From Pseudomonas brassicacearum (GTDB lineage Bacteria > Pseudomonadota > Gammaproteobacteria > Pseudomonadales > Pseudomonadaceae): DNA of 64,000 bases. Location of the stretch: the NCBI RefSeq assembly GCF_009601685.2, contig NZ_CP045701.2:3410001-3474000 (forward strand). The letters run 5' to 3'. The number at the start of each line of letters is the position of its first letter. Position 1 is the stretch's first letter. Positions 1-64,000 of the stretch are shown in pieces. The translations under genes were made by a program, and so were the position numbers. The notes beneath the pieces were generated by a model. The model was not told the origin of the DNA. It saw nothing but the letters and a program-made list of their open reading frames with translations, and did no database searches.

Positions 1-318
1 GAAGAAGGCCAGGCGATTGACCTGGTCCACCTGTTTCGCAATGAGCAACTGCCGGTGGATGCGTACTCCGTCGACCTGCACGGCGGTCTCTCGCCGATGG
101 GCCTGGCCGCCAACGACGCCGCGCAAAAGCCGGCGCTGCTCCAGTCCCTCAGCCAACTGGACTCGGACTTCTCCATTGACGGCCTGGAGTCACGGCTGAT
201 CAACGAAGCCCTGCAACTGAGCAGCGGCAACCTGGCAGCGGCCGCACGCTCATTAGGACTGAGCCGGGCACAGTTCGCGTATCGGTTGAAGAAGCATCAA
301 CGGGGTGTCCCGGACTAA
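1..318 (+). CDS. C-terminal end of a Fis-type HTH regulator (partial)
   Basis: The reading frame is open from the first base and ends at a TAA at 316-318, so only the last 105 residues are present. The final ~45 residues (LINEALQLSSGNLAAAARSL, then LSRAQFAYRLKK) form the Fis-like helix-turn-helix found at the C-terminus of sigma-54-dependent activators of the NtrC/NifA type. The AAA+ domain and any sensor domain lie outside the window, so the effector and target genes cannot be named. A REP pair follows the stop codon. Confidence 0.75.
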   Translation, partial: EEGQAIDLVHLFRNEQLPVDAYSVDLHGGLSPMGLAANDAAQKPALLQSLSQLDSDFSIDGLESRLINEALQLSSGNLAAAARSLGLSRAQFAYRLKKHQRGVPD

Positions 319-368
319 CCCCCGAATCTGGGGGAATACTGCAAAATCTGTATCCACCATAAATCCCC

Positions 369-454
369 TGTGGGAGCGAGCTTGCTCGCGATGGCGGTGG
401 GTCAGCTGGCATTGATGTCGGTTGGGCTGACGTCATCGCGAGCAAGCTCGCACA
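369..454. repeat. REP pair (BIME), type 1
   Basis: Two inverted copies of the Pseudomonas REP core (TGGGAGCGAGCTTGCTCGCG and its complement) flank a ~40 bp spacer. It lies between a + strand stop (318) and a - strand stop (484), that is, between convergent genes. Confidence 0.9.
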
Positions 455-483
455 TTGGTTTCTGGGTGACTGCAAGGTCTGTG

Positions 484-1386
484 TCAAGCTGGGGGAAAAG
501 CACCCCGCCGGTACTCGCTGGGGGTCTGGTTCATCTCTATCCGAAAATGCCGGTTGAAGTTGGACAAGTTGTTGTAGCCCACTTCAAAACAGATATCGGT
601 CACCGGCATTTCGCTCTGCAACAGCAAGCGACAGGCACGCTGGACCCGCAGCTTGCGCATCAGGTCAATGAAGCCGTGTCCGGTGATGCGCTTGAAGAAC
701 CGCGAAAAGCCCGGCTCGCTCATGTCCAATTGGCGGGCGATCACCGACAGGCGCAGGTCGCCGGTGAGTTCGGCTTGCAGGTACTCGAAGGCTTTATGGA
801 TGCGCTCGGAACTGCGCGCATCGAGCGCCGGCGCGTAGCAAGGGCTCGCCAGGCTCAAGGCCTCGTCGTCAGGGGCTTGGTTGAGGGTGTGAAGCAGTTC
901 CAGGAACAGCGCCAATCGCACCAGCCCCTGGGCCGGGCCGATGGCCTCCAGCAGGTGCGCGGCCTGCCGCGCGGTGTTGCCGTCGAAGGCCAGGCCACGG
1001 CGGGCACGCTCGAACAGGCCCTGCAGATCCCCCAGTTCGGGCAGGGTTCGGCGCAAGGTCAGCAGCGTGGCGCCATCGAATTGCAAGACCACGTCGCGCC
1101 CGGGCAGGTGCTCGCCCGCTGCCAGGTCGCCCATCCAGTCGTGGGGCAAGTCGGGGCCAATCATCGCCACATGGCCAGGGCCAAACGGGCCGATGTAGTC
1201 GCCCGCCAGCAGTTTGCCGCTGCCCTGGCGGATCAGGTGGATTTCAAATTCAGGGTGATGGTTCCAGCGCGCCATCGGGTACGGGTAGTCATGCTCGTAC
1301 CAGCGAAAACTGTGTTCGGGCTCAGGCAGGATGACTTCCAGTTCGGCGGGTCGCTGCTCGAACAGGGGCGTTCGGTGATCAGGCAT
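484..1386 (-). CDS. AraC-family regulator, MtlR-like (polyol catabolism)
   Basis: This 300-residue protein has an N-terminal cupin-like effector domain (HHPEFEIHLIRQGSGK around residue 45) and a C-terminal double HTH of the AraC/XylS type (RLSVIARQLDMSEPGFSRFF, then VTDICFEVGYNNLSNFNRHF). It is divergent from a polyol-type ABC binding protein, with a 273-bp intergenic region that contains a perfect 14-bp inverted repeat, a natural operator candidate. Known relatives such as MtlR of P. fluorescens activate mannitol/sorbitol/arabitol operons. The assignment to polyols is inferred from the neighbours (binding protein and sorbitol-type SDR). Autoregulation is possible through the shared region. 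Confidence 0.8.
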   Translation of the reverse strand: MPDHRTPLFEQRPAELEVILPEPEHSFRWYEHDYPYPMARWNHHPEFEIHLIRQGSGKLLAGDYIGPFGPGHVAMIGPDLPHDWMGDLAAGEHLPGRDVVLQFDGATLLTLRRTLPELGDLQGLFERARRGLAFDGNTARQAAHLLEAIGPAQGLVRLALFLELLHTLNQAPDDEALSLASPCYAPALDARSSERIHKAFEYLQAELTGDLRLSVIARQLDMSEPGFSRFFKRITGHGFIDLMRKLRVQRACRLLLQSEMPVTDICFEVGYNNLSNFNRHFRIEMNQTPSEYRRGAFPPA

Positions 1387-1466
1387 GTCGCGCCTCTTTT
1401 ATCGTTATAGCGGGCACCTTACGCCGAGTGCGTAGCGCTTCGCCAGCCTCGGCCTGACCGCTCACT

Positions 1467-1517
1467 GATACTTTTTTAACCCAGGCCTGCCGCACTCAAG
1501 GGCGTTAAAAAAGTATC
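1467..1517. promoter_or_regulatory. 14-bp perfect inverted repeat, candidate AraC operator
   Basis: GATACTTTTTTAAC at 1467-1480 and its exact complement GTTAAAAAAGTATC at 1504-1517 are separated by 23 bp (two to three helical turns centre to centre). The repeat lies in the divergent region between the AraC gene and the binding-protein gene. An AraC-type dimer binding both half-sites is the simplest reading. Confidence 0.6.
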
Positions 1518-1614
1518 GGCACACGATCCTCCCTGCGTTTGTCGGCCTCCACGGGCGCTGCTGTAATCGGCTTGCCATTGGCGATGGACAGCTCTGCCCG
1601 ACGCCACGCCCCCC

Positions 1615-1629
1615 ACAACAATAATAATT
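1615..1629 (+). promoter_or_regulatory. Crc/Hfq-type A-rich motif in 5' leader
   Basis: ACAACAATAATAATT contains AACAATAA, which fits the AANAANAA catabolite-activity motif bound by Hfq/Crc. It lies ~31-45 nt before the start of the polyol-binding protein, where binding would repress translation or RNA stability on preferred carbon sources. Confidence 0.6.
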
Positions 1630-1659
1630 CTGCGCCCAGGCGCAGCTCTGGAGAAGCTC

Positions 1660-2973
1660 ATGAAAACGGTGCCCAAGGCGCTTGTCATGTTCGCGGGATT
1701 GTCTTTTGCCCTGGCCGCACAGGCCGCCGAGACCCTCACCATCGCCACGGTGAACAACGCCGACATGATCCGCATGCAAAAACTCTCGAGAACCTTCGAG
1801 AGCGAGCACCCGGACATCAAGTTGAACTGGGTGGTACTCGAAGAAAATGTCCTGCGCCAGCGCCTGACCACCGACATCGCAACCCAGGGCGGGCAGTTCG
1901 ACGTGCTGACCATCGGCACCTACGAAACCCCGCTGTGGGGAGCCAAGCACTGGCTCGAACCGATGACCGACCTGCCCGCCGGGTATGACCTGGAGGACAT
2001 TTTCCCTGCCGTTCGCCAAGGCCTTTCGGTCAACGACACGCTCTACGCCCTGCCCTTTTACGGCGAAAGCACCGTCACCTATTACCGCACGGACCTGTTC
2101 AAACAGGCCGGCCTGAGCATGCCCGAGCAACCGACCTGGAGCCAGCTCGGTGAATTCGCGGCCAAGTTGCACCAGCCTGACCAGGGCCAGTACGGCCTGT
2201 GCCTGCGGGGCAAGGCCGGTTGGGGCGAGAACATGGCGCTGCTCAGCACCCTGGCCAACACCTTCGGCGCCCGTTGGTTCGATGAACAATGGAAACCGCA
2301 ATTGGACAGCCCGCAATGGAAGGCCGCCGCGCAGTTCTACGTCGACACATTGAAAAAATATGGCCCGCCGGGCCTGACCAGCAACGGGTTCAATGAAACC
2401 CTGGCGCTGTTCAACAGTGGTAAATGTGCGATCTGGGTCGATGCCAGCGTCGCCGGCTCCTTCATCACCGACACCAGCCAAAGCAAGGTCGCCGACCGTG
2501 TGGGCTTCGCTGCCGCCCCCATCGAAGTGACCCACAGAGGTGCTTCCTGGCTCTATGCCTGGTCATTGGCGATTCCCACCAGCTCCCGGCACAAGGACGC
2601 CGCCAAGTCGTTCGTTGCCTGGGCCACGTCCAAGGACTACATCCAGTTGGTCGCCAAGCAGGACGGCATCAGCAACGTCCCACCCGGCACGCGCATGTCC
2701 ACCTACAGCGACGCCTACCTGAACGCCGCACCATTCGCCCGGATCACCCTGCAAATGATGCAGAACGCCGACCCGGCCCACCCCACCGTCGAACCGGTGC
2801 CGTACGTGGGTATCCAGTACGTGACGATTCCAGAGTTCCAAGCCATCGGCACCTCCGTCGGCAAGCTGTTCACCGCCGCCCTCACCGGACAGATCACGGT
2901 GGAGCAGGCACTGGCCTCGGCGCAATCGAGTACCGCGCGGGAGATGAAGCGGGCTGGGTATCCCAAGAAGTAA
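1660..2973 (+). CDS. Polyol ABC transporter substrate-binding protein (MtlE-like)
   Basis: This 437-residue periplasmic solute-binding protein of the extracellular family 1 type has a Sec signal peptide ending near AQA-AE (residue 22). The body has the usual sugar-binding fold features (FDVLTIGTYETPLWG, YALPFYGESTVTYYR, GKCAIWVDASVAGSF). It resembles mannitol/sorbitol-binding proteins (MtlE/SmoE). An AraC regulator is divergent and a sorbitol-type dehydrogenase is downstream. What is odd is that no permease or ATPase gene follows. The next 150 bp hold a REP pair and then the dehydrogenase. It may depend on permeases elsewhere or be what is left of a larger operon. Confidence 0.82.
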   Translation: MKTVPKALVMFAGLSFALAAQAAETLTIATVNNADMIRMQKLSRTFESEHPDIKLNWVVLEENVLRQRLTTDIATQGGQFDVLTIGTYETPLWGAKHWLEPMTDLPAGYDLEDIFPAVRQGLSVNDTLYALPFYGESTVTYYRTDLFKQAGLSMPEQPTWSQLGEFAAKLHQPDQGQYGLCLRGKAGWGENMALLSTLANTFGARWFDEQWKPQLDSPQWKAAAQFYVDTLKKYGPPGLTSNGFNETLALFNSGKCAIWVDASVAGSFITDTSQSKVADRVGFAAAPIEVTHRGASWLYAWSLAIPTSSRHKDAAKSFVAWATSKDYIQLVAKQDGISNVPPGTRMSTYSDAYLNAAPFARITLQMMQNADPAHPTVEPVPYVGIQYVTIPEFQAIGTSVGKLFTAALTGQITVEQALASAQSSTAREMKRAGYPKK

Positions 2974-2978
2974 CGACC

Positions 2979-3071
2979 TCTGTGGGAGCAAAGCTTGCTC
3001 GCGGTGCTGGCACCTCGATTTCTGAGAGACCGCATCAGCTTCATCGCGGGCAAGCCTTGCTCCCACAGAGG
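2979..3071. repeat. REP pair (BIME), type 1
   Basis: TGTGGGAGCAAAGCTTGCTC and the inverted partner GGGCAAGCCTTGCTCCCACA are separated by ~50 bp. The pair sits between the binding-protein stop (2973) and the dehydrogenase start (3124), exactly where transporter permease genes would be expected. Confidence 0.88.
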
Positions 3072-3123
3072 GATACCTGCGCTCCCCGTTATTGATTTTT
3101 TTGACTTCAGAAAGGACAACCCC

Positions 3124-3897
3124 ATGAAACGACTGCAAGGAAAAAGCGCCCTGGTGACCGGTGCCGCCCGAGGTATCGGTAGGACGTTCGCCCAGGCCTA
3201 TATCAACGAAGGCGCCACGGTAGCGATTGCCGATATCGACCTGGAACGGGCCCAGGCCACTGCCGCCGAACTGGGCGACAGCGCCTACGCGGTCAAAATG
3301 GACGTGACGGACCAGGCTTCGATCGACCAGGCCATCGAGGCCGTGGTGGCCCGGGTGGGCAAGCTGGATATCCTGATCAACAACGCCGCGCTGTTCGACC
3401 TGGCGCCCATCGTGGAGATCACGCGCCAGAGCTACGAGCGGCTGTTTTCCATCAACGTCGCCGGCACGCTGTTCACCCTGCAGGCGGCGGCGCGGCAGAT
3501 GATTCGCCAGGGTCACGGCGGCCGGATCATCAACATGGCCAGCCAGGCCGGTCGGCGTGGCGAAGCGCTGGTCGGCGTCTATTGCGCCACCAAGGCAGCG
3601 GTGATCAGCCTGACCCAGTCCGCCGGGCTGGATTTGATCAAGCATCGGATCAACGTCAACGCCATCGCCCCTGGTGTGGTGGAGGGCGAGCATTGGGATG
3701 GCGTGGATGCGCTGTTCGCCCGCCACGAAAATCTGCCATTGGGGGAAAAGAAGCGCCAGGTCGGGCAACAGGTGCCCTATGGCCGGATGGGCACTGCGCA
3801 GGACCTCACCGGGATGGCGATTTTCCTCGCCTCGGCGGAGAGCGAGTACGTGGTGGCGCAGACTTACAACGTCGATGGCGGGAACTGGATGAGCTGA
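3124..3897 (+). CDS. SDR-family polyol dehydrogenase (L-iditol/sorbitol 2-dehydrogenase type)
   Basis: This 257-residue classical short-chain dehydrogenase has an N-terminal NAD-binding TGAARGIG motif (about residue 12-19), the NNAA motif near residue 88, a catalytic Ser in the NMASQ strand, and YCATK (catalytic Tyr and Lys). It ends in the NVDGGNWMS tail seen in sorbitol/galactitol dehydrogenases. The expected reaction is NAD-dependent oxidation of a hexitol to a ketohexose (for example sorbitol to fructose). The ATG at 3124 is preceded by AAAGGA. An upstream in-frame start inside the REP element is rejected. The substrate is inferred from family resemblance and from the polyol-binding protein upstream. 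Confidence 0.8.
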   Translation: MKRLQGKSALVTGAARGIGRTFAQAYINEGATVAIADIDLERAQATAAELGDSAYAVKMDVTDQASIDQAIEAVVARVGKLDILINNAALFDLAPIVEITRQSYERLFSINVAGTLFTLQAAARQMIRQGHGGRIINMASQAGRRGEALVGVYCATKAAVISLTQSAGLDLIKHRINVNAIAPGVVEGEHWDGVDALFARHENLPLGEKKRQVGQQVPYGRMGTAQDLTGMAIFLASAESEYVVAQTYNVDGGNWMS

Positions 3898-3979
3898 AAA
3901 TCTGCGATTTCATGGCCTTGTAACGACGGAAATGGACCTATTCGCCCAAAAACTGATCCCACTACTTGAGGATTGTCCC

Positions 3980-4003
3980 GAACGGTACCCAACGGTGCCG
4001 TTC
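3980..4003. repeat. Short hairpin between SDR and CAP genes
   Basis: GAACGGTACC and GGTGCCGTTC pair over 10 positions with one G-T wobble around a CAAC loop. No T-run follows, so it is not a convincing terminator. It could be a leader structure for the CAP gene, whose ATG is 88 nt further on. Confidence 0.4.
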
Positions 4004-4091
4004 CAAGGGATTTCAAGAGAGCGTGAATACCGTTGCCCCAGCGGGGCAAAAATTGCGCATCATAGGCGCCGTCCGCTCAAGGGAGATTTAC

Positions 4092-4943
4092 ATGCGTGCC
4101 ATTTCATCCGTCATGGGTCTTGTCGTGCTGTCGCTGGGCCTGGTGTTCGCCACCAGCGCTACGGCCACCGAAGAGACGCAACTGGTCGAGTCCATCAACC
4201 TTTACCGCAGCCAGTCCCAAAGCTGCGCCGGCGAGGCCTCGCTGGAGTTGCCACCGCTGGCGATGGATTCCCGGCTGATCCTGTCGGCCAATGGCATCGG
4301 CGACCTGCAGCAGGCGCTGGCGCGGGCGGCCTACCCGATGGTCAACGTGCAGGCCATCAGCCTGTCCGGGCCGCGGGATGCGCAATCGGCCATGAAAGCT
4401 GTCCAGGAAAGCTTCTGCCAGGTCATACTCGACCCGCAGTTCGTCGACATCGGCGTCAGCCGCCTGGATCGCGAATGGCGCATCGTACTGGCGCGCCCAC
4501 TGTTGTCGGCGCGCCTGGGTGACTGGCAAGCCGAAGGCCAGAAACTGCTGAAGCTGATCAACAGTGCCCGCACCCAGCCGCGTCGCTGTGGCACCGAAAC
4601 CTTCGCCGCCACCACACCGCTGGCCTGGAACGCCACCTTGGCCCTGGCCGCCGTGACCCACACCCGGGCCATGGCCAACAACAATTTCTTCGACCACAAG
4701 GACCGCGACAACCGCATGCCGGGCGACCGCGCCGAACTGGCCGGTTACCTGGGCCAGTTGATCGGCGAGAACATCGCCGCCGGACAGGACACCGCGCTCA
4801 AGGTGGTGGACGGCTGGCTGGCCAGCCCGGGGCACTGCGCCAACCTGATGAACCCGCAGTTCCGCGAATTGGGCGCCGGGTACGCGACCGATCCGAAAAG
4901 CGATGCAGGGATCTATTGGACGGCGATGTTTGGCACCCAATAG
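4092..4943 (+). CDS. Secreted CAP (SCP/PR-1)-domain protein
   Basis: This 283-residue protein has a Sec signal peptide (MRAISSVMGLVVLSLGLVFA, cleavage near SATA-TE). The C-terminal half is a CAP/cysteine-rich secretory domain (LINSARTQPRRCG, THTRAMANNNFFDHKD, GENIAAGQ, SPGHCANLMNPQFRELGAGY). The first ~150 residues look like a divergent extra repeat and match nothing I recognise. Bacterial CAP proteins are extracytoplasmic and mostly uncharacterised. The start was chosen at 4092 after GGGAGATTTAC, rather than at the longer in-frame start at 3966, because only the shorter form has a signal peptide at its N-terminus. Confidence 0.8.
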   Translation: MRAISSVMGLVVLSLGLVFATSATATEETQLVESINLYRSQSQSCAGEASLELPPLAMDSRLILSANGIGDLQQALARAAYPMVNVQAISLSGPRDAQSAMKAVQESFCQVILDPQFVDIGVSRLDREWRIVLARPLLSARLGDWQAEGQKLLKLINSARTQPRRCGTETFAATTPLAWNATLALAAVTHTRAMANNNFFDHKDRDNRMPGDRAELAGYLGQLIGENIAAGQDTALKVVDGWLASPGHCANLMNPQFRELGAGYATDPKSDAGIYWTAMFGTQ

Positions 4944-4962
4944 CGAGGTGGCCGGGCCACCG

Positions 4963-5060
4963 CTATCGCGAGCAAGCCCGCTCCCACAGGGGATTTGTGG
5001 CGGACATGCAATCAAGTTCCACCACCAGCCTATGTGGGAACGAGCTTGCTCGCGATAGCC
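4963..5060. repeat. REP pair (BIME), type 1
   Basis: Two inverted REP copies (CGCGAGCAAGCCCGCTCCCA and TGTGGGAACGAGCTTGCTCG) lie between the convergent stops of the CAP gene (4943) and the LysR gene (5076). Confidence 0.85.
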
Positions 5061-5075
5061 ATTGCTCGATCAACC

Positions 5076-5972
5076 TCAGTGTCCGTACCTGACATCGTCC
5101 TTGCGCAGCACCTGCCGTACATGCCGCATGAACTGGCTCAACGAAGGCGATTGGGCCACCGGCTTGCGTTGCAGCAGGCCGATCGAACGTTTCGCCGGCT
5201 GGTCGATGGCGGTAACAGCACACTGCTCACCGATGTTGAACACCGCCGTGCAGCTGGCCGGCAACAGGGAAAAACCCAATCCTTCGCGCACCAGGGCTGT
5301 GGCCGTGCTCATATGCGCCACTTCCCAGGCCGGCACAGGATCGACGTTCAAATAGCGCAACGCAGCGTCAGCCAGGGGCCGGATGCTGGTGTCAGGCGTG
5401 AGGGCAATGTAGGGTTGCCGCTTCCAGTCGTCCTGGTCGTCATGCTGCAGGGCCTTGTGGCTCAGCAACACCAGATTGTCATCCAGTAGACGCACGAAGC
5501 TCAGTCCAGACAGATCGTCAGGCAACGAACTGATGCCGGCGTCCACCTCTGCCCGCTGCACCCAGCCCATGATTTCCCCGGCGCGGCCGTCCAACAAGCT
5601 CACCGTCACGCCAGGGTTTTCATGCTGGAAAGAAGCAATGGCGATCGGCAGGAATGACGCCGCAGCGGTGGGCAAGGCAGCCAGCCGGAGCGTGCCGCGG
5701 CTCAGGCTCAGGGTGTCGCGGGCATCGCGCACAGCGTCGTTCATGTCCCGGAGCATGCGCCGGGCCTGGGGCAGAAAATGCTCACCGGCCGGGGTCAACT
5801 CGACGCTGCGGGTATTACGCGCGAGCAACTGCAACCCCATGCTTTCTTCCAGTTTGCGGATGCTATAGCTCAGCGCCGGCTGGGACAGGTGCAATTGTTC
5901 TGCCGTACGGGTAAAGCTCGACGTCTCGGCGATAAGGATAAAGGCACGAAGCTGTCTGAAAGAAACGTTCAT
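5076..5972 (-). CDS. LysR-family transcriptional regulator
   Basis: This 298-residue protein has a typical N-terminal winged HTH (FRQLRAFILIAETSSFTRTA, then LSQPALSYSIRKLEE) and a LysR substrate-binding C-terminal domain (LRLAALPTAAASFLP, HMSTATALVREGLGFSLLP). It is divergent from the AtuA-like/CitMHS operon across 101 bp containing a perfect 14-bp palindrome. It is therefore the likely activator or repressor of that operon, with the carboxylate substrate as inducer. The inducer itself cannot be read from the sequence. Confidence 0.88.
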   Translation of the reverse strand: MNVSFRQLRAFILIAETSSFTRTAEQLHLSQPALSYSIRKLEESMGLQLLARNTRSVELTPAGEHFLPQARRMLRDMNDAVRDARDTLSLSRGTLRLAALPTAAASFLPIAIASFQHENPGVTVSLLDGRAGEIMGWVQRAEVDAGISSLPDDLSGLSFVRLLDDNLVLLSHKALQHDDQDDWKRQPYIALTPDTSIRPLADAALRYLNVDPVPAWEVAHMSTATALVREGLGFSLLPASCTAVFNIGEQCAVTAIDQPAKRSIGLLQRKPVAQSPSLSQFMRHVRQVLRKDDVRYGH

Positions 5973-5993
5973 GGCCGCACTTATAAAATTAAT

Positions 5994-6007
5994 GAATCAA
6001 TTGATTC
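5994..6007. promoter_or_regulatory. Perfect 14-bp palindrome, candidate LysR operator
   Basis: GAATCAATTGATTC is an exact palindrome in the AT-rich divergent region, 22 bp from the LysR start and 67 bp from the AtuA-like start. Position and symmetry fit the recognition half of a LysR-type regulator site. Confidence 0.55.
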
Positions 6008-6073
6008 TACCTTTAAAATTCACAGAACAATCCACGCCAGCCACTATGGGCCATCCCCACAGTGGAAACGGAC

Positions 6074-7423
6074 ATGACAAAAAAAATCCTCGTCGGCTGC
6101 GGCGCCGGTTTCGCCAATGATCGGCCCGACGCCGCCCTGCGCCTGGCCCAGGACCTGGCGCAGCGCGAAGGCCAGCGCTACATCATGCTCGAACTGCTGG
6201 CTGAACGGACCCTGGCCGAGGCGCAACTACGCAAGCGCCTGGATCCACAAGCGGGCTACTCCGCGCGCCTGTTCGATTTCCTCGAACCCATGCTGGATGT
6301 GTGCATCGAGGCCGGCATTGCGATTATCACCAACGGCGGTGCCGCCAATCCCAGGGCGGCCGCGCAACGGCTGCGCCAGACGCTGGCGGGCCGCTTCCCT
6401 GCACTGAAAATCGCCTGCGTGCTGGGTGATGACCTGTTGGAAGAAATGCCGCCCCGTTACGAACAATGGTTGTCCTCGGATCCCTCGGAGCACCCCGTGT
6501 CGGTGAACGTCTACACCGGGGCTGACGGTATCACCCAGGCGTTGGCCGAGGGCGCTGGCATCGTGCTGTGTGGCCGGGTCGCGGATCCGTCGTTGGCCGT
6601 GGGGGCAATCCGCCATGGGTTGGGTTGGCCGGCTGACGATTGGCAGAAAATGGCCATCGCCACCACGGCCGGCCATCTGCTGGAGTGCTGCACCCAAGTC
6701 ACCGGCGGCTATTTTGCCCATCCTGGGATGAAAGACATTCCAGACCCGGCCAATCTCGGCTGTCCCATTGCGGAGATCCATCAGGATGGCCGCCTGATCA
6801 TCGGCAAAACCCGTCACTGCGGCGGACGGGTCAGCGAACAGACCGTCAAGGAACAACTCCTTTACGAAGTACACGACCCCCGACGCTATCTGACGCCGGA
6901 CGTGGTGCTGGACCTGGGCCAGGCCCATGTACGGGACTTGGGCGATGACCGTGTTGAAATCAGTGGCCTGCTGGGTCATCCGCGTCCCGGTACGCTCAAG
7001 GGCTTGACGGGTGTACGCGGCCTCTGGTTCGGCGAGGCAGAGATATCCTACGCAGGCCCCGGCGCCGTGGCGCGTGCCGCGCTGGCGCGGGAGATCCTGC
7101 TGCAACGTTTTGACCAGTTGGCACCTGGGGTACAGCCCTGGATCGATCTGTCGGGGGTCGCCAGTCTTTTCAACGACCAGGGCGGTCGTTATCTGCAACA
7201 ACAACTGGGCCAGGCGCCCGCCCTGGAGGATGTACGTGTGCGGATCGGCCTGACCCACACCGACCGACTGTTGGTGGAGGCGCTGCTGTCGGAGGTCGAA
7301 TCGCTCTACACCAACGGACCGGCGGGCGGCGGTGGCGTGCGGCGACACCTCGTCGAGACCGTCACCACCCGCAGTTTCCTGCTGCCGCGAGATGAAATCC
7401 ATACAACCCTGGAGTGGTACTGA
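6074..7423 (+). CDS. AtuA-like (DUF1446) acyl-CoA/terpene-type catabolic protein
   Basis: This 449-residue protein belongs to the AtuA/DUF1446 family (GCGAGFANDRPDAALRLAQD at the N-terminus; AIITNGGAANPRAAA; LCGRVADPSL; GHLLECCTQVTGGYF). AtuA is required for citronellol/geraniol breakdown in P. citronellolis and P. aeruginosa, but the biochemical role of the family is not settled. Family members often carry a C-terminal domain that is a separate gene here. Its stop overlaps the next start in ATGA, so the two are probably translationally coupled. The LysR gene and the CitMHS transporter suggest a carboxylate pathway rather than terpenes. Start 6074 is preferred over a GTG at 6062 because GTGGAAACGG supplies a ribosome site. 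Confidence 0.8.
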   Translation: MTKKILVGCGAGFANDRPDAALRLAQDLAQREGQRYIMLELLAERTLAEAQLRKRLDPQAGYSARLFDFLEPMLDVCIEAGIAIITNGGAANPRAAAQRLRQTLAGRFPALKIACVLGDDLLEEMPPRYEQWLSSDPSEHPVSVNVYTGADGITQALAEGAGIVLCGRVADPSLAVGAIRHGLGWPADDWQKMAIATTAGHLLECCTQVTGGYFAHPGMKDIPDPANLGCPIAEIHQDGRLIIGKTRHCGGRVSEQTVKEQLLYEVHDPRRYLTPDVVLDLGQAHVRDLGDDRVEISGLLGHPRPGTLKGLTGVRGLWFGEAEISYAGPGAVARAALAREILLQRFDQLAPGVQPWIDLSGVASLFNDQGGRYLQQQLGQAPALEDVRVRIGLTHTDRLLVEALLSEVESLYTNGPAGGGGVRRHLVETVTTRSFLLPRDEIHTTLEWY

Positions 7424-7746
7424 TGAACCTGGTCACCCTCGCCGACTACGCCCATGCCCGTGCGGGCGATAAAGGCAACATTCTCAGCATCGCCCTGTTT
7501 CCCCGCGATCCGGCCCACTATCGGTGGCTGCTTCGGGAATTGACCTGCGCCCGAGTGGCCGAGCAATTCGCAACGCGACAGCCCTCCAAGGTCCATCGCT
7601 ATGAACTGCCGAACCTCAATGCGCTGAATTTCGTGCTCGAGGACGCCCTGGAGGGTGGCGTGAACCGCAGCTGTGGTCTTGATCGCCACGGCAAGAGCCT
7701 GAGTTACCTGCTTCTGGCCTTGCGCCTGCCCGGACCGCAAGGCTGA
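7423..7746 (+). CDS. AtuA C-terminal-domain-like small protein
   Basis: This 107-residue soluble protein is encoded immediately after the AtuA-like gene with a 1-nt ATGA overlap. It starts MNLVTLADYAHARAGDKGN, the hallmark of the domain found fused at the end of longer AtuA proteins, followed by a conserved LPNLNALNFVLEDALEGG. The split arrangement suggests the two chains form one enzyme or complex. The reaction is unknown. Confidence 0.75.
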   Translation: MNLVTLADYAHARAGDKGNILSIALFPRDPAHYRWLLRELTCARVAEQFATRQPSKVHRYELPNLNALNFVLEDALEGGVNRSCGLDRHGKSLSYLLLALRLPGPQG

Positions 7747-7771
7747 TCGACTCACCGCCCGCGAACCTTCG

Positions 7772-7786
7772 ACAACAATAAAAAAG
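7772..7786 (+). promoter_or_regulatory. Crc/Hfq-type A-rich motif before the CitMHS start
   Basis: ACAACAATAAAAAAG holds AACAATAA (AANAANAA rule) and runs into the ribosome site AAGAGAGG of the transporter gene at 7799. This is the placement expected for Hfq/Crc translational repression. Confidence 0.6.
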
Positions 7787-7798
7787 AGAGGCTGCAAC

Positions 7799-9106
7799 AT
7801 GATTACAACCCTGGGTTTGCTGATGATGCTCGCCATCATCGGATTGATATTGCTGCGCAGGATCAGCCCGGTGGTGGCGTTCACCACCCTTCCCGTGGTC
7901 GCTTGCCTGATGGCCGGATTCAATCCCGGACAGATCGGCGAATTCATCAAGGCTGGCCTGATTACCGTGGCCCCGACCGCAGCCCTGTTTCTGTTTGCCA
8001 TCCTGTTCTTCGGCATCATGCGTGACCGGGGGTTGTTCGATCCTTTGGTCAACCTGCTGATCCGCAGCACGGGCGGCAGGCCGCTGGCCGTGGCGTGGGT
8101 AACAGTGTTGGTGACATCGGCGGTTCATCTCGACGGTGTCGGCGCCGCCACGTTCCTACTGACCATCCCGGCACTGCTGCCCTTGTATAAACGCCTGAAC
8201 ATGAGCCCGGCGATGCTGTTGTGCCTGGTTGGCACCACGGCCGGCGTGATCAATATGGTCCCTTGGGGCGGAACGACCGCACGCGCCGCCGCGGTGTCGG
8301 GGCTGGATGCCACCCAACTGTGGCTAGGCTTGCTGCCGGTGCAGATGGTGGGCCTGGCGTGCATGCTCGTTGTCGCGACAGTGTTGGGCTTGCGCGCCCA
8401 GCGTCGCCAACCGATGTCGCTGGGGGCGGCTGCAACGGTTGAACTGGACAGCCTGCACCCCCAAGACCGTGAATTCGCCCTCTCGCCTCGGGAGCTGCGC
8501 TACTGGCTGAACGTGGCGCTGACCGGTGGGATCCTGGTGTGCCTGTTCACCGGCATTTTTCCCTTGTATGCCTGTTTCATGGTGGGACTGGGCATCGCCC
8601 TGCCCTTGAACTTCCCGTCCCTGGACGCCCAGGCCGAACGCCTCAAGGCCCATGCGGCCGATGCGCTGCAAATGGTCCTGGTGATGATGGCCGCCGCCGT
8701 CCTGCTGGGCGTGCTCTCCGGCGCGAAGATGTCCGACGGCATGGCATTGGCACTGATCGATATCATGCCCGCCGGTTCTGCCCAATATCTGCATGTGATC
8801 GTCGGCTTCTTCGGCGTCCCCCTGGGAATGATCTTCTCACCCGACGCCTACTATTTCGCCCTGCTGCCGGTGATCAGGGACGTGGCCGCCGCCGCGGGAG
8901 TCCCCCTCGAAGCCGTGGCCCGGGCCATGTTGATCGGTGAAAACGCCGGATTCTCCATCAGCCCGGTGGTGCCCAGCGTGTACCTGGCGCTGGCGTTGTC
9001 CGGCGTAGAGCTGCGCAAGCACATCGCCTATACGTTCTTCTGGGCCTGGGGTGTCAGCCTGGCGATGCTCGCCTTTGCCGTGATGACTGGAGCGGTACAG
9101 GTGTGA
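7799..9106 (+). CDS. CitMHS-family carboxylate transporter
   Basis: This 435-residue inner-membrane protein is strongly hydrophobic throughout (about 11-12 membrane segments). Signature stretches include FFGIMRDRGLFDPLV, GVINMVPWGGTTARAAAV and FSPDAYYFALLPV, typical of the CitMHS citrate-metal/proton symporter family. With the LysR gene and the two AtuA-type genes it forms an uptake-plus-catabolism unit for an organic acid. Citrate, tricarballylate-like or branched dicarboxylates are possible and cannot be separated here. The leader carries a Crc-type motif, consistent with use of a secondary carbon source. Confidence 0.83.
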   Translation: MITTLGLLMMLAIIGLILLRRISPVVAFTTLPVVACLMAGFNPGQIGEFIKAGLITVAPTAALFLFAILFFGIMRDRGLFDPLVNLLIRSTGGRPLAVAWVTVLVTSAVHLDGVGAATFLLTIPALLPLYKRLNMSPAMLLCLVGTTAGVINMVPWGGTTARAAAVSGLDATQLWLGLLPVQMVGLACMLVVATVLGLRAQRRQPMSLGAAATVELDSLHPQDREFALSPRELRYWLNVALTGGILVCLFTGIFPLYACFMVGLGIALPLNFPSLDAQAERLKAHAADALQMVLVMMAAAVLLGVLSGAKMSDGMALALIDIMPAGSAQYLHVIVGFFGVPLGMIFSPDAYYFALLPVIRDVAAAAGVPLEAVARAMLIGENAGFSISPVVPSVYLALALSGVELRKHIAYTFFWAWGVSLAMLAFAVMTGAVQV

Positions 9107-9213
9107 GCGCGCGGTGAATGCGGTGCTGATGGATGCGTTTGATGAGGCCCAGGCATTGCTGCCTCAAACGTTTGGGGTCCTAAGTGGCCGTTACCGCAGC
9201 AAAGGATATGTAC

Positions 9214-9238
9214 CCAATCCAATCCAATCCAATCCAAC
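9214..9238. repeat. Short CCAAT tandem repeat
   Basis: Four perfect CCAAT units followed by CCAAC lie in the 248-bp space between convergent CitMHS and mqo. No function is apparent. Slippage-prone simple sequence. Confidence 0.7.
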
Positions 9239-9254
9239 CCCAACACCAAAGAAA

Positions 9255-9288
9255 ACGGCGCCTTCCCCTCCCTCGGAAAAAGCGCCGT
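9255..9288 (-). terminator. Rho-independent terminator of mqo
   Basis: On the minus strand ACGGCGC pairs with GCGCCGT and is followed by TTTTCTTTGG, 67 nt after the mqo stop. The loop is long (20 nt), so the efficiency is uncertain. Confidence 0.55.
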
Positions 9289-9354
9289 ATCCTTAAGTGA
9301 ACAGCATTACGCTCAATGCGTAGCGTTCTTGTACCTCACCAGACAGCGTCCGGT

Positions 9355-10998
9355 TTACAGCGCCATGTCAGCCGCTGGGTTGGCCTCAGGGGCAGCGGCA
9401 GGCGTGGCCGGCGCCGCGGTGGCGCCTGGCTTGCCGATTGCCGGTGGCGGTGCCAGTTGCAGGACTTCGCTGGTGTAAGCCCACTCTTGCGCAACGCGCT
9501 CAGGGCTTTCGTTGAGCTTGGTGCCATAGCTCGGCACGATCTGGTGCAGTTTTTCCTGCCAGGCTGGACTGGCGACCTTGTCCTTGAAGACCTTCTCAAG
9601 CACGCTCAACATGATCGGTGCGGCGGTCGAGGCGCCTGGCGAGGCACCCAGCAGGCCGGCGATGCTGCCGTCCTCGGACGCGACCACTTCGGTGCCGAGT
9701 TTGAGCACGCCGCCCTTCTCTTCATCACGCTTGATGATCTGCACGCGCTGACCAGCCTGCCACAGGCGCCAGTCTTCCTGCTTGGCGTCCGGGAAGTACT
9801 CTTTCAGGGCGTTGAAGCGATCTTCATCCGACAGCATCAGTTGACCGGCCAGGTACTCGACCAGTGGGTACTGTTCGATACCGACCTTGGTCATCGGCCA
9901 CACGTTGTGGGTCGTGGTGCTGGTCAGCAAGTCGAAGTACGAACCGTTCTTCAGGAACTTGGTGGAGAAGGTTGCGAACGGGCCAAACAGGATCACGCGC
10001 TTGCCATCGAGCACACGGGTGTCCAGGTGCGGAACCGACATTGGTGGTGCGCCCACCGAAGCCTTGCCGTAGGCCTTGGCCAGGTGCATCTGGGCGACAG
10101 TCGGGTTTTCAGTGACCAGGAACGAACCACCCACCGGGAAACCTGCGTATTCACGTGCCTGCGGGATGTCAGACTTCTGCAGCAGGTGCAAGGCACCACC
10201 GCCGGCGCCGATGAACACGAACTTGGCGTCGGTCTCGGTTTCGGTACCGTCTTTCAGGTTCTTGTACGAAACGCGCCAGGTGCCGTCTTCGTTGCGGGTG
10301 ATCTCTTCCACTTCGCTGGACAGCTTGAGGGAGAAATTCGGCTTGGTCTGCAGGTAAGCCGCAAATTGGCGCGTGATTTCGCCGAAGTTCACGTCGGTGC
10401 CCAGTGGACTCCAGGTGGCCGCGACTTTCTGGCTCGGGTCACGCCCTTGCATCATCAGTGGGACCCACTTGCTGATCTGCTCGCGATCTTCGGAATACTG
10501 CATGCCGGCGAACAACGGGCTGGCCTGGAGGGCTTCGTAGCGCTTCTTCAGGAACGCGATGTTGTCATCACCCCATACGAAGCTCATGTGCGGTGTGGAG
10601 TTGATGAACGAACGCGGATCCTTCAGCACACCGCTCTTGACCTGCCAGGACCAGAACTGACGGGAGATCTGGAAGGCTTCGTTGATTTCGATGGCCTTGG
10701 CGATCTCGACCTTGCCGTTCTTGTCTTCCGGCGTGTAGTTCAGCTCGGCCAGCGCAGAGTGACCGGTACCGGCATTGTTCCAACCGTTGGAACTCTCTTG
10801 GGCAACACCGTCCAGACGCTCGACCATTTCCATGGTCCAGCCCGGCTCCAGCTCGTTGAGCCAGACGCCGAGTGTCGAGCTCATGATGCCCCCACCAATG
10901 AGCAAGACATCAACTTTTTTCGGCTCGGCGGCGTGCGTGGTCGCAAGACCCATCGCCATCGCCAGGCCCAGTAGCGCCGTGTGTGTTTTCTTCAACAT
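9355..10998 (-). CDS. mqo: Malate:quinone oxidoreductase
   Basis: This 547-residue FAD enzyme oxidises malate to oxaloacetate and passes electrons to the quinone pool. Visible features are an FAD-binding [20 protein letters not shown] near residue 30, [27 protein letters not shown] and a C-terminal [15 protein letters not shown]. The start at 10998 ([20 protein letters not shown]) gives a signal-like hydrophobic N-terminus ending THAAEPKK, which suggests export or membrane anchoring. An upstream in-frame ATG (11046) would bury this and is rejected. The Ala/Pro-rich C-terminal tail of about 30 residues is low complexity. A hairpin terminator follows. Confidence 0.93.
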
Positions 10999-11358
10999 GT
11001 GTGTATCCCTAGGATGAACGCCATTCCGTCCACCTGTCCTGGTCAAGGATGGACCACATCCACAGCCGGCAACGCCAGCAGGAGGGGTATCGAGACGGAC
11101 AGGAGGATGGACCTACAGGGCCGAGCAATACGTCGGCCTCTCGTTTATATCTCTCCGGCGCTGACTTCTTGTAGGTCTTGGCTTCAGCTGGGTGAGGGAT
11201 GCTGCAAACGTATTCATCGGGCCTGGCATGGCCGTGCCCGATTGTCGCAGCGGGGGGAGTTTACATAAGGAAATAAACAGACCGAAGCGTCTTTTTACAC
11301 GACGGGCGAAAACGCCGACCAAATGACGGCATTTTGCTGGCTCTCGGGGCCGATTGAC
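10999..11358. other. Intergenic stretch between ercS and mqo
   Basis: These 360 bp hold the mqo promoter region and the 3' end of the ercS transcript. I see no gene and no strong dyad. Only a weak GGCGAAAACGCC hairpin near 11307 could help terminate ercS. Confidence 0.5.
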
Positions 11359-12729
11359 CTACCCAAGCATCTGGCTCAACACCGCCCGCAACTTGCCAGG
11401 CTTGACCGGCTTGTTGAGCAGTGGCGCATCCAGCTTGCGCAAGGCGCGGCGGCACTGATCGCTGCGGTCGGCGGTGATGATCACCGCCGGGATCGCCTGG
11501 TGGAAATGCTCGCGCAGATGCTTGACCACTTCACACCCCACGACCCCGTGATCCAGGTGGAAATCCGCCAGGATCAACTCCGGCGCACGCCCTTGCAGCA
11601 CATCAAGGGCGCCCGCTTCGTCGGTGGCGGTCAGGACTTCGCAGCCCCACTGCCCCAACAGCGCCGCCATGCTTTGCAAGATGCTCAACTCATTGTCGAT
11701 CACCAACAAACGCCGCCCTGGCAGTGGGTTGCCGGCGACCGCCTGTGCCGGAACCTGCGACACCGGCAGGGGTTTTTCGCTGGACAGCGGCACCTCGATG
11801 CTGAACACCGAGCCCCGTCCCGGCCGAGAACGCACCTGCACCCGATAACCGAGGATGTGGGCGATGCGTTCGACAATCGCCAACCCCAGGCCCACGCCTT
11901 TGCGATCCGCCGCCCGACCGACGTCGAGCTGGTTGAATTCCAGGAAAATCGACTCCAGGCAATCGGCCGCAATGCCACGCCCCGTGTCCCAGACCTCAAC
12001 GCTCAGGTGTCCACCCCGGCGCCGGGCCACCAGGAGAATGCCGCCCTGATCGGTGTAGCGACAGGCATTGCTCAGCAGGTTGCGCAGGATACGGCTGATC
12101 AATCGCAGGTCGGTCAGCACGGCTTCGTCGCCAAACCGCACCCGCAGCTCCAACCCTGCGGCGCCGGCCACCGATTGAAACTCTGAAACCAGCGGCCCCA
12201 ACAACTCATCCAGCCGATACGGCGCCAGGTCGGGCTTGACGGCGGCCTGGTCCAGCCGGGAAATATCCAGCAGGTCGGTGAGCAGGTCTTCGGCCCCCTC
12301 GAGTGCCTGGTGGGTCCGTTCGACCAGCACATGCTCGGCGGTAGGCAACTGGCGCTCACGCAACGTGGCGATCAGCAGGCGGGCCGCGTTGAGCGGCTGC
12401 AACAGGTCATGGCTCGCGGCGGCCAGGTATTTGTCCTTGCTGCGGTTGGCGGCTTGGGCGGCGTCCCGGGCATCGCGCAACTGTTGCTCGATCAGTTCGC
12501 GCTGGACAATCTGCTGCTGCAGGTTGTGGTTGGCCTCCAGTAATGCGTCGGTGCGCTCGGCCACTCGCTGCTCCAGTCGATCATTGAGCTGTTGCAGGTG
12601 CTGCCGGGCCTGTTCCAGCTCATCGAGGCGCGCCGCCAGTTCCGGGTAGTGACTCTTGCGCGTCGAGTGATTGCCCAGCCCCAGCAGCCCGGCCAAGGCC
12701 TTTTGCTGCTCGTCAGAGGGCTTCGCCAT
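11359..12729 (-). CDS. ercS: Hybrid histidine kinase ErcS-like (coiled coil-HK-REC)
   Basis: This 456-residue cytoplasmic hybrid kinase has no sensor domain. An N-terminal coiled coil (about residues 20-90) leads to the phospho-acceptor helix AAASHDLLQPLNAARL (His near 106), then the HATPase motifs (RNLLSNACRYT, VWDTGRGI, GVGLGLAIV) and a C-terminal receiver (LILADFHLDHG, Asp near 389). The gene overlaps ercA by 17 nt, so the two are co-expressed. The ErcS/ErcA pair belongs to the ethanol-oxidation regulatory cascade of P. aeruginosa and has the same position beside the ped genes of P. putida. Start 12729 follows GAGGTTGTCT. An upstream start is possible. Confidence 0.82.
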   Translation of the reverse strand: MAKPSDEQQKALAGLLGLGNHSTRKSHYPELAARLDELEQARQHLQQLNDRLEQRVAERTDALLEANHNLQQQIVQRELIEQQLRDARDAAQAANRSKDKYLAAASHDLLQPLNAARLLIATLRERQLPTAEHVLVERTHQALEGAEDLLTDLLDISRLDQAAVKPDLAPYRLDELLGPLVSEFQSVAGAAGLELRVRFGDEAVLTDLRLISRILRNLLSNACRYTDQGGILLVARRRGGHLSVEVWDTGRGIAADCLESIFLEFNQLDVGRAADRKGVGLGLAIVERIAHILGYRVQVRSRPGRGSVFSIEVPLSSEKPLPVSQVPAQAVAGNPLPGRRLLVIDNELSILQSMAALLGQWGCEVLTATDEAGALDVLQGRAPELILADFHLDHGVVGCEVVKHLREHFHQAIPAVIITADRSDQCRRALRKLDAPLLNKPVKPGKLRAVLSQMLG

Positions 12730-13891
12730 AGACAACCTCGACATCCCGCTGGCTCGACTCCCGAGGATTGGTAAGGATGCACGGGTCGTGCATCGCATGC
12801 TGCGACAGGAACGGAATGTCCGAGGTGCTCACGCCATGCAGGCCCAGGGTCTCGTGGAAACCGATGGTGCGCTTGAGGGCAATCAGGTGTTCCACCAGCC
12901 GGGTGCGGATCTGCCGGTGGTTGAGCCCCCGACAGTCGATGCCCAGTGTCTCGGCAATCACTTTGAAACGGTCCGGCGCCGAGTTGTAGTTGAACGCCAC
13001 CACGTGCTCCACCAGTACCGCGTTGCACAAGCCATGGGGCAAATCGAGGAAACCGCCCAGGCTGTGGGACATCGCATGCACGGCACCCAGGATTGCGTTG
13101 GAGAACGCCAGCCCGGCCTGCATGCTGCCCAGCATGATTTTTTCCCGCAGGGCGACGTCCGCCGGGTTGGCGATCATCTGCACCAGGTTGCCGTTGATCA
13201 GGCGCATCGCTTCCAGCGCATGAGGGTCGGTCAACGGGCCATGGCCGGTGGACACGAATGCCTCGATGGCATGCACCAGGGCGTCGATGCCGGTACAGGC
13301 GGACAGGAACGGGTCCATGCTCAGGGTGGTTTCCGGATCGATCAACGATACGTCCGGCACCGCCGCCTTGCTGACAATGGAAAATTTCATCCGCTCTTGC
13401 TGGTTGGAAATGATCACGAATTGCGACACGTCAGCCGACGTCCCCGCCGTGGTGGGAATCAGGATCAGCGGCGGGCTGGGTACGTGCAGGGTGTCGACGC
13501 CTTCGAACTCGAGGATGTTGCGGCCGTGGGCCACGACAATGCCGATGCCTTTGCCGCAATCCATGGGGCTGCCACCGCCCACCGCGACGATGACATCGCA
13601 ATGGTTTTCCCGGTAAAGGTCGGCACCGAGCATCACTTCCTCGACCCGAGGATTGGGCGAGACCGCGCTATAGACACAGTATTCGATGCCTTGGGCCTGC
13701 AGGCTGGCTTCGACGTCAGCCACCCAACCGGCGGCGATGACCCCGGGATCGGTGACGATCAGCACCTTGCGTGCACCGAAGGTCTTGGCGTAATTGCCGA
13801 CATTGTGCCGACAACCGGCACCGAACATGATTTCAGGGGAAACGAACTTGCGCAGCGGGCTGAGGCTCATCTTTTCAGGTACGTGGCTCAT
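12713..13891 (-). CDS. ercA: Iron-containing alcohol dehydrogenase ErcA
   Basis: This 392-residue group III Fe-dependent alcohol dehydrogenase shows the NAD-binding VAVGGGSPMDCGKG near residue 100, and metal ligands in TGIDALVHAIEAF, AMSHSLGGFLDLPHG and SQHAMHDPCILTNPR. ErcA proteins are needed for induction of PQQ-alcohol oxidation and are thought to have a regulatory rather than bulk catabolic role. The gene lies 111 bp downstream of pqqA, after a strong hairpin, and overlaps ercS. An AATAACAA Crc/Hfq motif sits 12-19 nt before the ATG. The longer in-frame start (13954) is rejected because it runs into the intergenic hairpin side. Confidence 0.88.
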   Translation of the reverse strand: MSHVPEKMSLSPLRKFVSPEIMFGAGCRHNVGNYAKTFGARKVLIVTDPGVIAAGWVADVEASLQAQGIEYCVYSAVSPNPRVEEVMLGADLYRENHCDVIVAVGGGSPMDCGKGIGIVVAHGRNILEFEGVDTLHVPSPPLILIPTTAGTSADVSQFVIISNQQERMKFSIVSKAAVPDVSLIDPETTLSMDPFLSACTGIDALVHAIEAFVSTGHGPLTDPHALEAMRLINGNLVQMIANPADVALREKIMLGSMQAGLAFSNAILGAVHAMSHSLGGFLDLPHGLCNAVLVEHVVAFNYNSAPDRFKVIAETLGIDCRGLNHRQIRTRLVEHLIALKRTIGFHETLGLHGVSTSDIPFLSQHAMHDPCILTNPRESSQRDVEVVYGEAL

Positions 13892-13902
13892 CGGTAAGCC
13901 TG

Positions 13903-13913
13903 TTGTTATTGTC
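13903..13913 (-). promoter_or_regulatory. Crc/Hfq-type motif before ercA
   Basis: On the minus strand GACAATAACAA includes AATAACAA, fitting AANAANAA, just ahead of the ercA start codon. Confidence 0.5.
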
Positions 13914-13971
13914 TTGGGATACCTTGAGCCTAAAGCATCCCACCGTGATTGCAATCAGACCATTGGGTAGC

Positions 13972-13997
13972 CCGGCCTGAACGCGTCAGGCCGGGCC
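13972..13997 (-). terminator. Strong hairpin between pqqA and ercA
   Basis: The arms GCCCGGCCTGA and TCAGGCCGGGC are exact complements (11 bp) around a short loop. The hairpin begins 6 nt after the pqqA stop. No T-run follows on the minus strand, so it more likely acts as a partial terminator or RNA stabiliser that gives high pqqA mRNA relative to ercA. A similar hairpin is known after pqqA in pqq operons. Confidence 0.7.
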
Positions 13998-14002
13998 GGC
14001 TC

Positions 14003-14074
14003 TCATCGGTTAGCGAAGTACATCGTCACTTCAAAGCCAATACGCAGGTCGGTGTACGCGGGTTTAGTCCACAT
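14003..14074 (-). CDS. pqqA: PqqA, PQQ precursor peptide (23 residues)
   Basis: The peptide begins MWTKPAYTD and ends [11 protein letters not shown], the standard PqqA pattern, with the Glu and Tyr that become PQQ spaced E-V-T-M-Y. PqqE/PqqD cross-link these residues. Translation was read by eye from ATG at 14074 to TGA at 14003-14005, with AGAGGAAAG as ribosome site. No pqqB-E genes are present in this window, so this copy is separated from the biosynthetic operon or is a second copy. It lies between pedI and ercA, inside the island that needs the cofactor, and has its own promoter-like dyad at 14146-14159. Confidence 0.95.
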
Positions 14075-14145
14075 GGGTCTTTCCTCTTCTTGTACCGGGC
14101 GATTCCGGCAGGGTCATTAATGCACGCCACGCCTGGGGCTCGAAT

Positions 14146-14159
14146 GCTACTTTCGAAGC
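14146..14159. promoter_or_regulatory. Ped-island dyad upstream of pqqA
   Basis: GCTACTTTCGAAGC is preceded by GAAT on the + strand. The centre is 34 bp upstream of a -10-like ATTAAT (14116-14121, minus strand). The same sequence and spacing recur before pedF and nosP, suggesting one LuxR-type response regulator (PedR1/ErbR family) activates all three. Confidence 0.55.
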
Positions 14160-14229
14160 GGTGGATGGGGTGCGTTGGTACTACTGGAGAAGCGAGCACC
14201 TATGGCGAGGGAAACTTGCTCGCGCCGAG

Positions 14230-14354
14230 CCGTGTAGGAGCCGTGTAGGAGCTGTCGAGTGCAACGAGGCTGCGATCTTTCCCCAGACACTTGAATCTCA
14301 AGCGAAAGATCAAGATCAAGATCAAAAGATCGCAGGCTTCGCCAGCTCCTACAG
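14230..14354. repeat. Palindromic dispersed element, copy A
   Basis: This is a ~125 bp imperfect inverted repeat with GTAGGAGC at one end and GCTCCTAC at the other. The inner arms are AGGCTGCGATC and GATCGCAGGCT, with a central AAGATC tandem. The outer left arm has two GTGTAGGAGC units. It lies between the pqqA promoter and the pedI stop. Confidence 0.85.
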
Positions 14355-14363
14355 GGCCCTGGG

Positions 14364-15884
<1,521 letters not shown>

Positions 15885-15907
15885 GATGGGGCCTCTGCCT
15901 GGTCGAT

Positions 15908-15925
15908 GCCTGTCACAGGACAGGC
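15908..15925 (-). promoter_or_regulatory. Leader hairpin 1 of pedI
   Basis: GCCTGTC and GACAGGC pair around ACAG, 24 nt upstream of the pedI start codon. It would be in the 5' leader of the mRNA. Confidence 0.45.
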
Positions 15926-15940
15926 GATAGGCCGATGGTA

Positions 15941-15987
15941 GAGAGCCCCGCCTGCCGGACGAATGCGTCGTTGGCAGGGGGGCTCTC
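15941..15987 (-). promoter_or_regulatory. Leader hairpin 2 of pedI (strong)
   Basis: GAGAGCCCC plus CCTGCC pair with GGCAGG plus GGGGCTCTC (15 bp, one bulge, 16-nt loop). No T-run follows on either strand. It could be an intergenic pedH-pedI processing/stabilising structure or a leader element. Confidence 0.55.
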
Positions 15988-16040
15988 GTTATTTGGTCGT
16001 AGATTTCAAGCACTGGGGCGAGGATATTTGGCGAAACGTC

Positions 16041-16132
16041 TGTGGGAGCAAGGCTTGCCCGCGATGAAGGCGACGCGGTCTTCCAAGGAACCGAGGCGGC
16101 TGCATCGCGAGCAAGCTTTGCTCCCACAGGGC
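16041..16132. repeat. REP pair (BIME), type 1
   Basis: TGTGGGAGCAAGGCTTGCCC and the inverted AGCAAGCTTTGCTCCCACAG lie between the pedH stop (16169) and the pedI leader. Confidence 0.88.
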
Positions 16133-16168
16133 AGTCGCCACAAGGGCAACGCCCGGCTCAATATTTAC

Positions 16169-17944
16169 TCAGCGCTTGGCCACCAAGTCTTTCGGCAACT
16201 TGAAGGTCCAGAGCATGCCGCCCTGGTTGAAGTCCTTCACGCGCTTGGCCACCTCGCCGCCCCACAGCGGCACCGCGCCGCCCCAGCCGGAGACCACGGA
16301 GACGTATTGCTCGCCGTCCATTTCCCAGGTGATAGGTGAGCCGAGCACGCCGGAGCCCGTCTGGAATTCCCAGACCTTTTCCCCGGTCTTGGCGTTGAAC
16401 GCCTGCAGGAACCCTTCAGGCGTGCCGGTGAACACCAGGTTGCCCTTGGTGGTCAGGACCCCGCCCCACAGCGGCGCGTAGTTCTTGTGGCGCCAGACTT
16501 CCTTGCCGGTCTTGGGGTCGATGGCCCGCAGCACGCCGATGTAATCCTCGTTCAGCGGCTTGATGGTGAAACCGGCCCCGAGGAACGCGGCGCCTTTCTT
16601 GTAGGCGATGCCTTCGTTCCAGATGTCCATGCCCCACTCGTTGGACGGTACGTAGAACAACCCGGTGTCCTGGTTGTAGGCCATCGGCATCCAGTTTTTC
16701 GCGCCGAGGAAAGCCGGTGCGACGAACACCGAACTGCCCTTGGCTTCGCTGCCCGGCGCGCCCGGACGGCTGGCCTCGTTGTAGATCGGCCGCCCGTCCT
16801 TGTCCAGGCCAGTGGCCCAGGTGATCTTGTCGACAAACGGGAAGCCGCGGATGAACTTGCCGTTGGTGCGGTCGAGCACGTAGAAGAAGCCGTTACGGTC
16901 CGCGGTCGCCGCCGCCTTGATGTCCTTGCCGCCTTCCTTGTAGTTGAACGAGATCAGTTCATTGACGCCGTCATAGTCCCAGCCGTCGTGAGGCGTGCTC
17001 TGGAAGTGCCACTTGATGGTGCCGTCGTCCGGGTTCAGGGCCAGGCGCGACGACGAATAGAGGTTGTCGCCAGGACGCAGGTGGGAGTTCCAGGGGGCCG
17101 GGTTGCCGGTCCCGAACAGCAACAGGTTGGTTTCCGGGTCGTAGTAGCCACCCAGCCAAGGCGCGGCGCCGCCGGTTTTCCAGAGGTCGCCCGGCCAGGT
17201 CTTGCCGGCCTCGCCGCCGGAAATCCCATTCTCGATGGCTTTACCGTCCTTGTAGACGTAGCCCATGTGGCCTTCGACGGTTGGGCGAGTCCACAGCAGG
17301 TCACCGTTCTTCGGGTCGTAGGCACTGATCTGGCCCACCACGCCGAACTCGCCTCCGGCCACACCGGTGATCAGCTTGCCGTTGATGACCAGCGGCGCGG
17401 CACTGATGGAATAACCTGCCTTGTGGTCAGCCACCTTCTTGCTCCACACCACTTTGCCGGTGTCCTTGTTCAGGGCCACGAGCTTGGCGTCGAGGGTGCC
17501 GAAGAACACCAGGTCGCCATACAACGCCACGCCGCGGTTGATCACGTCGCAGCAAGGACGGATGTCATCGGGCAGGCGCGCATCGTATTGCCACAGCTTC
17601 TTGCCGGTGCGCGCATCCACTGCGAATACCCGCGAATAGGAACCGGTGAGGTACATCACCCCGTCCTTGATCATCGGCTGGGCCTGCTGGCCGCGCTGCT
17701 TTTCGCCGCCGAAGGAGAACGCCCAGACCGGTCGCAGGTCCTTGACGTTATTGACATTGAGGGTATCGAGCGGGCTGTAGCGCTGGCCCTGGACCCCCAG
17801 GCCGTTGGTCACGATCTGTTGCGGGTTTTTCGGGTCCTGAAGAATTTCCTGATCGGTCACGGCTGCAAGGGCCGAACCGGACAGCAGCATGGCACTGAGC
17901 AGCAGGCTCACGGCGAAGGGTTGGCGACGTGCGGGATGACTCAT
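16169..17944 (-). CDS. pedH: Lanthanide-type PQQ alcohol dehydrogenase PedH
   Basis: This 591-residue periplasmic quinoprotein has a signal peptide ending near ALA-AVTDQ (residue 28), vicinal Cys131-Cys132 (IRPCCDV) forming the disulfide over PQQ, and propeller Trp-docking repeats ([33 protein letters not shown]). The decisive feature is [11 protein letters not shown]: the catalytic Asp323 is followed two residues later by Asp325, the extra lanthanide ligand of XoxF/PedH enzymes. The start at 17944 gives the signal peptide. The 82-residue upstream extension runs through promoter and repeat DNA. Two dyads upstream are shared with pedE, and AACAATAA lies just before the start. Confidence 0.95.
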
Positions 17945-17961
17945 GACGGCTACCTCTGCGG

Positions 17962-17969
17962 TTATTGTT
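17962..17969 (-). promoter_or_regulatory. Crc/Hfq-type motif before pedH
   Basis: AACAATAA on the minus strand, 18-25 nt upstream of the pedH ATG and followed by the ribosome site AGAGGTA. It fits AANAANAA. Confidence 0.55.
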
Positions 17970-17974
17970 ATACC

Positions 17975-17989
17975 CGGGAATTTTTCCCG
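17975..17989. promoter_or_regulatory. CGGGAA-N3-TTCCCG dyad in the pedH promoter
   Basis: CGGGAATTTTTCCCG (extended to CCGGGAA/TTCCCGG) is centred 38 nt upstream of the pedH start. The only other CGGGAA-N3-TTCCCG I found is in the pedE promoter at 21468-21482. This makes it a candidate operator for the PedR2 lanthanide-switch regulator. Confidence 0.5.
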
Positions 17990-18050
17990 GTCTGCCACAG
18001 ATTCTTGGGCTCGGAGCCGTTGCCAACAATTGCCCGCAGTGTTGAGTTTT

Positions 18051-18065
18051 CTAGTTCCTTGGTAC
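18051..18065. promoter_or_regulatory. CTAGTTCCTTGGTAC motif upstream of pedH
   Basis: Fourteen of 15 bases match CTAGTTCCTTGGTAG at 21417-21431 upstream of pedE. It lies 107-121 nt before the pedH start. The TTGGTA half also occurs in the dyads upstream of the ABC accessory operon. Confidence 0.5.
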
Positions 18066-18130
18066 ATACGAGAGACGAGACAGGGCTCATTGTGGCGAGG
18101 ATATCTATTCCCGCTGGAATAAAGCAGCAA

Positions 18131-18256
18131 GGAGCTGTGTAGGAGCTGTGTAGGAGCTGTCGAGCGCAGCGAGGCTGCGATCTTTCCCAATACACTTGAA
18201 TCTCAAGCGAAAGATCAAAAGATCAAAAGCTCGCAGCCTTCGGCAGCTCCTACAGG
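18131..18256. repeat. Palindromic dispersed element, copy B
   Basis: Same element as copy A: three GTGTAGGAGCT-like units, then TCGAGCGCAGCGAGGCTGCG, a central AAGATCAAAAGATC, and closing CTCGCAGCCTTCGGCAGCTC. It lies between the hydrolase stop (18258) and the pedH promoter and may insulate the two units. Confidence 0.85.
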
Positions 18257-18257
18257 A

Positions 18258-19187
18258 TCAGTGGGTCTCCACCCGTTTCATCCCCGCCCGCTCGTAACGC
18301 GGATAGAGATGACTGACGCTGCGAATCAACTCATAGCGGCTCAGGCTGATCCCGGCGAAGCGCTCGGGGATGGGGCTGCGGATCATCTCGGCCATGTCGT
18401 CGCCCCGGGCCGCGCCGTCGCGCATCAGTTGGTCGAGCCAGCCCAGGTAGTCGCGCATCTGCGCAAAGGGCCGGGCGTCGCTCGCGACCGGGCCGTGGCC
18501 AGGCACGACCTGCTTCCAGGGCAAGGCCTGCAAGGTGTCCAAGTCCCTGAGCCAGACCTCCAGGCCTGGGCTGTTGGGAGTGGTCAAGGCGCGTTCGTAA
18601 AAGACCAGGTCGCCGGCGAACAGGACGCCGGTGGTTTCGTCGAGGATCGCCAGGTCAGCCCCGGTGTGCCCGGCCAGTTGCAACAGACGCAGCGAGTGAT
18701 CGCCCACCTTCAACGTACCGGGGCTCAGCACCTGGGTCGGCAACATCACCTCGGTGCCGCGCATCCAGTCGCCCACCAGCCGGTACATGTTCTCCGCCAA
18801 TGCATCGCCCTGTTGCCGCAGCAGGTCGGTGGTGCCCGCCAAGGCGCCAATGGGCACGTCGCTGAAGGCCTGGTTGCCCAATACGTGGTCGGGGTGATGA
18901 TGGGTCAGCAGGACCTGGATCACCGGTTTATCGGTGGTCGCGGCAATGGCCTGGCGCAACGCCTCGCCGTAGCGCTTCGAGGGCCCGGTGTCGATCACCA
19001 CCACGCCGGCATCGGTGACGATGAACGCGGTGTTGACGATGTTGCCACCGTTGGACTTGGCAAAATTCTCGGTGCTGCCTTCCAGCAGCCAGGTGCCTTC
19101 GGCGATCTGCCGGGGCTTGAGTGAGTAATCGGTGGCGGACCATGCCGGCAGGCAGAGGCCAAGACAGATCAGTAACAGCCAGCGCAT
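18258..19187 (-). CDS. Quinoprotein relay system metallo-beta-lactamase-fold hydrolase
   Basis: This 309-residue exported protein has a signal peptide MRWLLLICLGLCLPAWS. It shows the MBL zinc motif THHHPDH at residues 95-101, further ligands in LAGHTGADLAI and FAGDLVF, and PGHGPV near the end. It is the last gene of the operon cytochrome c - binding protein - SoxYZ-like carrier - hydrolase. The family (quinoprotein relay system zinc metallohydrolase) is found only with PQQ dehydrogenases and resembles SoxH. By analogy with persulfide dioxygenases and SoxH it may act on a sulfur-charged carrier, but no substrate is established. Confidence 0.85.
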   Translation of the reverse strand: MRWLLLICLGLCLPAWSATDYSLKPRQIAEGTWLLEGSTENFAKSNGGNIVNTAFIVTDAGVVVIDTGPSKRYGEALRQAIAATTDKPVIQVLLTHHHPDHVLGNQAFSDVPIGALAGTTDLLRQQGDALAENMYRLVGDWMRGTEVMLPTQVLSPGTLKVGDHSLRLLQLAGHTGADLAILDETTGVLFAGDLVFYERALTTPNSPGLEVWLRDLDTLQALPWKQVVPGHGPVASDARPFAQMRDYLGWLDQLMRDGAARGDDMAEMIRSPIPERFAGISLSRYELIRSVSHLYPRYERAGMKRVETH

Positions 19188-19205
19188 GATGCGCTCCTTT
19201 TGTGG

Positions 19206-19961
19206 TCAGGGAATGGCCGCCTCGAACTCGTTGCCACTGTTGTCGCGCAGCACCAGGCGGGTCTGGCCCGAGCCTCGGATGTCGAAGCCCAGGTTGGGGT
19301 TTTCGCTGACCGCCGGGAACAGCTCCAGGCGCGCCAGCACCTGGCCGTCGGCGTCCAGCAGTTGCGCCTGGTTGAGGAAAAACTCCGGGATGCCGCTCAC
19401 CAGGCCGTTATCCATCGGATGAGCCACCTGCAGGCGCAGGCGGCTCGACTCGCCTCGGGGATAGCGGGCCCCCAACACCTCGCCCAGGTGTTCCTCCCAA
19501 CCCGGCTGGGTGCGCACCACGCTGGGCGCGGTGCAGCCACCACCGGCCGCGTCGATCAGGGTCGAGCCGACGTGCCACAGGCCATCGCGGGTCTGCACGG
19601 CGGCGCGCAACGGCGTGGCTTGTTCGATGCGAATGCGGATCGACAGCCAGGGCAGCACTCGCTCCCCCGGTTGGAAGTCGACGATTTTCGGCAACGGGTT
19701 CAGTTCGGCCCAGGCCAGCACCCGCACGACGTCACCGGTGAAGGCCCGGGCGTCGATTTCCAGTGGCACCTGGCGTGCGTCTTCGGCAAAGGGGGGCGCC
19801 AGCAGCCGCACCCGATCGTCGAACACGAACGGCGCGTCCCCCAGCAATTGCTTGTGATAAAAGGCCCACATCACCGACGGCACCGGGTCCTTTCCTGGTT
19901 CGACTGCCATCGCCAGCCACGGCAGGCACCACAACAGCAGGCCATACGCTCGCCAGTTCAT
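19206..19961 (-). CDS. Quinoprotein-associated SoxYZ-like carrier protein
   Basis: This 251-residue periplasmic protein has a signal peptide (MNWRAYGLLLWCLPWLAMAV). The N-terminal half resembles SoxY and contains DAAGGGCTAP with Cys143 in a GGGC setting like the SoxY carrier Cys, although it is internal here because a SoxZ-like half follows (LRLQVAHPMDNGLVSG onward). It is thus a natural SoxY-SoxZ fusion. The start at 19961 is chosen because it alone gives a signal peptide; the longer frame overlaps the upstream gene. It is encoded 10 bp after the binding protein and 18 bp before the MBL hydrolase. It may carry a sulfur species or metal in support of quinoprotein function; this is inference. 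Confidence 0.82.
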   Translation of the reverse strand: MNWRAYGLLLWCLPWLAMAVEPGKDPVPSVMWAFYHKQLLGDAPFVFDDRVRLLAPPFAEDARQVPLEIDARAFTGDVVRVLAWAELNPLPKIVDFQPGERVLPWLSIRIRIEQATPLRAAVQTRDGLWHVGSTLIDAAGGGCTAPSVVRTQPGWEEHLGEVLGARYPRGESSRLRLQVAHPMDNGLVSGIPEFFLNQAQLLDADGQVLARLELFPAVSENPNLGFDIRGSGQTRLVLRDNSGNEFEAAIP

Positions 19962-19971
19962 CCCTGCGCTC

Positions 19972-20847
19972 CTATTGGTACATTTCGGGTACTTCGTAGC
20001 GCAGGCCATAGCGGGCATACACCGCTTTGAGGCTGCCGTCGCGGATCAAAACTTCCAGTGCCTCTTCCACCGCATAGGCCAACTGACGGTTGCTTTCATG
20101 CACCGCCATGCCGATTTCCCAGCGTTGCTTACCCATGTTCGGGTAGGCATTTTCCGCCAGCGCCAGTTGCGGATCGGCGGCCTCGTGCACTTGCCAATCG
20201 ACTTCCCCACGCATGGCCATGACGGCGTCCACCTCCCCGGCCTGCATGGCCTTGAAGGCCTGGCTGACACCGGGATAGTGGTGAGTCTTGGCACTGAGCA
20301 TGCCGTTGAACACCGACGTCAGGTAGAACGATGGAACGCTGTCGACTTCGACGCCAATGGGGTGCTGCTGGAACACCGCGACACTGCCCACCGAATCCAA
20401 ACGTCGCCGGTCATACGCCACCTGCCAGCACTCCTGCTGATAAGGGCCGAACATCACCACCTGGGCGTTTGCCAGTTCGCCGATGTCGTTGCGCCTTTGC
20501 GCATAGTCGTGATCGTAGGGCACGCGCATCATCAGGTCGGCCAATTGCCGCTCGTGCAACGGACTGCTGCGCCAGATGTAGTCGCGCAGGTCGTCATCGA
20601 GCTTCTCGCCGGGCGGCGCCCACATCAGTTTCAGACGCACGCCCATGGCCTTGGCCAATGCCTGGGCCAGCTCCACGTCCACGCCCCTGGGTTGGCCGTG
20701 ATCTTCGAAACTGTAGGGCGCGAAGTCCTTGTAGACCGCGACCTTCAACTCACCGGCGGCGATCATCTGGTCGTAGCTGCGCACCTGCGCCTGTACCGCC
20801 TGGCCACACAGCAGCAGGCAGCACATTACCCACGCGAACAGGCGCAT
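19972..20847 (-). CDS. Quinoprotein-associated periplasmic binding protein
   Basis: This 291-residue family 3 solute-binding-like protein has a signal peptide (MRLFAWVMCCLLLCGQAVQA) and the amino-acid-type fold motifs LKVAVYKDFAPYSFED, GVDVELAQALAKAMGV and GEVDAVMAMRGEVDW. Members of this subgroup are encoded beside PQQ dehydrogenases without transporter partners and are related to MxaJ/XoxJ, which contribute to maturation of methanol dehydrogenases. A chaperone or activation role for PedE/PedH is therefore more likely than nutrient uptake. It lies 5 bp after pedF. Confidence 0.83.
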   Translation of the reverse strand: MRLFAWVMCCLLLCGQAVQAQVRSYDQMIAAGELKVAVYKDFAPYSFEDHGQPRGVDVELAQALAKAMGVRLKLMWAPPGEKLDDDLRDYIWRSSPLHERQLADLMMRVPYDHDYAQRRNDIGELANAQVVMFGPYQQECWQVAYDRRRLDSVGSVAVFQQHPIGVEVDSVPSFYLTSVFNGMLSAKTHHYPGVSQAFKAMQAGEVDAVMAMRGEVDWQVHEAADPQLALAENAYPNMGKQRWEIGMAVHESNRQLAYAVEEALEVLIRDGSLKAVYARYGLRYEVPEMYQ

Positions 20848-20852
20848 GGCGA

Positions 20853-21314
20853 TCACTCCTCGACGTGCACGCTGTCGAGATAGGTGCGCACCGCCCACAA
20901 GGCTTCCTGGCTCAGGTAGTCGGCCATTTTCGGCATGTAGACCCGGCCGTCGCGCACCGCACCGTGACGTACGCGCTCGACAAACCACTCATCGCCGGCG
21001 TCGGCGGCGTCGAGCAGGCGCAAGTCCGGGGCGATCCCGCCCGACTTGGCTTCCAGGCCGTGGCAGGCCGCGCAGTTCTGGTTATAGGCCGATGAGCCGA
21101 TCTCCAGCGCCCGGTCGTGTTCGGGTGAGGCGCGATAAGGGTTCACCGTGGCCCAGCCGTCACCGTCCAGTGCGACACCGGTGTCCTTGATCGGGGTCAG
21201 GCCCTTGGTTTCCACTGCCTGGGGCACTACGTTGCCATGGGCCCATACGGAGCCTGCGCCGGCCAGCCCCATCAGCAGTGCGGTAGCGATGATGGCGTTG
21301 CGTTTTGTTGTCAT
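20853..21314 (-). CDS. pedF: Cytochrome c550 (PedF/ExaB-like)
   Basis: This 153-residue periplasmic c-type cytochrome has a signal peptide ending SVWA-HG (residue 25), one heme motif CAACH at 81-85 and a likely axial Met in YMPKM. It accepts electrons from PedE/PedH and hands them to the terminal oxidase. It is the first gene of a four-gene operon and divergent from pedE. The start at 21314 is preceded by AGAGGGCATAAC. An AACAATGACAACAAAA stretch over the start codon resembles a Crc/Hfq site but does not fit AANAANAA exactly. The upstream -10-like TAAGAT is 34 bp from the dyad shared with pqqA and nosP. Confidence 0.92.
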   Translation of the reverse strand: MTTKRNAIIATALLMGLAGAGSVWAHGNVVPQAVETKGLTPIKDTGVALDGDGWATVNPYRASPEHDRALEIGSSAYNQNCAACHGLEAKSGGIAPDLRLLDAADAGDEWFVERVRHGAVRDGRVYMPKMADYLSQEALWAVRTYLDSVHVEE

Positions 21315-21396
21315 TGTTATGCCCTCTAGATTGCACGCAAGACCTCTGTGAAGAAGCCGTGCCGTCATCTTAGGAATCCCCTGCCGCCAGCCGAAT

Positions 21397-21410
21397 GCTG
21401 CTTTAGTGGT
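21397..21410. promoter_or_regulatory. Ped-island dyad upstream of pedF
   Basis: GCTGCTTTAGTGGT is preceded by GAAT on the + strand, as at pqqA and nosP. The centre is 34 bp from TAAGAT (21367-21372, minus strand), the best -10 for pedF. Confidence 0.55.
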
Positions 21411-21416
21411 CGGGGT

Positions 21417-21431
21417 CTAGTTCCTTGGTAG
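21417..21431. promoter_or_regulatory. CTAGTTCCTTGGTAG motif in the pedF-pedE divergent region
   Basis: Near-identical to 18051-18065 upstream of pedH. It lies 138-152 nt before the pedE start and next to the pedF dyad. Confidence 0.5.
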
Positions 21432-21467
21432 CAGGCCATCCGACGCAGGTCGTAAAGACAGGCGGCT

Positions 21468-21482
21468 CGGGAAGTCTTCCCG
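21468..21482. promoter_or_regulatory. CGGGAA-N3-TTCCCG dyad in the pedE promoter
   Basis: CGGGAAGTCTTCCCG is centred 94 nt before pedE and matches the pedH dyad in both arms and the 3-bp spacer. It could be a PedR2 operator for reciprocal calcium/lanthanide control. Confidence 0.5.
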
Positions 21483-21568
21483 GCAAGGGCGGGACTTTTT
21501 CCGTATCGGCAAAGTCGTGGTGCGACACACCCTAGTCAGGCCAAAACCTTTCACTGGGAACTGCCACC

Positions 21569-23425
21569 ATGAGAATAAAAACGCTACCCGCCCTTTCCTC
21601 CCTGACCGTTGCCTTGCTGCTGGCCGGCAGTCTGTCGTCGAGTCCTTTGGCGAGCGCTGCCGTCACCTGGGAAGACATCGCCAACGACCACCTGACCACC
21701 AAGGACGTGCTGCAATACGGCATGGGCACCAACGCCCAACGCTGGAGCCCGCTGGCCCAGGTCAACGACAAGAACGTGTTCAAGCTGAGCCCGGCCTGGT
21801 CCTACTCATTCGGCGACGAGAAGCAGCGCGGCCAGGAATCCCAGGCCATCGTCAGCGACGGCGTGGTGTACGTCACCGGCTCGTACTCGCGGGTGTTCGC
21901 CCTCGACGCCAAGACCGGCAAGCGCCTGTGGACCTACAACCACCGGCTGCCGGACAACATTCGCCCGTGCTGCGACGTGGTCAACCGCGGCGCGGCCATC
22001 TATGGCGACAAGATCTTCTTCGGCACCCTGGACGCCCGCGTCGTCGCCCTGAACAAAAACACCGGCAAAGTGGTGTGGAACAAAAAGTTCGGCGACCACG
22101 CCGGCGGCTACACCATGACCGGTGCCCCGGTGCTGATCAAGGACAAGACCAGTGGCAAGGTCCTGCTGATCCATGGCAGTTCCGGCGACGAGTTCGGTGT
22201 GGTCGGGCAACTGTTCGCTCGCGATCCGGACACCGGCGAAGAAGTCTGGATGCGCCCGTTCGTCGAAGGCCACATGGGCCGCCTCAACGGCAAGGACAGC
22301 ACACCGACCGGCGACGTCAAGGCGCCCTCCTGGCCCGACGACAAGACTACTGAAACCGGCAAGGTCGAAGCCTGGAGCCACGGCGGCGGCGCACCTTGGC
22401 AGAGCGCCAGTTTCGACGCCGAGACCAACACCATCATCGTTGGCGCGGGCAACCCCGGCCCGTGGAACACTTGGGCGCGCACGTCCAAGGATGGCAACCC
22501 ACACGACTACGACAGCCTCTACACCTCCGGCCAGGTCGGGGTCGACCCAAGCACTGGCGAAGTGAAATGGTTCTACCAACACACGCCCAACGACGCCTGG
22601 GACTTCTCCGGCAACAACGAGCTGGTGCTGTTCGACTACAAGGACAAGGACGGCAAGGTGGTCAAGGCCACCGCCCACGCCGACCGCAACGGTTTCTTCT
22701 ACGTGGTGGACCGCAACAACGGCAAGCTGCAGAACGCATTCCCCTTTGTCGACAACATCACCTGGGCCAGCCACATCGACCTCAAGACCGGTCGCCCGGT
22801 GGAGAACCCCGGCCAGCGGCCGGCCAAGCCATTGCCCGGTGAAACCAAGGGCAAGCCGGTGGAGGTCTCGCCGCCCTTCCTCGGGGGCAAGAACTGGAAC
22901 CCCATGGCCTACAGCCAGGACACCGGCCTGTTCTACGTCCCCGGCAACCAGTGGAAAGAGGAATACTGGACCGAGCAAGTGAACTACAAGAAGGGCTCGG
23001 CCTACCTGGGCATGGGCTTTCGCATCAAGCGCATGTATGACGATCACGTCGGCAGCCTGCGGGCGATGAACCCCACCACCGGCAAGGTGGTCTGGGAGCA
23101 CAAGGAACCGCTGCCGCTGTGGGCCGGCGTGCTGGCGACCAAGGGCAACCTGGTGTTCACCGGCACCGGCGACGGCTTCTTCAAGGCCTTCGACGCCAAG
23201 ACCGGCAAGGAGCTGTGGAAATTCCAGACCGGCAGCGGCATCGTCTCCCCGCCCATCACCTGGGAGCAGGACGGCGAACAGTACATCGGCGTGACCGTTG
23301 GCTACGGCGGCGCCGTGCCATTGTGGGGCGGCGACATGGCCGAGCTGACCAAGCCCGTGGCCCAGGGTGGGTCGTTCTGGGTGTTCAGGATTCCGAGTTG
23401 GGATAAGGCGACGGCGCAGAAATAA
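21569..23425 (+). CDS. pedE: Calcium-type PQQ alcohol dehydrogenase PedE/ExaA
   Basis: This 618-residue periplasmic quinoprotein ethanol dehydrogenase has a signal peptide ending near [10 protein letters not shown] (residue 30), vicinal Cys134-Cys135 ([10 protein letters not shown]), and propeller repeats [18 protein letters not shown] and DAKTGKELW. The metal-site segment is [11 protein letters not shown]: Asp345 is followed by Ser347 rather than Asp, the calcium-dependent pattern, in contrast to PedH in the same window. It also has an insertion around residues 240-265 ([18 protein letters not shown]). It is divergent from pedF and shares promoter dyads with pedH. A REP pair follows. Confidence 0.95.
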
Positions 23426-23445
23426 CCCAGACCTGTACCCCATCC

Positions 23446-23537
23446 CCTGTGGGAGCGAGCTTGCTCGCGATAGCGCAGTGTCAGTCAACATGAATGCCGG
23501 CTGAACCACCGCCATCGCGAGCAAGCTCGCTCCCACA
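23446..23537. repeat. REP pair (BIME), type 1
   Basis: TGTGGGAGCGAGCTTGCTCG and the inverted AGCAAGCTCGCTCCCACATC lie between pedE and the pentapeptide gene. They may end or stabilise the pedE transcript. Confidence 0.9.
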
Positions 23538-23560
23538 TCAGCCTTCCGGGTTCCCTCGCT

Positions 23561-24205
23561 ATGAACTATCTACCCCTTGTATTGCTACTGATTGCCGCGA
23601 ACGCTAGTGCCGACGACTCTGACACCCCCCTGACAATCAACGGCTGCCTCATCGCCGAGTCCAGCCAATGCCCCGGCGCCAACCTGCGCGGTGCGAAACT
23701 GGCGAACCAGGACCTGCGCAAAATGAACCTCAGCGGTGCCGACCTGCGCGACGCCGACCTGCGGCACGCGCGGCTGGACCTGGCCAACCTTGAGAAAGCC
23801 CAGCTACAGGGCGCCAACCTGACCCGTGCCAGCCTGCAACAAAGCAACCTGCGCCTGGCGGACTTCAGCGGCGCCACACTCAAGGCGATCCAGGGTTGGG
23901 GCCTGTTCGCCCAGGGCGCGCAATTCCAGCGTGCCGACCTGACAGCGGCCTACCTGCAATTCGCCCGCTTGTCCGGCGCCCGCTTGCACGAGGCCAACCT
24001 GCAGGCCGCGGACCTGGAGATGGCCTGGCTGAGCAAGGCCGACCTCAAGGGCGCCGACCTGCGCGACGCCAACCTGCAGGAAGCCAAGCTCGGCGAAAGC
24101 AACTTGGAACAGGCCAACCTGAGCGGTTCTCGCCAGCATTACGGGAATTTCCAGGATGCGAACATGCAAGGCTGTACGGGGTGCCCGATGTCGTGGGATC
24201 AGTGA
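23561..24205 (+). CDS. Exported pentapeptide-repeat protein
   Basis: This 214-residue protein has a signal peptide (MNYLPLVLLLIAANASADD) followed by about 30 A(D/N)Lxx pentapeptide repeats (LRGAKLANQDLRKMNLSGAD and on) that form a right-handed beta-helix. It ends CTGCPMSW. It has the same place downstream of pedE in P. putida. The role is unknown; it is presumably a periplasmic scaffold. The start 23561 lies 24 bp after the REP pair, so it may share the pedE promoter at lower level. Confidence 0.85.
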   Translation: MNYLPLVLLLIAANASADDSDTPLTINGCLIAESSQCPGANLRGAKLANQDLRKMNLSGADLRDADLRHARLDLANLEKAQLQGANLTRASLQQSNLRLADFSGATLKAIQGWGLFAQGAQFQRADLTAAYLQFARLSGARLHEANLQAADLEMAWLSKADLKGADLRDANLQEAKLGESNLEQANLSGSRQHYGNFQDANMQGCTGCPMSWDQ

Positions 24206-24230
24206 AGACTTGTGGCTAGGGACCGCAGGG

Positions 24231-24330
24231 CTGTGTAGGCGCTGGCGAAGCCTGCGATCTTTTGATTTTTCGCTCCAGACTCAATCGACAGCGCAAAGAT
24301 CGCAGCCTCGCTTCGCTCGACAGCTCCTAC
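24231..24330. repeat. Palindromic dispersed element, copy C (short)
   Basis: CTGTGTAGGCGCTGGCGAAG, CCTGCGATCTTTTGAT and GATCGCAGCC...CGACAGCTCCTAC form the element with a single outer unit. It lies between the convergent stops of the pentapeptide gene (24205) and pedR2 (24367). Confidence 0.8.
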
Positions 24331-24366
24331 GGGTGCCTCCAACCAGGAGCAAGCTCCCTCGCGGTT

Positions 24367-25005
24367 TCAACCCGCCACCCGCACCACCCCCATGTCGATC
24401 CCCAAATGCACCAGCTCGGCATGGGAACTGACCTGCAACTTGCTTTTGAGCAACGTCAGGTGGTTGGACACGGTCTTGGCGCTGATGCACAGCTGTTCGG
24501 CGATGGTGCGGGCGGGTGTGCCCTTGGCGAGCATGACGAAAATCTCCAACTCCCGTTGGGTCATGGATTGCAGGCGCGGGTCGGCATCCTGGCGCGAGCG
24601 GGTGCAGGCCAGTTGCGTGGCCAGGGATTGTTCGATGTAGGCATGCCCGGCCAGCACCCGGCGTACCGCTTCCATCAGCACCTGGGGTGCCGAATTCTTG
24701 GTCAGGTAGCCTGCTGCGCCAGCGTCCAATGCCTGGCGCACCAAGGGCAATTCATCGTGCATGCTGAAGAACAACACTCGCAGTTGGGGCAGGCGCTGGC
24801 GTAGCCGCCGGGTGGTTTCCAAGCCACTGATACCGGGCAGGCCGAAGTCCATGATCACCAGGTGGGGCACCTGCTCCTGCACCAGGCTCAACGCCTCTTC
24901 ACCGGTGGCTGCTTCGCGCACTTGCAAGTCCGGCATCAACACCCGCAACAGGCTGGCATAGCCCTGCCGAACCACCGCATGGTCGTCCACCAACAAAATG
25001 TTCAT
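24367..25005 (-). CDS. pedR2: LuxR-type response regulator PedR2
   Basis: This 212-residue NarL/FixJ-family regulator has an N-terminal receiver (MNILLVDDHAVVRQGY; acceptor Asp near 52 in VIMDFGLPGISG; KNSAPQ) and a C-terminal HTH (TQRELEIFVMLAKGTPARTI, AKTVSNHLTLLKSKL). The start overlaps the pedS2 stop in ATGA. In P. putida the PedS2/PedR2 pair switches between pedE and pedH according to lanthanide supply. The assignment here rests on gene order and on the kinase next door. The DNA sites may be the dyads shared by pedE and pedH. Confidence 0.88.
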   Translation of the reverse strand: MNILLVDDHAVVRQGYASLLRVLMPDLQVREAATGEEALSLVQEQVPHLVIMDFGLPGISGLETTRRLRQRLPQLRVLFFSMHDELPLVRQALDAGAAGYLTKNSAPQVLMEAVRRVLAGHAYIEQSLATQLACTRSRQDADPRLQSMTQRELEIFVMLAKGTPARTIAEQLCISAKTVSNHLTLLKSKLQVSSHAELVHLGIDMGVVRVAG

Positions 25006-26258
25006 CACGCCTCCAGGGCAATATTCAAGGCCAGCGCCCAACCGGCGCCAGGCTGGCTGATGATGCGCAGCTCACCACCGAGGCTGCGCGCCCGCTCGCA
25101 CATCGAGTGCAAGCCAACACCGGCACGCGGGGGTTGCGTCGCTCCGCAACCGTTGTCGCGCACCAGCAACCGCAGGCGCCCGGCGCGGTGTTGCAGGCGA
25201 ATCCGCACCTCTGTGGCGCCGGCATGCCGGGCCACGTTGGTCAGCGCTTCCTGCAACAAGCGATACAGGTGGGTCTTGTCCGCCCCGGACAAGGGCGGCA
25301 GCGCTTCGTCGATCCGCAACTGACAGGCGATGCCCTGGTTGGCCTGCCATTGCCCGGCCAACAGCCCGATGGCCTCGCACAGCGGCAGGTGCTGCAACAC
25401 CACCGGGTACAAGTCATGCACCAGCGACCGGAACCCCCGTTGCAAATGCTCGCAATGCTCCTCGAGTTGGCTGACGGTCTGCTCCAGCGCCGGTGGCTGG
25501 TCCATCACCAGCCGCAGCAGGCAGGCGCGGGCACGAATGCCAGCCACGTATTGGCCCAGGTCGTCGTGCAGGGTCTGGGCCAACCGGGTGCGCTCCTGTT
25601 CCTGCACGGCCAGCAAGGCCTGGGTAAGCCGGGCGTTATCGGCCTGGGCCTCGGCGAGGGCGGCGGTCATGCGGTTGAAATGCCCCGCCAGATGCTGCGC
25701 CTCCGGGACACCTTCCGTGCCCAGGCGCACCTGCAGGTTCCCGGCAGACACCTGACGCAATGCGTGCAACAACTCATCGAGCAGACGCATGCCCCGGCGT
25801 ACCGCCCAGCGAATGACCAACAGGCTGAGCGACAGCGCCAGGGCGCAGACGTACAACAGTTGCACCAAGGAATCGAAAATCTCGTCGATTTCATCGCGCG
25901 GATCGACGGCAATCCAGGCCCGCCGACCGTCAGGCAAGTCCACCACCTGGGCCGCCGGGCCGTCGTCCAATAGACGACGGCCGAGCCAGGCCTTCATCCC
26001 GTCTTCATCCGCCGGGAACAGTTCCCCAGGGGCCAGCCAACGGACCCGTACATGACGCAGGCTGCCGGTCAACCGCGGCTGGAGACTGGCCGGATCGCGC
26101 TCGGCGGTTTCGCGCAGGTAATGCACCACCGACTCGGCCGATTGCAGCTCTCGCTTCACATCGGCCATGGCCTGGTGCAACAGCAGGACCGCGCAAGCCA
26201 GGGTGACCAGCGCGAAAAAGGTGCAAACCCAGAGGTTGATGCGCAAGAGGGCGGACAT
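25005..26258 (-). CDS. pedS2: Sensor histidine kinase PedS2
   Basis: This 417-residue inner-membrane kinase has a first TM segment at residues ~7-28 and a periplasmic sensor domain (~29-140) bounded by the second TM near 145 (LLYVCALALSLSLLVIRWAV). A HAMP linker is followed by a HisKA_3 dimerisation helix with the phospho-His in QTLHDDLGQYVAG (near residue 229), and HATPase motifs DNGCGAT and AGVGLHSMCERA. Start 26258 gives the TM at the N-terminus. The periplasmic domain is where La3+ or other metal sensing would occur. It is coupled to pedR2. Confidence 0.88.
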   Translation of the reverse strand: MSALLRINLWVCTFFALVTLACAVLLLHQAMADVKRELQSAESVVHYLRETAERDPASLQPRLTGSLRHVRVRWLAPGELFPADEDGMKAWLGRRLLDDGPAAQVVDLPDGRRAWIAVDPRDEIDEIFDSLVQLLYVCALALSLSLLVIRWAVRRGMRLLDELLHALRQVSAGNLQVRLGTEGVPEAQHLAGHFNRMTAALAEAQADNARLTQALLAVQEQERTRLAQTLHDDLGQYVAGIRARACLLRLVMDQPPALEQTVSQLEEHCEHLQRGFRSLVHDLYPVVLQHLPLCEAIGLLAGQWQANQGIACQLRIDEALPPLSGADKTHLYRLLQEALTNVARHAGATEVRIRLQHRAGRLRLLVRDNGCGATQPPRAGVGLHSMCERARSLGGELRIISQPGAGWALALNIALEA

Positions 26259-26260
26259 GG

Positions 26261-26512
26261 TTAGCGGCCCATTTGCGGAAGGAACTCGCAATCTATGTGC
26301 ACACCACAGTTCCCTTGTGGGAGCGGGCTTGCTCGCGAAAGCGGTGGGTCAGCTGGCATAGGTATCGACAGTGCTGTCGCCTTCGCGAGCAAGCTCGCTC
26401 CCACAGGGGGTTGTGGGTGCTTGATGGTTTTGTGCTTGCCAGACAACCGATCAACCCCGATCAAACTCAAGATCAGCAGAAACGGCAACAGCAGCGCTTT
26501 GAGAATCCGCAT
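26261..26512 (-). CDS. Possible small membrane protein read into a REP (83 residues)
   Basis: The ORF starts MRILKALLLPFLLILSLIGV after ACAGGAGCGG and its first ~30 residues look like a genuine signal/TM segment. The remainder (from GASLLAKA) is translation of a REP pair, ending 3 nt before the pedS2 start. The N-terminal part may be a real small protein whose original end was replaced by the REP, or the whole frame may be fortuitous. Confidence 0.3.
   Translation of the reverse strand: MRILKALLLPFLLILSLIGVDRLSGKHKTIKHPQPPVGASLLAKATALSIPMPADPPLSRASPLPQGNCGVHIDCEFLPQMGR
26314..26408. repeat. REP pair (BIME), type 1
   Basis: TTGTGGGAGCGGGCTTGCTC and the inverted GAGCAAGCTCGCTCCCACAG lie in the 410-bp divergent region between pedS2 and the accessory ABC operon. 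Confidence 0.9.
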
Positions 26513-26576
26513 GGTCCGTCCGCTCCTGTCAATGACGATTGCCTTGCATCCTAAAACCCCCGCATCCAAGCTGAGT

Positions 26577-26592
26577 TACTACCTTGGTACTG
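26577..26592. promoter_or_regulatory. Ped-island dyad upstream of the ABC accessory operon
   Basis: TACTACCTTGGTACTG contains CTACCTTGGTAC, the same dyad type as at nosP, pqqA and pedF. It lies ~29 bp upstream of a CATATT -10 candidate (26611-26616) and 77-92 nt from the start at 26669. Confidence 0.5.
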
Positions 26593-26668
26593 CACCGGCG
26601 GTACTTTCTGCATATTTCCCCATGGCCGCAGGCTTCCTATGCTGGCGCTACCTGCAATGGAGGATGTC

Positions 26669-27835
26669 ATGCGCCGGCTCGTCAGTTACGCCTTGGTTTC
26701 TCTGCTGGCAGCGGCAACCGCTCACGCGGGCGATGCCACGCCGCTGCAAGTGCGCATCGGCTACCTGGGTTATCGCCCCGACCCAGGCCCGTTGCTGTCC
26801 AACGTCATTGCCGAACCGACCGATGCCGGGTTGCGTGGTGCTGAACTGGCGATCGTCGACAGCAACAGCACCGGGCGTTTTCTCAAGCACGACTACCGCC
26901 TGGAAAGCGCCAGCGTCGACAATCCCGAAGCGCTGCTCCAAGCCGCCCGAGCCCAACACGACCAGGGCCTGCGGCTGTTCGTGGTCAACGCGCCGTCCGC
27001 AAGCCTGCGCCAGCTCAGCGCCGCCCTGCCCGACAGCCTGCTGTTCAACGCCGGCAGCCCCGACGACAGCCTGCGCACCACCGACTGCCTGGGCAACGTG
27101 CTGCACAGCCTGCCCGACCGCGCCATGCTCGCCGACGCCCTGGTGCAGTTCAGCGTCGTGCGCAAATGGCAGCGGGCCTTGCTGATTGTCGGCCAGACGC
27201 CCGAGGACCAGGCCTATGCCGCCGCATTGCGTCGAGCCATGAAACGCTTCGGCATGAAGATCGTCGCCGAGAAGGCCTGGCAGTTCGACAACGACCAGCG
27301 CCGTAGCGCCCAGGCCGACATGCCGCTGTTCACCCAGACTGCCGAGTACGACGTGGTGCTGGTGGCCGATGAGCGCGGCGACTTCGGCGAATACCTGCCC
27401 TACCAGACCTGGTACCCCCGCCCGGTGGCCGGCACCCAAGGGCTGACGCCCACCGGTTGGCACAAGACCGTGGAAACCTACGGCGCGGCACAGTTGCAAA
27501 AACGCTTCGAAGCCCTGGCCGGACGCTGGATGAACGACCGTGATTTCGCCGCTTGGATCGCCGTGCGCAGCATCGCCAGCGCCGTGAGCAAGTTGCGTCA
27601 GGACGACCCACTCGCCATCCGCCAACTGGCCCTCAGCGACCAGTTGCCCCTGGACGGTTTCAAGGGTCGCAAGCTCAGCTACCGGTCCTGGAACGGCCAG
27701 TTGCGCCAACCGATTCCCCTGGTCCAACCCCGGGCATTGGTCAGCACCTCGCCCCAGGACGGTTTTCTGCACCCCTCCAATGAAATGGACAGCCTGGGTT
27801 ACGACCAGCCCGAAGTGAGCTGCCGTTACCCCTGA
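26669..27835 (+). CDS. PQQ-associated ABC-type periplasmic binding protein
   Basis: This 388-residue branched-chain-amino-acid-type (type I) binding protein has a signal peptide (MRRLVSYALVSLLAAATAHA) and the fold motifs RGAELAIVDSNSTGRF, RALLIVGQTPEDQAYAAALR and YDVVLVADERGDFGEY. It starts the operon binding protein - beta-propeller - ATPase - permease - CxxxCW protein. The start at 26669 is set by GGAGG six bases upstream. The equivalent P. putida operon (pedA1A2BC region) has been proposed to help lanthanide-dependent growth. The ligand is not known. Confidence 0.85.
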   Translation: MRRLVSYALVSLLAAATAHAGDATPLQVRIGYLGYRPDPGPLLSNVIAEPTDAGLRGAELAIVDSNSTGRFLKHDYRLESASVDNPEALLQAARAQHDQGLRLFVVNAPSASLRQLSAALPDSLLFNAGSPDDSLRTTDCLGNVLHSLPDRAMLADALVQFSVVRKWQRALLIVGQTPEDQAYAAALRRAMKRFGMKIVAEKAWQFDNDQRRSAQADMPLFTQTAEYDVVLVADERGDFGEYLPYQTWYPRPVAGTQGLTPTGWHKTVETYGAAQLQKRFEALAGRWMNDRDFAAWIAVRSIASAVSKLRQDDPLAIRQLALSDQLPLDGFKGRKLSYRSWNGQLRQPIPLVQPRALVSTSPQDGFLHPSNEMDSLGYDQPEVSCRYP

Positions 27836-27840
27836 TCGAT

Positions 27841-27851
27841 AACAACAATAA
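27841..27851 (+). promoter_or_regulatory. Crc/Hfq-type motif overlapping the ribosome site
   Basis: AACAACAATAA, directly followed by AGGAAAA, precedes the beta-propeller start at 27863. It contains two overlapping AANAANAA matches and is the best Crc/Hfq candidate in the window. Confidence 0.65.
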
Positions 27852-27862
27852 GGAAAACCACC

Positions 27863-28870
27863 ATGCGCCGCTCCCTGATTTACCCGGCCCGGCTCTGCCC
27901 GACCTGGCTATGCAAAGCCCTCGCCCTGGGCGCAGCGTTGCTTGCCGCCGGCCCCTGCGCCGCCGCCAGCATCGCCTGGGTCTCCAACGAGAAAGACAAC
28001 AGCCTGAGCCTGATCGACATGCAGAGCCTGGAAGTCATCGACACCCTGCCGGTGGGCCAGCGCCCCCGGGGCCTGCTGCTGTCCCACGACAATCGCCTGC
28101 TGTACATCTGCGCCAGCGACTCGGACCGGGTCCAGGTGATGGACGTCGCCACCCGCAAGATCATCAAGGAACTGCCCTCCGGCAAGGACCCGGAGCAGTT
28201 CGCCCTGCACCCCAACGACCGCTGGCTGTATGTCTCCAACGAAGACGATGCCCTGGTCACCGTGATCGACACCCAGACCTCCGAAGTGCTCGGCCAGATC
28301 GGCGTGGGTGTCGAGCCCGAAGGCATGGCCGTCAGCCCTGACGGCAAGTGGGCGGTCAACACCAGTGAAACCACGAACATGCTGCACTGGATCGACACCA
28401 GCACCCAGACCCTGGCCGATAACACCCTGGTGGACCAGCGGCCACGTTTCGTCGAATTCAATCGCGACGGTACGCAGCTCTGGGCCTCGGCGGAGATCGG
28501 CGGGACGTTGACCATCCTCGACGTTGCCACGCGCCAGGTGCTCAAGACGCTGACGTTCCAGATCAAGGGCGTGCACCCGGACAAGGTCCAGCCGGTGGGC
28601 GTCAAGCTCAGTGCCGACGGCAAGCTGGCGTTCGTCGCCCTGGGCCCAGCCAACCATGTGGCGGTGATCGACGCCAAGACCTTCGAAGTGCTGGATTACC
28701 TGCTGGTCGGTCGGCGCGTCTGGCAACTGGCATTTACCCCGGACCAGAAGCAACTGCTGGCGACCAATGGCGTGAGCGGCGATGTCTCGGTGATCGACGT
28801 GGAGAGCCGCAAAGTCCTGAAGTCAGTGAAAGTCGGGCGTTACCCTTGGGGCGTGGTGGTCACGCCATGA
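27863..28870 (+). CDS. PQQ-associated YVTN beta-propeller protein
   Basis: This 335-residue periplasmic protein has an N-terminal signal (ALALGAALLAAGPCAAAS). Repeated YVTN-type blades follow (SLSLIDMQSLEVIDTLPVGQ, VMDVATRKIIKELPSG, VTVIDTQTSEVLGQIGVG, VSVIDVESRKVLKSVKVG). Family members lie with PQQ dehydrogenases and the adjacent ABC genes. It could bind a redox or metal cargo in the periplasm. The stop overlaps the ATPase start in ATGA, so expression is coupled. Confidence 0.86.
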   Translation: MRRSLIYPARLCPTWLCKALALGAALLAAGPCAAASIAWVSNEKDNSLSLIDMQSLEVIDTLPVGQRPRGLLLSHDNRLLYICASDSDRVQVMDVATRKIIKELPSGKDPEQFALHPNDRWLYVSNEDDALVTVIDTQTSEVLGQIGVGVEPEGMAVSPDGKWAVNTSETTNMLHWIDTSTQTLADNTLVDQRPRFVEFNRDGTQLWASAEIGGTLTILDVATRQVLKTLTFQIKGVHPDKVQPVGVKLSADGKLAFVALGPANHVAVIDAKTFEVLDYLLVGRRVWQLAFTPDQKQLLATNGVSGDVSVIDVESRKVLKSVKVGRYPWGVVVTP

Positions 28871-29598
28871 ACGCCCTGGAGGTCAGCGACCTGAGCTTTG
28901 CCTATGGCGCGCGCGAAGCCCTCAAGCAGATGAATTTCTGCCTGCCCGCCGGACACTTCGCCGCGCTGCTGGGGCCCAATGGCGCCGGCAAGTCGACGCT
29001 GATCGCCCTGCTCACGCGCCTGTACGAGCTGCAACGCGGCGACATCCGCGTCGCAGGTCATTCCCTGCAAAAATCTCCGCGTCCGGCCTTGCGCCAGTTG
29101 GGCGTGGTGTTCCAACAGAGCACCCTGGACCTGGACTTGAGCATTGAACAGAACCTGCGTTATCACCTGGCGCTGCACGGTTTTTCGCGGCGCCAGGGCA
29201 GTGCCCGTATCGACGCTGAACTGAGTCGCCAGCAACTGACCGAGCGCCGCCACGAGCGGGTACGCGACCTCAACGGTGGTCATCGGCGCCGGGTGGAAAT
29301 CGCCCGCGCCCTGCTCCACGAACCGCGCCTGTTGCTGCTCGACGAACCCAGCGTCGGCCTTGATCCGGCCAGTCGCCTCGCCCTGGGCCTGCACATCCGG
29401 CAACTGTGCAGCGAGCAAGGCATCAGCGTGCTCTGGACCACTCACCTGCTGGACGAAGTGCAGCCCAGCGACGACCTGTTGATCGTGCACCAGGGCCGCC
29501 TGGTCGCCAGCGGGCAGGCCGACGCGGTGAGCCTGGAACACGGCGGCACCCTCGGTTCGGCCTTCACCCGCTTGACCGCCTCGGGAGTCCGGCCATGA
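28867..29598 (+). CDS. ABC transporter ATP-binding protein (PQQ-associated)
   Basis: This 243-residue ATPase has Walker A GPNGAGKST near residue 38, a Q-loop in VVFQQSTLDLDLS, a degenerate signature LNGGHRRRVEIARAL (LSGGQ replaced by LNGGH), Walker B LLLLDEPSVGLDP and the switch His in TTHLLDEV. The exporter-type (NodI/DrrA-like) sequence pairs with an ABC-2 permease encoded next, overlapping in ATGA. The periplasmic partners upstream are unusual for an ABC-2 system. Substrate unknown; linked to quinoprotein function by context. Confidence 0.87.
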   Translation: MNALEVSDLSFAYGAREALKQMNFCLPAGHFAALLGPNGAGKSTLIALLTRLYELQRGDIRVAGHSLQKSPRPALRQLGVVFQQSTLDLDLSIEQNLRYHLALHGFSRRQGSARIDAELSRQQLTERRHERVRDLNGGHRRRVEIARALLHEPRLLLLDEPSVGLDPASRLALGLHIRQLCSEQGISVLWTTHLLDEVQPSDDLLIVHQGRLVASGQADAVSLEHGGTLGSAFTRLTASGVRP

Positions 29599-30389
29599 AT
29601 GCTTACTGGCAATGTTTCAGCGGCATCGTAACGCGCGAATGGCTGCGTTTCGTGCTGCAACGCACCCGGCTGCTCAGCGCCCTGGTACGGCCCCTGCTGT
29701 GGCTGCTGGTGTTCGCCGCCGGCTTTCGCGCGGCACTGGGCATCGCCATCATCGCGCCCTACGACACCTACATCCCCTATGAGGTGTACATCGTGCCCGG
29801 GCTGGCCTGCATGATCCTGTTGTTCAACGGCATGCAGGGCTCGCTGTCGATGGTCTACGACCGGGAAATGGGCAGCATGCGCGTGCTGCTCACCAGCCCC
29901 CTGCCGCGGGCTTTCCTGCTGGCGAGCAAGTTGTTGGCGACCTCGCTGATCTCGCTGTTGCAGGTCTATGCCTTTCTCGCCATCGCCTGGCTGTACGGCA
30001 TCCAGCCACCGACCATGGGCCTGCTACTGGCCCTCCCGGCCCTGTTGCTTGTGGCCCTGATGCTCAGCGCCCTGGGCTTGCTGCTGTCCAATGCCATCCG
30101 GCAACTGGAGAACTTCGCCGGGGTGATGAATTTCGTGATATTCCCGATGTTCTTCCTGTCTTCAGCGCTGTACCCACTGTGGAAAATGCAGGAAGCCAGT
30201 CCTTGGCTGTACTGGCTTTGCGCGGTCAGCCCGTTTACCCATGGCGTGGAGTTGGTGCGTTTTGCGCTGTATGAGCAATTCAACCTGCTGGCGATGGCGG
30301 TGTGCGCGGGGTTGACCCTGCTGTTCGCACTGTTGGCGGTGTGGACTTTCAATCCGCAGCATGCGGCGTTGCGCAAGGCCGGCAGCTAA
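29595..30389 (+). CDS. ABC-2 type permease (PQQ-associated)
   Basis: This 264-residue inner-membrane protein has six membrane segments (PLLWLLVFAAGFRAALGIAI, AFLAIAWLYGIQ, LLALPALLLVALMLSALGLL, FVIFPMFFLSSALYPLW and others) and the ABC-2 motif FLSSALYPLWKM. It is encoded in ATGA overlap with its ATPase. It belongs with exporters such as NodJ/DrrB. A REP pair with extended complementarity follows and probably ends the transcript. Confidence 0.86.
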   Translation: MNAYWQCFSGIVTREWLRFVLQRTRLLSALVRPLLWLLVFAAGFRAALGIAIIAPYDTYIPYEVYIVPGLACMILLFNGMQGSLSMVYDREMGSMRVLLTSPLPRAFLLASKLLATSLISLLQVYAFLAIAWLYGIQPPTMGLLLALPALLLVALMLSALGLLLSNAIRQLENFAGVMNFVIFPMFFLSSALYPLWKMQEASPWLYWLCAVSPFTHGVELVRFALYEQFNLLAMAVCAGLTLLFALLAVWTFNPQHAALRKAGS

Positions 30390-30398
30390 CGCCTCATT

Positions 30399-30513
30399 GC
30401 ACCGAACCCTGTGGGGGCAAAGCTTGCTCGCGATGGCGGCGGCTCATCCAGAATTGATGCTGACTGGCACACCGTTATCGCGAGCAAGCTTTGCTCCCAC
30501 AGGGTTCGGTGCA
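30399..30513. repeat. REP pair with extended arms
   Basis: Beyond the REP cores the outer flanks are also complementary (GCACCGAACCCTGTGGG and CCCACAGGGTTCGGTGC). This gives the longest REP palindrome in the window, between the permease and the CxxxCW gene. Confidence 0.9.
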
Positions 30514-30549
30514 TGTTCTCCATGTCGCGCCGGTCTTTAGCACTAAAAT

Positions 30550-30565
30550 TACTACTTTAGTACCG
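30550..30565. promoter_or_regulatory. Ped-island dyad upstream of the CxxxCW gene
   Basis: TACTACTTTAGTACCG contains CTACTTTAGTAC, the same dyad class as at 26579. It is followed by TATGGT (30577-30582) as -10 candidate, at a shorter spacing than at nosP, pqqA and pedF. Confidence 0.45.
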
Positions 30566-30623
30566 GTTTTCCTGTCTATGGTCGCATTCACAAGACCTCG
30601 ACCCTGGCATGTAATGGGCGCAT

Positions 30624-30631
30624 AACAAAAA
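30624..30631 (+). promoter_or_regulatory. Crc/Hfq-type motif before the CxxxCW gene
   Basis: AACAAAAA fits AANAANAA and adjoins the AGGATAAA ribosome site of the gene at 30643. Confidence 0.5.
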
Positions 30632-30642
30632 GGATAAATCCT

Positions 30643-31176
30643 ATGCCCCGTTTGCTGGCGATCCTCCTGCTGGGCCTGGTGCTGAATGTCGCGCAGGCCG
30701 ATACCGCGTTGTTTTCAGCGCAGGGCTATCGCATCGCCCAATACCGCAGCCCGACGCCCGCCACCGTCGACGGCGCCCAGACCCTCGACACCCAGGCCCT
30801 GCAACGCCTGCTCAGTCAAGCCCAGCCTCCGGTGCTGATCGACGTTTATCGTCGGCCGTGGCTCCAAGGGCGCTTCATCGACAACGAACCCCACGCCAAC
30901 CTTCCCGGCAGCCTGTGGCTGGCCAATACCGGCGACGGCGACCTCGATCCGACCTGGCAGGACTACTTCAGCCAACACCTGCGCACGGCCACCGGCGGGC
31001 GGTTGGATTCGCCGTTGGTCTTTTATTGCCGCGCCGATTGCTGGCTGAGCTGGAACGCGGTAAAACGCGCCGCTGCCATGGGCTATAACCATGTGTACTG
31101 GTATCGCGATGGCCTCGATGCGTGGGAGGCGGCCAACCTGCCCCTGCAAGCCGCCCGGCCCGAACCCTTTCCCTGA
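30643..31176 (+). CDS. PQQ-associated rhodanese-like CxxxCW protein
   Basis: This 177-residue exported protein has a signal peptide (MPRLLAILLLGLVLNVAQAD). The rhodanese-like fold includes PPVLIDVYRRPWLQG and the motif C129-R-A-D-C133-W134 where a rhodanese would have its active-site loop. Members of this PQQ-dependent catabolism-associated family occur only near quinoprotein genes. Two cysteines in a rhodanese-type loop suggest disulfide or sulfur chemistry in the periplasm, which would fit the SoxYZ-like carrier of the same island. It has its own dyad-containing promoter. Confidence 0.83.
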   Translation: MPRLLAILLLGLVLNVAQADTALFSAQGYRIAQYRSPTPATVDGAQTLDTQALQRLLSQAQPPVLIDVYRRPWLQGRFIDNEPHANLPGSLWLANTGDGDLDPTWQDYFSQHLRTATGGRLDSPLVFYCRADCWLSWNAVKRAAAMGYNHVYWYRDGLDAWEAANLPLQAARPEPFP

Positions 31177-31235
31177 TCTTGCAAGAAGTGCGTGCAACTG
31201 CCCTGCCCCACACGACAATAACGAGGTGAATGGCC

Positions 31236-31901
31236 ATGTATAAAATCCTGATAGCCGACGATCACCCACTGTTTCGCGAAGCCATCCACAACGTCATCAG
31301 TGACGGTTTTCCGGGCAGCGAGGTCATGGAGACCGCCGACCTGGACAGTGCCCTGGCCTTGACTGCCGAGCACGACGACCTGGACCTGATCCTGCTGGAC
31401 CTGAACATGCCCGGCATGCACGGGCTCAATGGCCTGATCAACCTGCGCAACGAGGCCCCGACCATCCCCGTGGTGATTGTCTCCGCCGAGCAGGACAAGC
31501 AAGTGGTGCTGCAGGCCATCACGTATGGTGCGGTGGGTTTCATCACCAAATCCTCGCCACGCTCGCAGATGACCGACGCCATCGAGCAGATCCTCAACGG
31601 CAACGTGTACCTGCCGCCCGACATCATTCGCACGCAAAAAAGCCCGATGGGCCGGCGCCTGAACGAAACCCCGGCGTTCCCGCCGGAACTGCTCCAGGCC
31701 CTGACCCGCAAGCAATTGCTGGTGCTCGAACGCATGACCAAGGGCGAATCGAACAAACAGATCGCCTACACCCTGGACATCGCCGAAACCACGGTCAAGG
31801 CCCACGTCTCGGCGATCCTGCGCAAGCTCAATGTGCACAACCGGGTGCAGGCGATCCTCAGTGCCGGGGATATTGATTTCGGGGCTTATTTGCGGCGTTG
31901 A
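31236..31901 (+). CDS. pedR1: LuxR-type response regulator PedR1/ErbR/AgmR
   Basis: This 221-residue NarL/FixJ regulator has a receiver ([16 protein letters not shown]; acceptor Asp near 54 in [20 protein letters not shown]) and a C-terminal HTH ([40 protein letters not shown]). ErbR/AgmR controls ethanol and PQQ genes in Pseudomonas. It is encoded 59 bp after the CxxxCW gene and convergent with nahK. GAGGTG at 31223-31228 fits the ATG at 31236 better than the in-frame ATG at 31230, so the shorter form is chosen. GACAATAAC upstream is only a partial Crc match. Confidence 0.9.
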
Positions 31902-31939
31902 CACACATCCCTGTGACAAGGAGCTTGCTCCCGCTGGGC

Positions 31940-32116
31940 CTGTAGGAGCCGGCGAAGCCTGCGATCTTTTGATCTTTCGCTTGAGATTCAAGTGTCTTTG
32001 GAAAGATCGCAGCCTCGTTGCACTCGACAGCTCCTACACAGCTCCTACACAGCTCCTACACAGCTCCAACACAGTTCCTACGCAGTGCCTACACAGCGCC
32101 TGCGCAGCGCCTACAG
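31940..32116. repeat. Palindromic dispersed element, copy D (long tandem arm)
   Basis: The core inverted repeat is followed by eight 11-bp units of AGCTCCTACAC with increasing decay towards 32115 (AGTTCCTACGC, AGTGCCTACAC, AGCGCCTGCGC). It lies between the convergent stops of pedR1 (31901) and nahK (32157). Confidence 0.88.
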
Positions 32117-32156
32117 GAACGGCGGGAGCAAGCTCCTTGCCGCAACAGCGTTCGAC

Positions 32157-34766
32157 TTAATGGCTCTGGGTCTGGCCCAACAGATGACTCATCGCAATCT
32201 TGAGCTTCATCGGCCGCACCGGTTTGTGCATCAGGGTGTGCCCCTGCTCGCGGATCTGCTGCTTGAGTTCGTTGCTGTAGTTGGCGGTGATCATCATGGC
32301 CGGGATCGGTGAGGCCCGGCGGGCGTTGATCCGGGCCACGGCATCGACGCCGTTCTGATCGTGGTCCAGGTGATAATCGGCGATCAGTAAATCGACCTCG
32401 GCGTGGTAGTTGTCCACCTGGCGGGCCAGGTCCTGTTCCGACAACGCGGTCACTACCTGGCAACCCCAACCCTCCAGCAAAGTCCGCATGCCGGCACAGA
32501 TCGCCGCGTCGTTATCCAACACCCAGACCCGAGCCCCACGCAGGCGTTCGAGCATCGGCTCGCTCATGTCCAGGCACGGCAGCGGCTTGGGTGCGGTGGC
32601 ACTCAGCGGCACGTCGATAGAGAACATCGAGCCCTTGCCCGGCCAGGAGCGCACCTGAATCCGGTGCCCGAGGATCCCTGCAATTTTCTCGACAATCGCC
32701 AGGCCCAGGCCCAAGCCTCGGTCCTGGTTCGGGCGCTGCACGTCGCCGCGCTTGAACTCCTGGAATATTTCCTCCAAGCGGTTATCGGCAATGCCGATGC
32801 CGCTGTCCCAGACCTGGATCGACACGCACTGACGGTGGCGCCGGCAACCCAGTACCACCCGACCGCTGGGGGTGTAGCGAATGGCGTTGCTCAGCAGATT
32901 GCGCAGGATCCGCGCCAGCAATTGCATGTCGCTGCGCACCAGCACCGAACAGCCGACAAAATGCAACTCCAGCCCTTCGCTGCGGGCGATCTGGGCGTAT
33001 TCGGCAGCCAGGTTGTCGAGCAGCTCACTAAGGCCGAACGGCGCGACATCGGCCTTGATCACCCCGGCGTCCAGCTTGGAGATGTCCACCAGGGTGCCCA
33101 ACAGGTTCTCGACGTCCTGCAACGAATTGCTGACGTTGCGCACCAGTTGCGCGTTGGCGACCGGCTCGCGGCGCTCGAGCAAGGCGCTGGTGAACAGCCG
33201 GGCGGCGTTGAGCGGTTGCAGCAGGTCATGGCTGACCGCCGCGAGAAACTTGGTCTTCGACAGGTTGGCCTGCTCGGCCTCGCGCTTGGCCTCCCGCAGG
33301 CGCAGTTCCACCCGGCTGCGCTCGTCGATTTCGCGCAGCAACTGGTCGTTGAGGGTGGTCAGTTCGGCCGTGCGTTCCTGGACCCGCTGTTCCAGGTTCT
33401 GGTAGGCCTGGTGCAGCGCTTCAGCGGTGCGCCGGCGTTCGGTGATGTCGCGGATCAGCACGAAAATCCCCACCACTTCGCCGTTGGCCAGGCGGTTGGG
33501 TACATAGGAGCGCAGCATGTAGCGCTCCTGGTTGTTGATGTTGGTCTCGGCGAACTCGAACGTCACGCTCTCACCCGCCAGCGCCCGCGCCACGTAGGCT
33601 TCCAGGCGCTGGTAATGCTGCTCGCTGTGGGCTTCGCGCAGGCTCTGGCCGAGCATCACGCCACGGGGCCAGCAATACCATTGCTCGTAGACCTTGTTGG
33701 TGAATTCGTAGACCAGGTCGGCGTTGAGGTAGGCGATCAGCGCTGGCACATGGTCGGTGATCAGGCGGATCCAACGCTCGCTTTCGCTCAGCGCCTCGGC
33801 GTGCTGGTAGCGTTCGGTGATGTCGGTGAAGGTGTTGACGTAGCCACCGGTGGGCAAGGGATGCGTGCGGATCTCCAGGACCCGGCCATCGGACAGGCGT
33901 TGCTCGGATTCGTGGATCAACCGACCGTTGCTGTCGCGACTGGCCGGGGTCAGCAGTTGCAACTCACTGTCGGCAATCACTTCGTTGAACGGCCGGTGGG
34001 CCGCTACCGGTGCCAGGCCGCTGAGTTCGAGGAAGCGCCGGTTCCACAGCTCCAGCACGCCCTGGGCGTTGACCATCGCCACGCCCTGGGACAGGTTGTC
34101 CACCGCCCGCTGCAACAGGTGGGATTTCTGCGCGATGGCTTGCTCGCGGCGCACGGTTTCGCTGAGCTTGACGTCGGTGATGTCGGTAAACAGGATGACC
34201 CGCCCGCCCTCCTGGGTCGGCCGCTCACTGACTTGCAGCCAACGCCCGTTCTGCAAGCGATACAGCACGTGCTCGTCGGCCTGGCCCCGGGGTTCTTCGC
34301 TGAACAGCCCGTTGGCGGTCATCAAGCGCTTGACCTCGGAAAGGCGCATGCCGGCGATGATGCGCACCCGGCTGTTGGCCCAGAATGCCTTGAAGCGGCT
34401 GTTGAACAGGACGATGCGTTGCTGCTCGTCGAACAGCACAAACGCATCGGAGATGCTTTCGATGGCATCGATCAGGTGCCGGTGGGCCGTTTCTGCCCGC
34501 AGCCGCGCCTCCATGGCCTGGTTCAGCGCGTCGGTGCGCTCGCGTACCTGCTCGGCCAGCACCACCGAGTGCTGGAACGCCGCATACGGGTCGTTGCCCC
34601 GGGTTACGCCGGACTCCACCCGTTCGATCAGCGCCTCGTTGATGCGCCGCAACTTGCGATTCTCATGCTGCAGGGCAGCGAGCTGGGCCTGCAGCTCAGC
34701 GATGGCCAGGGACGCGATGTCGGGCAATGGCAACTCCGGTGAACGTCTGGTTGATGTGCATGCCAT
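32157..34766 (-). CDS. nahK: PAS hybrid histidine kinase NahK/ErcS'-like
   Basis: This 869-residue cytoplasmic kinase has an N-terminal coiled coil (~15-95), three PAS domains (IESISDAFVLFDEQQRIVLF; AVDNLSQGVAMVNAQGVLEL; VPALIAYLNADLVYEFTNKV, each ending in an FTDIT or IRDIT motif), a phospho-His in AAVSHDLLQPLNAARLF (near 510), HATPase (WDSGIGIADN, GLGLGLAIVEKI) and a receiver (LLIADYHLDHD, Asp near 796). It is encoded after nosP with a 71-nt overlap. Start 34766 is favoured because GGAGAAC sits 8-12 nt upstream. P. aeruginosa NahK phosphorylates HptB and is inhibited by NO-bound NosP; ErcS' is the same gene and acts in ethanol oxidation. Confidence 0.87.
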   Translation of the reverse strand: MACTSTRRSPELPLPDIASLAIAELQAQLAALQHENRKLRRINEALIERVESGVTRGNDPYAAFQHSVVLAEQVRERTDALNQAMEARLRAETAHRHLIDAIESISDAFVLFDEQQRIVLFNSRFKAFWANSRVRIIAGMRLSEVKRLMTANGLFSEEPRGQADEHVLYRLQNGRWLQVSERPTQEGGRVILFTDITDVKLSETVRREQAIAQKSHLLQRAVDNLSQGVAMVNAQGVLELWNRRFLELSGLAPVAAHRPFNEVIADSELQLLTPASRDSNGRLIHESEQRLSDGRVLEIRTHPLPTGGYVNTFTDITERYQHAEALSESERWIRLITDHVPALIAYLNADLVYEFTNKVYEQWYCWPRGVMLGQSLREAHSEQHYQRLEAYVARALAGESVTFEFAETNINNQERYMLRSYVPNRLANGEVVGIFVLIRDITERRRTAEALHQAYQNLEQRVQERTAELTTLNDQLLREIDERSRVELRLREAKREAEQANLSKTKFLAAVSHDLLQPLNAARLFTSALLERREPVANAQLVRNVSNSLQDVENLLGTLVDISKLDAGVIKADVAPFGLSELLDNLAAEYAQIARSEGLELHFVGCSVLVRSDMQLLARILRNLLSNAIRYTPSGRVVLGCRRHRQCVSIQVWDSGIGIADNRLEEIFQEFKRGDVQRPNQDRGLGLGLAIVEKIAGILGHRIQVRSWPGKGSMFSIDVPLSATAPKPLPCLDMSEPMLERLRGARVWVLDNDAAICAGMRTLLEGWGCQVVTALSEQDLARQVDNYHAEVDLLIADYHLDHDQNGVDAVARINARRASPIPAMMITANYSNELKQQIREQGHTLMHKPVRPMKLKIAMSHLLGQTQSH

Positions 34767-35859
34767 TGAACTGTTCTCCATAGGTGTTGAACCCCATCAC
34801 CCGTTGTTCGCGCAAGAACTGGCCGATCTGCTCCAGCCCGCCGCGGTCTTCCAGCTCCAGGCGCCGGAGGAAGCAATCGCAGCCGATGGTCAGCAGCAAG
34901 TCGCCGAGGCGCGCCTGCAAACCGTCGAACAGCGTTTGCAGGTTCTGCAGCAAAGGACCGGGGGTCATCGCAGTGAGGACGATGCCGTTCTCCACCGCAC
35001 AGTAGAAACTCAGGCTCAGGTCCGGGTGCACCTGCTGGATGGCTCGCACGTAGTACTGGTCATTGATGCGCACCGCCAAGGGATGGGCGGCGAAGACCCG
35101 GTAGTCGAGGGCGCTCACCGGCACGCCGATGTGCCGGGCGTATTCTTCGGCGGCCGGTTCGGCGTTGAGCTCGTAGACCCGTCGCGAGGCGCTGTCGGCG
35201 CCGGTCACCACCAGTTTTTCCTGTCGGGGCAGGATGTGATGGGTGGTGAAGACTTCGAATTCCAGCCAGGTATTGATCAGCACCACCACCGCCGCGCCAC
35301 TGTGGAACTGGCCTTCGAAGTACACGTGGGTGTGGGTCAGGTAGTTGTCATCGCCGGCCGAGCCGCCGAAATGCGGGATGTCCCCCAGCGCGGCGCTCAA
35401 GGCCGCCAGCACCATTTCCTCGCGGCTGGACAGGCCATCGAGCAGGGTCAAGGCGAAACTGTGACCCTTGATCGGTGCCAAGGCGTTACTGCGACAGCCA
35501 CTCGCCAGGCGCTCGACCATTTGCTGGGCGTCGATCAGGCTGAAGTGCTCCATTTCACCGATCAGCTCGGCGGCAATGGAAAAATGCCGGTGATCGAAAC
35601 CCACCGCCGTCACGCAGTTGCGACCATAGCCTTGGGTGGTGATTTCACCGGCGCTGGTACAGCCCACCAGGCGAATCCCGCCGAAACTCCGGGACAGCGC
35701 CTGGCCCAGGGCCGGCAAATCATATTCGGCGGAACAGAAAAACAGCACGAAGCCCAGATGCGGGTGCAGCAACTGCCGCGCCAACGCCTGGGCCACCTGC
35801 TGGACGTCCGTCGCCTGGGACATGGCGCTCACCACACCTTCGCTCTGGGCCTGCTGCAT
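34696..35859 (-). CDS. nosP: FIST-domain NO-sensing protein NosP-like
   Basis: This 387-residue cytoplasmic FIST protein has an N-terminal FIST_N domain (LLHPHLGFVLFFCSAEYD, IRLVGCTSAGEITTQGYGRN, HFGGSAGDDN) and a C-terminal FIST_C domain (ALDYRVFAAHPLAVRIND, TIGCDCFLRRLELED, VMGFNTYGEQFNGMHINQTF). In P. aeruginosa the neighbour of nahK encodes NosP, a heme protein that senses nitric oxide. Start 35859 follows GGAGG. The gene sits between the ped island and the nos cluster and has the dyad GCTACTTGGGTAGC 34 bp from a -10-like TACACT, linking it to the ped promoters. Confidence 0.87.
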   Translation of the reverse strand: MQQAQSEGVVSAMSQATDVQQVAQALARQLLHPHLGFVLFFCSAEYDLPALGQALSRSFGGIRLVGCTSAGEITTQGYGRNCVTAVGFDHRHFSIAAELIGEMEHFSLIDAQQMVERLASGCRSNALAPIKGHSFALTLLDGLSSREEMVLAALSAALGDIPHFGGSAGDDNYLTHTHVYFEGQFHSGAAVVVLINTWLEFEVFTTHHILPRQEKLVVTGADSASRRVYELNAEPAAEEYARHIGVPVSALDYRVFAAHPLAVRINDQYYVRAIQQVHPDLSLSFYCAVENGIVLTAMTPGPLLQNLQTLFDGLQARLGDLLLTIGCDCFLRRLELEDRGGLEQIGQFLREQRVMGFNTYGEQFNGMHINQTFTGVAIARHRVPGHR

Positions 35860-35923
35860 CTTCGCCTCCGACGGGTGCGTGATAGGAGCCCTGAGTGTAC
35901 GAAGCCGCGTCGAGTCGACGAAT

Positions 35924-35937
35924 GCTACTTGGGTAGC
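35924..35937. promoter_or_regulatory. Ped-island dyad upstream of nosP
   Basis: GCTACTTGGGTAGC has perfect 5-bp arms and GAAT before it, as at pqqA and pedF. The centre is 34 bp from TACACT (35894-35899, minus strand). It is the clearest version of the motif. Confidence 0.6.
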
Positions 35938-36003
35938 GGGTGGACGCTTCCATGGGATGAGATTGATGCACAACGCAGCGAGGGAACTTGCTCCCACCGG
36001 GGT

Positions 36004-36115
36004 CTGTAGGAGCTGGCGAAGCCTGCGATCTTTTGATCTTTCGCTTGAGACTCAAGTGGCTGGGGAAAGATCGCAGCCTCGTTGCACTCGACAGCTCCTA
36101 CACAGCTCCTACAGA
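36004..36115. repeat. Palindromic dispersed element, copy E
   Basis: CTGTAGGAGCTGGCGAAGCC, CTGCGATCTTTTGATC, GATCGCAGCCTCG and CGACAGCTCCTACACAGC lie between the nosP promoter and the nosL stop, separating the ped and nos blocks. Confidence 0.85.
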
Positions 36116-36170
36116 CCTCAGCAGGAGCAAGTTCTTTCGCCACAAAGAGCGGTTCAGTGCCCAGGCTATA

Positions 36171-36698
36171 TCAGTGACTCATCGACGACATGGCGCTCGC
36201 CTGCCCCAGCAGTTTCTGGTCGATGTCATCCAGGCGCAGCACCCGGCCGCCGGTATCGCTGGCGAGTTTTTGTGCCGCCTGGGGATCGGAGAACGAGGCC
36301 AGTACCACGCCCATGGCGCCTTTGAGCCCGCTGCCGATAACGAAGTAGGCGGTGCGGGCGTCGATCAGGTGGGCGTCATCCGGCGTGTCCCAATGGCTGC
36401 GGCCCATGTCGTGGACATACAGCTTGACGTCGGCCCGATGGTTTTCCGGCTGCAACCACCAGCCCAGCATCTCCGCCGGCGAGCAGAATTTCTTCACGCC
36501 CCCTGCCCCGACCGCCGCGCCCTTGGGCCCGGGGAAGTCAGTGATGACCATGCCGCACACATGGCACTCGTCACTGGGATGAAACGCCAGCGCCGCCTCG
36601 CTGGCCGCAGGTGGCTCGGCCTTGCCGCAGGCCGCCAGCGCCAGGCACATCAACACCCCGGCCAGGAGGCGGCCCCCCTTGAGGTACACCTTGTTCAT
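36171..36698 (-). CDS. nosL: NosL copper chaperone lipoprotein
   Basis: This 175-residue outer-facing lipoprotein has a lipobox LALAACG (Cys at 24) and the copper-binding CHVCGM motif, followed by the NosL domain (KKFCSPAEMLGWW, HWDTPDDAHLIDARTAYFVI). It delivers Cu(I) for the CuZ centre of NosZ together with the NosDFY ABC complex. Last gene of the nosRZDFYL operon, 30 bp after nosY. Start 36698 is chosen since it places the lipobox correctly. Confidence 0.93.
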   Translation of the reverse strand: MNKVYLKGGRLLAGVLMCLALAACGKAEPPAASEAALAFHPSDECHVCGMVITDFPGPKGAAVGAGGVKKFCSPAEMLGWWLQPENHRADVKLYVHDMGRSHWDTPDDAHLIDARTAYFVIGSGLKGAMGVVLASFSDPQAAQKLASDTGGRVLRLDDIDQKLLGQASAMSSMSH

Positions 36699-36728
36699 CG
36701 TTGCATGCTCCCTTATCAAGATTGAAAT

Positions 36729-37559
36729 TCACGGGCATCGGCGATTGAACAACCGATAGGCCAGCCATAACGGCACCGCCATCCACAGGCCCAGGCACAG
36801 CCAGAGCAACGGCGCCGACACCGGCAGGTCGCTGCCCAAGGTCAGCACCGCGGCGCCGCTGGACGCCGCATCGAACCCGGACAGGTTGATCAGCCGATAC
36901 ACGTCCGTAGGGTTGAACAGCAACAGCCATGGCAACAGTTCAGGGCTGAAGCGCCCTTCGCTCAGCACCAGCAACGCCAGCAAGGCCAGGTCGAACACCA
37001 GCACGAAGAAAAACCAGATCCCCAGCGCCAATCCGGCGGCGGTGGATTTCTCTGCCGACAAGCTGCTCAGCACATACGCCAACCCGAGGAACACCCAGCC
37101 CAGCAGCGTGCTGGACACCATGAAGCGACCAAAGGCCCAGAGCAGCAGGCTCAACTGGACATCGTCCACCCACAGGGCGATAGCCAGCATCGCGCAGCCA
37201 AAACCGATGAAGGTGGCCAGGGCCAGGATCAGGCCATGCCCCACAAACTTGCCCAGCAGCAATTGGCCGCGGCCCAACGGGTAGGTCAGCAACAGCAGCA
37301 AGGTGCCGCTCTCGTCCTCGCCGACAATCGCGTCATAGGCCAGCAGCAAGGCAATCAGCGGCATCAGGAAGGTCGCCAGGCTGGACAGGCTCGCCACCGT
37401 GGCCGGCACCGAGGTGAACCCCAGTTGACCGGATGCCGCCGCGCCGAGCCAGGCGATGCCGATCGCCAGCACCGCGAACAACAGGCTGATCGCCAATAAC
37501 CAGCGATTGCGCAGGCCATCGCTGAATTCCTTGCGGGCCATGTTCCAGACCGGATTCAT
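36729..37559 (-). CDS. nosY: NosY ABC permease
   Basis: This 276-residue membrane protein has six TM segments ([58 protein letters not shown] and others) and the conserved [20 protein letters not shown] loop typical of NosY. It is the permease of the NosDFY complex for NosZ copper-site maturation. It overlaps nosF in ATGA. Confidence 0.94.
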
Positions 37560-38473
37560 AGGCGGGTCTCCTCGGCCGCGGCACGGACCATGTAATGACG
37601 GTACAAATCTTCCAGTGACGGCGGCTTGATCTCGACATCCGACGGGTCATCCTGGGCCAGTAACTGGCGCAGCAACCTAAGCTTGCTGCCATCCGGCGCG
37701 GACACCTGCACCCCTTCGGCGCCCCAGCCTTGGGTGACGTGTCCTTCACTGTGCCAATGCTGGCGAAGCCAGTCGGCCCGCGACAGGCCCGAGGCGCGGA
37801 TCAACGTCGGCAACCCCGCGTCCTCCCGCAGCCGGGCCAGGCTGCCCAGGGCCAACAGGCGCCCTCGGGTGAGAATCGCGGCGCGGTTGATGTGAGCTTC
37901 CACGCCAGGCAAGACGTGGGAACAGAGAATGATGCTGGTGCCCTGCCAACGCAGGCGGTCGAGCAACTGATAGAGGTCCTGGGTGGCGATGGGGTCCAGG
38001 CCCACGGTCGGTTCATCCAGCAATAACAGCCGCGGTTGGCCGAGCAGCGCCTGGGCCAGGCCGAGGCGCTGGCGCATGCCCTTGGAATACGTCTTCACGC
38101 GCCGTGTCGCGGCCCCCGCCAGCCCGACCTCATCCAGCAAACGCTGCACCTGCTGCGGCGCCGCACCTTTGAGCCGGGCAAAATGGCGCAAGGTTTCCAG
38201 CCCGCTCAACTGCGGATAGAACATCACGTTCTCGGGCAGGTAACCGAGCATCTGCCGCACGCTCGGGTCGCTGGGCGCGCGGCCGAAGACACGTACCTGG
38301 CCCTCGCTGGCCCGCAGCAAACCGAGGATCAGCTTCATGGTGGTGGTCTTGCCCGCACCGTTATGCCCGAACAGGCCGAGCACTTCGCCCTGGGCCAGGT
38401 TCAAGTCCAGCCCGCGCAGCACGGCGACATCACCATAGTACTGACTGACCCCTTCGATCTCGACGACGTTCAA
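37556..38473 (-). CDS. nosF: NosF ABC ATPase (TTG start)
   Basis: This 305-residue ATPase has Walker [10 protein letters not shown] near residue 39, signature [15 protein letters not shown], Walker [14 protein letters not shown] and CSHVLPGVE. The start is a TTG at 38473 overlapping the nosD stop (TTGA), with AGGAGGA 7 nt upstream. No in-frame ATG or GTG gives the conserved [14 protein letters not shown] beginning, and longer frames run into nosD. Powers NosDFY. Weak start plus stop overlap suggests translational coupling to nosD. Confidence 0.92.
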
Positions 38474-39789
38474 GACGCATCCTCCTGGGCACTGTTGCGT
38501 GGCGGGGGTTGGACAGGCGTTTGCATCAGCGGATGACTGTCCATCACCCCGGGGGATTTCATCACCGGGAAGGCTCGCTGCACCCAACGCAGCAGTTCGA
38601 TCCCCGGGCTGTTCATCAACAACCGCACCTGGGGATACAGCCACAGCAGGCGATCGACGTTGTCGTTGGGTTCATAGGCCACATCGCCCAGGCCGTCGCC
38701 GTTGCGATCCCAGCCCAGGTAGTCGCTCCAGTAATTGCCGCGGCCATCCGCCGACCATTCCTGCAGCCGCGTGGCAACGTATTTGACCTGACGCTGGTTG
38801 TGGACGAAGGCATTGCCGGCGATGCGGTTATCCTCCGAGCCGGCGGTCAGGTGGATACCCACGGCGCTGCGCTCGAAATGATTGCCCTCGATGCGGTTGA
38901 ACAACGAGTTGTAAATGAACAGGGCCTTGCCCTCGGCGCCGGTGATCATGGTGTCGCCGGTAGACCCGTCGCGCACATCGGTGACGAAGTTGTCGCGCAG
39001 TGTGGAATAGGTGATGTAGTTCATCAGGATCCCGTAGTTCTGATCCTGTTCGGAGCGATTGCCGATGACCGTCAACTGGCGGCTTTGCATCAAGGCATAG
39101 CCGGTGCGGGTACGCCGGGTGACGTTACCCAGCAGGCGGTTATCGTTGGCGAACATGTAATGCACGCCGTAGCGCAGGTCCTCCAGGACATTGCCCTGGA
39201 GCAGATTGCCATTGGAAGTGTCGATGTAGATGCCATCGCGGGTTTCGCGCACCTGGTTACCGATGACCCGGGCGCCGTGTACGGCATACAAATGGATGCC
39301 ATTGCCACGGTCTTGGGAGCGCAGGCTGGGGTCGCCCTGGATGCGGTTGTCGATCAGGCTGACGTCCCGCGTGCCATCGACCCAGATACCGAAGCCCTGG
39401 CCCTGCATCCGGTTGTCACGAATCACGGCCCCTTGGGCGAGCGGTTGAATGAACACGGCCGCGTTCATGGCCGTCAGGTCGTGGCCCCAGTCCAGGAACG
39501 TACACCCCTGGATCCGCACGTTCGGGGCGCGAATGATCACGCCATTGCCCTCGCCCTGGCCCTGGAATATCGCCTGCGGCGCACAGGTGAGGGTCATGGG
39601 CTGGTCGATGCTGAACGAGCCCCGGTACTGGCCCGCAGGCAGGCGCCATTGCTGGTCGCCCTCGGCCCGCAAAGGCAAATCGGTGATCGGCTGCGGCGCG
39701 CCGAACGCGCCGCCCGATAACAGGCAAAGCACCAGCGCAATGACCGGTTGGCGAGCATGGCCCGCAGGTTGCGGCGTTTTCCCGGTCAT
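38470..39789 (-). CDS. nosD: NosD periplasmic copper-site maturation protein
   Basis: This 439-residue exported right-handed beta-helix protein has a signal peptide ([19 protein letters not shown]) and parallel-helix repeats ([67 protein letters not shown]). The C-terminal NosD region includes [20 protein letters not shown]. It partners with NosFY in copper-sulfide cluster assembly. It lies 26 bp after nosZ. Confidence 0.94.
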
Positions 39790-39815
39790 TGCACCTGTCT
39801 CCTTGACGAGCCGTT

Positions 39816-41735
39816 TCAGGCTTTTTCAACCAGCATGCGCCCGACCATTTCCATGTGCAGGGCGTGACAGAACCAGCTGCAGTAGTACCAGTGCAAGCCA
39901 GCCTTGTCGGCGGTGAACGTGATGGATGAGGTCTGTTGCGGGCTGATCTCCATGCTGGCGCCGTGGTTGGTCATGACAAAGCCGTGGGACACGTCTTCGA
40001 TCTGGTCGATGTTGGTGATGGTCACCGTCACCTCGTTGCCTTGCTTGACGGTGAACTCCGTCAGGCCATAGGCCGGCGCCATCGAGGTCATGTACACCCG
40101 CACCTTGTTGCCGTCGCGGATGACCTTGTTGTCGGTTTCCAGGTTGATGCCGTCCTTCTTCGCCCGGGCCACGGTGTCGGCGAAAAACGGATCGTTGCGG
40201 TTCCAGATTTTCTGGGTCTTGATCTGGTCGCGCCGCGCGAGAATGCAGTCATGGGGCTCGGCGAAGGCCGGGCCGTCGTGCACCAGTTTCATTTCTTCAC
40301 CGGAAATGTCGATCAGTTGATCGTTCTCCGGGTGCAATGGGCCAGTGGGCAGGAAGCGGTCCTTGGAGAATTTGCACAACACCACCAGCCATTTGCCGTC
40401 CGCCTCGCTGGTTTCGGTGAGGGACGCATGGTTGTGGCCGGGCTGATACTGGACGTCGAGCTTCTGCTTGATGTAATTGACCTTCTCGCCCTTGTAGGCG
40501 CGGATGGCATCTTCCATGTTCCACTTCACCACCTGGCTGTCGATGAACAGGGTCGTGTAGGCATTGCCGCGTCCGTCGAACGTGGTGTGCAGTGGCCCGA
40601 GCCCCAGTTCCGGCTCAGCGACGATCACTTCGCGTGGATCCTTGTAACGGTCGTTGAACAGGTCATCCAGACGGTCGATGGCGATCATCGAGACCGTGGG
40701 CGACAGCTTGCCGTTGGCGATGAAATATTTGCCGTCCGGCGAGGTATTGAGCCCGTGGGGGTTCTTGGGCACGGGAATGTAGCGGGTGAATTCGGAGTCC
40801 TTGCCATCGGTCTTGCGGCCATCGACCACCGGCACCTTGGAGCCGTCCAGGTGGATGAACTTGCCGGCCTTGATCGCCGCCTCGATACGCGGGATGTTGA
40901 ACACCACCACCCAGTCGCGCTCGTTGCGCATCATGCCGCCCAGGTCGTAGGCCTTCTCGGAGTTGTAGCAGGTGCTGGCGGCGTATTTGCCGGTGTAGTC
41001 AGCGTCGGAGTTGTCCAGGTTGCCGTCGACGATCACCTGGAACGCCATTTCCATTTTCTCGGCGTCGATGGCGTTGAACATCGTGAAGCTGTTTTTGTCC
41101 TGCAGGTCGAAGGTATGGCCGTCGTTGGGGTGCGGGATCACGAACTCAGCGTTGGCGAACACGTACTTGGTGTATGGCACCTTTTGCAGGCGCAGGCCGT
41201 GGATGGCTTGCACGTTGGGCACGGTGAGGATCTTGTCGCACTTCATGATGTCCAGGCGAATGCGCGCGACCCGGGAGTTGGCCTTGTCGTTGATGAACAG
41301 GTATTTGCCGTCGTACTTGCCGTCGGTCATGGAGATGTGCGGGTGGTGGCAATCGCCGTTCTGGTACTTGGCGCTGTCGCCCAGGACGCGCTTGCTTTCG
41401 TTGGTCAGGCCCCAACCGGTGGCCGAGTCGACGTTGAACACCGGGATGCGCATCAGCTCACGCATCGATGGCACGCCCAGCACCCGCACCTCGCCCTGGT
41501 GGCCGCCGCTCCAGAAACCGTAATATTCATCCAGCTCCCCGGGCCCGACGTGGATCTTGGACTTGGCCTCCTTGGTCGCCGCAGCCCAGGACTCACGGGT
41601 GAACGTCCCGGCCCCCAGCGCCGTCGCGCCGGCCAGTACGGCCCCCGTCACCGCGCCGGTGCCGAGAAAGCTGCGCCGGCTGACCCCCCTGGGTTCTTCC
41701 ACCGCGCCTGGGATCTGGTTTTTTTTATCGCTCAT
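39816..41735 (-). CDS. nosZ: Nitrous-oxide reductase NosZ (Tat-exported, clade I)
   Basis: This 639-residue periplasmic enzyme reduces N2O to N2. A twin-arginine signal (SRRSFLGTGAV, Arg20-Arg21) marks clade I. The seven-bladed propeller carries the CuZ histidines (GDCHHPHIS and others), and the C-terminal cupredoxin domain carries the CuA site CSWFCHALHMEM. Start 41735 (MSDKKNQIPG) gives the Tat signal; upstream in-frame codons are not conserved in style. Second gene of the operon, 53 bp after nosR. Confidence 0.96.
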   Translation of the reverse strand: MSDKKNQIPGAVEEPRGVSRRSFLGTGAVTGAVLAGATALGAGTFTRESWAAATKEAKSKIHVGPGELDEYYGFWSGGHQGEVRVLGVPSMRELMRIPVFNVDSATGWGLTNESKRVLGDSAKYQNGDCHHPHISMTDGKYDGKYLFINDKANSRVARIRLDIMKCDKILTVPNVQAIHGLRLQKVPYTKYVFANAEFVIPHPNDGHTFDLQDKNSFTMFNAIDAEKMEMAFQVIVDGNLDNSDADYTGKYAASTCYNSEKAYDLGGMMRNERDWVVVFNIPRIEAAIKAGKFIHLDGSKVPVVDGRKTDGKDSEFTRYIPVPKNPHGLNTSPDGKYFIANGKLSPTVSMIAIDRLDDLFNDRYKDPREVIVAEPELGLGPLHTTFDGRGNAYTTLFIDSQVVKWNMEDAIRAYKGEKVNYIKQKLDVQYQPGHNHASLTETSEADGKWLVVLCKFSKDRFLPTGPLHPENDQLIDISGEEMKLVHDGPAFAEPHDCILARRDQIKTQKIWNRNDPFFADTVARAKKDGINLETDNKVIRDGNKVRVYMTSMAPAYGLTEFTVKQGNEVTVTITNIDQIEDVSHGFVMTNHGASMEISPQQTSSITFTADKAGLHWYYCSWFCHALHMEMVGRMLVEKA

Positions 41736-41788
41736 GCTGTGTGCTCCATGAAGAATGAAACGGTCAAGGGACAGGCCATTGGGGTGCC

Positions 41789-43957
41789 TCAAGGCGCCGG
41801 GTTCACCTGCACCACGGGAATCAGTTGCGCATCGGTCACGGTCGCCTTGCCGCGTTTCTTGCGCTTGTTGATCAGCGGCGGGCATTTGTTTTCGTTGTGC
41901 CAGGTCATCTGGCAGTCGAGGCAGTAATGGCATTCGTTGGCATTGATCCGGCCATCGGGATGAATCGCCTGGATCTCGCATTCCTTCGCGCACAGTTGGC
42001 AGGGGTTGCCACATTCCTTACGGCGCTTGAGCCAGTCGAACAACCGCAACCGGGTCGGCATCGCCAGCGCCGCGCCCAGCGGGCAGACGTAGCGGCAATA
42101 GACCTTGCGGGTAAACAGGTTGATCACCAGCAGGCCCACTGCGTACGCCACGAACCACCACTGGCGGTCGAACCTGAGGGTGATGGCGGTCTTGAAGGGT
42201 TCCACTTCGGCCAGCCGTTCGGCGGTGGCCATCGACTCCAGCGAAACGCCGAACAGCACCAGCAAAATGATGTACTTGATCGCCCACAGCCGCTCATGCA
42301 CGGCGAACGGCAACTCGTATTGGGGCACCTTGAGCTTGCGCGCCAGTTCGTTGATCAACTCCTGCAACGCGCCAAACGGACACAGCCAGCCGCAGAACAC
42401 CCCACGCCCCCACAGCAGAATGCTGCCGGCGGTGAACACCCAGAGGATGAAGATCAGTGGATCGGTGAGGAACAGCTCCCAGCGAAAGCCTTCGAACAAG
42501 GCATGGACGAAGGTCAGCACGTTGACCACCGATAACTGGGCCAAGGCATAGCCGCCCAGAAACACGACGGTGAACACCAGGTAGCCGCGGCGTAGCCAAT
42601 GCAACAGCATCGGCCGCCGGGCCAGTGAATCCTGGAAAAACAGGATCGCCGTCAGCACCAGCAGGGCTACGCCAAGCACGCTGATTTCGACACTTTTCTG
42701 GTACCAGAGCGTCAGCCACATCGGCCGGCTGGCTTCTTCGGCCGCCGCCAGTTGTTCGGCGGTCGGCAATGGCCGCTCCAGGTAGGGCTCCGGCAACTGA
42801 TAGGCCAGCTCGAAGCTGCTGAAAATACCGCTGACCGGCCCGGTCTGACGGCGTATCAGCAGTTCCAGGCTCCAGGGCGAACCAGGGTCGAAACGGTGGG
42901 AGGCGCGGACGATGAACACCGCCATTTCGTCGAACTCAGGCATGTCCTCGGCGGCCACGTCATCCAGGCGCTGGAAGTCCATGTCACGGAAGCTGATGAC
43001 GTCGCCGAACTGGCGCACCAGCACCCGATCGAAAATGCCGCCGCGCACATAACCCGAGCCCTTGAAGGAGTAGCGCCCACTGCCCATCACGGCAATGGCT
43101 TGCTCACCGGGCTTGAGTTCGCTCATCAGCCTGCGGTACTGCGCATCGCCCAGCAGGTTACGACCGATGGTGGGCGGGTTGAGGTGGGTGACGTACAGGT
43201 CGATGAACGTGTCGTCGGCCTGCTCGGCGTTGGCGACTTCGACCTGTTCGGCGTCGGTGCCTTTGAAGGTGGCGTTTACTTGACCGCGAGTCAGGTGCAG
43301 GCGGCGTACTGCGCCGTTGCCGGTCAAGGTCTTCCAGTCGGCCGGCTCGTAGATGTCCTCACGCACACGTGCTGGCGCCACCGCCAACCCCGCATTGCCC
43401 TTGACCAGGCCCAGGGACACCGCGACATCGTGGGCGGCACGCATGATGACCTCGTTGACCACCATCGCCGTCACAGTGGCCCCGGCGATGGCATCCACGG
43501 TCACGGCATTCGGGTCGCTGGAATGCCCCACCACCACCCGCTGGTTGACCTTGATGCCGCTGTAGCGTGCGCTGAACGCGTGGAGTTTTTCTTCGGCGAT
43601 GCCGATCAGCAGAATCGGCTCATGGTGTTCGAGCACATAGGCATCGAGAATCACACCGGCCGGATCGAGGATTACCTGAACATTGATCGGTTTGCCGGAA
43701 TAGGCGGGAATGTCCACCACGTCCAGGCTTTGGAACACATAGCCCAGGACCTTGCCGGCAGCGGACAGCGTGCGCACCTTGAACCGCCCTTCGGGCTCGG
43801 AGATCGAGTCGGTCTGGTTCAGGACATGGTGGATGCGCTGTTGCGGGGTGTCACCGTAATCCTTGGCCTGGGCCAGGCCCATGAATAACAGCAGGAAAAC
43901 GAACAGCCCACGGAGCCAGAAGCGGGATAGGTGCAACATCACAAAGGGAGGGGTCAT
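41789..43957 (-). CDS. nosR: NosR membrane flavo-iron-sulfur protein
   Basis: This 722-residue protein has a signal/TM N-terminus (FWLRGLFVFLLLFMGLAQA) and a periplasmic FMN-binding domain with the flavin-attachment-type stretch DAIAGATVTAMVV near residue 157. It then has six TM segments, CGWLCPFG and CRYVCPLG motifs, and cytoplasmic 4Fe-4S motifs (CQLCAKECEIQAIHP, CHYCLDCQMTWHNENKCPP). It supplies electrons to NosZ and is needed for nos expression. Start 43957 or an in-frame ATG at 43939; neither has a strong ribosome site. A perfect ANR/DNR box lies 65 bp upstream. Confidence 0.95.
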   Translation of the reverse strand: MTPPFVMLHLSRFWLRGLFVFLLLFMGLAQAKDYGDTPQQRIHHVLNQTDSISEPEGRFKVRTLSAAGKVLGYVFQSLDVVDIPAYSGKPINVQVILDPAGVILDAYVLEHHEPILLIGIAEEKLHAFSARYSGIKVNQRVVVGHSSDPNAVTVDAIAGATVTAMVVNEVIMRAAHDVAVSLGLVKGNAGLAVAPARVREDIYEPADWKTLTGNGAVRRLHLTRGQVNATFKGTDAEQVEVANAEQADDTFIDLYVTHLNPPTIGRNLLGDAQYRRLMSELKPGEQAIAVMGSGRYSFKGSGYVRGGIFDRVLVRQFGDVISFRDMDFQRLDDVAAEDMPEFDEMAVFIVRASHRFDPGSPWSLELLIRRQTGPVSGIFSSFELAYQLPEPYLERPLPTAEQLAAAEEASRPMWLTLWYQKSVEISVLGVALLVLTAILFFQDSLARRPMLLHWLRRGYLVFTVVFLGGYALAQLSVVNVLTFVHALFEGFRWELFLTDPLIFILWVFTAGSILLWGRGVFCGWLCPFGALQELINELARKLKVPQYELPFAVHERLWAIKYIILLVLFGVSLESMATAERLAEVEPFKTAITLRFDRQWWFVAYAVGLLVINLFTRKVYCRYVCPLGAALAMPTRLRLFDWLKRRKECGNPCQLCAKECEIQAIHPDGRINANECHYCLDCQMTWHNENKCPPLINKRKKRGKATVTDAQLIPVVQVNPAP

Positions 43958-43992
43958 GGACGCCAGGGCTTAAAGACAGGATCTTGGCGATC

Positions 43993-43998
43993 ATGGTA
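43993..43998 (-). promoter_or_regulatory. -10 element of the nos operon promoter
   Basis: TACCAT on the minus strand. With the ANR box centred at 44028.5 this is where the -10 of a class II FNR-type promoter should fall (predicted start near 43987). Confidence 0.6.
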
Positions 43999-44021
43999 GG
44001 GGCCGGCCCCTTCTTCGGCCC

Positions 44022-44035
44022 TTGATTGAAATCAA
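44022..44035. promoter_or_regulatory. Perfect ANR/DNR (FNR-type) box of nosR
   Basis: TTGATTGAAATCAA matches TTGAT-N4-ATCAA exactly. It is placed 65-78 nt upstream of the nosR start with a -10 at class II spacing, indicating activation under low oxygen (ANR) or nitric oxide (DNR). Confidence 0.85.
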
Positions 44036-44107
44036 CTTGGGAAAAACTTAAACCCGAATCCATGTACAGACGCGAGCCTTTTTTGCGGCGAGCGCACTCC
44101 CGCTGGA

Positions 44108-44303
44108 GCAGTAGGAACTGCGTAGGTGCTGCGTAGGTGCTGCATAGGAGCTGTGTAGGAGCTGTGTAGGAGCTGTGTAGGAGCTGTGTAGGAGCTGTCG
44201 AGTGCAACGAGGCTGCGATCTCTCCCCAGACACTTGAATCTCAAGCGAAAGATCAAGATCAAGATCAAGATCAAAAGATCGCAGGCTTCGCCAGCTCCTA
44301 CAG
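44108..44303. repeat. Palindromic dispersed element, copy F (longest)
   Basis: About eight 11-bp GTGTAGGAGCT-type units (outer ones decayed to GCGTAGGTGCT), the core TCGAGTGCAACGAGGCTGCG, a four-fold AAGATC centre and closing GCCAGCTCCTACAG. It lies between the divergent nosR and uvrA promoters. Confidence 0.9.
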
Positions 44304-44530
44304 AGCCCAGCGCGAGCAAGCGCCCTCGTCAGTTATCGGGGGGGCGTATCCATGGGAAAATCTGCAGATGCGTTTCTCATCTCATGCGCCCAGAGTAAAT
44401 TTTTATCGCACGCGAACGGTTGAACCCGGTCGCATAATTGTCAGCGCTGTGATCCAGTCCACTCTGCCATCGCCATAATGCAACGCCATAACGCCATGAA
44501 GCGTTGCCCCGACGTCACAAGGAATGCCCG
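44304..44530. other. Leader region of the uvrA-like gene
   Basis: These 227 bp lie between repeat copy F and the uvrA-like start. I see no gene. No LexA-type CTG-N10-CAG site was evident, so SOS control is not supported by this sequence. Confidence 0.45.
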
Positions 44531-47188
44531 ATGCCCCCACGCTCCGCCCCTGCTTCAACCGCTGACTTGCCGCAAGGCACCGGTTTCGTCCGGGTGCGTG
44601 GCGCTCGCGAACACAACCTCAAGAACGTCGATGTGGACATCCCCCGCGATGCCCTGGTGGTGTTTACCGGGGTCTCGGGGTCCGGCAAGTCGTCGCTGGC
44701 CTTCTCCACGCTCTATGCCGAAGCCCAGCGACGTTATTTCGAGTCCGTCGCGCCTTATGCGCGGCGGCTGATCGACCAAGTGGGCGTGCCGGACGTCGAC
44801 AGCATCGAGGGCCTGCCGCCGGCAGTCGCCTTGCAGCAACAGCGCGGCACCCCCAGTGCACGTTCGTCGGTGGGCAGCGTCACCACCCTGTCGAGCTTGA
44901 TTCGCATGCTCTACTCCCGTGCTGGCAGCTACCCGGCCGACCAACCGATGCTCTACGCCGAAGACTTCTCGCCCAACACGCCACAGGGTGCCTGCCAGCA
45001 ATGCCATGGCCTGGGCCGCGTCTATGAAGTGACCGAAGCGTCCATGGTGCCAGACCCGTCGCTGACCATCCGCGAGCGCGCCGTGGCTGCATGGCCCATG
45101 GCCTGGCAGGGCCAGAACCTGCGAGACATCCTGGTGACCCTGGGCTATGACGTCGACATCCCCTGGCGCGACCTGCCAAAAAAGCAAAGAGACTGGATTC
45201 TCTTTACCGAAGAAACCCCCACCGTTCCCGTATACGCCGGGCTCACCCCAGCCCAGACCCGCGCCGCCCTCAAACGCAAGCTCGAACCGAGTTATCAAGG
45301 CACGTTCAGCGGCGCCCGGCGCTACCTGCTGCATACCTTCATGCATTCGCAAAGCGCACAGATGCGCAAACGCGTGGCGCAATACATGCGCGCCAGCCCC
45401 TGCCCGGTATGCGAGGGCAAGCGCCTCAAACGCCAGGCGTTGACCGTGACCTTTGCCGGCCTGGACATTGCCGAGCTGTCGCACCTGCCGTTGCTTGAGC
45501 TGGCCGAAGTGCTCAAGCGCGTCCTGGCGCCCGACTATCTTGAACACGCCGAAGAAACGGGGGACGTCCTCAGCCACCAGCAAACCCGAGAGGCCCGCGA
45601 GCAACGCGCCGCCAGGGGCGACAACCCGCACGCGGGTGGGCCCGACGCGCGCCACACCCCCAACCTCTCCCTGGAAAAACGCCTGGCCGCCCAACGCATC
45701 GCCGCCGAGCTGCTGGAGCGGATCGTCACCCTGATCGACCTCGGCCTGGGTTACCTTGCCCTGGAGCGCAGCACGCCAACACTTTCGTCCGGCGAACTGC
45801 AACGCCTGCGCCTGGCAACCCAACTCAACTCGCAGCTGTTCGGGGTGATCTACGTGCTGGACGAACCCTCCGCCGGCCTGCACCCGGCCGACAGCGAAGC
45901 GCTGTTTGGCGCCCTGCAACGCCTCAAGGCAGCGGGCAACTCGGTGTTTGTGGTCGAACATGACCTCGATACCATGCGCCGCGCCGACTGGCTCATCGAC
46001 GTCGGCCCGGACGCCGGCGAACAAGGCGGAAAAGTCCTCTACAGCGGTCCGCCGGCAGGCCTTGGACAAGTGCCTGAATCACGTACCCGCGCCTATCTTT
46101 TTGGTGCAGAACACGCCGCGACACGCACCCCAAGAACACCCAAGGATTGGCTGCGCCTGGAAGGCATCACCCGCAACAACCTCGACAACCTGAGCGCGGC
46201 CTTCCCCTTGGGTTGCTTCAGCGCCGTGACCGGCATCTCCGGCTCAGGCAAATCCAGCCTCGTCAGCCAGGCCTTGCTGGATCTGGTCGGCGCCCACCTC
46301 GGCCAGGCCAGCCCCAACGCCGAACCCGATGAGCAAAGCCTGGAAGACGAACCCGTGCAAACCAGCGGCGGGCGCGTTACCGCCGGGCTCGACGCGGTCA
46401 AGCGGCTGGTGCAGGTGGACCAGAAACCCATCGGCCGCACCCCGCGCTCCAACCTCGCCACCTACACCGGGCTGTTCGATCACGTGCGCAAACTGTTCGC
46501 CGCGACAGCGCAGGCACAAGCACTGGGATTCGATGCCGGACGGTTTTCCTTCAACGTCGCCAAGGGCCGTTGCGAGACCTGCGAAGGTGAAGGCTTTGTC
46601 AGCGTGGAATTGTTGTTCATGCCCAGCGTGTACGCCCCCTGCCCCACCTGCCATGGCGCACGCTACAACCCGCAGACGCTGGAGGTTCGCTGGCAAGGCC
46701 TGGACATTTCCCAGGTGCTGCAACTGACCGTGAACCACGCGCTTGAGGTGTTTGCCGAGCAAGCGGCAGCCAGGCGCTCATTACAGGTGCTGCAGGATAT
46801 CGGGTTGGGCTACCTGCGCCTGGGCCAACCAGCCACGGAACTGTCCGGCGGCGAAGCCCAGCGGATCAAGCTGGCGACGGAACTGCAGCGCAAGGCCCGG
46901 GGCGCAACGTTATATGTATTGGACGAGCCAACCAACGGCCTGCATCCCCAGGACGTGGACCGTTTGCTGGTGCAGTTGAATCGCCTGGTGGAAGAAGGTC
47001 ATACGGTGGTTGTGGTGGAGCATGACATGCGTGTGGTGGCGCAGAGTGACTGGGTCATCGATATCGGCCCGGGGGCTGGCACCCAAGGTGGAAAGGTGGT
47101 CGTGTGCGGGGATCCGCAGACCGTGACGAAATGCCGGGAGAGTCGAACGGCAGGGTTCCTGAAAAAAGCTATGCAGCAGGGGAATTAA
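44531..47188 (+). CDS. UvrA-like excinuclease ABC ATPase
   Basis: This 885-residue tandem ABC protein of the UvrA family has two Walker A motifs (GVSGSGKSS near 45; GISGSGKSS), two signatures ([30 protein letters not shown]), Walker [11 protein letters not shown] and [10 protein letters not shown], and a C-terminal Zn module CETCEGEGF...CPTCHGARY. It is shorter than housekeeping UvrA (~940) with reduced insertion domains and reads like the second-class UvrA (UvrA2) proteins often linked to antibiotic or DNA-damage tolerance. Start 44531 follows AAGGAA. Its position between nos and the lipopeptide locus gives no firm role. Confidence 0.85.
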
Positions 47189-47575
47189 AGGTTTTTTTTA
47201 ATGTTTCTCGCTGTTGCTAAAAGCTGTCTATACTGCCCTGCAGTTAATCGTTTCAGTGGTCGTATAACTACAACCTCAGGAGCAAAGGGCTGAGGTTGCA
47301 CAGGCAAGGACGCAAAATGACATCACCCCAGTTGAGAGAACAAGTATTACACGGCGGCATGAGGGGTCATTATCGCGCCCTGAAACGAACCCCTATGAAC
47401 TGGAAAAACCCATTCGATACTCCAGCCTCCTTCGCAGCCCCGATGGCGCTCAAAAAACGGCGAGCGGGTGTTGATGCTAACGCTATAAAACTGTCCTCCT
47501 CCGCTTGGCGAATATCAAGGTGAAACCTCTGCTAAATACAGGTATTCACACTAATATTTTGCGAGCGCGGCCACT
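47189..47575. other. AT-rich leader of the luxR-type gene
   Basis: These 387 bp are noticeably AT-richer than the sequence to the left. They contain a 9-bp hairpin (47271-47298) and a TATAAA-type element near 47482-47490. A 68-75 codon ORF (47296 or 47317 to 47523) has no recognisable features, and I do not call it a gene. Confidence 0.5.
47271..47298. promoter_or_regulatory. 9-bp inverted repeat upstream of luxR
   Basis: CAACCTCAG and CTGAGGTTG are exact complements separated by 10 nt. No T-run follows. It may be an operator or an RNA element in the luxR leader. Confidence 0.4.
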
Positions 47576-48304
47576 ATGCTCAAACCCATCTCAAGCCACC
47601 TGCTCAATTTAATTCAAGAGGTGGAGCATAACATTCCAGGAAAAAGCCACGACGAGTACACCGAGATACTAGGCTGGATGTTCTCGAAACTAGGGCTTGA
47701 AAGATTTGCTTATGTTCATCTGGAATCCACCCCCTTCGACAACTCAAAAGTCTCCATCCACAGCAATTATCCCGCCGAATGGGTGGACACCTACCGTAAG
47801 AACTCACTTCACAAATCAGACCCTGTCATGGCCAACACAGCCATTACCGCCACGCCCTTTTTCTGGGATGAAATCCCACAAGAGATAGGCAACAATCCGG
47901 AGATATTTGATCAGTCCGCATCCTATGGCATCCAACAAGGGTTCACCATTCCGATTCATGAGCCGGGCAGATCATTCGGCTCCATTCATTTATCCTCAGA
48001 AGAAAATGACCCCGACTTCCCTACCATTGTCCGGGAGAACATGGTCATCATCCAAACACTCAGCGTTATCGCCAACCAACACCGCCCGGTTGAAATCAGT
48101 GCAGAGAGCACGCTCAAGCTATCGCCCAGGGAAGTTCAATTCTTGCGTTGGCTTGCGCTTGGGAAAAACTATAAAGAAATCGGTTTGATCATGAATATCA
48201 CTGAACGAACAGTGAAGTTTCATGCCAAGAAAATGACTGAAAAGATGGAGTGCACCAATGTCAAGCAAGCCATGTTCAAAGCTGCGCAGTTGAACTTCAT
48301 CTAA
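47576..48304 (+). CDS. pcoR: LuxR-type quorum-sensing receptor (PcoR/PdfR-like)
   Basis: This 242-residue AHL receptor keeps the ligand-pocket residues of the LuxR family: Trp69, Tyr73, Asp82-Pro83 and Trp97, with the glycine following at QGFTIP. The C-terminal HTH is LSPREVQFLRWLALGKNYKE onward, with the conserved Glu186, Leu190 and Gly196. The gene order luxR - lysE (opposite strand) - luxI - rfiA next to a lipopeptide cluster is that of P. corrugata (PcoR/PcoI/RfiA) and P. brassicacearum DF41 (PdfR/PdfI/RfiA). The symbol is taken from that context. Confidence 0.9.
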   Translation: MLKPISSHLLNLIQEVEHNIPGKSHDEYTEILGWMFSKLGLERFAYVHLESTPFDNSKVSIHSNYPAEWVDTYRKNSLHKSDPVMANTAITATPFFWDEIPQEIGNNPEIFDQSASYGIQQGFTIPIHEPGRSFGSIHLSSEENDPDFPTIVRENMVIIQTLSVIANQHRPVEISAESTLKLSPREVQFLRWLALGKNYKEIGLIMNITERTVKFHAKKMTEKMECTNVKQAMFKAAQLNFI

Positions 48305-48399
48305 ATAATGCCTAGTGTCAAAATTTGCTTACCCAGGTAACCAAGATCCCGCCCCCTCTTTCGAGCTCGACGCCACCCAAGTTCAATATCAGAACACAC

Positions 48400-49008
48400 T
48401 CAGGTGAAACTCACTTGGGATGCGATATTGAAAAGCATGCCGCAAGCAAACAACCCAATCACCAGAGAGATGGCTCGATTTAGAAATCGCCCGGATACAA
48501 TCGCGTGAAATTTTCGACCACAAAAAGCGCCGCCCGCGATCCACACTAGCCCCACCGGAAAAATTATGACTGAAAAGAGCAGCATGAATGACAGCCAATT
48601 ATCCAGCGATAGGAATGTTCCCGCCGGCGCAACGAAGGAAACAAAAAACAACCCTTTGGGGTTTGTCAGTGTTGCCACAAACAAATCCGGCACAGTAATA
48701 CCCTTCATGGCGCCAGGCGCGTGATCCTTTACCGAAAACCAAAGTTTCAAGGAAATATAAAAAAGAAAACACACGGCAAAAATCTTGGTAGCGATCACCA
48801 CCCACGAGTGATCAGCCATCAGCAAGTCAATGAATACCCCCCACATCGTCATCTGAACAACGTATGCCAGCCATTCGGCGATGATGAAGCGCATCGAATG
48901 CGAACTGAGTCCTCTACTTACACCCGTTTGCAACAATAATGAATTCGTCGGCCCCGGAACCAACAACACGGTCAACAACGAAAGCGCAATATAATTCATA
49001 ACATCCAT
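48400..49008 (-). CDS. LysE-family exporter
   Basis: This 202-residue inner-membrane protein of the LysE/RhtB type has six TM segments. It begins YIALSLLTVLLVPGPTNSLL with the conserved PGP motif, then TNPKGLFFVSF and LVWIAGGAF. It exports amino acids or related small molecules. It sits between luxR and luxI on the opposite strand, as in related Pseudomonas. Possible roles are export of amino-acid precursors or signals; none is shown. Codon use is AT-richer than in the flanking blocks. Confidence 0.83.
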   Translation of the reverse strand: MDVMNYIALSLLTVLLVPGPTNSLLLQTGVSRGLSSHSMRFIIAEWLAYVVQMTMWGVFIDLLMADHSWVVIATKIFAVCFLFYISLKLWFSVKDHAPGAMKGITVPDLFVATLTNPKGLFFVSFVAPAGTFLSLDNWLSFMLLFSVIIFPVGLVWIAGGAFCGRKFHAIVSGRFLNRAISLVIGLFACGMLFNIASQVSFT

Positions 49009-49489
49009 CCATATCAGCAGCCTGTACGGCTGATTTTCAGGGCCAGATCAATCCATCATCTTTCCACATGACTTCAAGCCGAGTCGCATCAAGTCAGCCA
49101 CTGCGGTCATACGAGGTCGGACAACCGCCTTAAATAGAGCAATCACACTAGACCACCATCAATGTGCCACCTGCCTAAATCCGTTCGCCAAGCGATATCC
49201 TTCAAACTCACTGCCCGTAAGTCTGCCTACGAAAGAAGTCAGCGTGCCCACAACTAGATGACCCTTTGTTTACAGGTACTGGCGCCATTTCTCAGGGTGT
49301 CAATTTCTTGAACAAAACAAGATCAGTTGCTTACAAGAGCTTTTTTAGGATCGTCAAAAAAACAATAGATCACTCCTACATCAACTCACCTCAATCCCTT
49401 CGATCAGCACCAGTTTGCCACCATGCCCAACCTATACTTTTTTGGATTCCCAGCGATACCATTCCAGAACTAACGAGCTCCCCAGTAGT

Positions 49490-49495
49490 TATAAT
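49490..49495 (+). promoter_or_regulatory. TATAAT -10 candidate upstream of luxI
   Basis: Perfect consensus hexamer 130 nt before luxI. A CT-N12-AG element (49470-49485) lies just upstream, too close for normal LuxR activation, so it could be a LuxR-repressed or basal promoter. Confidence 0.4.
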
Positions 49496-49548
49496 TCAAC
49501 CCCAAATCCCGCGTCCACTAATTAGGCTGCACACTCTACAAATCAAAG

Positions 49549-49566
49549 ACTGTACTTTAGGACAGT
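49549..49566. promoter_or_regulatory. lux-box candidate upstream of luxI
   Basis: ACTGTACTTTAGGACAGT has seven of nine complementary pairs and satisfies CT-N12-AG. It lies 59-76 nt before the luxI start. It is the expected binding site for the adjacent LuxR-type receptor in an autoinduction loop. Confidence 0.7.
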
Positions 49567-49624
49567 TGAAATACATTAGTGCAAAGTCAACAGTAGCTTC
49601 ACCTGTAGCCAAGAAGTCGCATCC

Positions 49625-50398
49625 ATGAACTACTCCCCATGCACCTATGGATTTTCCGGCGTATCCACCCGCATCGTAAGCTACTCCAAAATCCCCCTCA
49701 GAACCCTCGAGCAAATATTGTCCATTCGCAAACTCGCCTTCATCGATCGAAAGAAGTGGGACATTGAAAGTTATCAAGGTAGCGATTATGAGTGGGATGA
49801 ATACGACGACCCCGACGCGATGTATATCTACGCCCATGAAAACGATCGCGTTACCGGCTGTGTTCGACTACGCCCCTCCAGCAAACCCACACTGATGAGT
49901 GGCGCCCTGAGTTTTATCCTTCCAACCGAAAAAAACAGACCGAACTTGGATCACTGTTGGGAAGCCACAAGGTTTGCACTTTCGACTGATAGTTCTTCCA
50001 CGGGAAAACTCACCCGAGCCAATGTAGACATTCGCACGGCGGCACTTTTCCTGTCAATGATTAAGTTCGCCCAACAACAAAAGATTCACACCTATGAAAT
50101 CGTCATTGACACCCTGATGGAAAAAATCCTGAAACGTTCTGGATGGGCGATTGAAAGACTCAATACAGCATCAGGCTCGAAGGGAGAACATGTAATTTAC
50201 GGCACATTGCCATGCACTTTGAAAACTTATGAGGAGGTCCTCAGCAAAAACGCCATCGACCGAGCAACCATACTTACCCCACCCCTAATGGCCGACCGCT
50301 CATCAGATACACTCCATAAATCCCTGGACACGACCAAGATACTCCCCGGCCGAAACATTCCCGCAAAGAGAGCCCTGCACACTGAACTGCAGCTTTAA
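49625..50398 (+). CDS. pcoI: N-acyl-homoserine lactone synthase (PcoI/PdfI-like LuxI)
   Basis: This 257-residue LuxI-family synthase makes an AHL from SAM and acyl-ACP. Conserved residues are visible: Arg35, Phe39, Trp45 (IRKLAFIDRKKWD), Asp58 and Asp61 (EWDEYDDPDA), Arg81 (GCVRLRPS), Glu113 and Arg116 (CWEATRFAL). The chain is about 40-50 residues longer than typical LuxI, with a hydrophilic C-terminal extension after residue ~205. It is followed 29 nt later by the RfiA-like gene, so the two are likely one operon. P. corrugata PcoI makes mainly C6-HSL; the acyl chain here is not readable. Confidence 0.92.
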   Translation: MNYSPCTYGFSGVSTRIVSYSKIPLRTLEQILSIRKLAFIDRKKWDIESYQGSDYEWDEYDDPDAMYIYAHENDRVTGCVRLRPSSKPTLMSGALSFILPTEKNRPNLDHCWEATRFALSTDSSSTGKLTRANVDIRTAALFLSMIKFAQQQKIHTYEIVIDTLMEKILKRSGWAIERLNTASGSKGEHVIYGTLPCTLKTYEEVLSKNAIDRATILTPPLMADRSSDTLHKSLDTTKILPGRNIPAKRALHTELQL

Positions 50399-50427
50399 TC
50401 AAATAATTGGATTATTTTGGAGAAAGG

Positions 50428-51294
50428 ATGAACCTACAACGATTATTCCCACACGTTGGCAAAGTCATTGCCAGTACAGGCAGCCGCCATTTCCCGCGCA
50501 TGTTGCACGACCTGATACTTACGGAAATACCCGTAGACGCAACACATATTACCGAGCAACGGATCGGTACAAGTAATATGTCGGAACCCAGCACCTCCAG
50601 CATAGGTTGCGTCGGCATGGACAACGCTTGCGTGGGTGCGCTCGTGGGCACGCACACCGCCAAGCCCTTTTTCCTCGCCGACGACATTCTCTTTGAAGAC
50701 GCGGCGCCACAGAAAATACCTAACTTTTCTCGGTGCCTGCTTAAATGCGAGCGTTCGGACAAAGTCCCCGGCTATAGCACGACGACGCAATTACACCTGA
50801 CGACCCGTAAGAATGGTCATCGTTATGTGCTGTCCATCTACCGTTCGCCTCTTTCAAAGGGATTTACCGCACAAGAACATGCACTGTTAAAAGATTTTTC
50901 CTGTCTCTTATTGCCCATGGTCGAGGAGCACGTGGCGGCCCTTGTTCCGCCGGAGTCGACACGACAGGCCCCTTTCCTGTCATTGGACGCATCGGAAAAT
51001 GACGGCATGGAAGCGCTGCGCCAAAGGTTCGCTGATCGACTGCTACTGTCGGGATTGAGTCTGTCCTCTCGCGAAACGGAAGTGTGCGTAGGTCTGCTGG
51101 CCGGGCGCACCGCCCCCGAACTTGCCGAGCAACTGAACCTGAAGGTCAATACAGTCGAAAGTTATCTCAAGCGCGCCGCCATAAAAATGGGGATTGGCGG
51201 GCGTCGTTCGCTGATCCGCTGGATGCACTCAATGGATGCCGCACCGGCTCACATGGAATGGAATGGCAGTAACCCGATTCAACAAGCCGTATAA
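50428..51294 (+). CDS. rfiA: LuxR-type HTH activator RfiA-like (no AHL domain)
   Basis: This 288-residue protein has a C-terminal LuxR HTH (LSSRETEVCVGLLAGRTAPE, NTVESYLKRAAIKMGIGGRR) but lacks the AHL-pocket residues. The N-terminal ~210 residues are of the SalA/SyrF/RfiA/NunF kind. Such regulators activate lipopeptide biosynthesis and export genes downstream of quorum sensing. GGAGAAAGG sets the ATG at 50428; an upstream TTG frame is rejected. It is likely cotranscribed with luxI, giving a cascade LuxR-AHL to RfiA to NRPS and pump genes. Confidence 0.87.
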   Translation: MNLQRLFPHVGKVIASTGSRHFPRMLHDLILTEIPVDATHITEQRIGTSNMSEPSTSSIGCVGMDNACVGALVGTHTAKPFFLADDILFEDAAPQKIPNFSRCLLKCERSDKVPGYSTTTQLHLTTRKNGHRYVLSIYRSPLSKGFTAQEHALLKDFSCLLLPMVEEHVAALVPPESTRQAPFLSLDASENDGMEALRQRFADRLLLSGLSLSSRETEVCVGLLAGRTAPELAEQLNLKVNTVESYLKRAAIKMGIGGRRSLIRWMHSMDAAPAHMEWNGSNPIQQAV

Positions 51295-51298
51295 CCTA

Positions 51299-51361
51299 CC
51301 CCCAACGATTGCTCGCTCACTGACCGGGTCGAGTACTTGTTGGGGGAATATTGCTTCCCCC
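51299..51361. terminator. Competing hairpins between rfiA and the RND gene
   Basis: CCCCCAAC (51299-51306) can pair with GTTGGGGG (51339-51346). Alternatively GGGGGAA (51342-51348) pairs with TTCCCCC (51355-51361) around TATTGC. The GGGGG run is shared, so the hairpins exclude each other. They lie between convergent stops at 51294 and 51363 and probably act as a bidirectional terminator. Confidence 0.55.
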
Positions 51362-51362
51362 C

Positions 51363-54300
51363 TCAGGTCTCCTCCACCGTACCTTCCTCCATGGGCGATC
51401 GGGTGCGACGTTTCAGCCATTGCAACGCATCGTCGACGTAAGTGAAAATCACCGGCACCACCAGCAGGCTCAACAGCGTCGATGTCAGCAAACCACCCAT
51501 GACCACCACCGCCATCGGTTGCCTGAAACTCGGGTCCTCACCCATTCCCATCGCCGTCGGCAACATCCCGGCCCCCATCGCAATGGTGGTCATCAGGATT
51601 GGGCGGGCACGTTTGTGGCAGGCATCCACCAACGCATCATATCGACCCAGGCCATAATCGCGGCGAGCCATGATGGCGTACTCCACCAAGAGAATGGAGT
51701 TCTTGGTCACGATGCCCATCAGCATCAACAAGCCAATGACCGATGGCAGGGAAAAACTGAAGTTGCACACCAACAAGGCCAACAACGCGCCACCCAGCGA
51801 GAGCGGCAGTGCCGACAGAATCGTGGCCGGCTGCAAGAAGTCGTGAAACAACAACACCAGGACTGAATAAATACAAAACACACCGATGGCCATGGCTAGG
51901 CCGAAGCTGGCGAACAACTCCGTCATCAATTGCAGTTCGCCCTGCTCCACCAGTTTGACTTCGGCTGGCAAGTTGCGCATCACCGGCAGTTGGCGGGCCT
52001 CGGCCATGACCTCACCCAGGTTACGACCGTTGAGTTCGATAGACAGGGTGACGTTGCGCAGGCGGTCCAGTCGGCTGATTTGCGCCGGCCCACTGCCCAT
52101 GCTGAGTTCCCCCAACGAAGCCAGGGCGACCTGGCCGTCTCGCCCGGTTACCCGCAATTGGCTGATCGCCTGCAAATCGTCGCGCAACAGCGAATCCATG
52201 CGCACCCGCACGTCCACCTGCCGCTGGGACAAATTGATCTTACCCAGTTGCGAGGAATATTCGCCATAAGTCGCCATGCGCAAGGTATCGGCGATGTCCT
52301 GGCTGGTGATGCCCAATTCCGCTGCCCGGGCAACATCCGGCCGCATCTGGATTTCCGGTCGTTGCAAGGCGCTGCTGGACGAGACATTGCCGATCCCGCG
52401 CAGCTCACGTAGCTGGGGCTCAAGGGCGCTTGCCGTGCGCTCCAGCAGATCGCCGTCATCGCTGGCAAGCACGATATTGAGCTTCTCTCCGCTGCCATCG
52501 CCACCAACGTTGATGCGTACTCCCGGAAGGGTGCGCAATACCTGGCGCATCTGCGCTTCGACCTCCACCTGCTTGCGATCACGAGCATCCCGGGGCGCAA
52601 GCTCCACCGTCAGGACCGCATCTCCGGCGCCGGTGATATCGGCAGGCCCGGCGCCCGTACTGCTGGCGGTCCCCACCGAACTGAACACGTGCTTGACGTC
52701 CGGTAGCTCGCGCAACCGCTCACTGGCCTGCAAGGCCACCGCGGTGGTTTGCGCCAATGTCGTTCCCGGCGGCAGTTCCAAGGTCACTTTGCTGCGACCG
52801 GTGTCCTGCGCGGGGAGGAAACTGGTGGGCAGCAAAGGAACCAATCCCAGGGCGCCGACGAAGCACAGGCCGGCCAGGCCCATTGTCGTCTTGCGCCGAG
52901 TCAGGCTGGTGTGGATCCAGCCCAGGTAGCGGGTCATCAACGGCCCGTCATGGTCGGTTTCGTTCCTTGCCTTGAGCAAATAAGCCGCCATCATCGGCGT
53001 CAGCAGCCGCGCCACCAGCAGTGAAAACAACAGCGCGACCGAAGCCGTCACGCCGAACTGGCGAAACAGCTTCCCAGCGATGCCGCCCATGAACGCCGTG
53101 GGCAAGAACACCGCGACCAGGGTAACGGTCGTGGCAAGCACCGCCAGACCGATTTCATCGGCAGCCTCGGTGGCGGCCTGGAGCGGAGTCTTGCCCATGC
53201 GCAGGTGCCGCGCGATGTTCTCGATCTCGACGATGGCATCGTCCACCAGCACACCGATGACCAGCGCCAGGGCGAGCAGGGAAACGGAGTTAAGGGTAAA
53301 ACCGGCCAGGTACATCACCCCAAAAGTGGGAATGATCGACAGCGGCAGCGCCGTGGCGACGATGAGCGTGGCGCGCCAGTCCCGCAGGAACCACCAGACC
53401 ACCAGTACCGCCAACAGCATGCCTTCGTACAGCAAATTCATCGAGTCGTGATAATTGGCGAGCACGGCCTTGACCGTGTCGCTGGCTTCAACGATTTGCA
53501 CGTTCGGATGTTGTTCGCCAAAGGTGGCCATGGCCTTGCGCACATCATTGGCGACGCCGACATCAGAGAACCCCAGGGAACGGGTGACCTGGAAGCCGAT
53601 CACCTGCCTGCCATCGTGAAATGCCCGGGTGCTGCGCTCGGCGTGGGTGTCACGAATGTCGGCCAACTGCCCCAAGACAAGCAAGCGACCATCGCCGCTG
53701 GGAATGTCAATGGCACCGAGTTCCGCCGGATCGTCAATGGCGCCCAAGGTACGCATGGCTTGTTGGCCACTGCCCAGATTGCCCTGGCCACCGGAGTTGT
53801 CCTTCTGCATGGCCCGCAACTGGTTGGCGACGTCCGTCACACGAATGCCCAGGCCCGCCATCAGCGCCGGGTCGAGATTGACCTGGACTTCCCGGTCCAC
53901 GCCGCCCATGCGCGAGATCATTGCTACCCCGGGCACCGCCAGCAGTTGCTTGCTCAACTCATTGTCGACGAACCAGGACAAGCCCTCTTCGTCCAGGTTG
54001 TCGGAATCGATGACATAGGTGAGCAATGCCGAGGCACTGGTGGTCAGCCGCGAAACCGACGGTGTGTCCAGGCTCGCCGGCAGTTGCGCCATGGCACTGT
54101 CCACTGCATTGCGCACTTCGTTGAGTGCCTCGTTGCCATCCTTGTCGATGTCAAAGCTGACGCTGATGTTGACGGCACCGTCGGTGATGCTTGTCGTCAC
54201 GTGCTTGAGCAGGCGCAGCGACGTCAGCTTGTCCTCGATCTTGCGCGCCACTTCGGTTTCCAGTTGCTCCGGGGCCGCACCTTCCAGCGAGGCGCTGATC

Positions 54301-54437
54301 ACCACCACTGGCAAATCCATGTCCGGAAAATCCTGGATCGCGAGCTTCTTAAAACCCAACAAGCCAAATAGCGTCAGCAGAATGAACAGCATGACGGCCG
54401 GGACCGGATGGCGGATCGACAAGGCCGAAATGTTCAT
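51363..54437 (-). CDS. RND efflux permease (PseC/MdtC-like)
   Basis: This 1024-residue RND (HAE-1) inner-membrane pump has a first TM in MNISALSIRHPVPAVMLFIL, the proton-relay Asp pair in VLVDDAIVEIENIARHL, twelve TM segments in two repeats and large periplasmic loops. It is encoded last in a three-gene pump operon with ATGA overlaps. Pumps at this position (PseABC in P. syringae and equivalents in P. corrugata) export lipopeptides such as syringomycin/corpeptin and are RfiA/SalA-controlled. The substrate is inferred from the adjoining NRPS. Confidence 0.9.
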   Translation of the reverse strand: MNISALSIRHPVPAVMLFILLTLFGLLGFKKLAIQDFPDMDLPVVVISASLEGAAPEQLETEVARKIEDKLTSLRLLKHVTTSITDGAVNISVSFDIDKDGNEALNEVRNAVDSAMAQLPASLDTPSVSRLTTSASALLTYVIDSDNLDEEGLSWFVDNELSKQLLAVPGVAMISRMGGVDREVQVNLDPALMAGLGIRVTDVANQLRAMQKDNSGGQGNLGSGQQAMRTLGAIDDPAELGAIDIPSGDGRLLVLGQLADIRDTHAERSTRAFHDGRQVIGFQVTRSLGFSDVGVANDVRKAMATFGEQHPNVQIVEASDTVKAVLANYHDSMNLLYEGMLLAVLVVWWFLRDWRATLIVATALPLSIIPTFGVMYLAGFTLNSVSLLALALVIGVLVDDAIVEIENIARHLRMGKTPLQAATEAADEIGLAVLATTVTLVAVFLPTAFMGGIAGKLFRQFGVTASVALLFSLLVARLLTPMMAAYLLKARNETDHDGPLMTRYLGWIHTSLTRRKTTMGLAGLCFVGALGLVPLLPTSFLPAQDTGRSKVTLELPPGTTLAQTTAVALQASERLRELPDVKHVFSSVGTASSTGAGPADITGAGDAVLTVELAPRDARDRKQVEVEAQMRQVLRTLPGVRINVGGDGSGEKLNIVLASDDGDLLERTASALEPQLRELRGIGNVSSSSALQRPEIQMRPDVARAAELGITSQDIADTLRMATYGEYSSQLGKINLSQRQVDVRVRMDSLLRDDLQAISQLRVTGRDGQVALASLGELSMGSGPAQISRLDRLRNVTLSIELNGRNLGEVMAEARQLPVMRNLPAEVKLVEQGELQLMTELFASFGLAMAIGVFCIYSVLVLLFHDFLQPATILSALPLSLGGALLALLVCNFSFSLPSVIGLLMLMGIVTKNSILLVEYAIMARRDYGLGRYDALVDACHKRARPILMTTIAMGAGMLPTAMGMGEDPSFRQPMAVVVMGGLLTSTLLSLLVVPVIFTYVDDALQWLKRRTRSPMEEGTVEET

Positions 54438-55537
54438 GGCTGGGCGACCTGGGATTGAACGAGGGTCACACTCGCACCGTCATTGAGGAACGCACCGCCG
54501 GCGCGCACGATGCGGGCAGGCTCATCGAGACCGCTGAGGATTTCCACGGCCTGATGCAAGCGTCGGCCGACCACCACCGGTCGCTGGACAACGTGCATGT
54601 CATCATTGAGCGTGAACACATAGGAACGCCCATCCCGCAGGATGACGGCAGTGTCTGGCACCGTAACGGCCTCGCGCGGCGCCAACTCGATCTGGCCACT
54701 GGCATACATGCCGGCCTGGGCGGCGCTGTCGGGGGGCAGGGAGACATAGATCAATCCCCGGCTGGTCTTGGTATTCAACGTGGGCGATACCAGCCGCACG
54801 CGCCCTTCCAGGCTCTGGCCGCCGGGCAACGTCATGCGGGCGACCTGGCCCGGCTGCACCTGCGCCAGTTGGCGGGCATCCAGCTCGGCCTGCCATTCGA
54901 TGCGACCATCGCGCACCATGCGAAACAATTCGTCGCCGGCGGAGAGCACCTTGCCGAGCAGTGCCGTGCGCGCCGAAATGATGCCGTCGTCCACGGCGAC
55001 GATGCGTGTCTGGCCTAGCCTGATCCGCGTGCTCTGCAGTTCGGCACGGGCGCTGGCGAGGTCTGCCTCGGCGAGCGCGACCTTGATTCGGTAGTCTTCA
55101 CGTTGTTGCTCCGACAGTGCCCCGCCCTGCCCGACGACCCGGGCCCGACGATCATTGGAGCGAGCCTGCTCCAGGTTGGCGTTGGCCTGGGCGACGAGCG
55201 CCTTCTGCTTGTTCTCTTCGGCAACCACCGTTTCGCTGGCCAGCGTGGCCAGTAATTGGCCTTTCTTCACCCGGCTGCCCACATCGGCCTCGATGCTGGC
55301 GATGCGCAGGTTGCTGGTCTCGGCATTGATGACCGCTTCCTGCCAGGGGGCGAGCGCGCCATTGGCAAACAGCAACTGCGGCCAGACCTGGCGTTGCGCC
55401 TGGACGACTTCCACGCTCAAGCTGCTGACCTGGGGGGCGGCCTCGGCCGGTTCAGCGCCCCGGCGAAAGTAGATCAACGCCACCACGATCGCGCACACCC
55501 CGATTGCCAACGCGAACTTGCCCGGTCTCGACCTCAC
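54434..55537 (-). CDS. RND periplasmic adaptor (membrane fusion protein)
   Basis: This 367-residue HlyD/AcrA-type adaptor has an N-terminal TM (FALAIGVCAIVVALIYF) and the biotinyl-lipoyl halves (SLRIASIEADVGSRVKKGQLL is the first; TRIVAVDDGIISART the second), with an alpha-helical hairpin between them (VAQANANLEQARSNDRRARV). It bridges the RND permease to the outer-membrane channel. ATGA overlaps occur at both ends of the gene. Confidence 0.9.
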   Translation of the reverse strand: MRSRPGKFALAIGVCAIVVALIYFRRGAEPAEAAPQVSSLSVEVVQAQRQVWPQLLFANGALAPWQEAVINAETSNLRIASIEADVGSRVKKGQLLATLASETVVAEENKQKALVAQANANLEQARSNDRRARVVGQGGALSEQQREDYRIKVALAEADLASARAELQSTRIRLGQTRIVAVDDGIISARTALLGKVLSAGDELFRMVRDGRIEWQAELDARQLAQVQPGQVARMTLPGGQSLEGRVRLVSPTLNTKTSRGLIYVSLPPDSAAQAGMYASGQIELAPREAVTVPDTAVILRDGRSYVFTLNDDMHVVQRPVVVGRRLHQAVEILSGLDEPARIVRAGGAFLNDGASVTLVQSQVAQP

Positions 55538-56964
55538 GCGCCGTCTCCGCCCAATGCTCGACTGCGTGCCAGGGGCTGATCGGCATGCCAGCCGCCCCCC
55601 AACGCCTTGTACAGGGCGATCCAGTAGCGCACTTGATTCTGCTGCAAGGTGATCAATTCAATCTCGGCTGTCAGCGCCTGGCGGCGTGCGGTTTCCCGGT
55701 CCAGCAGGCTGACGTTGCCAGCCTGCCAACTGCGGTCGATGGCCTCGAAAGACTCCCGGAAACCCGCGGTGGAGCGCTCCACATCCGACTCCCGGCGACG
55801 GGCCGCGTCGAGGCGCACCAGGGCCTGCTCGACTTCCATCACACCGGTGCGCAGCGTTTGGCGATAGACCGCCAGGGCTGCGTCATACGAGGCCTTGGCC
55901 CCCTCCGCCGCCGCACGACGCTGGCCACCGTCGAACAGCGGAATCGACAACACCGGACCCAGCGACCAGGAACGGTTGCGCTGGCCCACCATGGTGCCCA
56001 CGGAAATCGTCCCGGACAGACTCAGGCTCGGCAAGCGATCGGCCTGGGCCACGCCGATCTCGGCATTCGCTGCTGACAACTCGCGTTCGCGGGAGGCGAT
56101 ATCCGGACGCTGGCGCAGCAAGTCGGCCGGAATCTGTTGCACGTTGAGTTCGGCCGGCTGCGGCAGTTGCGCCGGCGTGTGACCGAGCACATCCAGCAGA
56201 CGCCCTTCATCACTGCCTGTCAGTGCCACCAGGCTCTTGAGCAACACTTGGCATTCACTCTGCTGCTGGACCAGGGCCGCGGCGCTGCTGGCGGCACTGG
56301 CATCGGCCAGCGCGGCGTCGGCGGAGGACGTGAAGCCCGCCCCGAACGACTGGCGCGTCATGCGCGCGGTGTCTTGTTGTGACTGAGCCTGGTCGCGGTA
56401 GGCCAGCACCAACTTCTGGCATCCCCGGTATTGCACGTAATAATCACCGACCTGGGCCGCCAGCGACACCCTCGCGTCATGCCAGTCATCGACCCTAGCT
56501 TCGACGCGAGAGCTGGCCGCTTCATTTTTGCGGCGCAACTTGCCAAACAGGTCGAGTTCCCAGGCGGCATCCATCGTTGCAGAGGAACCAGAGCCCCCCA
56601 GGCGCTCCGAACCGGTCTGCTGCCCACCTCGGCCGCCTGACAGCCTGCCGTCGAACTTGGGCAAGGCATCGGCGGCGTCACTGTCGGCAGTCGCACGGGC
56701 CAGCGAGATATTGGCCCAGGCCTGGTCCATGGACGGGCTGTCGGCTTCGGCCAGGCGCAACAGTTCGGCCAATGCAGGGTCATCGAATTGCCGCCACCAG
56801 TCGGCCAACGCAACCACGGACGCGCCATGGGGCACCGGTGCCTGCCACTTGGCGGCGATCGGGACGTCTGGCACCCGATAGTCAGGGCCCAACACGCAGC
56901 CGCTCAAGGCCATCGCACACAGTGTCACCAGCAATATGCTCTCTGGGGGCTTGAAGACATGCAT
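55534..56964 (-). CDS. Outer-membrane efflux lipoprotein (OprM/NodT type)
   Basis: This 476-residue TolC-family channel has a lipobox MALSGCVLGPDYR near residue 23. It has two OEP repeats with long coiled helices (IAKWQAPVP, WWRQFDDPALAELLRLAEAD, SREREL then SAANAEIGVAQADRLPSLSL). Start 56964 (MHVFKPPESILL) is chosen because the 16 preceding in-frame residues precede the signal peptide. First gene of the pump operon, divergent from the Dab aminotransferase gene. Confidence 0.9.
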   Translation of the reverse strand: MHVFKPPESILLVTLCAMALSGCVLGPDYRVPDVPIAAKWQAPVPHGASVVALADWWRQFDDPALAELLRLAEADSPSMDQAWANISLARATADSDAADALPKFDGRLSGGRGGQQTGSERLGGSGSSATMDAAWELDLFGKLRRKNEAASSRVEARVDDWHDARVSLAAQVGDYYVQYRGCQKLVLAYRDQAQSQQDTARMTRQSFGAGFTSSADAALADASAASSAAALVQQQSECQVLLKSLVALTGSDEGRLLDVLGHTPAQLPQPAELNVQQIPADLLRQRPDIASRERELSAANAEIGVAQADRLPSLSLSGTISVGTMVGQRNRSWSLGPVLSIPLFDGGQRRAAAEGAKASYDAALAVYRQTLRTGVMEVEQALVRLDAARRRESDVERSTAGFRESFEAIDRSWQAGNVSLLDRETARRQALTAEIELITLQQNQVRYWIALYKALGGGWHADQPLARSRALGGDGA

Positions 56965-57257
56965 AGCGTTCTCTAGAGGTGTCGAAGGTGAAGACAGCAA
57001 GGCACCCGGCACCGGCGCAACTCAGGGAGATGGCAGATTATTAACGATGGCTTGGTGAGGCTCGTGTGGCAGGTATTTAACCCCGAGCCCGTTCCGATGT
57101 CTGGCGTGGAAATTGGGGACAGCTGCCGGCTGGAAAACTCGCGATAACGACGGGGGCCTGTTGAAATGAGCTCGACCTGCCCAGTAACGGCTGCACTTGC
57201 TGTCGAGCATGAATGGCCCCGCTCGGTTCACGCTCCATCGCCAATGGATGATCGAAT

Positions 57258-58598
57258 ATGGAAGCACTCACTTACCTCGAAAACATCGAGTCGAACGCAC
57301 GTACCTATGCGCAGACTTTCCAGCGACTGTTCGTCAGCGGCAAGGGCATGCGTATCAAGGATTCCAGCGGCCAGGAGTTCCTCGATTGCCTGTCGAACGC
57401 CGGAACACTGGCCCTGGGGCACAACCCACCCGAGGTCCGGGATGCGGTGATGCACTTTCTCCACAGCGATCACTTGCAGCAGGCATTGGACCTGGCGACG
57501 CCGGCCAAGCACGCATTCGTGCAGGAGCTGTTCTCGATGCTGCCGGCGAAAATGCGCGACACCAGCAAGATTCTCTTCTGCGGGCCCAGCGGTTCGGATG
57601 CCGTCGAGGCCGCGATCAAGTTGGCCCGCCACTACACCAAGCGCTCGCCATTGATGGCGTTTCACGGTGGCTACCACGGGATGACGGCTGGCGCCCTCTC
57701 GGCGATGGGCAAGCTGTCGCCCAAGACCGGCGATGGCCTGATCGCCCAAGGCACACACTTTCTGCCCTTCCCCTATCGGTTTCGATGCCCGTTCGGCACG
57801 AATGGCGAGCACACCGATCAGCTGTCCATCGACTACATCCGTACCGTCCTCTCGGATCCCGAAGGCGGCGTCGCCAAACCGGCGGCGGTCATCGTCGAGG
57901 TGGTGCAAGGCGAAGGCGGTTGCATCCCGGCCTCGACCAGCTGGCTACGGGCCCTGCGGGAAATCACCCTCGAGCAGGACATCTTGCTGATCGTCGACGA
58001 AGTCCAGACCGGCCTGGGTCGCACCGGCAGCACATTCGCCATCGAGCACGCCGGCATCGTTCCCGACATCCTGGTGCTGTCCAAAGCCATCGGCGGTGGC
58101 TACCCACTGGCGGTGATCGTGTATGCCGAGCATTTGGATACCTGGGGCCCTGGCATGCATGCGGGGACCTTCCGCGGCAATCAAGTGGCGATGGTCGCTG
58201 GCGCGGCCACAATGCAGCAAATCCGCAAAGACCATCTCGTCGCCCATGCCGCCCGGATGGGCGAACGATTGGAGAGCGGCCTGCAGGACATCGCACAGCG
58301 TTTTCCCTTCATCGGCGACATCCGCGGTCGCGGGTTGATGCTCGGCGTGGAAATCACCAAGCCGGCCGACAACCAGCGCGCCGGCCAGGCTGACGGCGCC
58401 CGGGCACACGCCATCAAGCTCAACTGTTTCGACAACGGCTTGATGATGGAAACCGGTGGGCGCCATGGCGCAGTGCTCAGGTTCCTGCCGCCCCTGACCA
58501 TCACCGAGACCGAGGTCGGCATGGTGCTCGACCGCTTCGAGCAGGCGGTGAGAAAGGTCGGCGAGATGCGCCCGCAGGCGGCACGTGCAGCGGTATAA
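57258..58598 (+). CDS. dat: 2,4-diaminobutyrate aminotransferase
   Basis: This 446-residue class III PLP aminotransferase shows GPSGSDAVEAAIKLARHYT (PLP phosphate loop), FHGGYHGMT, VIVEVVQGEGGC, IVDEVQTGLGRTG (PLP Asp) and the Schiff-base Lys in LSKAIGGGYPLAV (near 275). It makes L-2,4-diaminobutyrate from aspartate semialdehyde and glutamate. Dab is a standard residue of corpeptin/cormycin/nunamycin-type lipopeptides, so a dedicated copy beside the NRPS and pump genes is expected. It resembles DatA/PvdH. Confidence 0.88.
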   Translation: MEALTYLENIESNARTYAQTFQRLFVSGKGMRIKDSSGQEFLDCLSNAGTLALGHNPPEVRDAVMHFLHSDHLQQALDLATPAKHAFVQELFSMLPAKMRDTSKILFCGPSGSDAVEAAIKLARHYTKRSPLMAFHGGYHGMTAGALSAMGKLSPKTGDGLIAQGTHFLPFPYRFRCPFGTNGEHTDQLSIDYIRTVLSDPEGGVAKPAAVIVEVVQGEGGCIPASTSWLRALREITLEQDILLIVDEVQTGLGRTGSTFAIEHAGIVPDILVLSKAIGGGYPLAVIVYAEHLDTWGPGMHAGTFRGNQVAMVAGAATMQQIRKDHLVAHAARMGERLESGLQDIAQRFPFIGDIRGRGLMLGVEITKPADNQRAGQADGARAHAIKLNCFDNGLMMETGGRHGAVLRFLPPLTITETEVGMVLDRFEQAVRKVGEMRPQAARAAV

Positions 58599-58608
58599 AG
58601 CGCCAGCC

Positions 58609-58751
58609 CCCCCTGTGGCGAGGGGATTTATCCCCGCTGGGTCGCGAAGCGGCCCCAAAACCAGTCACCGCAAAGTATTAGGGTGATTGCACTCAGCTTT
58701 TCCGGGGCTGCTTCGCAGCCCAGCGGGGATAAATCCCCTCGCCACAGGGGG
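58609..58751. repeat. Second-class REP-like inverted repeat
   Basis: The outer arms CCTGTGGCGAGGGGATTTAT and its complement (ATAAATCCCCTCGCCACAGG) are continued by CCCCGCTGGG/CCCAGCGGGG. They enclose ~80 bp that itself has GCGAAGCGGCCCC/GGGGCTGCTTCGC. A different family from the type 1 REPs. It lies between convergent dat and macB. Confidence 0.88.
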
Positions 58752-58782
58752 TTGTGTCTGGGTTCAAGTAATGGAGCCCGGC

Positions 58783-60744
58783 TCAGTCCCGCGCCAATGC
58801 ATTGATCGGATCAAGCCGTGCGGCGTTGCGTGCGGGCACGAAGCCGAACACGATTCCGATGAGGGTCGAACAGACGACCGCGGTGACGATCGATCCCATC
58901 GAGAACACCATCTGCCATTCCTTGACGAAGATCGAAAAGACGTAGCCGATACCAAACGACAAAGCGATGCCGATCGTGCCACCCAGCAGGCAGACCATCA
59001 CCGCCTCCACCAGGAACTGCTGGCGAATGTCGGACTGGCGTGCACCAACGGCCATGCGGATACCGATCTCGCGGGTACGCTCGGTCACCGAGACCAGCAT
59101 GATGTTCATCACTCCGATGCCACCGACCACCAGTGAGATGATCGCAATCAACGAGAGCAACAGCGCCAGGGACTGGCTGGTCTTCTGCACCGTCTGTAGC
59201 ACGCTGTCGAGGTTGTAGGTGAAGAAGTCCTTGATGCCATGGCGTTGAGTCAGGAGCTTGACGACATTGTCTTCCACGACTTTGCTCGGTTGCCCGTCCT
59301 TGATCCGTACCGTGATGCTGTCCAGGAAGCGCTGGCCGAGCAACCGTCCCGCCGCCGTTTCATAGGGCATCCATACGTTCAGGTTCTTGTTGGTATTGAA
59401 CACGCTTTTGCGCTCGTCGGTCACGCCAATGACCGTGCAAGGCAGGTTGTCGATGAGAATCACCTTGCCCAGTGGGTCGGTGTTCGGGCCGAACAATCGC
59501 TGACGGGTGTTATGGTCGATCACCACCACCTGTGACTGCCGCCGGGCGTCGTCCTTGCTGAACGCGACGCCGGAACCGATCTTGATCCCGCGGACCTGGA
59601 AATAGCTCTCACTGACGCCGTTGACGGTCGCATTGACGTCGATGTTTTCAAAACGCAATAACAGATTGCGCCCAACGTTGGGGGTCGCGCTGTCGATGTA
59701 GTACTGGTCGCTCAGGGCCGTCACATCGGATAACACCAGGGTTTCGATAGCGGTCGAGCGACTGTCCCCCCAATCGGCCCCGGGCATGATCTCGATCGTA
59801 TTACTGCCAATCGCCTGGATGTCCTTGAGGACATATTCCTTGACCCCTTCGCCGATGGCTACGATCGAGACTACCGAGGTGATGCCGATGATGATGCCCA
59901 ACATGGTCAGCAGGGTCCGCATGCGATGGGAAACCAGCGCCACCCAGGCCATGTTGAACGCTTCGCTGAATAGCCCGAAGCTGGCGAGCAGGCCGTTCGC
60001 CGGCTTGGCCTTGGGCGGACGTGTGCCTTGCGGCGGCTGATCTTCCAGCGGTTGTTGAGGATTGGCCCGATCACTGACGATCTCGCCGTCGCGGATCTCG
60101 ATGATGCGCTGGGCATGGGCGGCCACCTTTTCATCGTGGGTCACGATGATGACCGTGTGCCCCGCCCGGTTGAGCTCCAGCAGGATCTTCATCACTTCCT
60201 TGCCACTGGTGGTGTCCAACGCACCGGTGGGTTCGTCCGCGAGGATGATGTCACCGCCATTCATCAGGGCCCTGGCGATACTCACCCGTTGCTGCTGACC
60301 ACCCGAGAGCTGGCTGGGCCGATTGCTCAAGTGCCCTACCAACCCCAGGCGTTTCAACAGTTCCCCGGCACGGCTGTGCCGTTGCGCTTCGCTCGCGCCG
60401 GCATAAATCGCCGGCATCTCGACGTTGTGCAAGGCACTCAGGTGCGGCAGCAAATGGTAGCGCTGGAAAATGAAACCGAAGTGATCCCGACGCAACACCG
60501 CCAGTTCCTGGTCGTTCATCGAACCGGTCTCGCGCCCGTCCACCTTGTAGCTTCCGGCGCTCGGATGGTCGAGGCAGCCAAGCACGTTCATCAAGGTCGA
60601 CTTGCCGGAGCCGGACGCCCCGGTGATCGCAACCACCTCGCCGGCATTGATTGTCAGGTTGATGTCCTTCAGAGCGATAAAGGCCTTCTCGCCAGCGAGG
60701 AAGCTACGGGTGATGCCCTTGAGTTCCAGCAATGGTTGGGTCAT
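58783..60744 (-). CDS. macB: MacB-type ABC exporter (ATPase-permease)
   Basis: This 653-residue MacB has an N-terminal ATPase (Walker A GASGSGKST near 45, signature LSGGQQQRVSIARAL, Walker B ILADEPTGALD), a linker (~230-275), then a TM/periplasmic MacB-PCD/FtsX domain (LLTMLGIIIGITSVVSIVAI, ISLVVGGIGVMNIMLVSVTE). It forms a tripartite exporter with MacA and a TolC-like channel. Such MacAB pairs flank Pseudomonas lipopeptide NRPS genes and help secretion. It lies 2 bp downstream of macA. Confidence 0.93.
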   Translation of the reverse strand: MTQPLLELKGITRSFLAGEKAFIALKDINLTINAGEVVAITGASGSGKSTLMNVLGCLDHPSAGSYKVDGRETGSMNDQELAVLRRDHFGFIFQRYHLLPHLSALHNVEMPAIYAGASEAQRHSRAGELLKRLGLVGHLSNRPSQLSGGQQQRVSIARALMNGGDIILADEPTGALDTTSGKEVMKILLELNRAGHTVIIVTHDEKVAAHAQRIIEIRDGEIVSDRANPQQPLEDQPPQGTRPPKAKPANGLLASFGLFSEAFNMAWVALVSHRMRTLLTMLGIIIGITSVVSIVAIGEGVKEYVLKDIQAIGSNTIEIMPGADWGDSRSTAIETLVLSDVTALSDQYYIDSATPNVGRNLLLRFENIDVNATVNGVSESYFQVRGIKIGSGVAFSKDDARRQSQVVVIDHNTRQRLFGPNTDPLGKVILIDNLPCTVIGVTDERKSVFNTNKNLNVWMPYETAAGRLLGQRFLDSITVRIKDGQPSKVVEDNVVKLLTQRHGIKDFFTYNLDSVLQTVQKTSQSLALLLSLIAIISLVVGGIGVMNIMLVSVTERTREIGIRMAVGARQSDIRQQFLVEAVMVCLLGGTIGIALSFGIGYVFSIFVKEWQMVFSMGSIVTAVVCSTLIGIVFGFVPARNAARLDPINALARD

Positions 60745-60746
60745 GG

Positions 60747-61898
60747 TCAGGCTCCCGCCACGGCCGGGGTCGGCTCGCCGATAACGACCTTGTCACCCTC
60801 GGCCAAGCCATCCTTGATCTCGGCCCGAACGTTATTGTTGATGCCCATGCGCACGTTACGCGGCTGGGCCTTGCCTTCGGCATCCAGCACACGGACCACA
60901 TAGCTGCCGTCCTGGTTTTTCGCACCCAGGGCAGCGACGGGAACCGTCAACACGTCATTGGCCTTGTCCAGGACGATACGGACCTGGGCCGTCATGGAAA
61001 TGCGCAGGCGATGGTCAGGGTTCGGCACATCGAAGAGGCTGTTGTAGAACACCGCGGTATTTTGCTTCGACGCCCCGGCGTTCTGGGTCTCGAGGAAATT
61101 CTGCGGCGCAGGCTCAGTGCCGCGCAGCTTGGCGTAATAACGCTTTTCCGATTCCCCCAGGATGGTGAAATACACCTCTTGGCCAGGCACGATGTGGATC
61201 ACGTCGGCTTCCGACACCTGCGCCTTGACCGTCATGGTGTCAAGGTCGGCGAGCTTGAGCAGGACCGGCGCCAATTGCTCGGCAATCACGGTCTGGCCTT
61301 CCTGCGTGACGATCCCCACCACATAACCATCGATCGGCGCGACGATGTGGGTATACGCCAGGTTGACCCGCGCCGTTTCCACTTGGATGCGGGCGTCCTT
61401 GATTTGCGCATTGAGGGAGAGCAGGTTCGCCTCTTCCACCCTGTAGTTGGACTCCGCGGTCTCGTACTCCTGCTTGGAAATCGCATCGTCCGGCTGCAGT
61501 TTCTTGTAACGATCATAGGTGGCCTTGGCGTCCTTGAGTTGCGCCGCCGTGGCCTGCCGCTTGGCCATCAGGTTCTCTTCGTTGACCAGGGCCTGGCGCA
61601 AGGAATTCTGCGCCAGCATCGGGTCGATTTCCGCCAGCCACTGGCCCTTCTTGACCTTGTCGCCCAGTTTGACCTTGAGCGATTTCAATTGGCCCGACAC
61701 CTGGGCACCGACGTCGACCTGCTTGACGCCCTGGAGCGTGCCGGACGCCAGCACCGCGTTCTCGATGTCCGTGCGCTCGACCATGGCGGTCAGGTACTCC
61801 GGCGGTTTGCCCGGCGATTGCGCGCTGTAGAAAATCAGACCGGCCACCACGACCAGTACGAGCACGATAGCGATTTTGCGAAACTTCGACTTTTCCAT
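60747..61898 (-). CDS. macA: MacA-type periplasmic adaptor
   Basis: This 383-residue adaptor has an N-terminal TM (IAIVLVLVVVAGLIFYS), a lipoyl half (GAQVSGQLKSLKVKLGDKVK), a coiled-coil hairpin (LAQNSLRQALVNEENLMAKR), a second lipoyl half (IVAPIDGYVVGIVTQEGQTV) and beta-barrel domains. Start 61898 places the TM at the N-terminus; the upstream 15 codons are rejected. It lies 78 bp after the NRPS stop and is probably part of the same transcript. Confidence 0.92.
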   Translation of the reverse strand: MEKSKFRKIAIVLVLVVVAGLIFYSAQSPGKPPEYLTAMVERTDIENAVLASGTLQGVKQVDVGAQVSGQLKSLKVKLGDKVKKGQWLAEIDPMLAQNSLRQALVNEENLMAKRQATAAQLKDAKATYDRYKKLQPDDAISKQEYETAESNYRVEEANLLSLNAQIKDARIQVETARVNLAYTHIVAPIDGYVVGIVTQEGQTVIAEQLAPVLLKLADLDTMTVKAQVSEADVIHIVPGQEVYFTILGESEKRYYAKLRGTEPAPQNFLETQNAGASKQNTAVFYNSLFDVPNPDHRLRISMTAQVRIVLDKANDVLTVPVAALGAKNQDGSYVVRVLDAEGKAQPRNVRMGINNNVRAEIKDGLAEGDKVVIGEPTPAVAGA

Positions 61899-61976
61899 AA
61901 ATAACCATGAGTGCGTTGATTTCAGACCCGGCCAGCGTGGCACCGGGTTCCATGGATGCGTGTCAAGGAAGGACAG

Positions 61977-64000
61977 TCATACGCAATCACTGGCGGCCTC
62001 CTCGTCGAGCATGGGAAGGCCGTCCTGCCACCAGGCTGCCAGGTTGTGTACGTGGGGGGCCTTGAGGATCGTGAAGTGGTTGCCCGGACCGTACCAGATA
62101 CTGAGGTCAGGGATATGCTTGCGCCATCCTTCGATCATTTGTTCCTGTTCGCGTTTGTTGCCAGCCGTGTCCAGGGTTGGGTCATTGGCCAGCACCAACC
62201 GCACCGGCCCGGTGTAGCGGTGTTGCGGTTGATAGACCGTGCGCAGGGCCGTACCGAAGGCCCGCGCCGGACCGCGCATGGCATCCACCGCCGAGCGTTG
62301 CGGCAGCATGCCGGCCCGAACCATGCCGGCATGCAGCAAGCGCATCTGCGCGGTATCGTCCTGGGTACCGAAGACCGTGGCATCGATGCCCAAGGACTTG
62401 CCGGAAGCCAACTGCATCGCCTCGATCAGCCGATTCAGAACCCCCGTCGCGGTATAGGGCTTGCCCACCACGCCGTTGCCGCCCGGCGACTCACTGTCGA
62501 TCAGCGTCAACGAGGCCACCTTGCGACCCCGGGCATGCAGGCGGGCCGCCATCTCGAACACGATCCAACCACCGAAGGAATGGCCGAGCAGATGCACCGC
62601 CCCCTCCGGTTGTACCTTGTCGATTGCGTCGAGATACGCCTGGGCGGCGGTTTCCACGAGACTGAAAGGCTCGGTGCTGCCGTCCAGTCCACGGTGTTGC
62701 AACCCATGGATAGGCCATTCCGGACCGAAGGCGTCGGTCAGCCCGATAAAACCGGTCACGCTGTCGCCAGCCCCCGGCACGCAGAAGATCGGCGCCCGGT
62801 CGGCACGTCCGCCCTGGATTGTCAGCAGCGGTTGGTAGCGGCTCTTTGGCGAAGGTGCCGGACGTGTCGCAACGCTACCCAGCGCATCACTGATGGCTTG
62901 GCCCAGTGCCTTGACCTGTGGCGCCTGCATCATCGTCTGGTGGTTGCCCGGGACCGTGACGCCGTGCATCTGCGCCTTAGGCAGGACCGCGTCCCAACCC
63001 AGGTAGCCGGAATGTTCAGGCGCGTCGTCTTTGCGCTCCTCGGCAATCAGCAGGTGGACCGGCACGGAGATCGGATAGACCGAGTAATGGGCCAACGCAT
63101 GACCGTGGGCGACCTCGCGATCCAGGTACTGCCAGAGCTGGGCCACGCTGTACTCCGCCAGCTCAGGCGGGAGAAGGCCTTCGTCGTAACAGTGTTGCAC
63201 CAGGCCTTCGAACGCGAAGTCGTTCAGTCGAGTCTGCAGGCGGGCCAGTTTTTCGAGCACCAAGGCGAGCTCCGCCTCCTTCAGGACACCGGCGTTCCAG
63301 AACACCTCGCAGCGGTCCAGCAAATGCCGTGCGTGGGCTTCAGCCGGTGACCAGCGTTCCCTGCCCTGGTCCACCAGCCGTGGCAGGTAGCTGTCGATCA
63401 GGCCGAGGAACTCGACCTCTTCGTCCAGGCCAACGAGCTGGATGGCGATCTCGTAGGCCAGCACGCCGCCGAACGACCAGCCGGCCAAGCGATAAGGGCC
63501 CTGTGGCTGTACCGAGCGGATGACGCCCACCAACCGTGAGGCCAGGCACTCCATCGTCAGCAACTGCGGTTCGCCCCACGGGATGGCAGGCAGGCCATAG
63601 ACTGGAATATCCGGATCGATGTGCTTGCCCAGCATCGGGAAGTAAAGATCCAGGCCGCTGAACTCATGCACCAGGAACAGCGGGTTCTGCTGGCCGGTGG
63701 TGCGCACCGGTATGAAAGCCTCCTGCACCTGGACTTCGGTGCTGCGGATCTGCAGCAACAATGCCATGGAGGCGACGCTTTCGTGCTGGAACAACTCGGC
63801 CAGCGACACCGTCAGGTTGGCTTGGGCCAGCAACCCCAGCAAACGGACCGCCAGCAACGAATGCCCGCCCAATTCGAAGAAATTGTCGTGACGACCAACC
63901 TGCTGCAGGCCCAGCACGTCTTGCCAGATCTGCGCGAGCACGGTTTCGAGCTCACCTTGCGGAGCCTCGTAGACACGGCTGAAGACAGAGGCCTGGTCCG
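61977..64000 (-). CDS. C-terminal end of a lipopeptide NRPS: PCP-TE-TE (partial)
   Basis: The frame is open to the window edge; only the last ~674 residues are present. Visible order: a short adenylation tail (PQGELETVLAQIWQDVLG), a peptidyl-carrier domain with the 4'-phosphopantetheine Ser in FFELGGHSLLAVRLL, then thioesterase 1 (AGWSFGGVLAYEI) and thioesterase 2 (LLGHSFGGWIVFEM), each with GxSxG. Tandem C-terminal thioesterases are the hallmark of Pseudomonas cyclic lipopeptide synthetases, where they release and cyclise the peptide. With Dab aminotransferase, MacAB, RND pump and RfiA this fits a corpeptin/nunapeptin/sclerosin-type product. The NRPS modules lie to the right of the window. 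Confidence 0.93.
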   Translation of the reverse strand, partial: DQASVFSRVYEAPQGELETVLAQIWQDVLGLQQVGRHDNFFELGGHSLLAVRLLGLLAQANLTVSLAELFQHESVASMALLLQIRSTEVQVQEAFIPVRTTGQQNPLFLVHEFSGLDLYFPMLGKHIDPDIPVYGLPAIPWGEPQLLTMECLASRLVGVIRSVQPQGPYRLAGWSFGGVLAYEIAIQLVGLDEEVEFLGLIDSYLPRLVDQGRERWSPAEAHARHLLDRCEVFWNAGVLKEAELALVLEKLARLQTRLNDFAFEGLVQHCYDEGLLPPELAEYSVAQLWQYLDREVAHGHALAHYSVYPISVPVHLLIAEERKDDAPEHSGYLGWDAVLPKAQMHGVTVPGNHQTMMQAPQVKALGQAISDALGSVATRPAPSPKSRYQPLLTIQGGRADRAPIFCVPGAGDSVTGFIGLTDAFGPEWPIHGLQHRGLDGSTEPFSLVETAAQAYLDAIDKVQPEGAVHLLGHSFGGWIVFEMAARLHARGRKVASLTLIDSESPGGNGVVGKPYTATGVLNRLIEAMQLASGKSLGIDATVFGTQDDTAQMRLLHAGMVRAGMLPQRSAVDAMRGPARAFGTALRTVYQPQHRYTGPVRLVLANDPTLDTAGNKREQEQMIEGWRKHIPDLSIWYGPGNHFTILKAPHVHNLAAWWQDGLPMLDEEAASDCV

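Follow-up and report, generated by a model that had tools for sequence, protein, structure and literature searches.

The ped island

The window analysed here is a stretch of 64,000 nucleotides from a Pseudomonas chromosome of 6.58 Mb. It holds an island with the gene order ercS, ercA, a lone pqqA, exaC (pedI), pedE, soxH, soxYZ, a binding protein gene, pedF, pedH, pedD, pedR2, pedS2, pedA1A2BC, a rhodanese gene, pedR1, nahK (pedS1) and nosP. The nomenclature is that of the published ped cluster, as far as it is given in the available part of PMC12997753. The following genes are referred to throughout:

14003..14074, minus strand: pqqA2, extra PQQ precursor peptide gene, 23 aa (TIGR02107, translation)
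31236..31901, plus strand: pedR1 (agmR/erbR), NarL/LuxR-type response regulator, proposed binder (PF00072, PF00196)
32157..34781, minus strand: nahK/pedS1, hybrid sensor kinase with PAS, HisKA, HATPase and REC domains (Pfam domains)
34696..35859, minus strand: nosP, FIST-domain NO-sensor homologue (PF08495, PF10442)

PedR1 is encoded in the island and has a receiver domain (PF00072, 4.6e-27) and a LuxR/GerE DNA-binding domain (PF00196, 1e-21). Its gene starts 59 bp after the rhodanese gene, and its closest named relatives among the matches listed are from P. thivervalensis (100%) and P. brassicacearum (99%). NosP and NahK have the make-up of a NosP/NahK pair, with FIST domains beside a hybrid histidine kinase (HisKA, HATPase_c, REC).

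A two-part element at the island promoters

The preliminary description placed the sequence GAATGCTRCTT at 14142, 21393 and 35920, and these are indeed exact copies, with no further copy in the window. In the coding direction the three read AAGYAGCATTC, and GCAT is followed after exactly 22 bp by ATTAAT, TAAGAT or TACACT. The fixed spacing claimed between dyad and -10 also holds: at nosP the distance from the dyad centre is 31 bp to where the hexamer starts and about 34 bp to its middle. Each of the three dyads makes up one half of a longer element, which consists of a distal site resembling CTACTACCAAGGTACTAG and a proximal site that ends in GCATTC over the -35, the usual layout being GCAT-N22-(-10).

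Two further dyads, at 26579 and 30552, had been grouped with these three. They do belong to the element, but not at the same half or position: their centres are about 56 bp from their -10s (54-55 to the first base, not 31), and they match the distal site that is also found at pedF, exaC, pedE and pqqA2. The proximal position at their promoters is occupied by GGCGGTACTTTCTGCATAT and CCTGTCTATGGTCGCATTC, respectively. Promoters that the preliminary description lacked are those of exaC (15961-16002), pedE (18028-18068) and pedS2R2 (the 26576-26590 site, reversed). The sites are:

14142..14160, minus strand: pqqA2 proximal site CGCTTCGAAAGTAGCATTC; -10 ATTAAT at 14116-14121; whole element 31.3 bits with the sequence model R1 (see below)
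14167..14184, minus strand: pqqA2 distal site GTAGTACCAACGCACCCC, displaced outward by 1 bp relative to most promoters; weak, rank 151 alone
15961..15979, minus strand: exaC (pedI) proximal site CCCTGCCAACGACGCATTC; -10 TACCAT at 15935-15940
15985..16002, minus strand: exaC distal site CTACGACCAAATAACGAG (alignment, hold-out scan)
18028..18046, minus strand: pedE proximal position, divergent, CTCAACACTGCGGGCAATT; -10 AAGAAT at 18001-18006; misfits the shared profile
18051..18068, minus strand: pedE distal site TATGTACCAAGGAACTAG; rank 13 of 127,951 alone
21393..21411, minus strand: pedF proximal site GACCACTAAAGCAGCATTC; -10 TAAGAT at 21367-21372; whole element 43.1 bits with R1
21417..21434, minus strand: pedF distal site CTGCTACCAAGGAACTAG (alignment, hold-out scan)
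26548..26590, minus strand: pedS2R2 promoter, with GTACCAAGGTAGTAA (26576-26590, the reversed pedA1 distal site), 22 bp and TAGGAT (26548-26553), from the letters
26576..26593, plus strand: pedA1A2BC distal site TTACTACCTTGGTACTGC (alignment, R1 scan)
26597..26615, plus strand: pedA1 proximal site GGCGGTACTTTCTGCATAT; -10 TATGCT at 26638-26643; GCAT-N24
30549..30566, plus strand: rhodanese-pedR1 distal site TTACTACTTTAGTACCGG (alignment, hold-out scan)
30571..30589, plus strand: rhodanese-pedR1 proximal site CCTGTCTATGGTCGCATTC; -10 TGTAAT at 30610-30615
35920..35938, minus strand: nosP-nahK proximal site CGCTACCCAAGTAGCATTC; -10 TACACT at 35894-35899
35944..35961, minus strand: nosP distal site CTCATCCCATGGAAGCGT, degenerate; rank 289 alone; clear distal dyads in other lineages

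Upstream sequences were aligned from 30 further Pseudomonas loci that carry PedR1, giving 19-26 genomes per promoter with the present one included. Alignment A1 has 55 of the 57 reference sequences, two rhodanese rows with indels being omitted and one pqqA2 reference shifted by one base. Three conserved blocks stand out from more variable DNA: the distal dyad, the proximal block with its terminal GCATTC, and the -10. The distal consensus is CTACTACCAAGGTACTAG or a relative with CTT or TTT in the middle of the dyad, and in this alignment its TAC(C/T) start is 57-59 bp away from the -10 in each of the seven promoter classes. The layout is of class II type, with a site over the -35 at a fixed distance from the -10. 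From GCAT to the start of the -10 there are 26 bp (GCAT-N22) in five of the seven classes, pqqA2, pedF, nosP, exaC and rhodanese, and 28 bp (N24) in pedA1, while pedE has GCAA in place of GCAT, 27 bp away (GCAA-N23). Mean information per column is 1.43-1.76 bits in the proximal block and 1.09-1.62 in the distal block; the spacer ahead of the -10 has 0.82-1.17 and the DNA separating the two sites 0.60-1.20. At nosP (1.09 versus 1.07 bits) and rhodanese (1.36 versus 1.20 bits) the distal block is barely above the adjoining spacer. The expectation that the dyads would be conserved at orthologous promoters is thus borne out, at pedE in the distal half only. The pedE proximal sequence differs from that of the other six classes and yet is conserved, with a mean of 1.43 bits.

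The pedS2R2 operon has the eighth promoter. Here the palindromic pedA1 distal site is used on the other strand, followed by 22 bp and TAGGAT, TAGCAT or TACGAT. This layout occurs in 12 of 17 pedS2 upstream regions when 300 bp are scanned; the site in the present window lies beyond that distance, and the other four misses have coding-like DNA beside pedS2.

A different dyad, GGGAA...TTCCC, is present in the window at 17976-17988 (the pedE leader) and 21469-21503 (before pedH). It is found in 21/21 pedE and 18/21 pedH upstream regions, in 18/26 of pedF through the common pedH region, and rarely at other ped genes (nosP 2/19, pedD 2/21, ercA 1/24). The genes pedE and pedH are the pair inversely switched by lanthanides. 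G100, G046, G129 and G131, genomes without detected PedR2, retain the dyad at pedE, and for this reason it may be a leader hairpin or the site of another factor.

Genome scans and held-out promoters

R1 is a sequence-only model built from 55 sequences of the seven promoter classes, including those of the window. Across the 6.58 Mb genome it gives seven sites at E<0.01, each of them within the island (pqqA2, exaC, pedE, pedF, pedA1, rhodanese-pedR1 and nosP-nahK), and the next is at E=0.54 among the 150 of 1697 first-look candidates that were scored. An unfiltered scan of the window is led by the same seven sites, followed by 57484-57527 outside the island (12.6 bits, E=0.01 for 64 kb). This last match is missing from the genome list, so that list is incomplete for weak matches.

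The exact sequence GAATGCTRCTT has six copies in the genome, three of them within the island. Finding three of six inside 21.8 kb of 6.58 Mb has a calculated probability of about 7e-7. The number of copies is itself ordinary (six versus four for a reversed-pattern control) and was dropped as evidence, only the clustering being counted. With up to two mismatches there are 13 matches in the window, below shuffled sequences (mean 22.7). The three copies outside the island are absent from the R1 matches listed at E<=10, again with 150 of 1697 first-look candidates scored. A composite pattern, TACYNNNNNRYAC...GCAT with one mismatch, was badly designed: it gave 13 matches in the genome versus 13 for its reversed control, none in the island, and R1 was used instead.

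Since the R1 training set contains the promoters of the window, a hold-out was run with weight matrices from six classes, excluding G000 (the present genome), G010 and G124, and both strands of the window were scanned for the seventh class. The own-genome site ranks first of 127,951 positions for six of the seven classes (pqqA2, pedF, nosP, exaC, pedA1 and rhodanese). For pedE the whole element ranks sixth and the proximal half alone 15,500th. The block geometry was fixed by eye in all classes beforehand, which favours the test slightly, and orthologues with an identity score below 0.55 were omitted (one of 22 for pqqA2, one of 24 for exaC).

Upstream regions of 80 named loci, at least five of which are the same records as training genomes, were scored with class-held-out models. 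In this scoring and in that of orthologues, G000, G010 and G124 were kept in training. Scores of at least 17 are reached by nosP (66/70), rhodanese (77/78), pedA1 (64/65), pedF (62/62), exaC (3/7) and pedE (4/26). Near-background exaC scores come from four of the seven named loci and from one of 24 orthologues, that of G017, whose upstream region resembles coding DNA. With the full model, no score of at least 17 occurs in the named loci upstream of pedR2 (48), pedA2 (22), pedB (65), pedC (65), nahK (59), pedD (45) or soxH (35). The few at pedS2 (5/39) and pedH (4/40) all lie opposite an operator-bearing promoter, and the two of 80 at pedR1 are the two loci that lack the rhodanese gene. Twenty control regions upstream of exaC homologues, 17 from genomes without PedR1 and three from paralogues in genomes with it, score 7.6 or less. 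Many of these controls have a TGGC...TTGC box that by eye we take to be sigma-54-like.

Paralogues in the same genome provide further observations. There are two pqqA genes in the present genome; the island copy (14003-14074) has the operator and the other (G000:C1:6014258, L062) does not, with no site visible by eye and no R1 match reported there in the genome search. A second exaC-like aldehyde dehydrogenase gene, 88% identical (G000:C1:5788351-5789868, L086), also has no operator, and its promoter looks sigma-54-like by eye.

Co-occurrence with PedR1 across genomes

PedR1 is found in 74 of 149 Pseudomonas genomes (E<=1e-80), and PedR2 in 50 (E<=1e-60), all within those 74. With 32 candidates scored per genome, so that weak sites may escape, and related genomes counted individually, at least two R1 sites (E<=0.05) are present in 72 of the 74 genomes with PedR1 versus one of the 75 without. 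The exceptions with PedR1 are G003, which has one site, and G080 (69% PedR1), which has none. The exception without a PedR1 match is G133, an 88% complete genome with five sites. Thirteen other genomes without PedR1 have one weak R1 match each, the best at E 0.0025. The own-genome R1 sites reported at E<0.01 are confined to the island, and across genomes the presence of sites follows PedR1. Co-occurrence alone does not name the binder, because the genomes are related and the targets vanish together with PedR1, but the pattern favours PedR1, short of proof.

In loci without the rhodanese gene the element lies immediately ahead of pedR1, at about 64-207 bp in G086, G051, G048, G141 and G070, and likewise in loci L183 and L184. 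In G086, G051 and G048 the divergent neighbour of this element is ercA. The same three genomes (L146, L149, L148, L156, L157, L158) carry the operator ahead of pedR1 and also ahead of a second Fe-containing alcohol dehydrogenase gene (382 aa; Pfam check on L156 only), and in G086 and G051 no PQQ dehydrogenase gene lies within the stretches fetched. In these genomes PedR1 would seem to have taken control of a different enzyme. In L047 (8454-10094, G064), and similarly in L045 (G012), an operator lies between divergent genes near pedS2/pedA1; those flanking it in L047 encode a 319-aa Sel1-repeat protein and a 148-aa protein without a Pfam match.

Beyond the genus, 16 of 194 genomes of the order have R1 matches at E<=0.01; they are from six genera with the own genus included, and 25 candidates were scored per genome, so that weak sites may again escape. 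Of the 19 loci read in the other genera, eight have a relative of exaC downstream, five of pedA1, four of pedF and one of nosP, and the last, L127, has a gene whose product looks like PqqB by its N-terminus.

PedR1 as the probable binder

Judged from the sequence comparisons, the element is very probably a two-part operator for PedR1 (AgmR/ErbR) that drives eight island promoters. Phosphorylated PedR1 would be the ligand, with the originally noticed dyads as the half that overlaps the -35. One dimer would bind the distal dyad at about -65 from the predicted start site, and a second the proximal site at about -43, two helical turns nearer, where it may contact sigma-70 RNA polymerase, the -35 of the promoter being poor. 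PedR1 is predicted to switch on pqqA2, which would be a regulated extra precursor gene, exaC, pedF and its operon, pedA1A2BC and nosP-nahK. It would switch on pedS2R2 through the pedA1 dyad in reverse, and pedE together with PedR2. The rhodanese-pedR1 promoter would provide autoregulation of PedR1.

A single class II-type activator, PedR1, had been put forward in the preliminary description, and this fits the conservation at orthologues, the recovery of held-out promoters, the co-occurrence with PedR1 and not PedR2, and the site directly before pedR1 in the absence of the rhodanese gene. The same comparative tests support the single regulon proposed for the PQQ precursor, cytochrome c, the accessory ABC system and NosP/NahK, and enlarge it. 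Points against PedR1 are that pedE has no standard proximal half and that the nosP distal half is weak in the present lineage.

According to the available part of PMC13390443, pedE, pedI, pedF and pedS2R2 require PedR1 in P. putida, and pedS1 is under PedR1 in earlier studies cited there. In the pedR1 mutant pedE, pedI and pedF drop most. They also fall moderately without PedR2, and PedR1 need not therefore be the sole binder. The pedS2R2 promoter needs only PedR1 in that report, which the reversed site fits, and full pedE activity requires both regulators (PMC13390443).

It is possible, and we hold it tentatively, that PedR1 and PedR2 both act at some promoters, with PedR2 at the divergent pedE proximal position; this is more an addition to the PedR1 operator than a rival to it. 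PedR2 may use the other half of the pedE element, as full pedE activity depends on both regulators (PMC13390443). The pedE proximal sequence is conserved in a form of its own, and pedI and pedF respond to both regulators in the same source. A similar pedE proximal sequence is, however, retained in G100, G046, G129, G131 and G060, where PedR2 is not detected.

It is very unlikely that the element is bound by the paralogous response regulator PedR2 (ExaE/EraR) alone. PedR2 is also of NarL/LuxR type by Pfam and is needed for pedE activity (PMC6115532), and the moderate fall of pedE, pedI and pedF in its absence (PMC13390443) would agree with such a role. PedR2 is undetected (E<=1e-60) in 24 of the 74 genomes with PedR1, however, and 23 of these 24 keep two to eight sites, on which ground we reject it as sole binder; the PedR1-only requirement of pedS2R2 and the larger fall in the pedR1 mutant (PMC13390443) also stand against it.

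Binding by ErdR, another NarL-family regulator of ethanol oxidation, is highly improbable. Control of ercS and agmR in P. aeruginosa has been ascribed to it, but the target mapping, in the available part of the same paper, has 15 promoters including acsA and not those of ercS or agmR (PMC9927353), and an element that is confined to the island and tracks PedR1 suits a local regulator better. Hardly any weight can be given to promoter duplication or a general -35/-10 constraint, for which the conserved -10 hexamers and the location of all eight promoters in one island might speak, since the downstream genes are unrelated, the spacers vary (0.82-1.17 bits per column before the -10) while the proximal half is conserved (1.43-1.76), no other own-genome match is reported below E=0.5 among the 150 of 1697 first-look candidates scored, and the pedR2, pedA2, pedB, pedC, nahK, pedD and soxH upstream regions all stay below 17.

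The nosP-nahK promoter and nitric oxide

The nosP proximal site, CTACCCAAGTAGCAT, is among the best conserved. With a model free of nosP sequences, 33 of 37 orthologous nosP promoters score at least 17, the lowest being 14.8, while two NosP paralogues (41-43% identity) have no element, with scores of 8.0 and 3.5. A relocated nosP keeps the element: in G113 nosP and pedR1 are some 195 kb apart on a single contig, and in G130, G092 and G069 nosP is on another contig than pedR1, more than 15 kb from contig ends. In other draft genomes the separation of nosP and pedR1 may be a contig break. A clear distal dyad lies ahead of the nosP proximal site in G069, G075, G013, G028 and G054, and because of these the weak distal half of the present lineage looks like lineage-specific decay.

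It is conceivable, though less likely than not, that the NosP-NahK pair serves alcohol oxidation alone, as its feedback arm, and does not work as an independent NO/biofilm sensor. In that case PedR1 would induce nosP-nahK, and NahK (PedS1), tuned by NosP, would move phosphate to or from PedR1, with NO gating PQQ-dependent alcohol respiration. In its favour, own-type nosP is present in 69 of the 149 genomes and 68 of these 69 also carry PedR1, the relocated nosP retains the operator, and the operator is also found at nosP in another genus (L122). A pedS1 mutant shifts pedF promoter activity up or down depending on the alcohol (PMC12997753). Against it, deletion of pedS1 gave no detectable change in catabolic genes or in growth on (R)-1,3-butanediol, according to the available part of PMC13390443.

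Relation to known regulons

Tandem-site class II promoters of the NarL type have a GerE-domain regulator, short TAC...GTA dyads and a fixed spacing to the -10. The ped promoters share the regulator domain, the dyads and the spacing, whereas the letters themselves and the GCATTC of the proximal half are peculiar to the ped set. The AgmR/ErbR/PedR1 ethanol oxidation regulon of Pseudomonas, as described in the available parts of PMC13390443 and PMC12997753, has the same regulator, with pedE, pedI/exaC, pedF, pedS2R2 and pedS1 under it. Added here are a candidate operator with coordinates and geometry, the pqqA2, pedA1A2BC and nosP promoters, a divergent site common to two promoters, and predicted PedR1 autoregulation through the rhodanese promoter. 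In P. aeruginosa the genes from PA1975 (nosP) to PA1990 are grouped in a single expression module that bears the name of ErbR (PMC9023270). This ErbR-2 iModulon agrees with the island as a co-expressed unit but is a statistical module, and no binding site is given in the available part of that paper. Operator letters for ErbR, AgmR, PedR1 or ErdR were not found in the passages of the literature searched. PedR1 control of several member genes is already published, and the element is in all likelihood a well-defined operator for a regulator already described; it does not amount to a new type of system.

The element offers a concrete candidate operator for the master regulator of PQQ/lanthanide alcohol oxidation, with which the PedR1 regulon may be read from sequence across Pseudomonas and its relatives. 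It would account for one site driving both pedS2R2 and pedA1, it predicts autoregulation of PedR1, and it would tie an NO sensor to alcohol respiration in a testable way.
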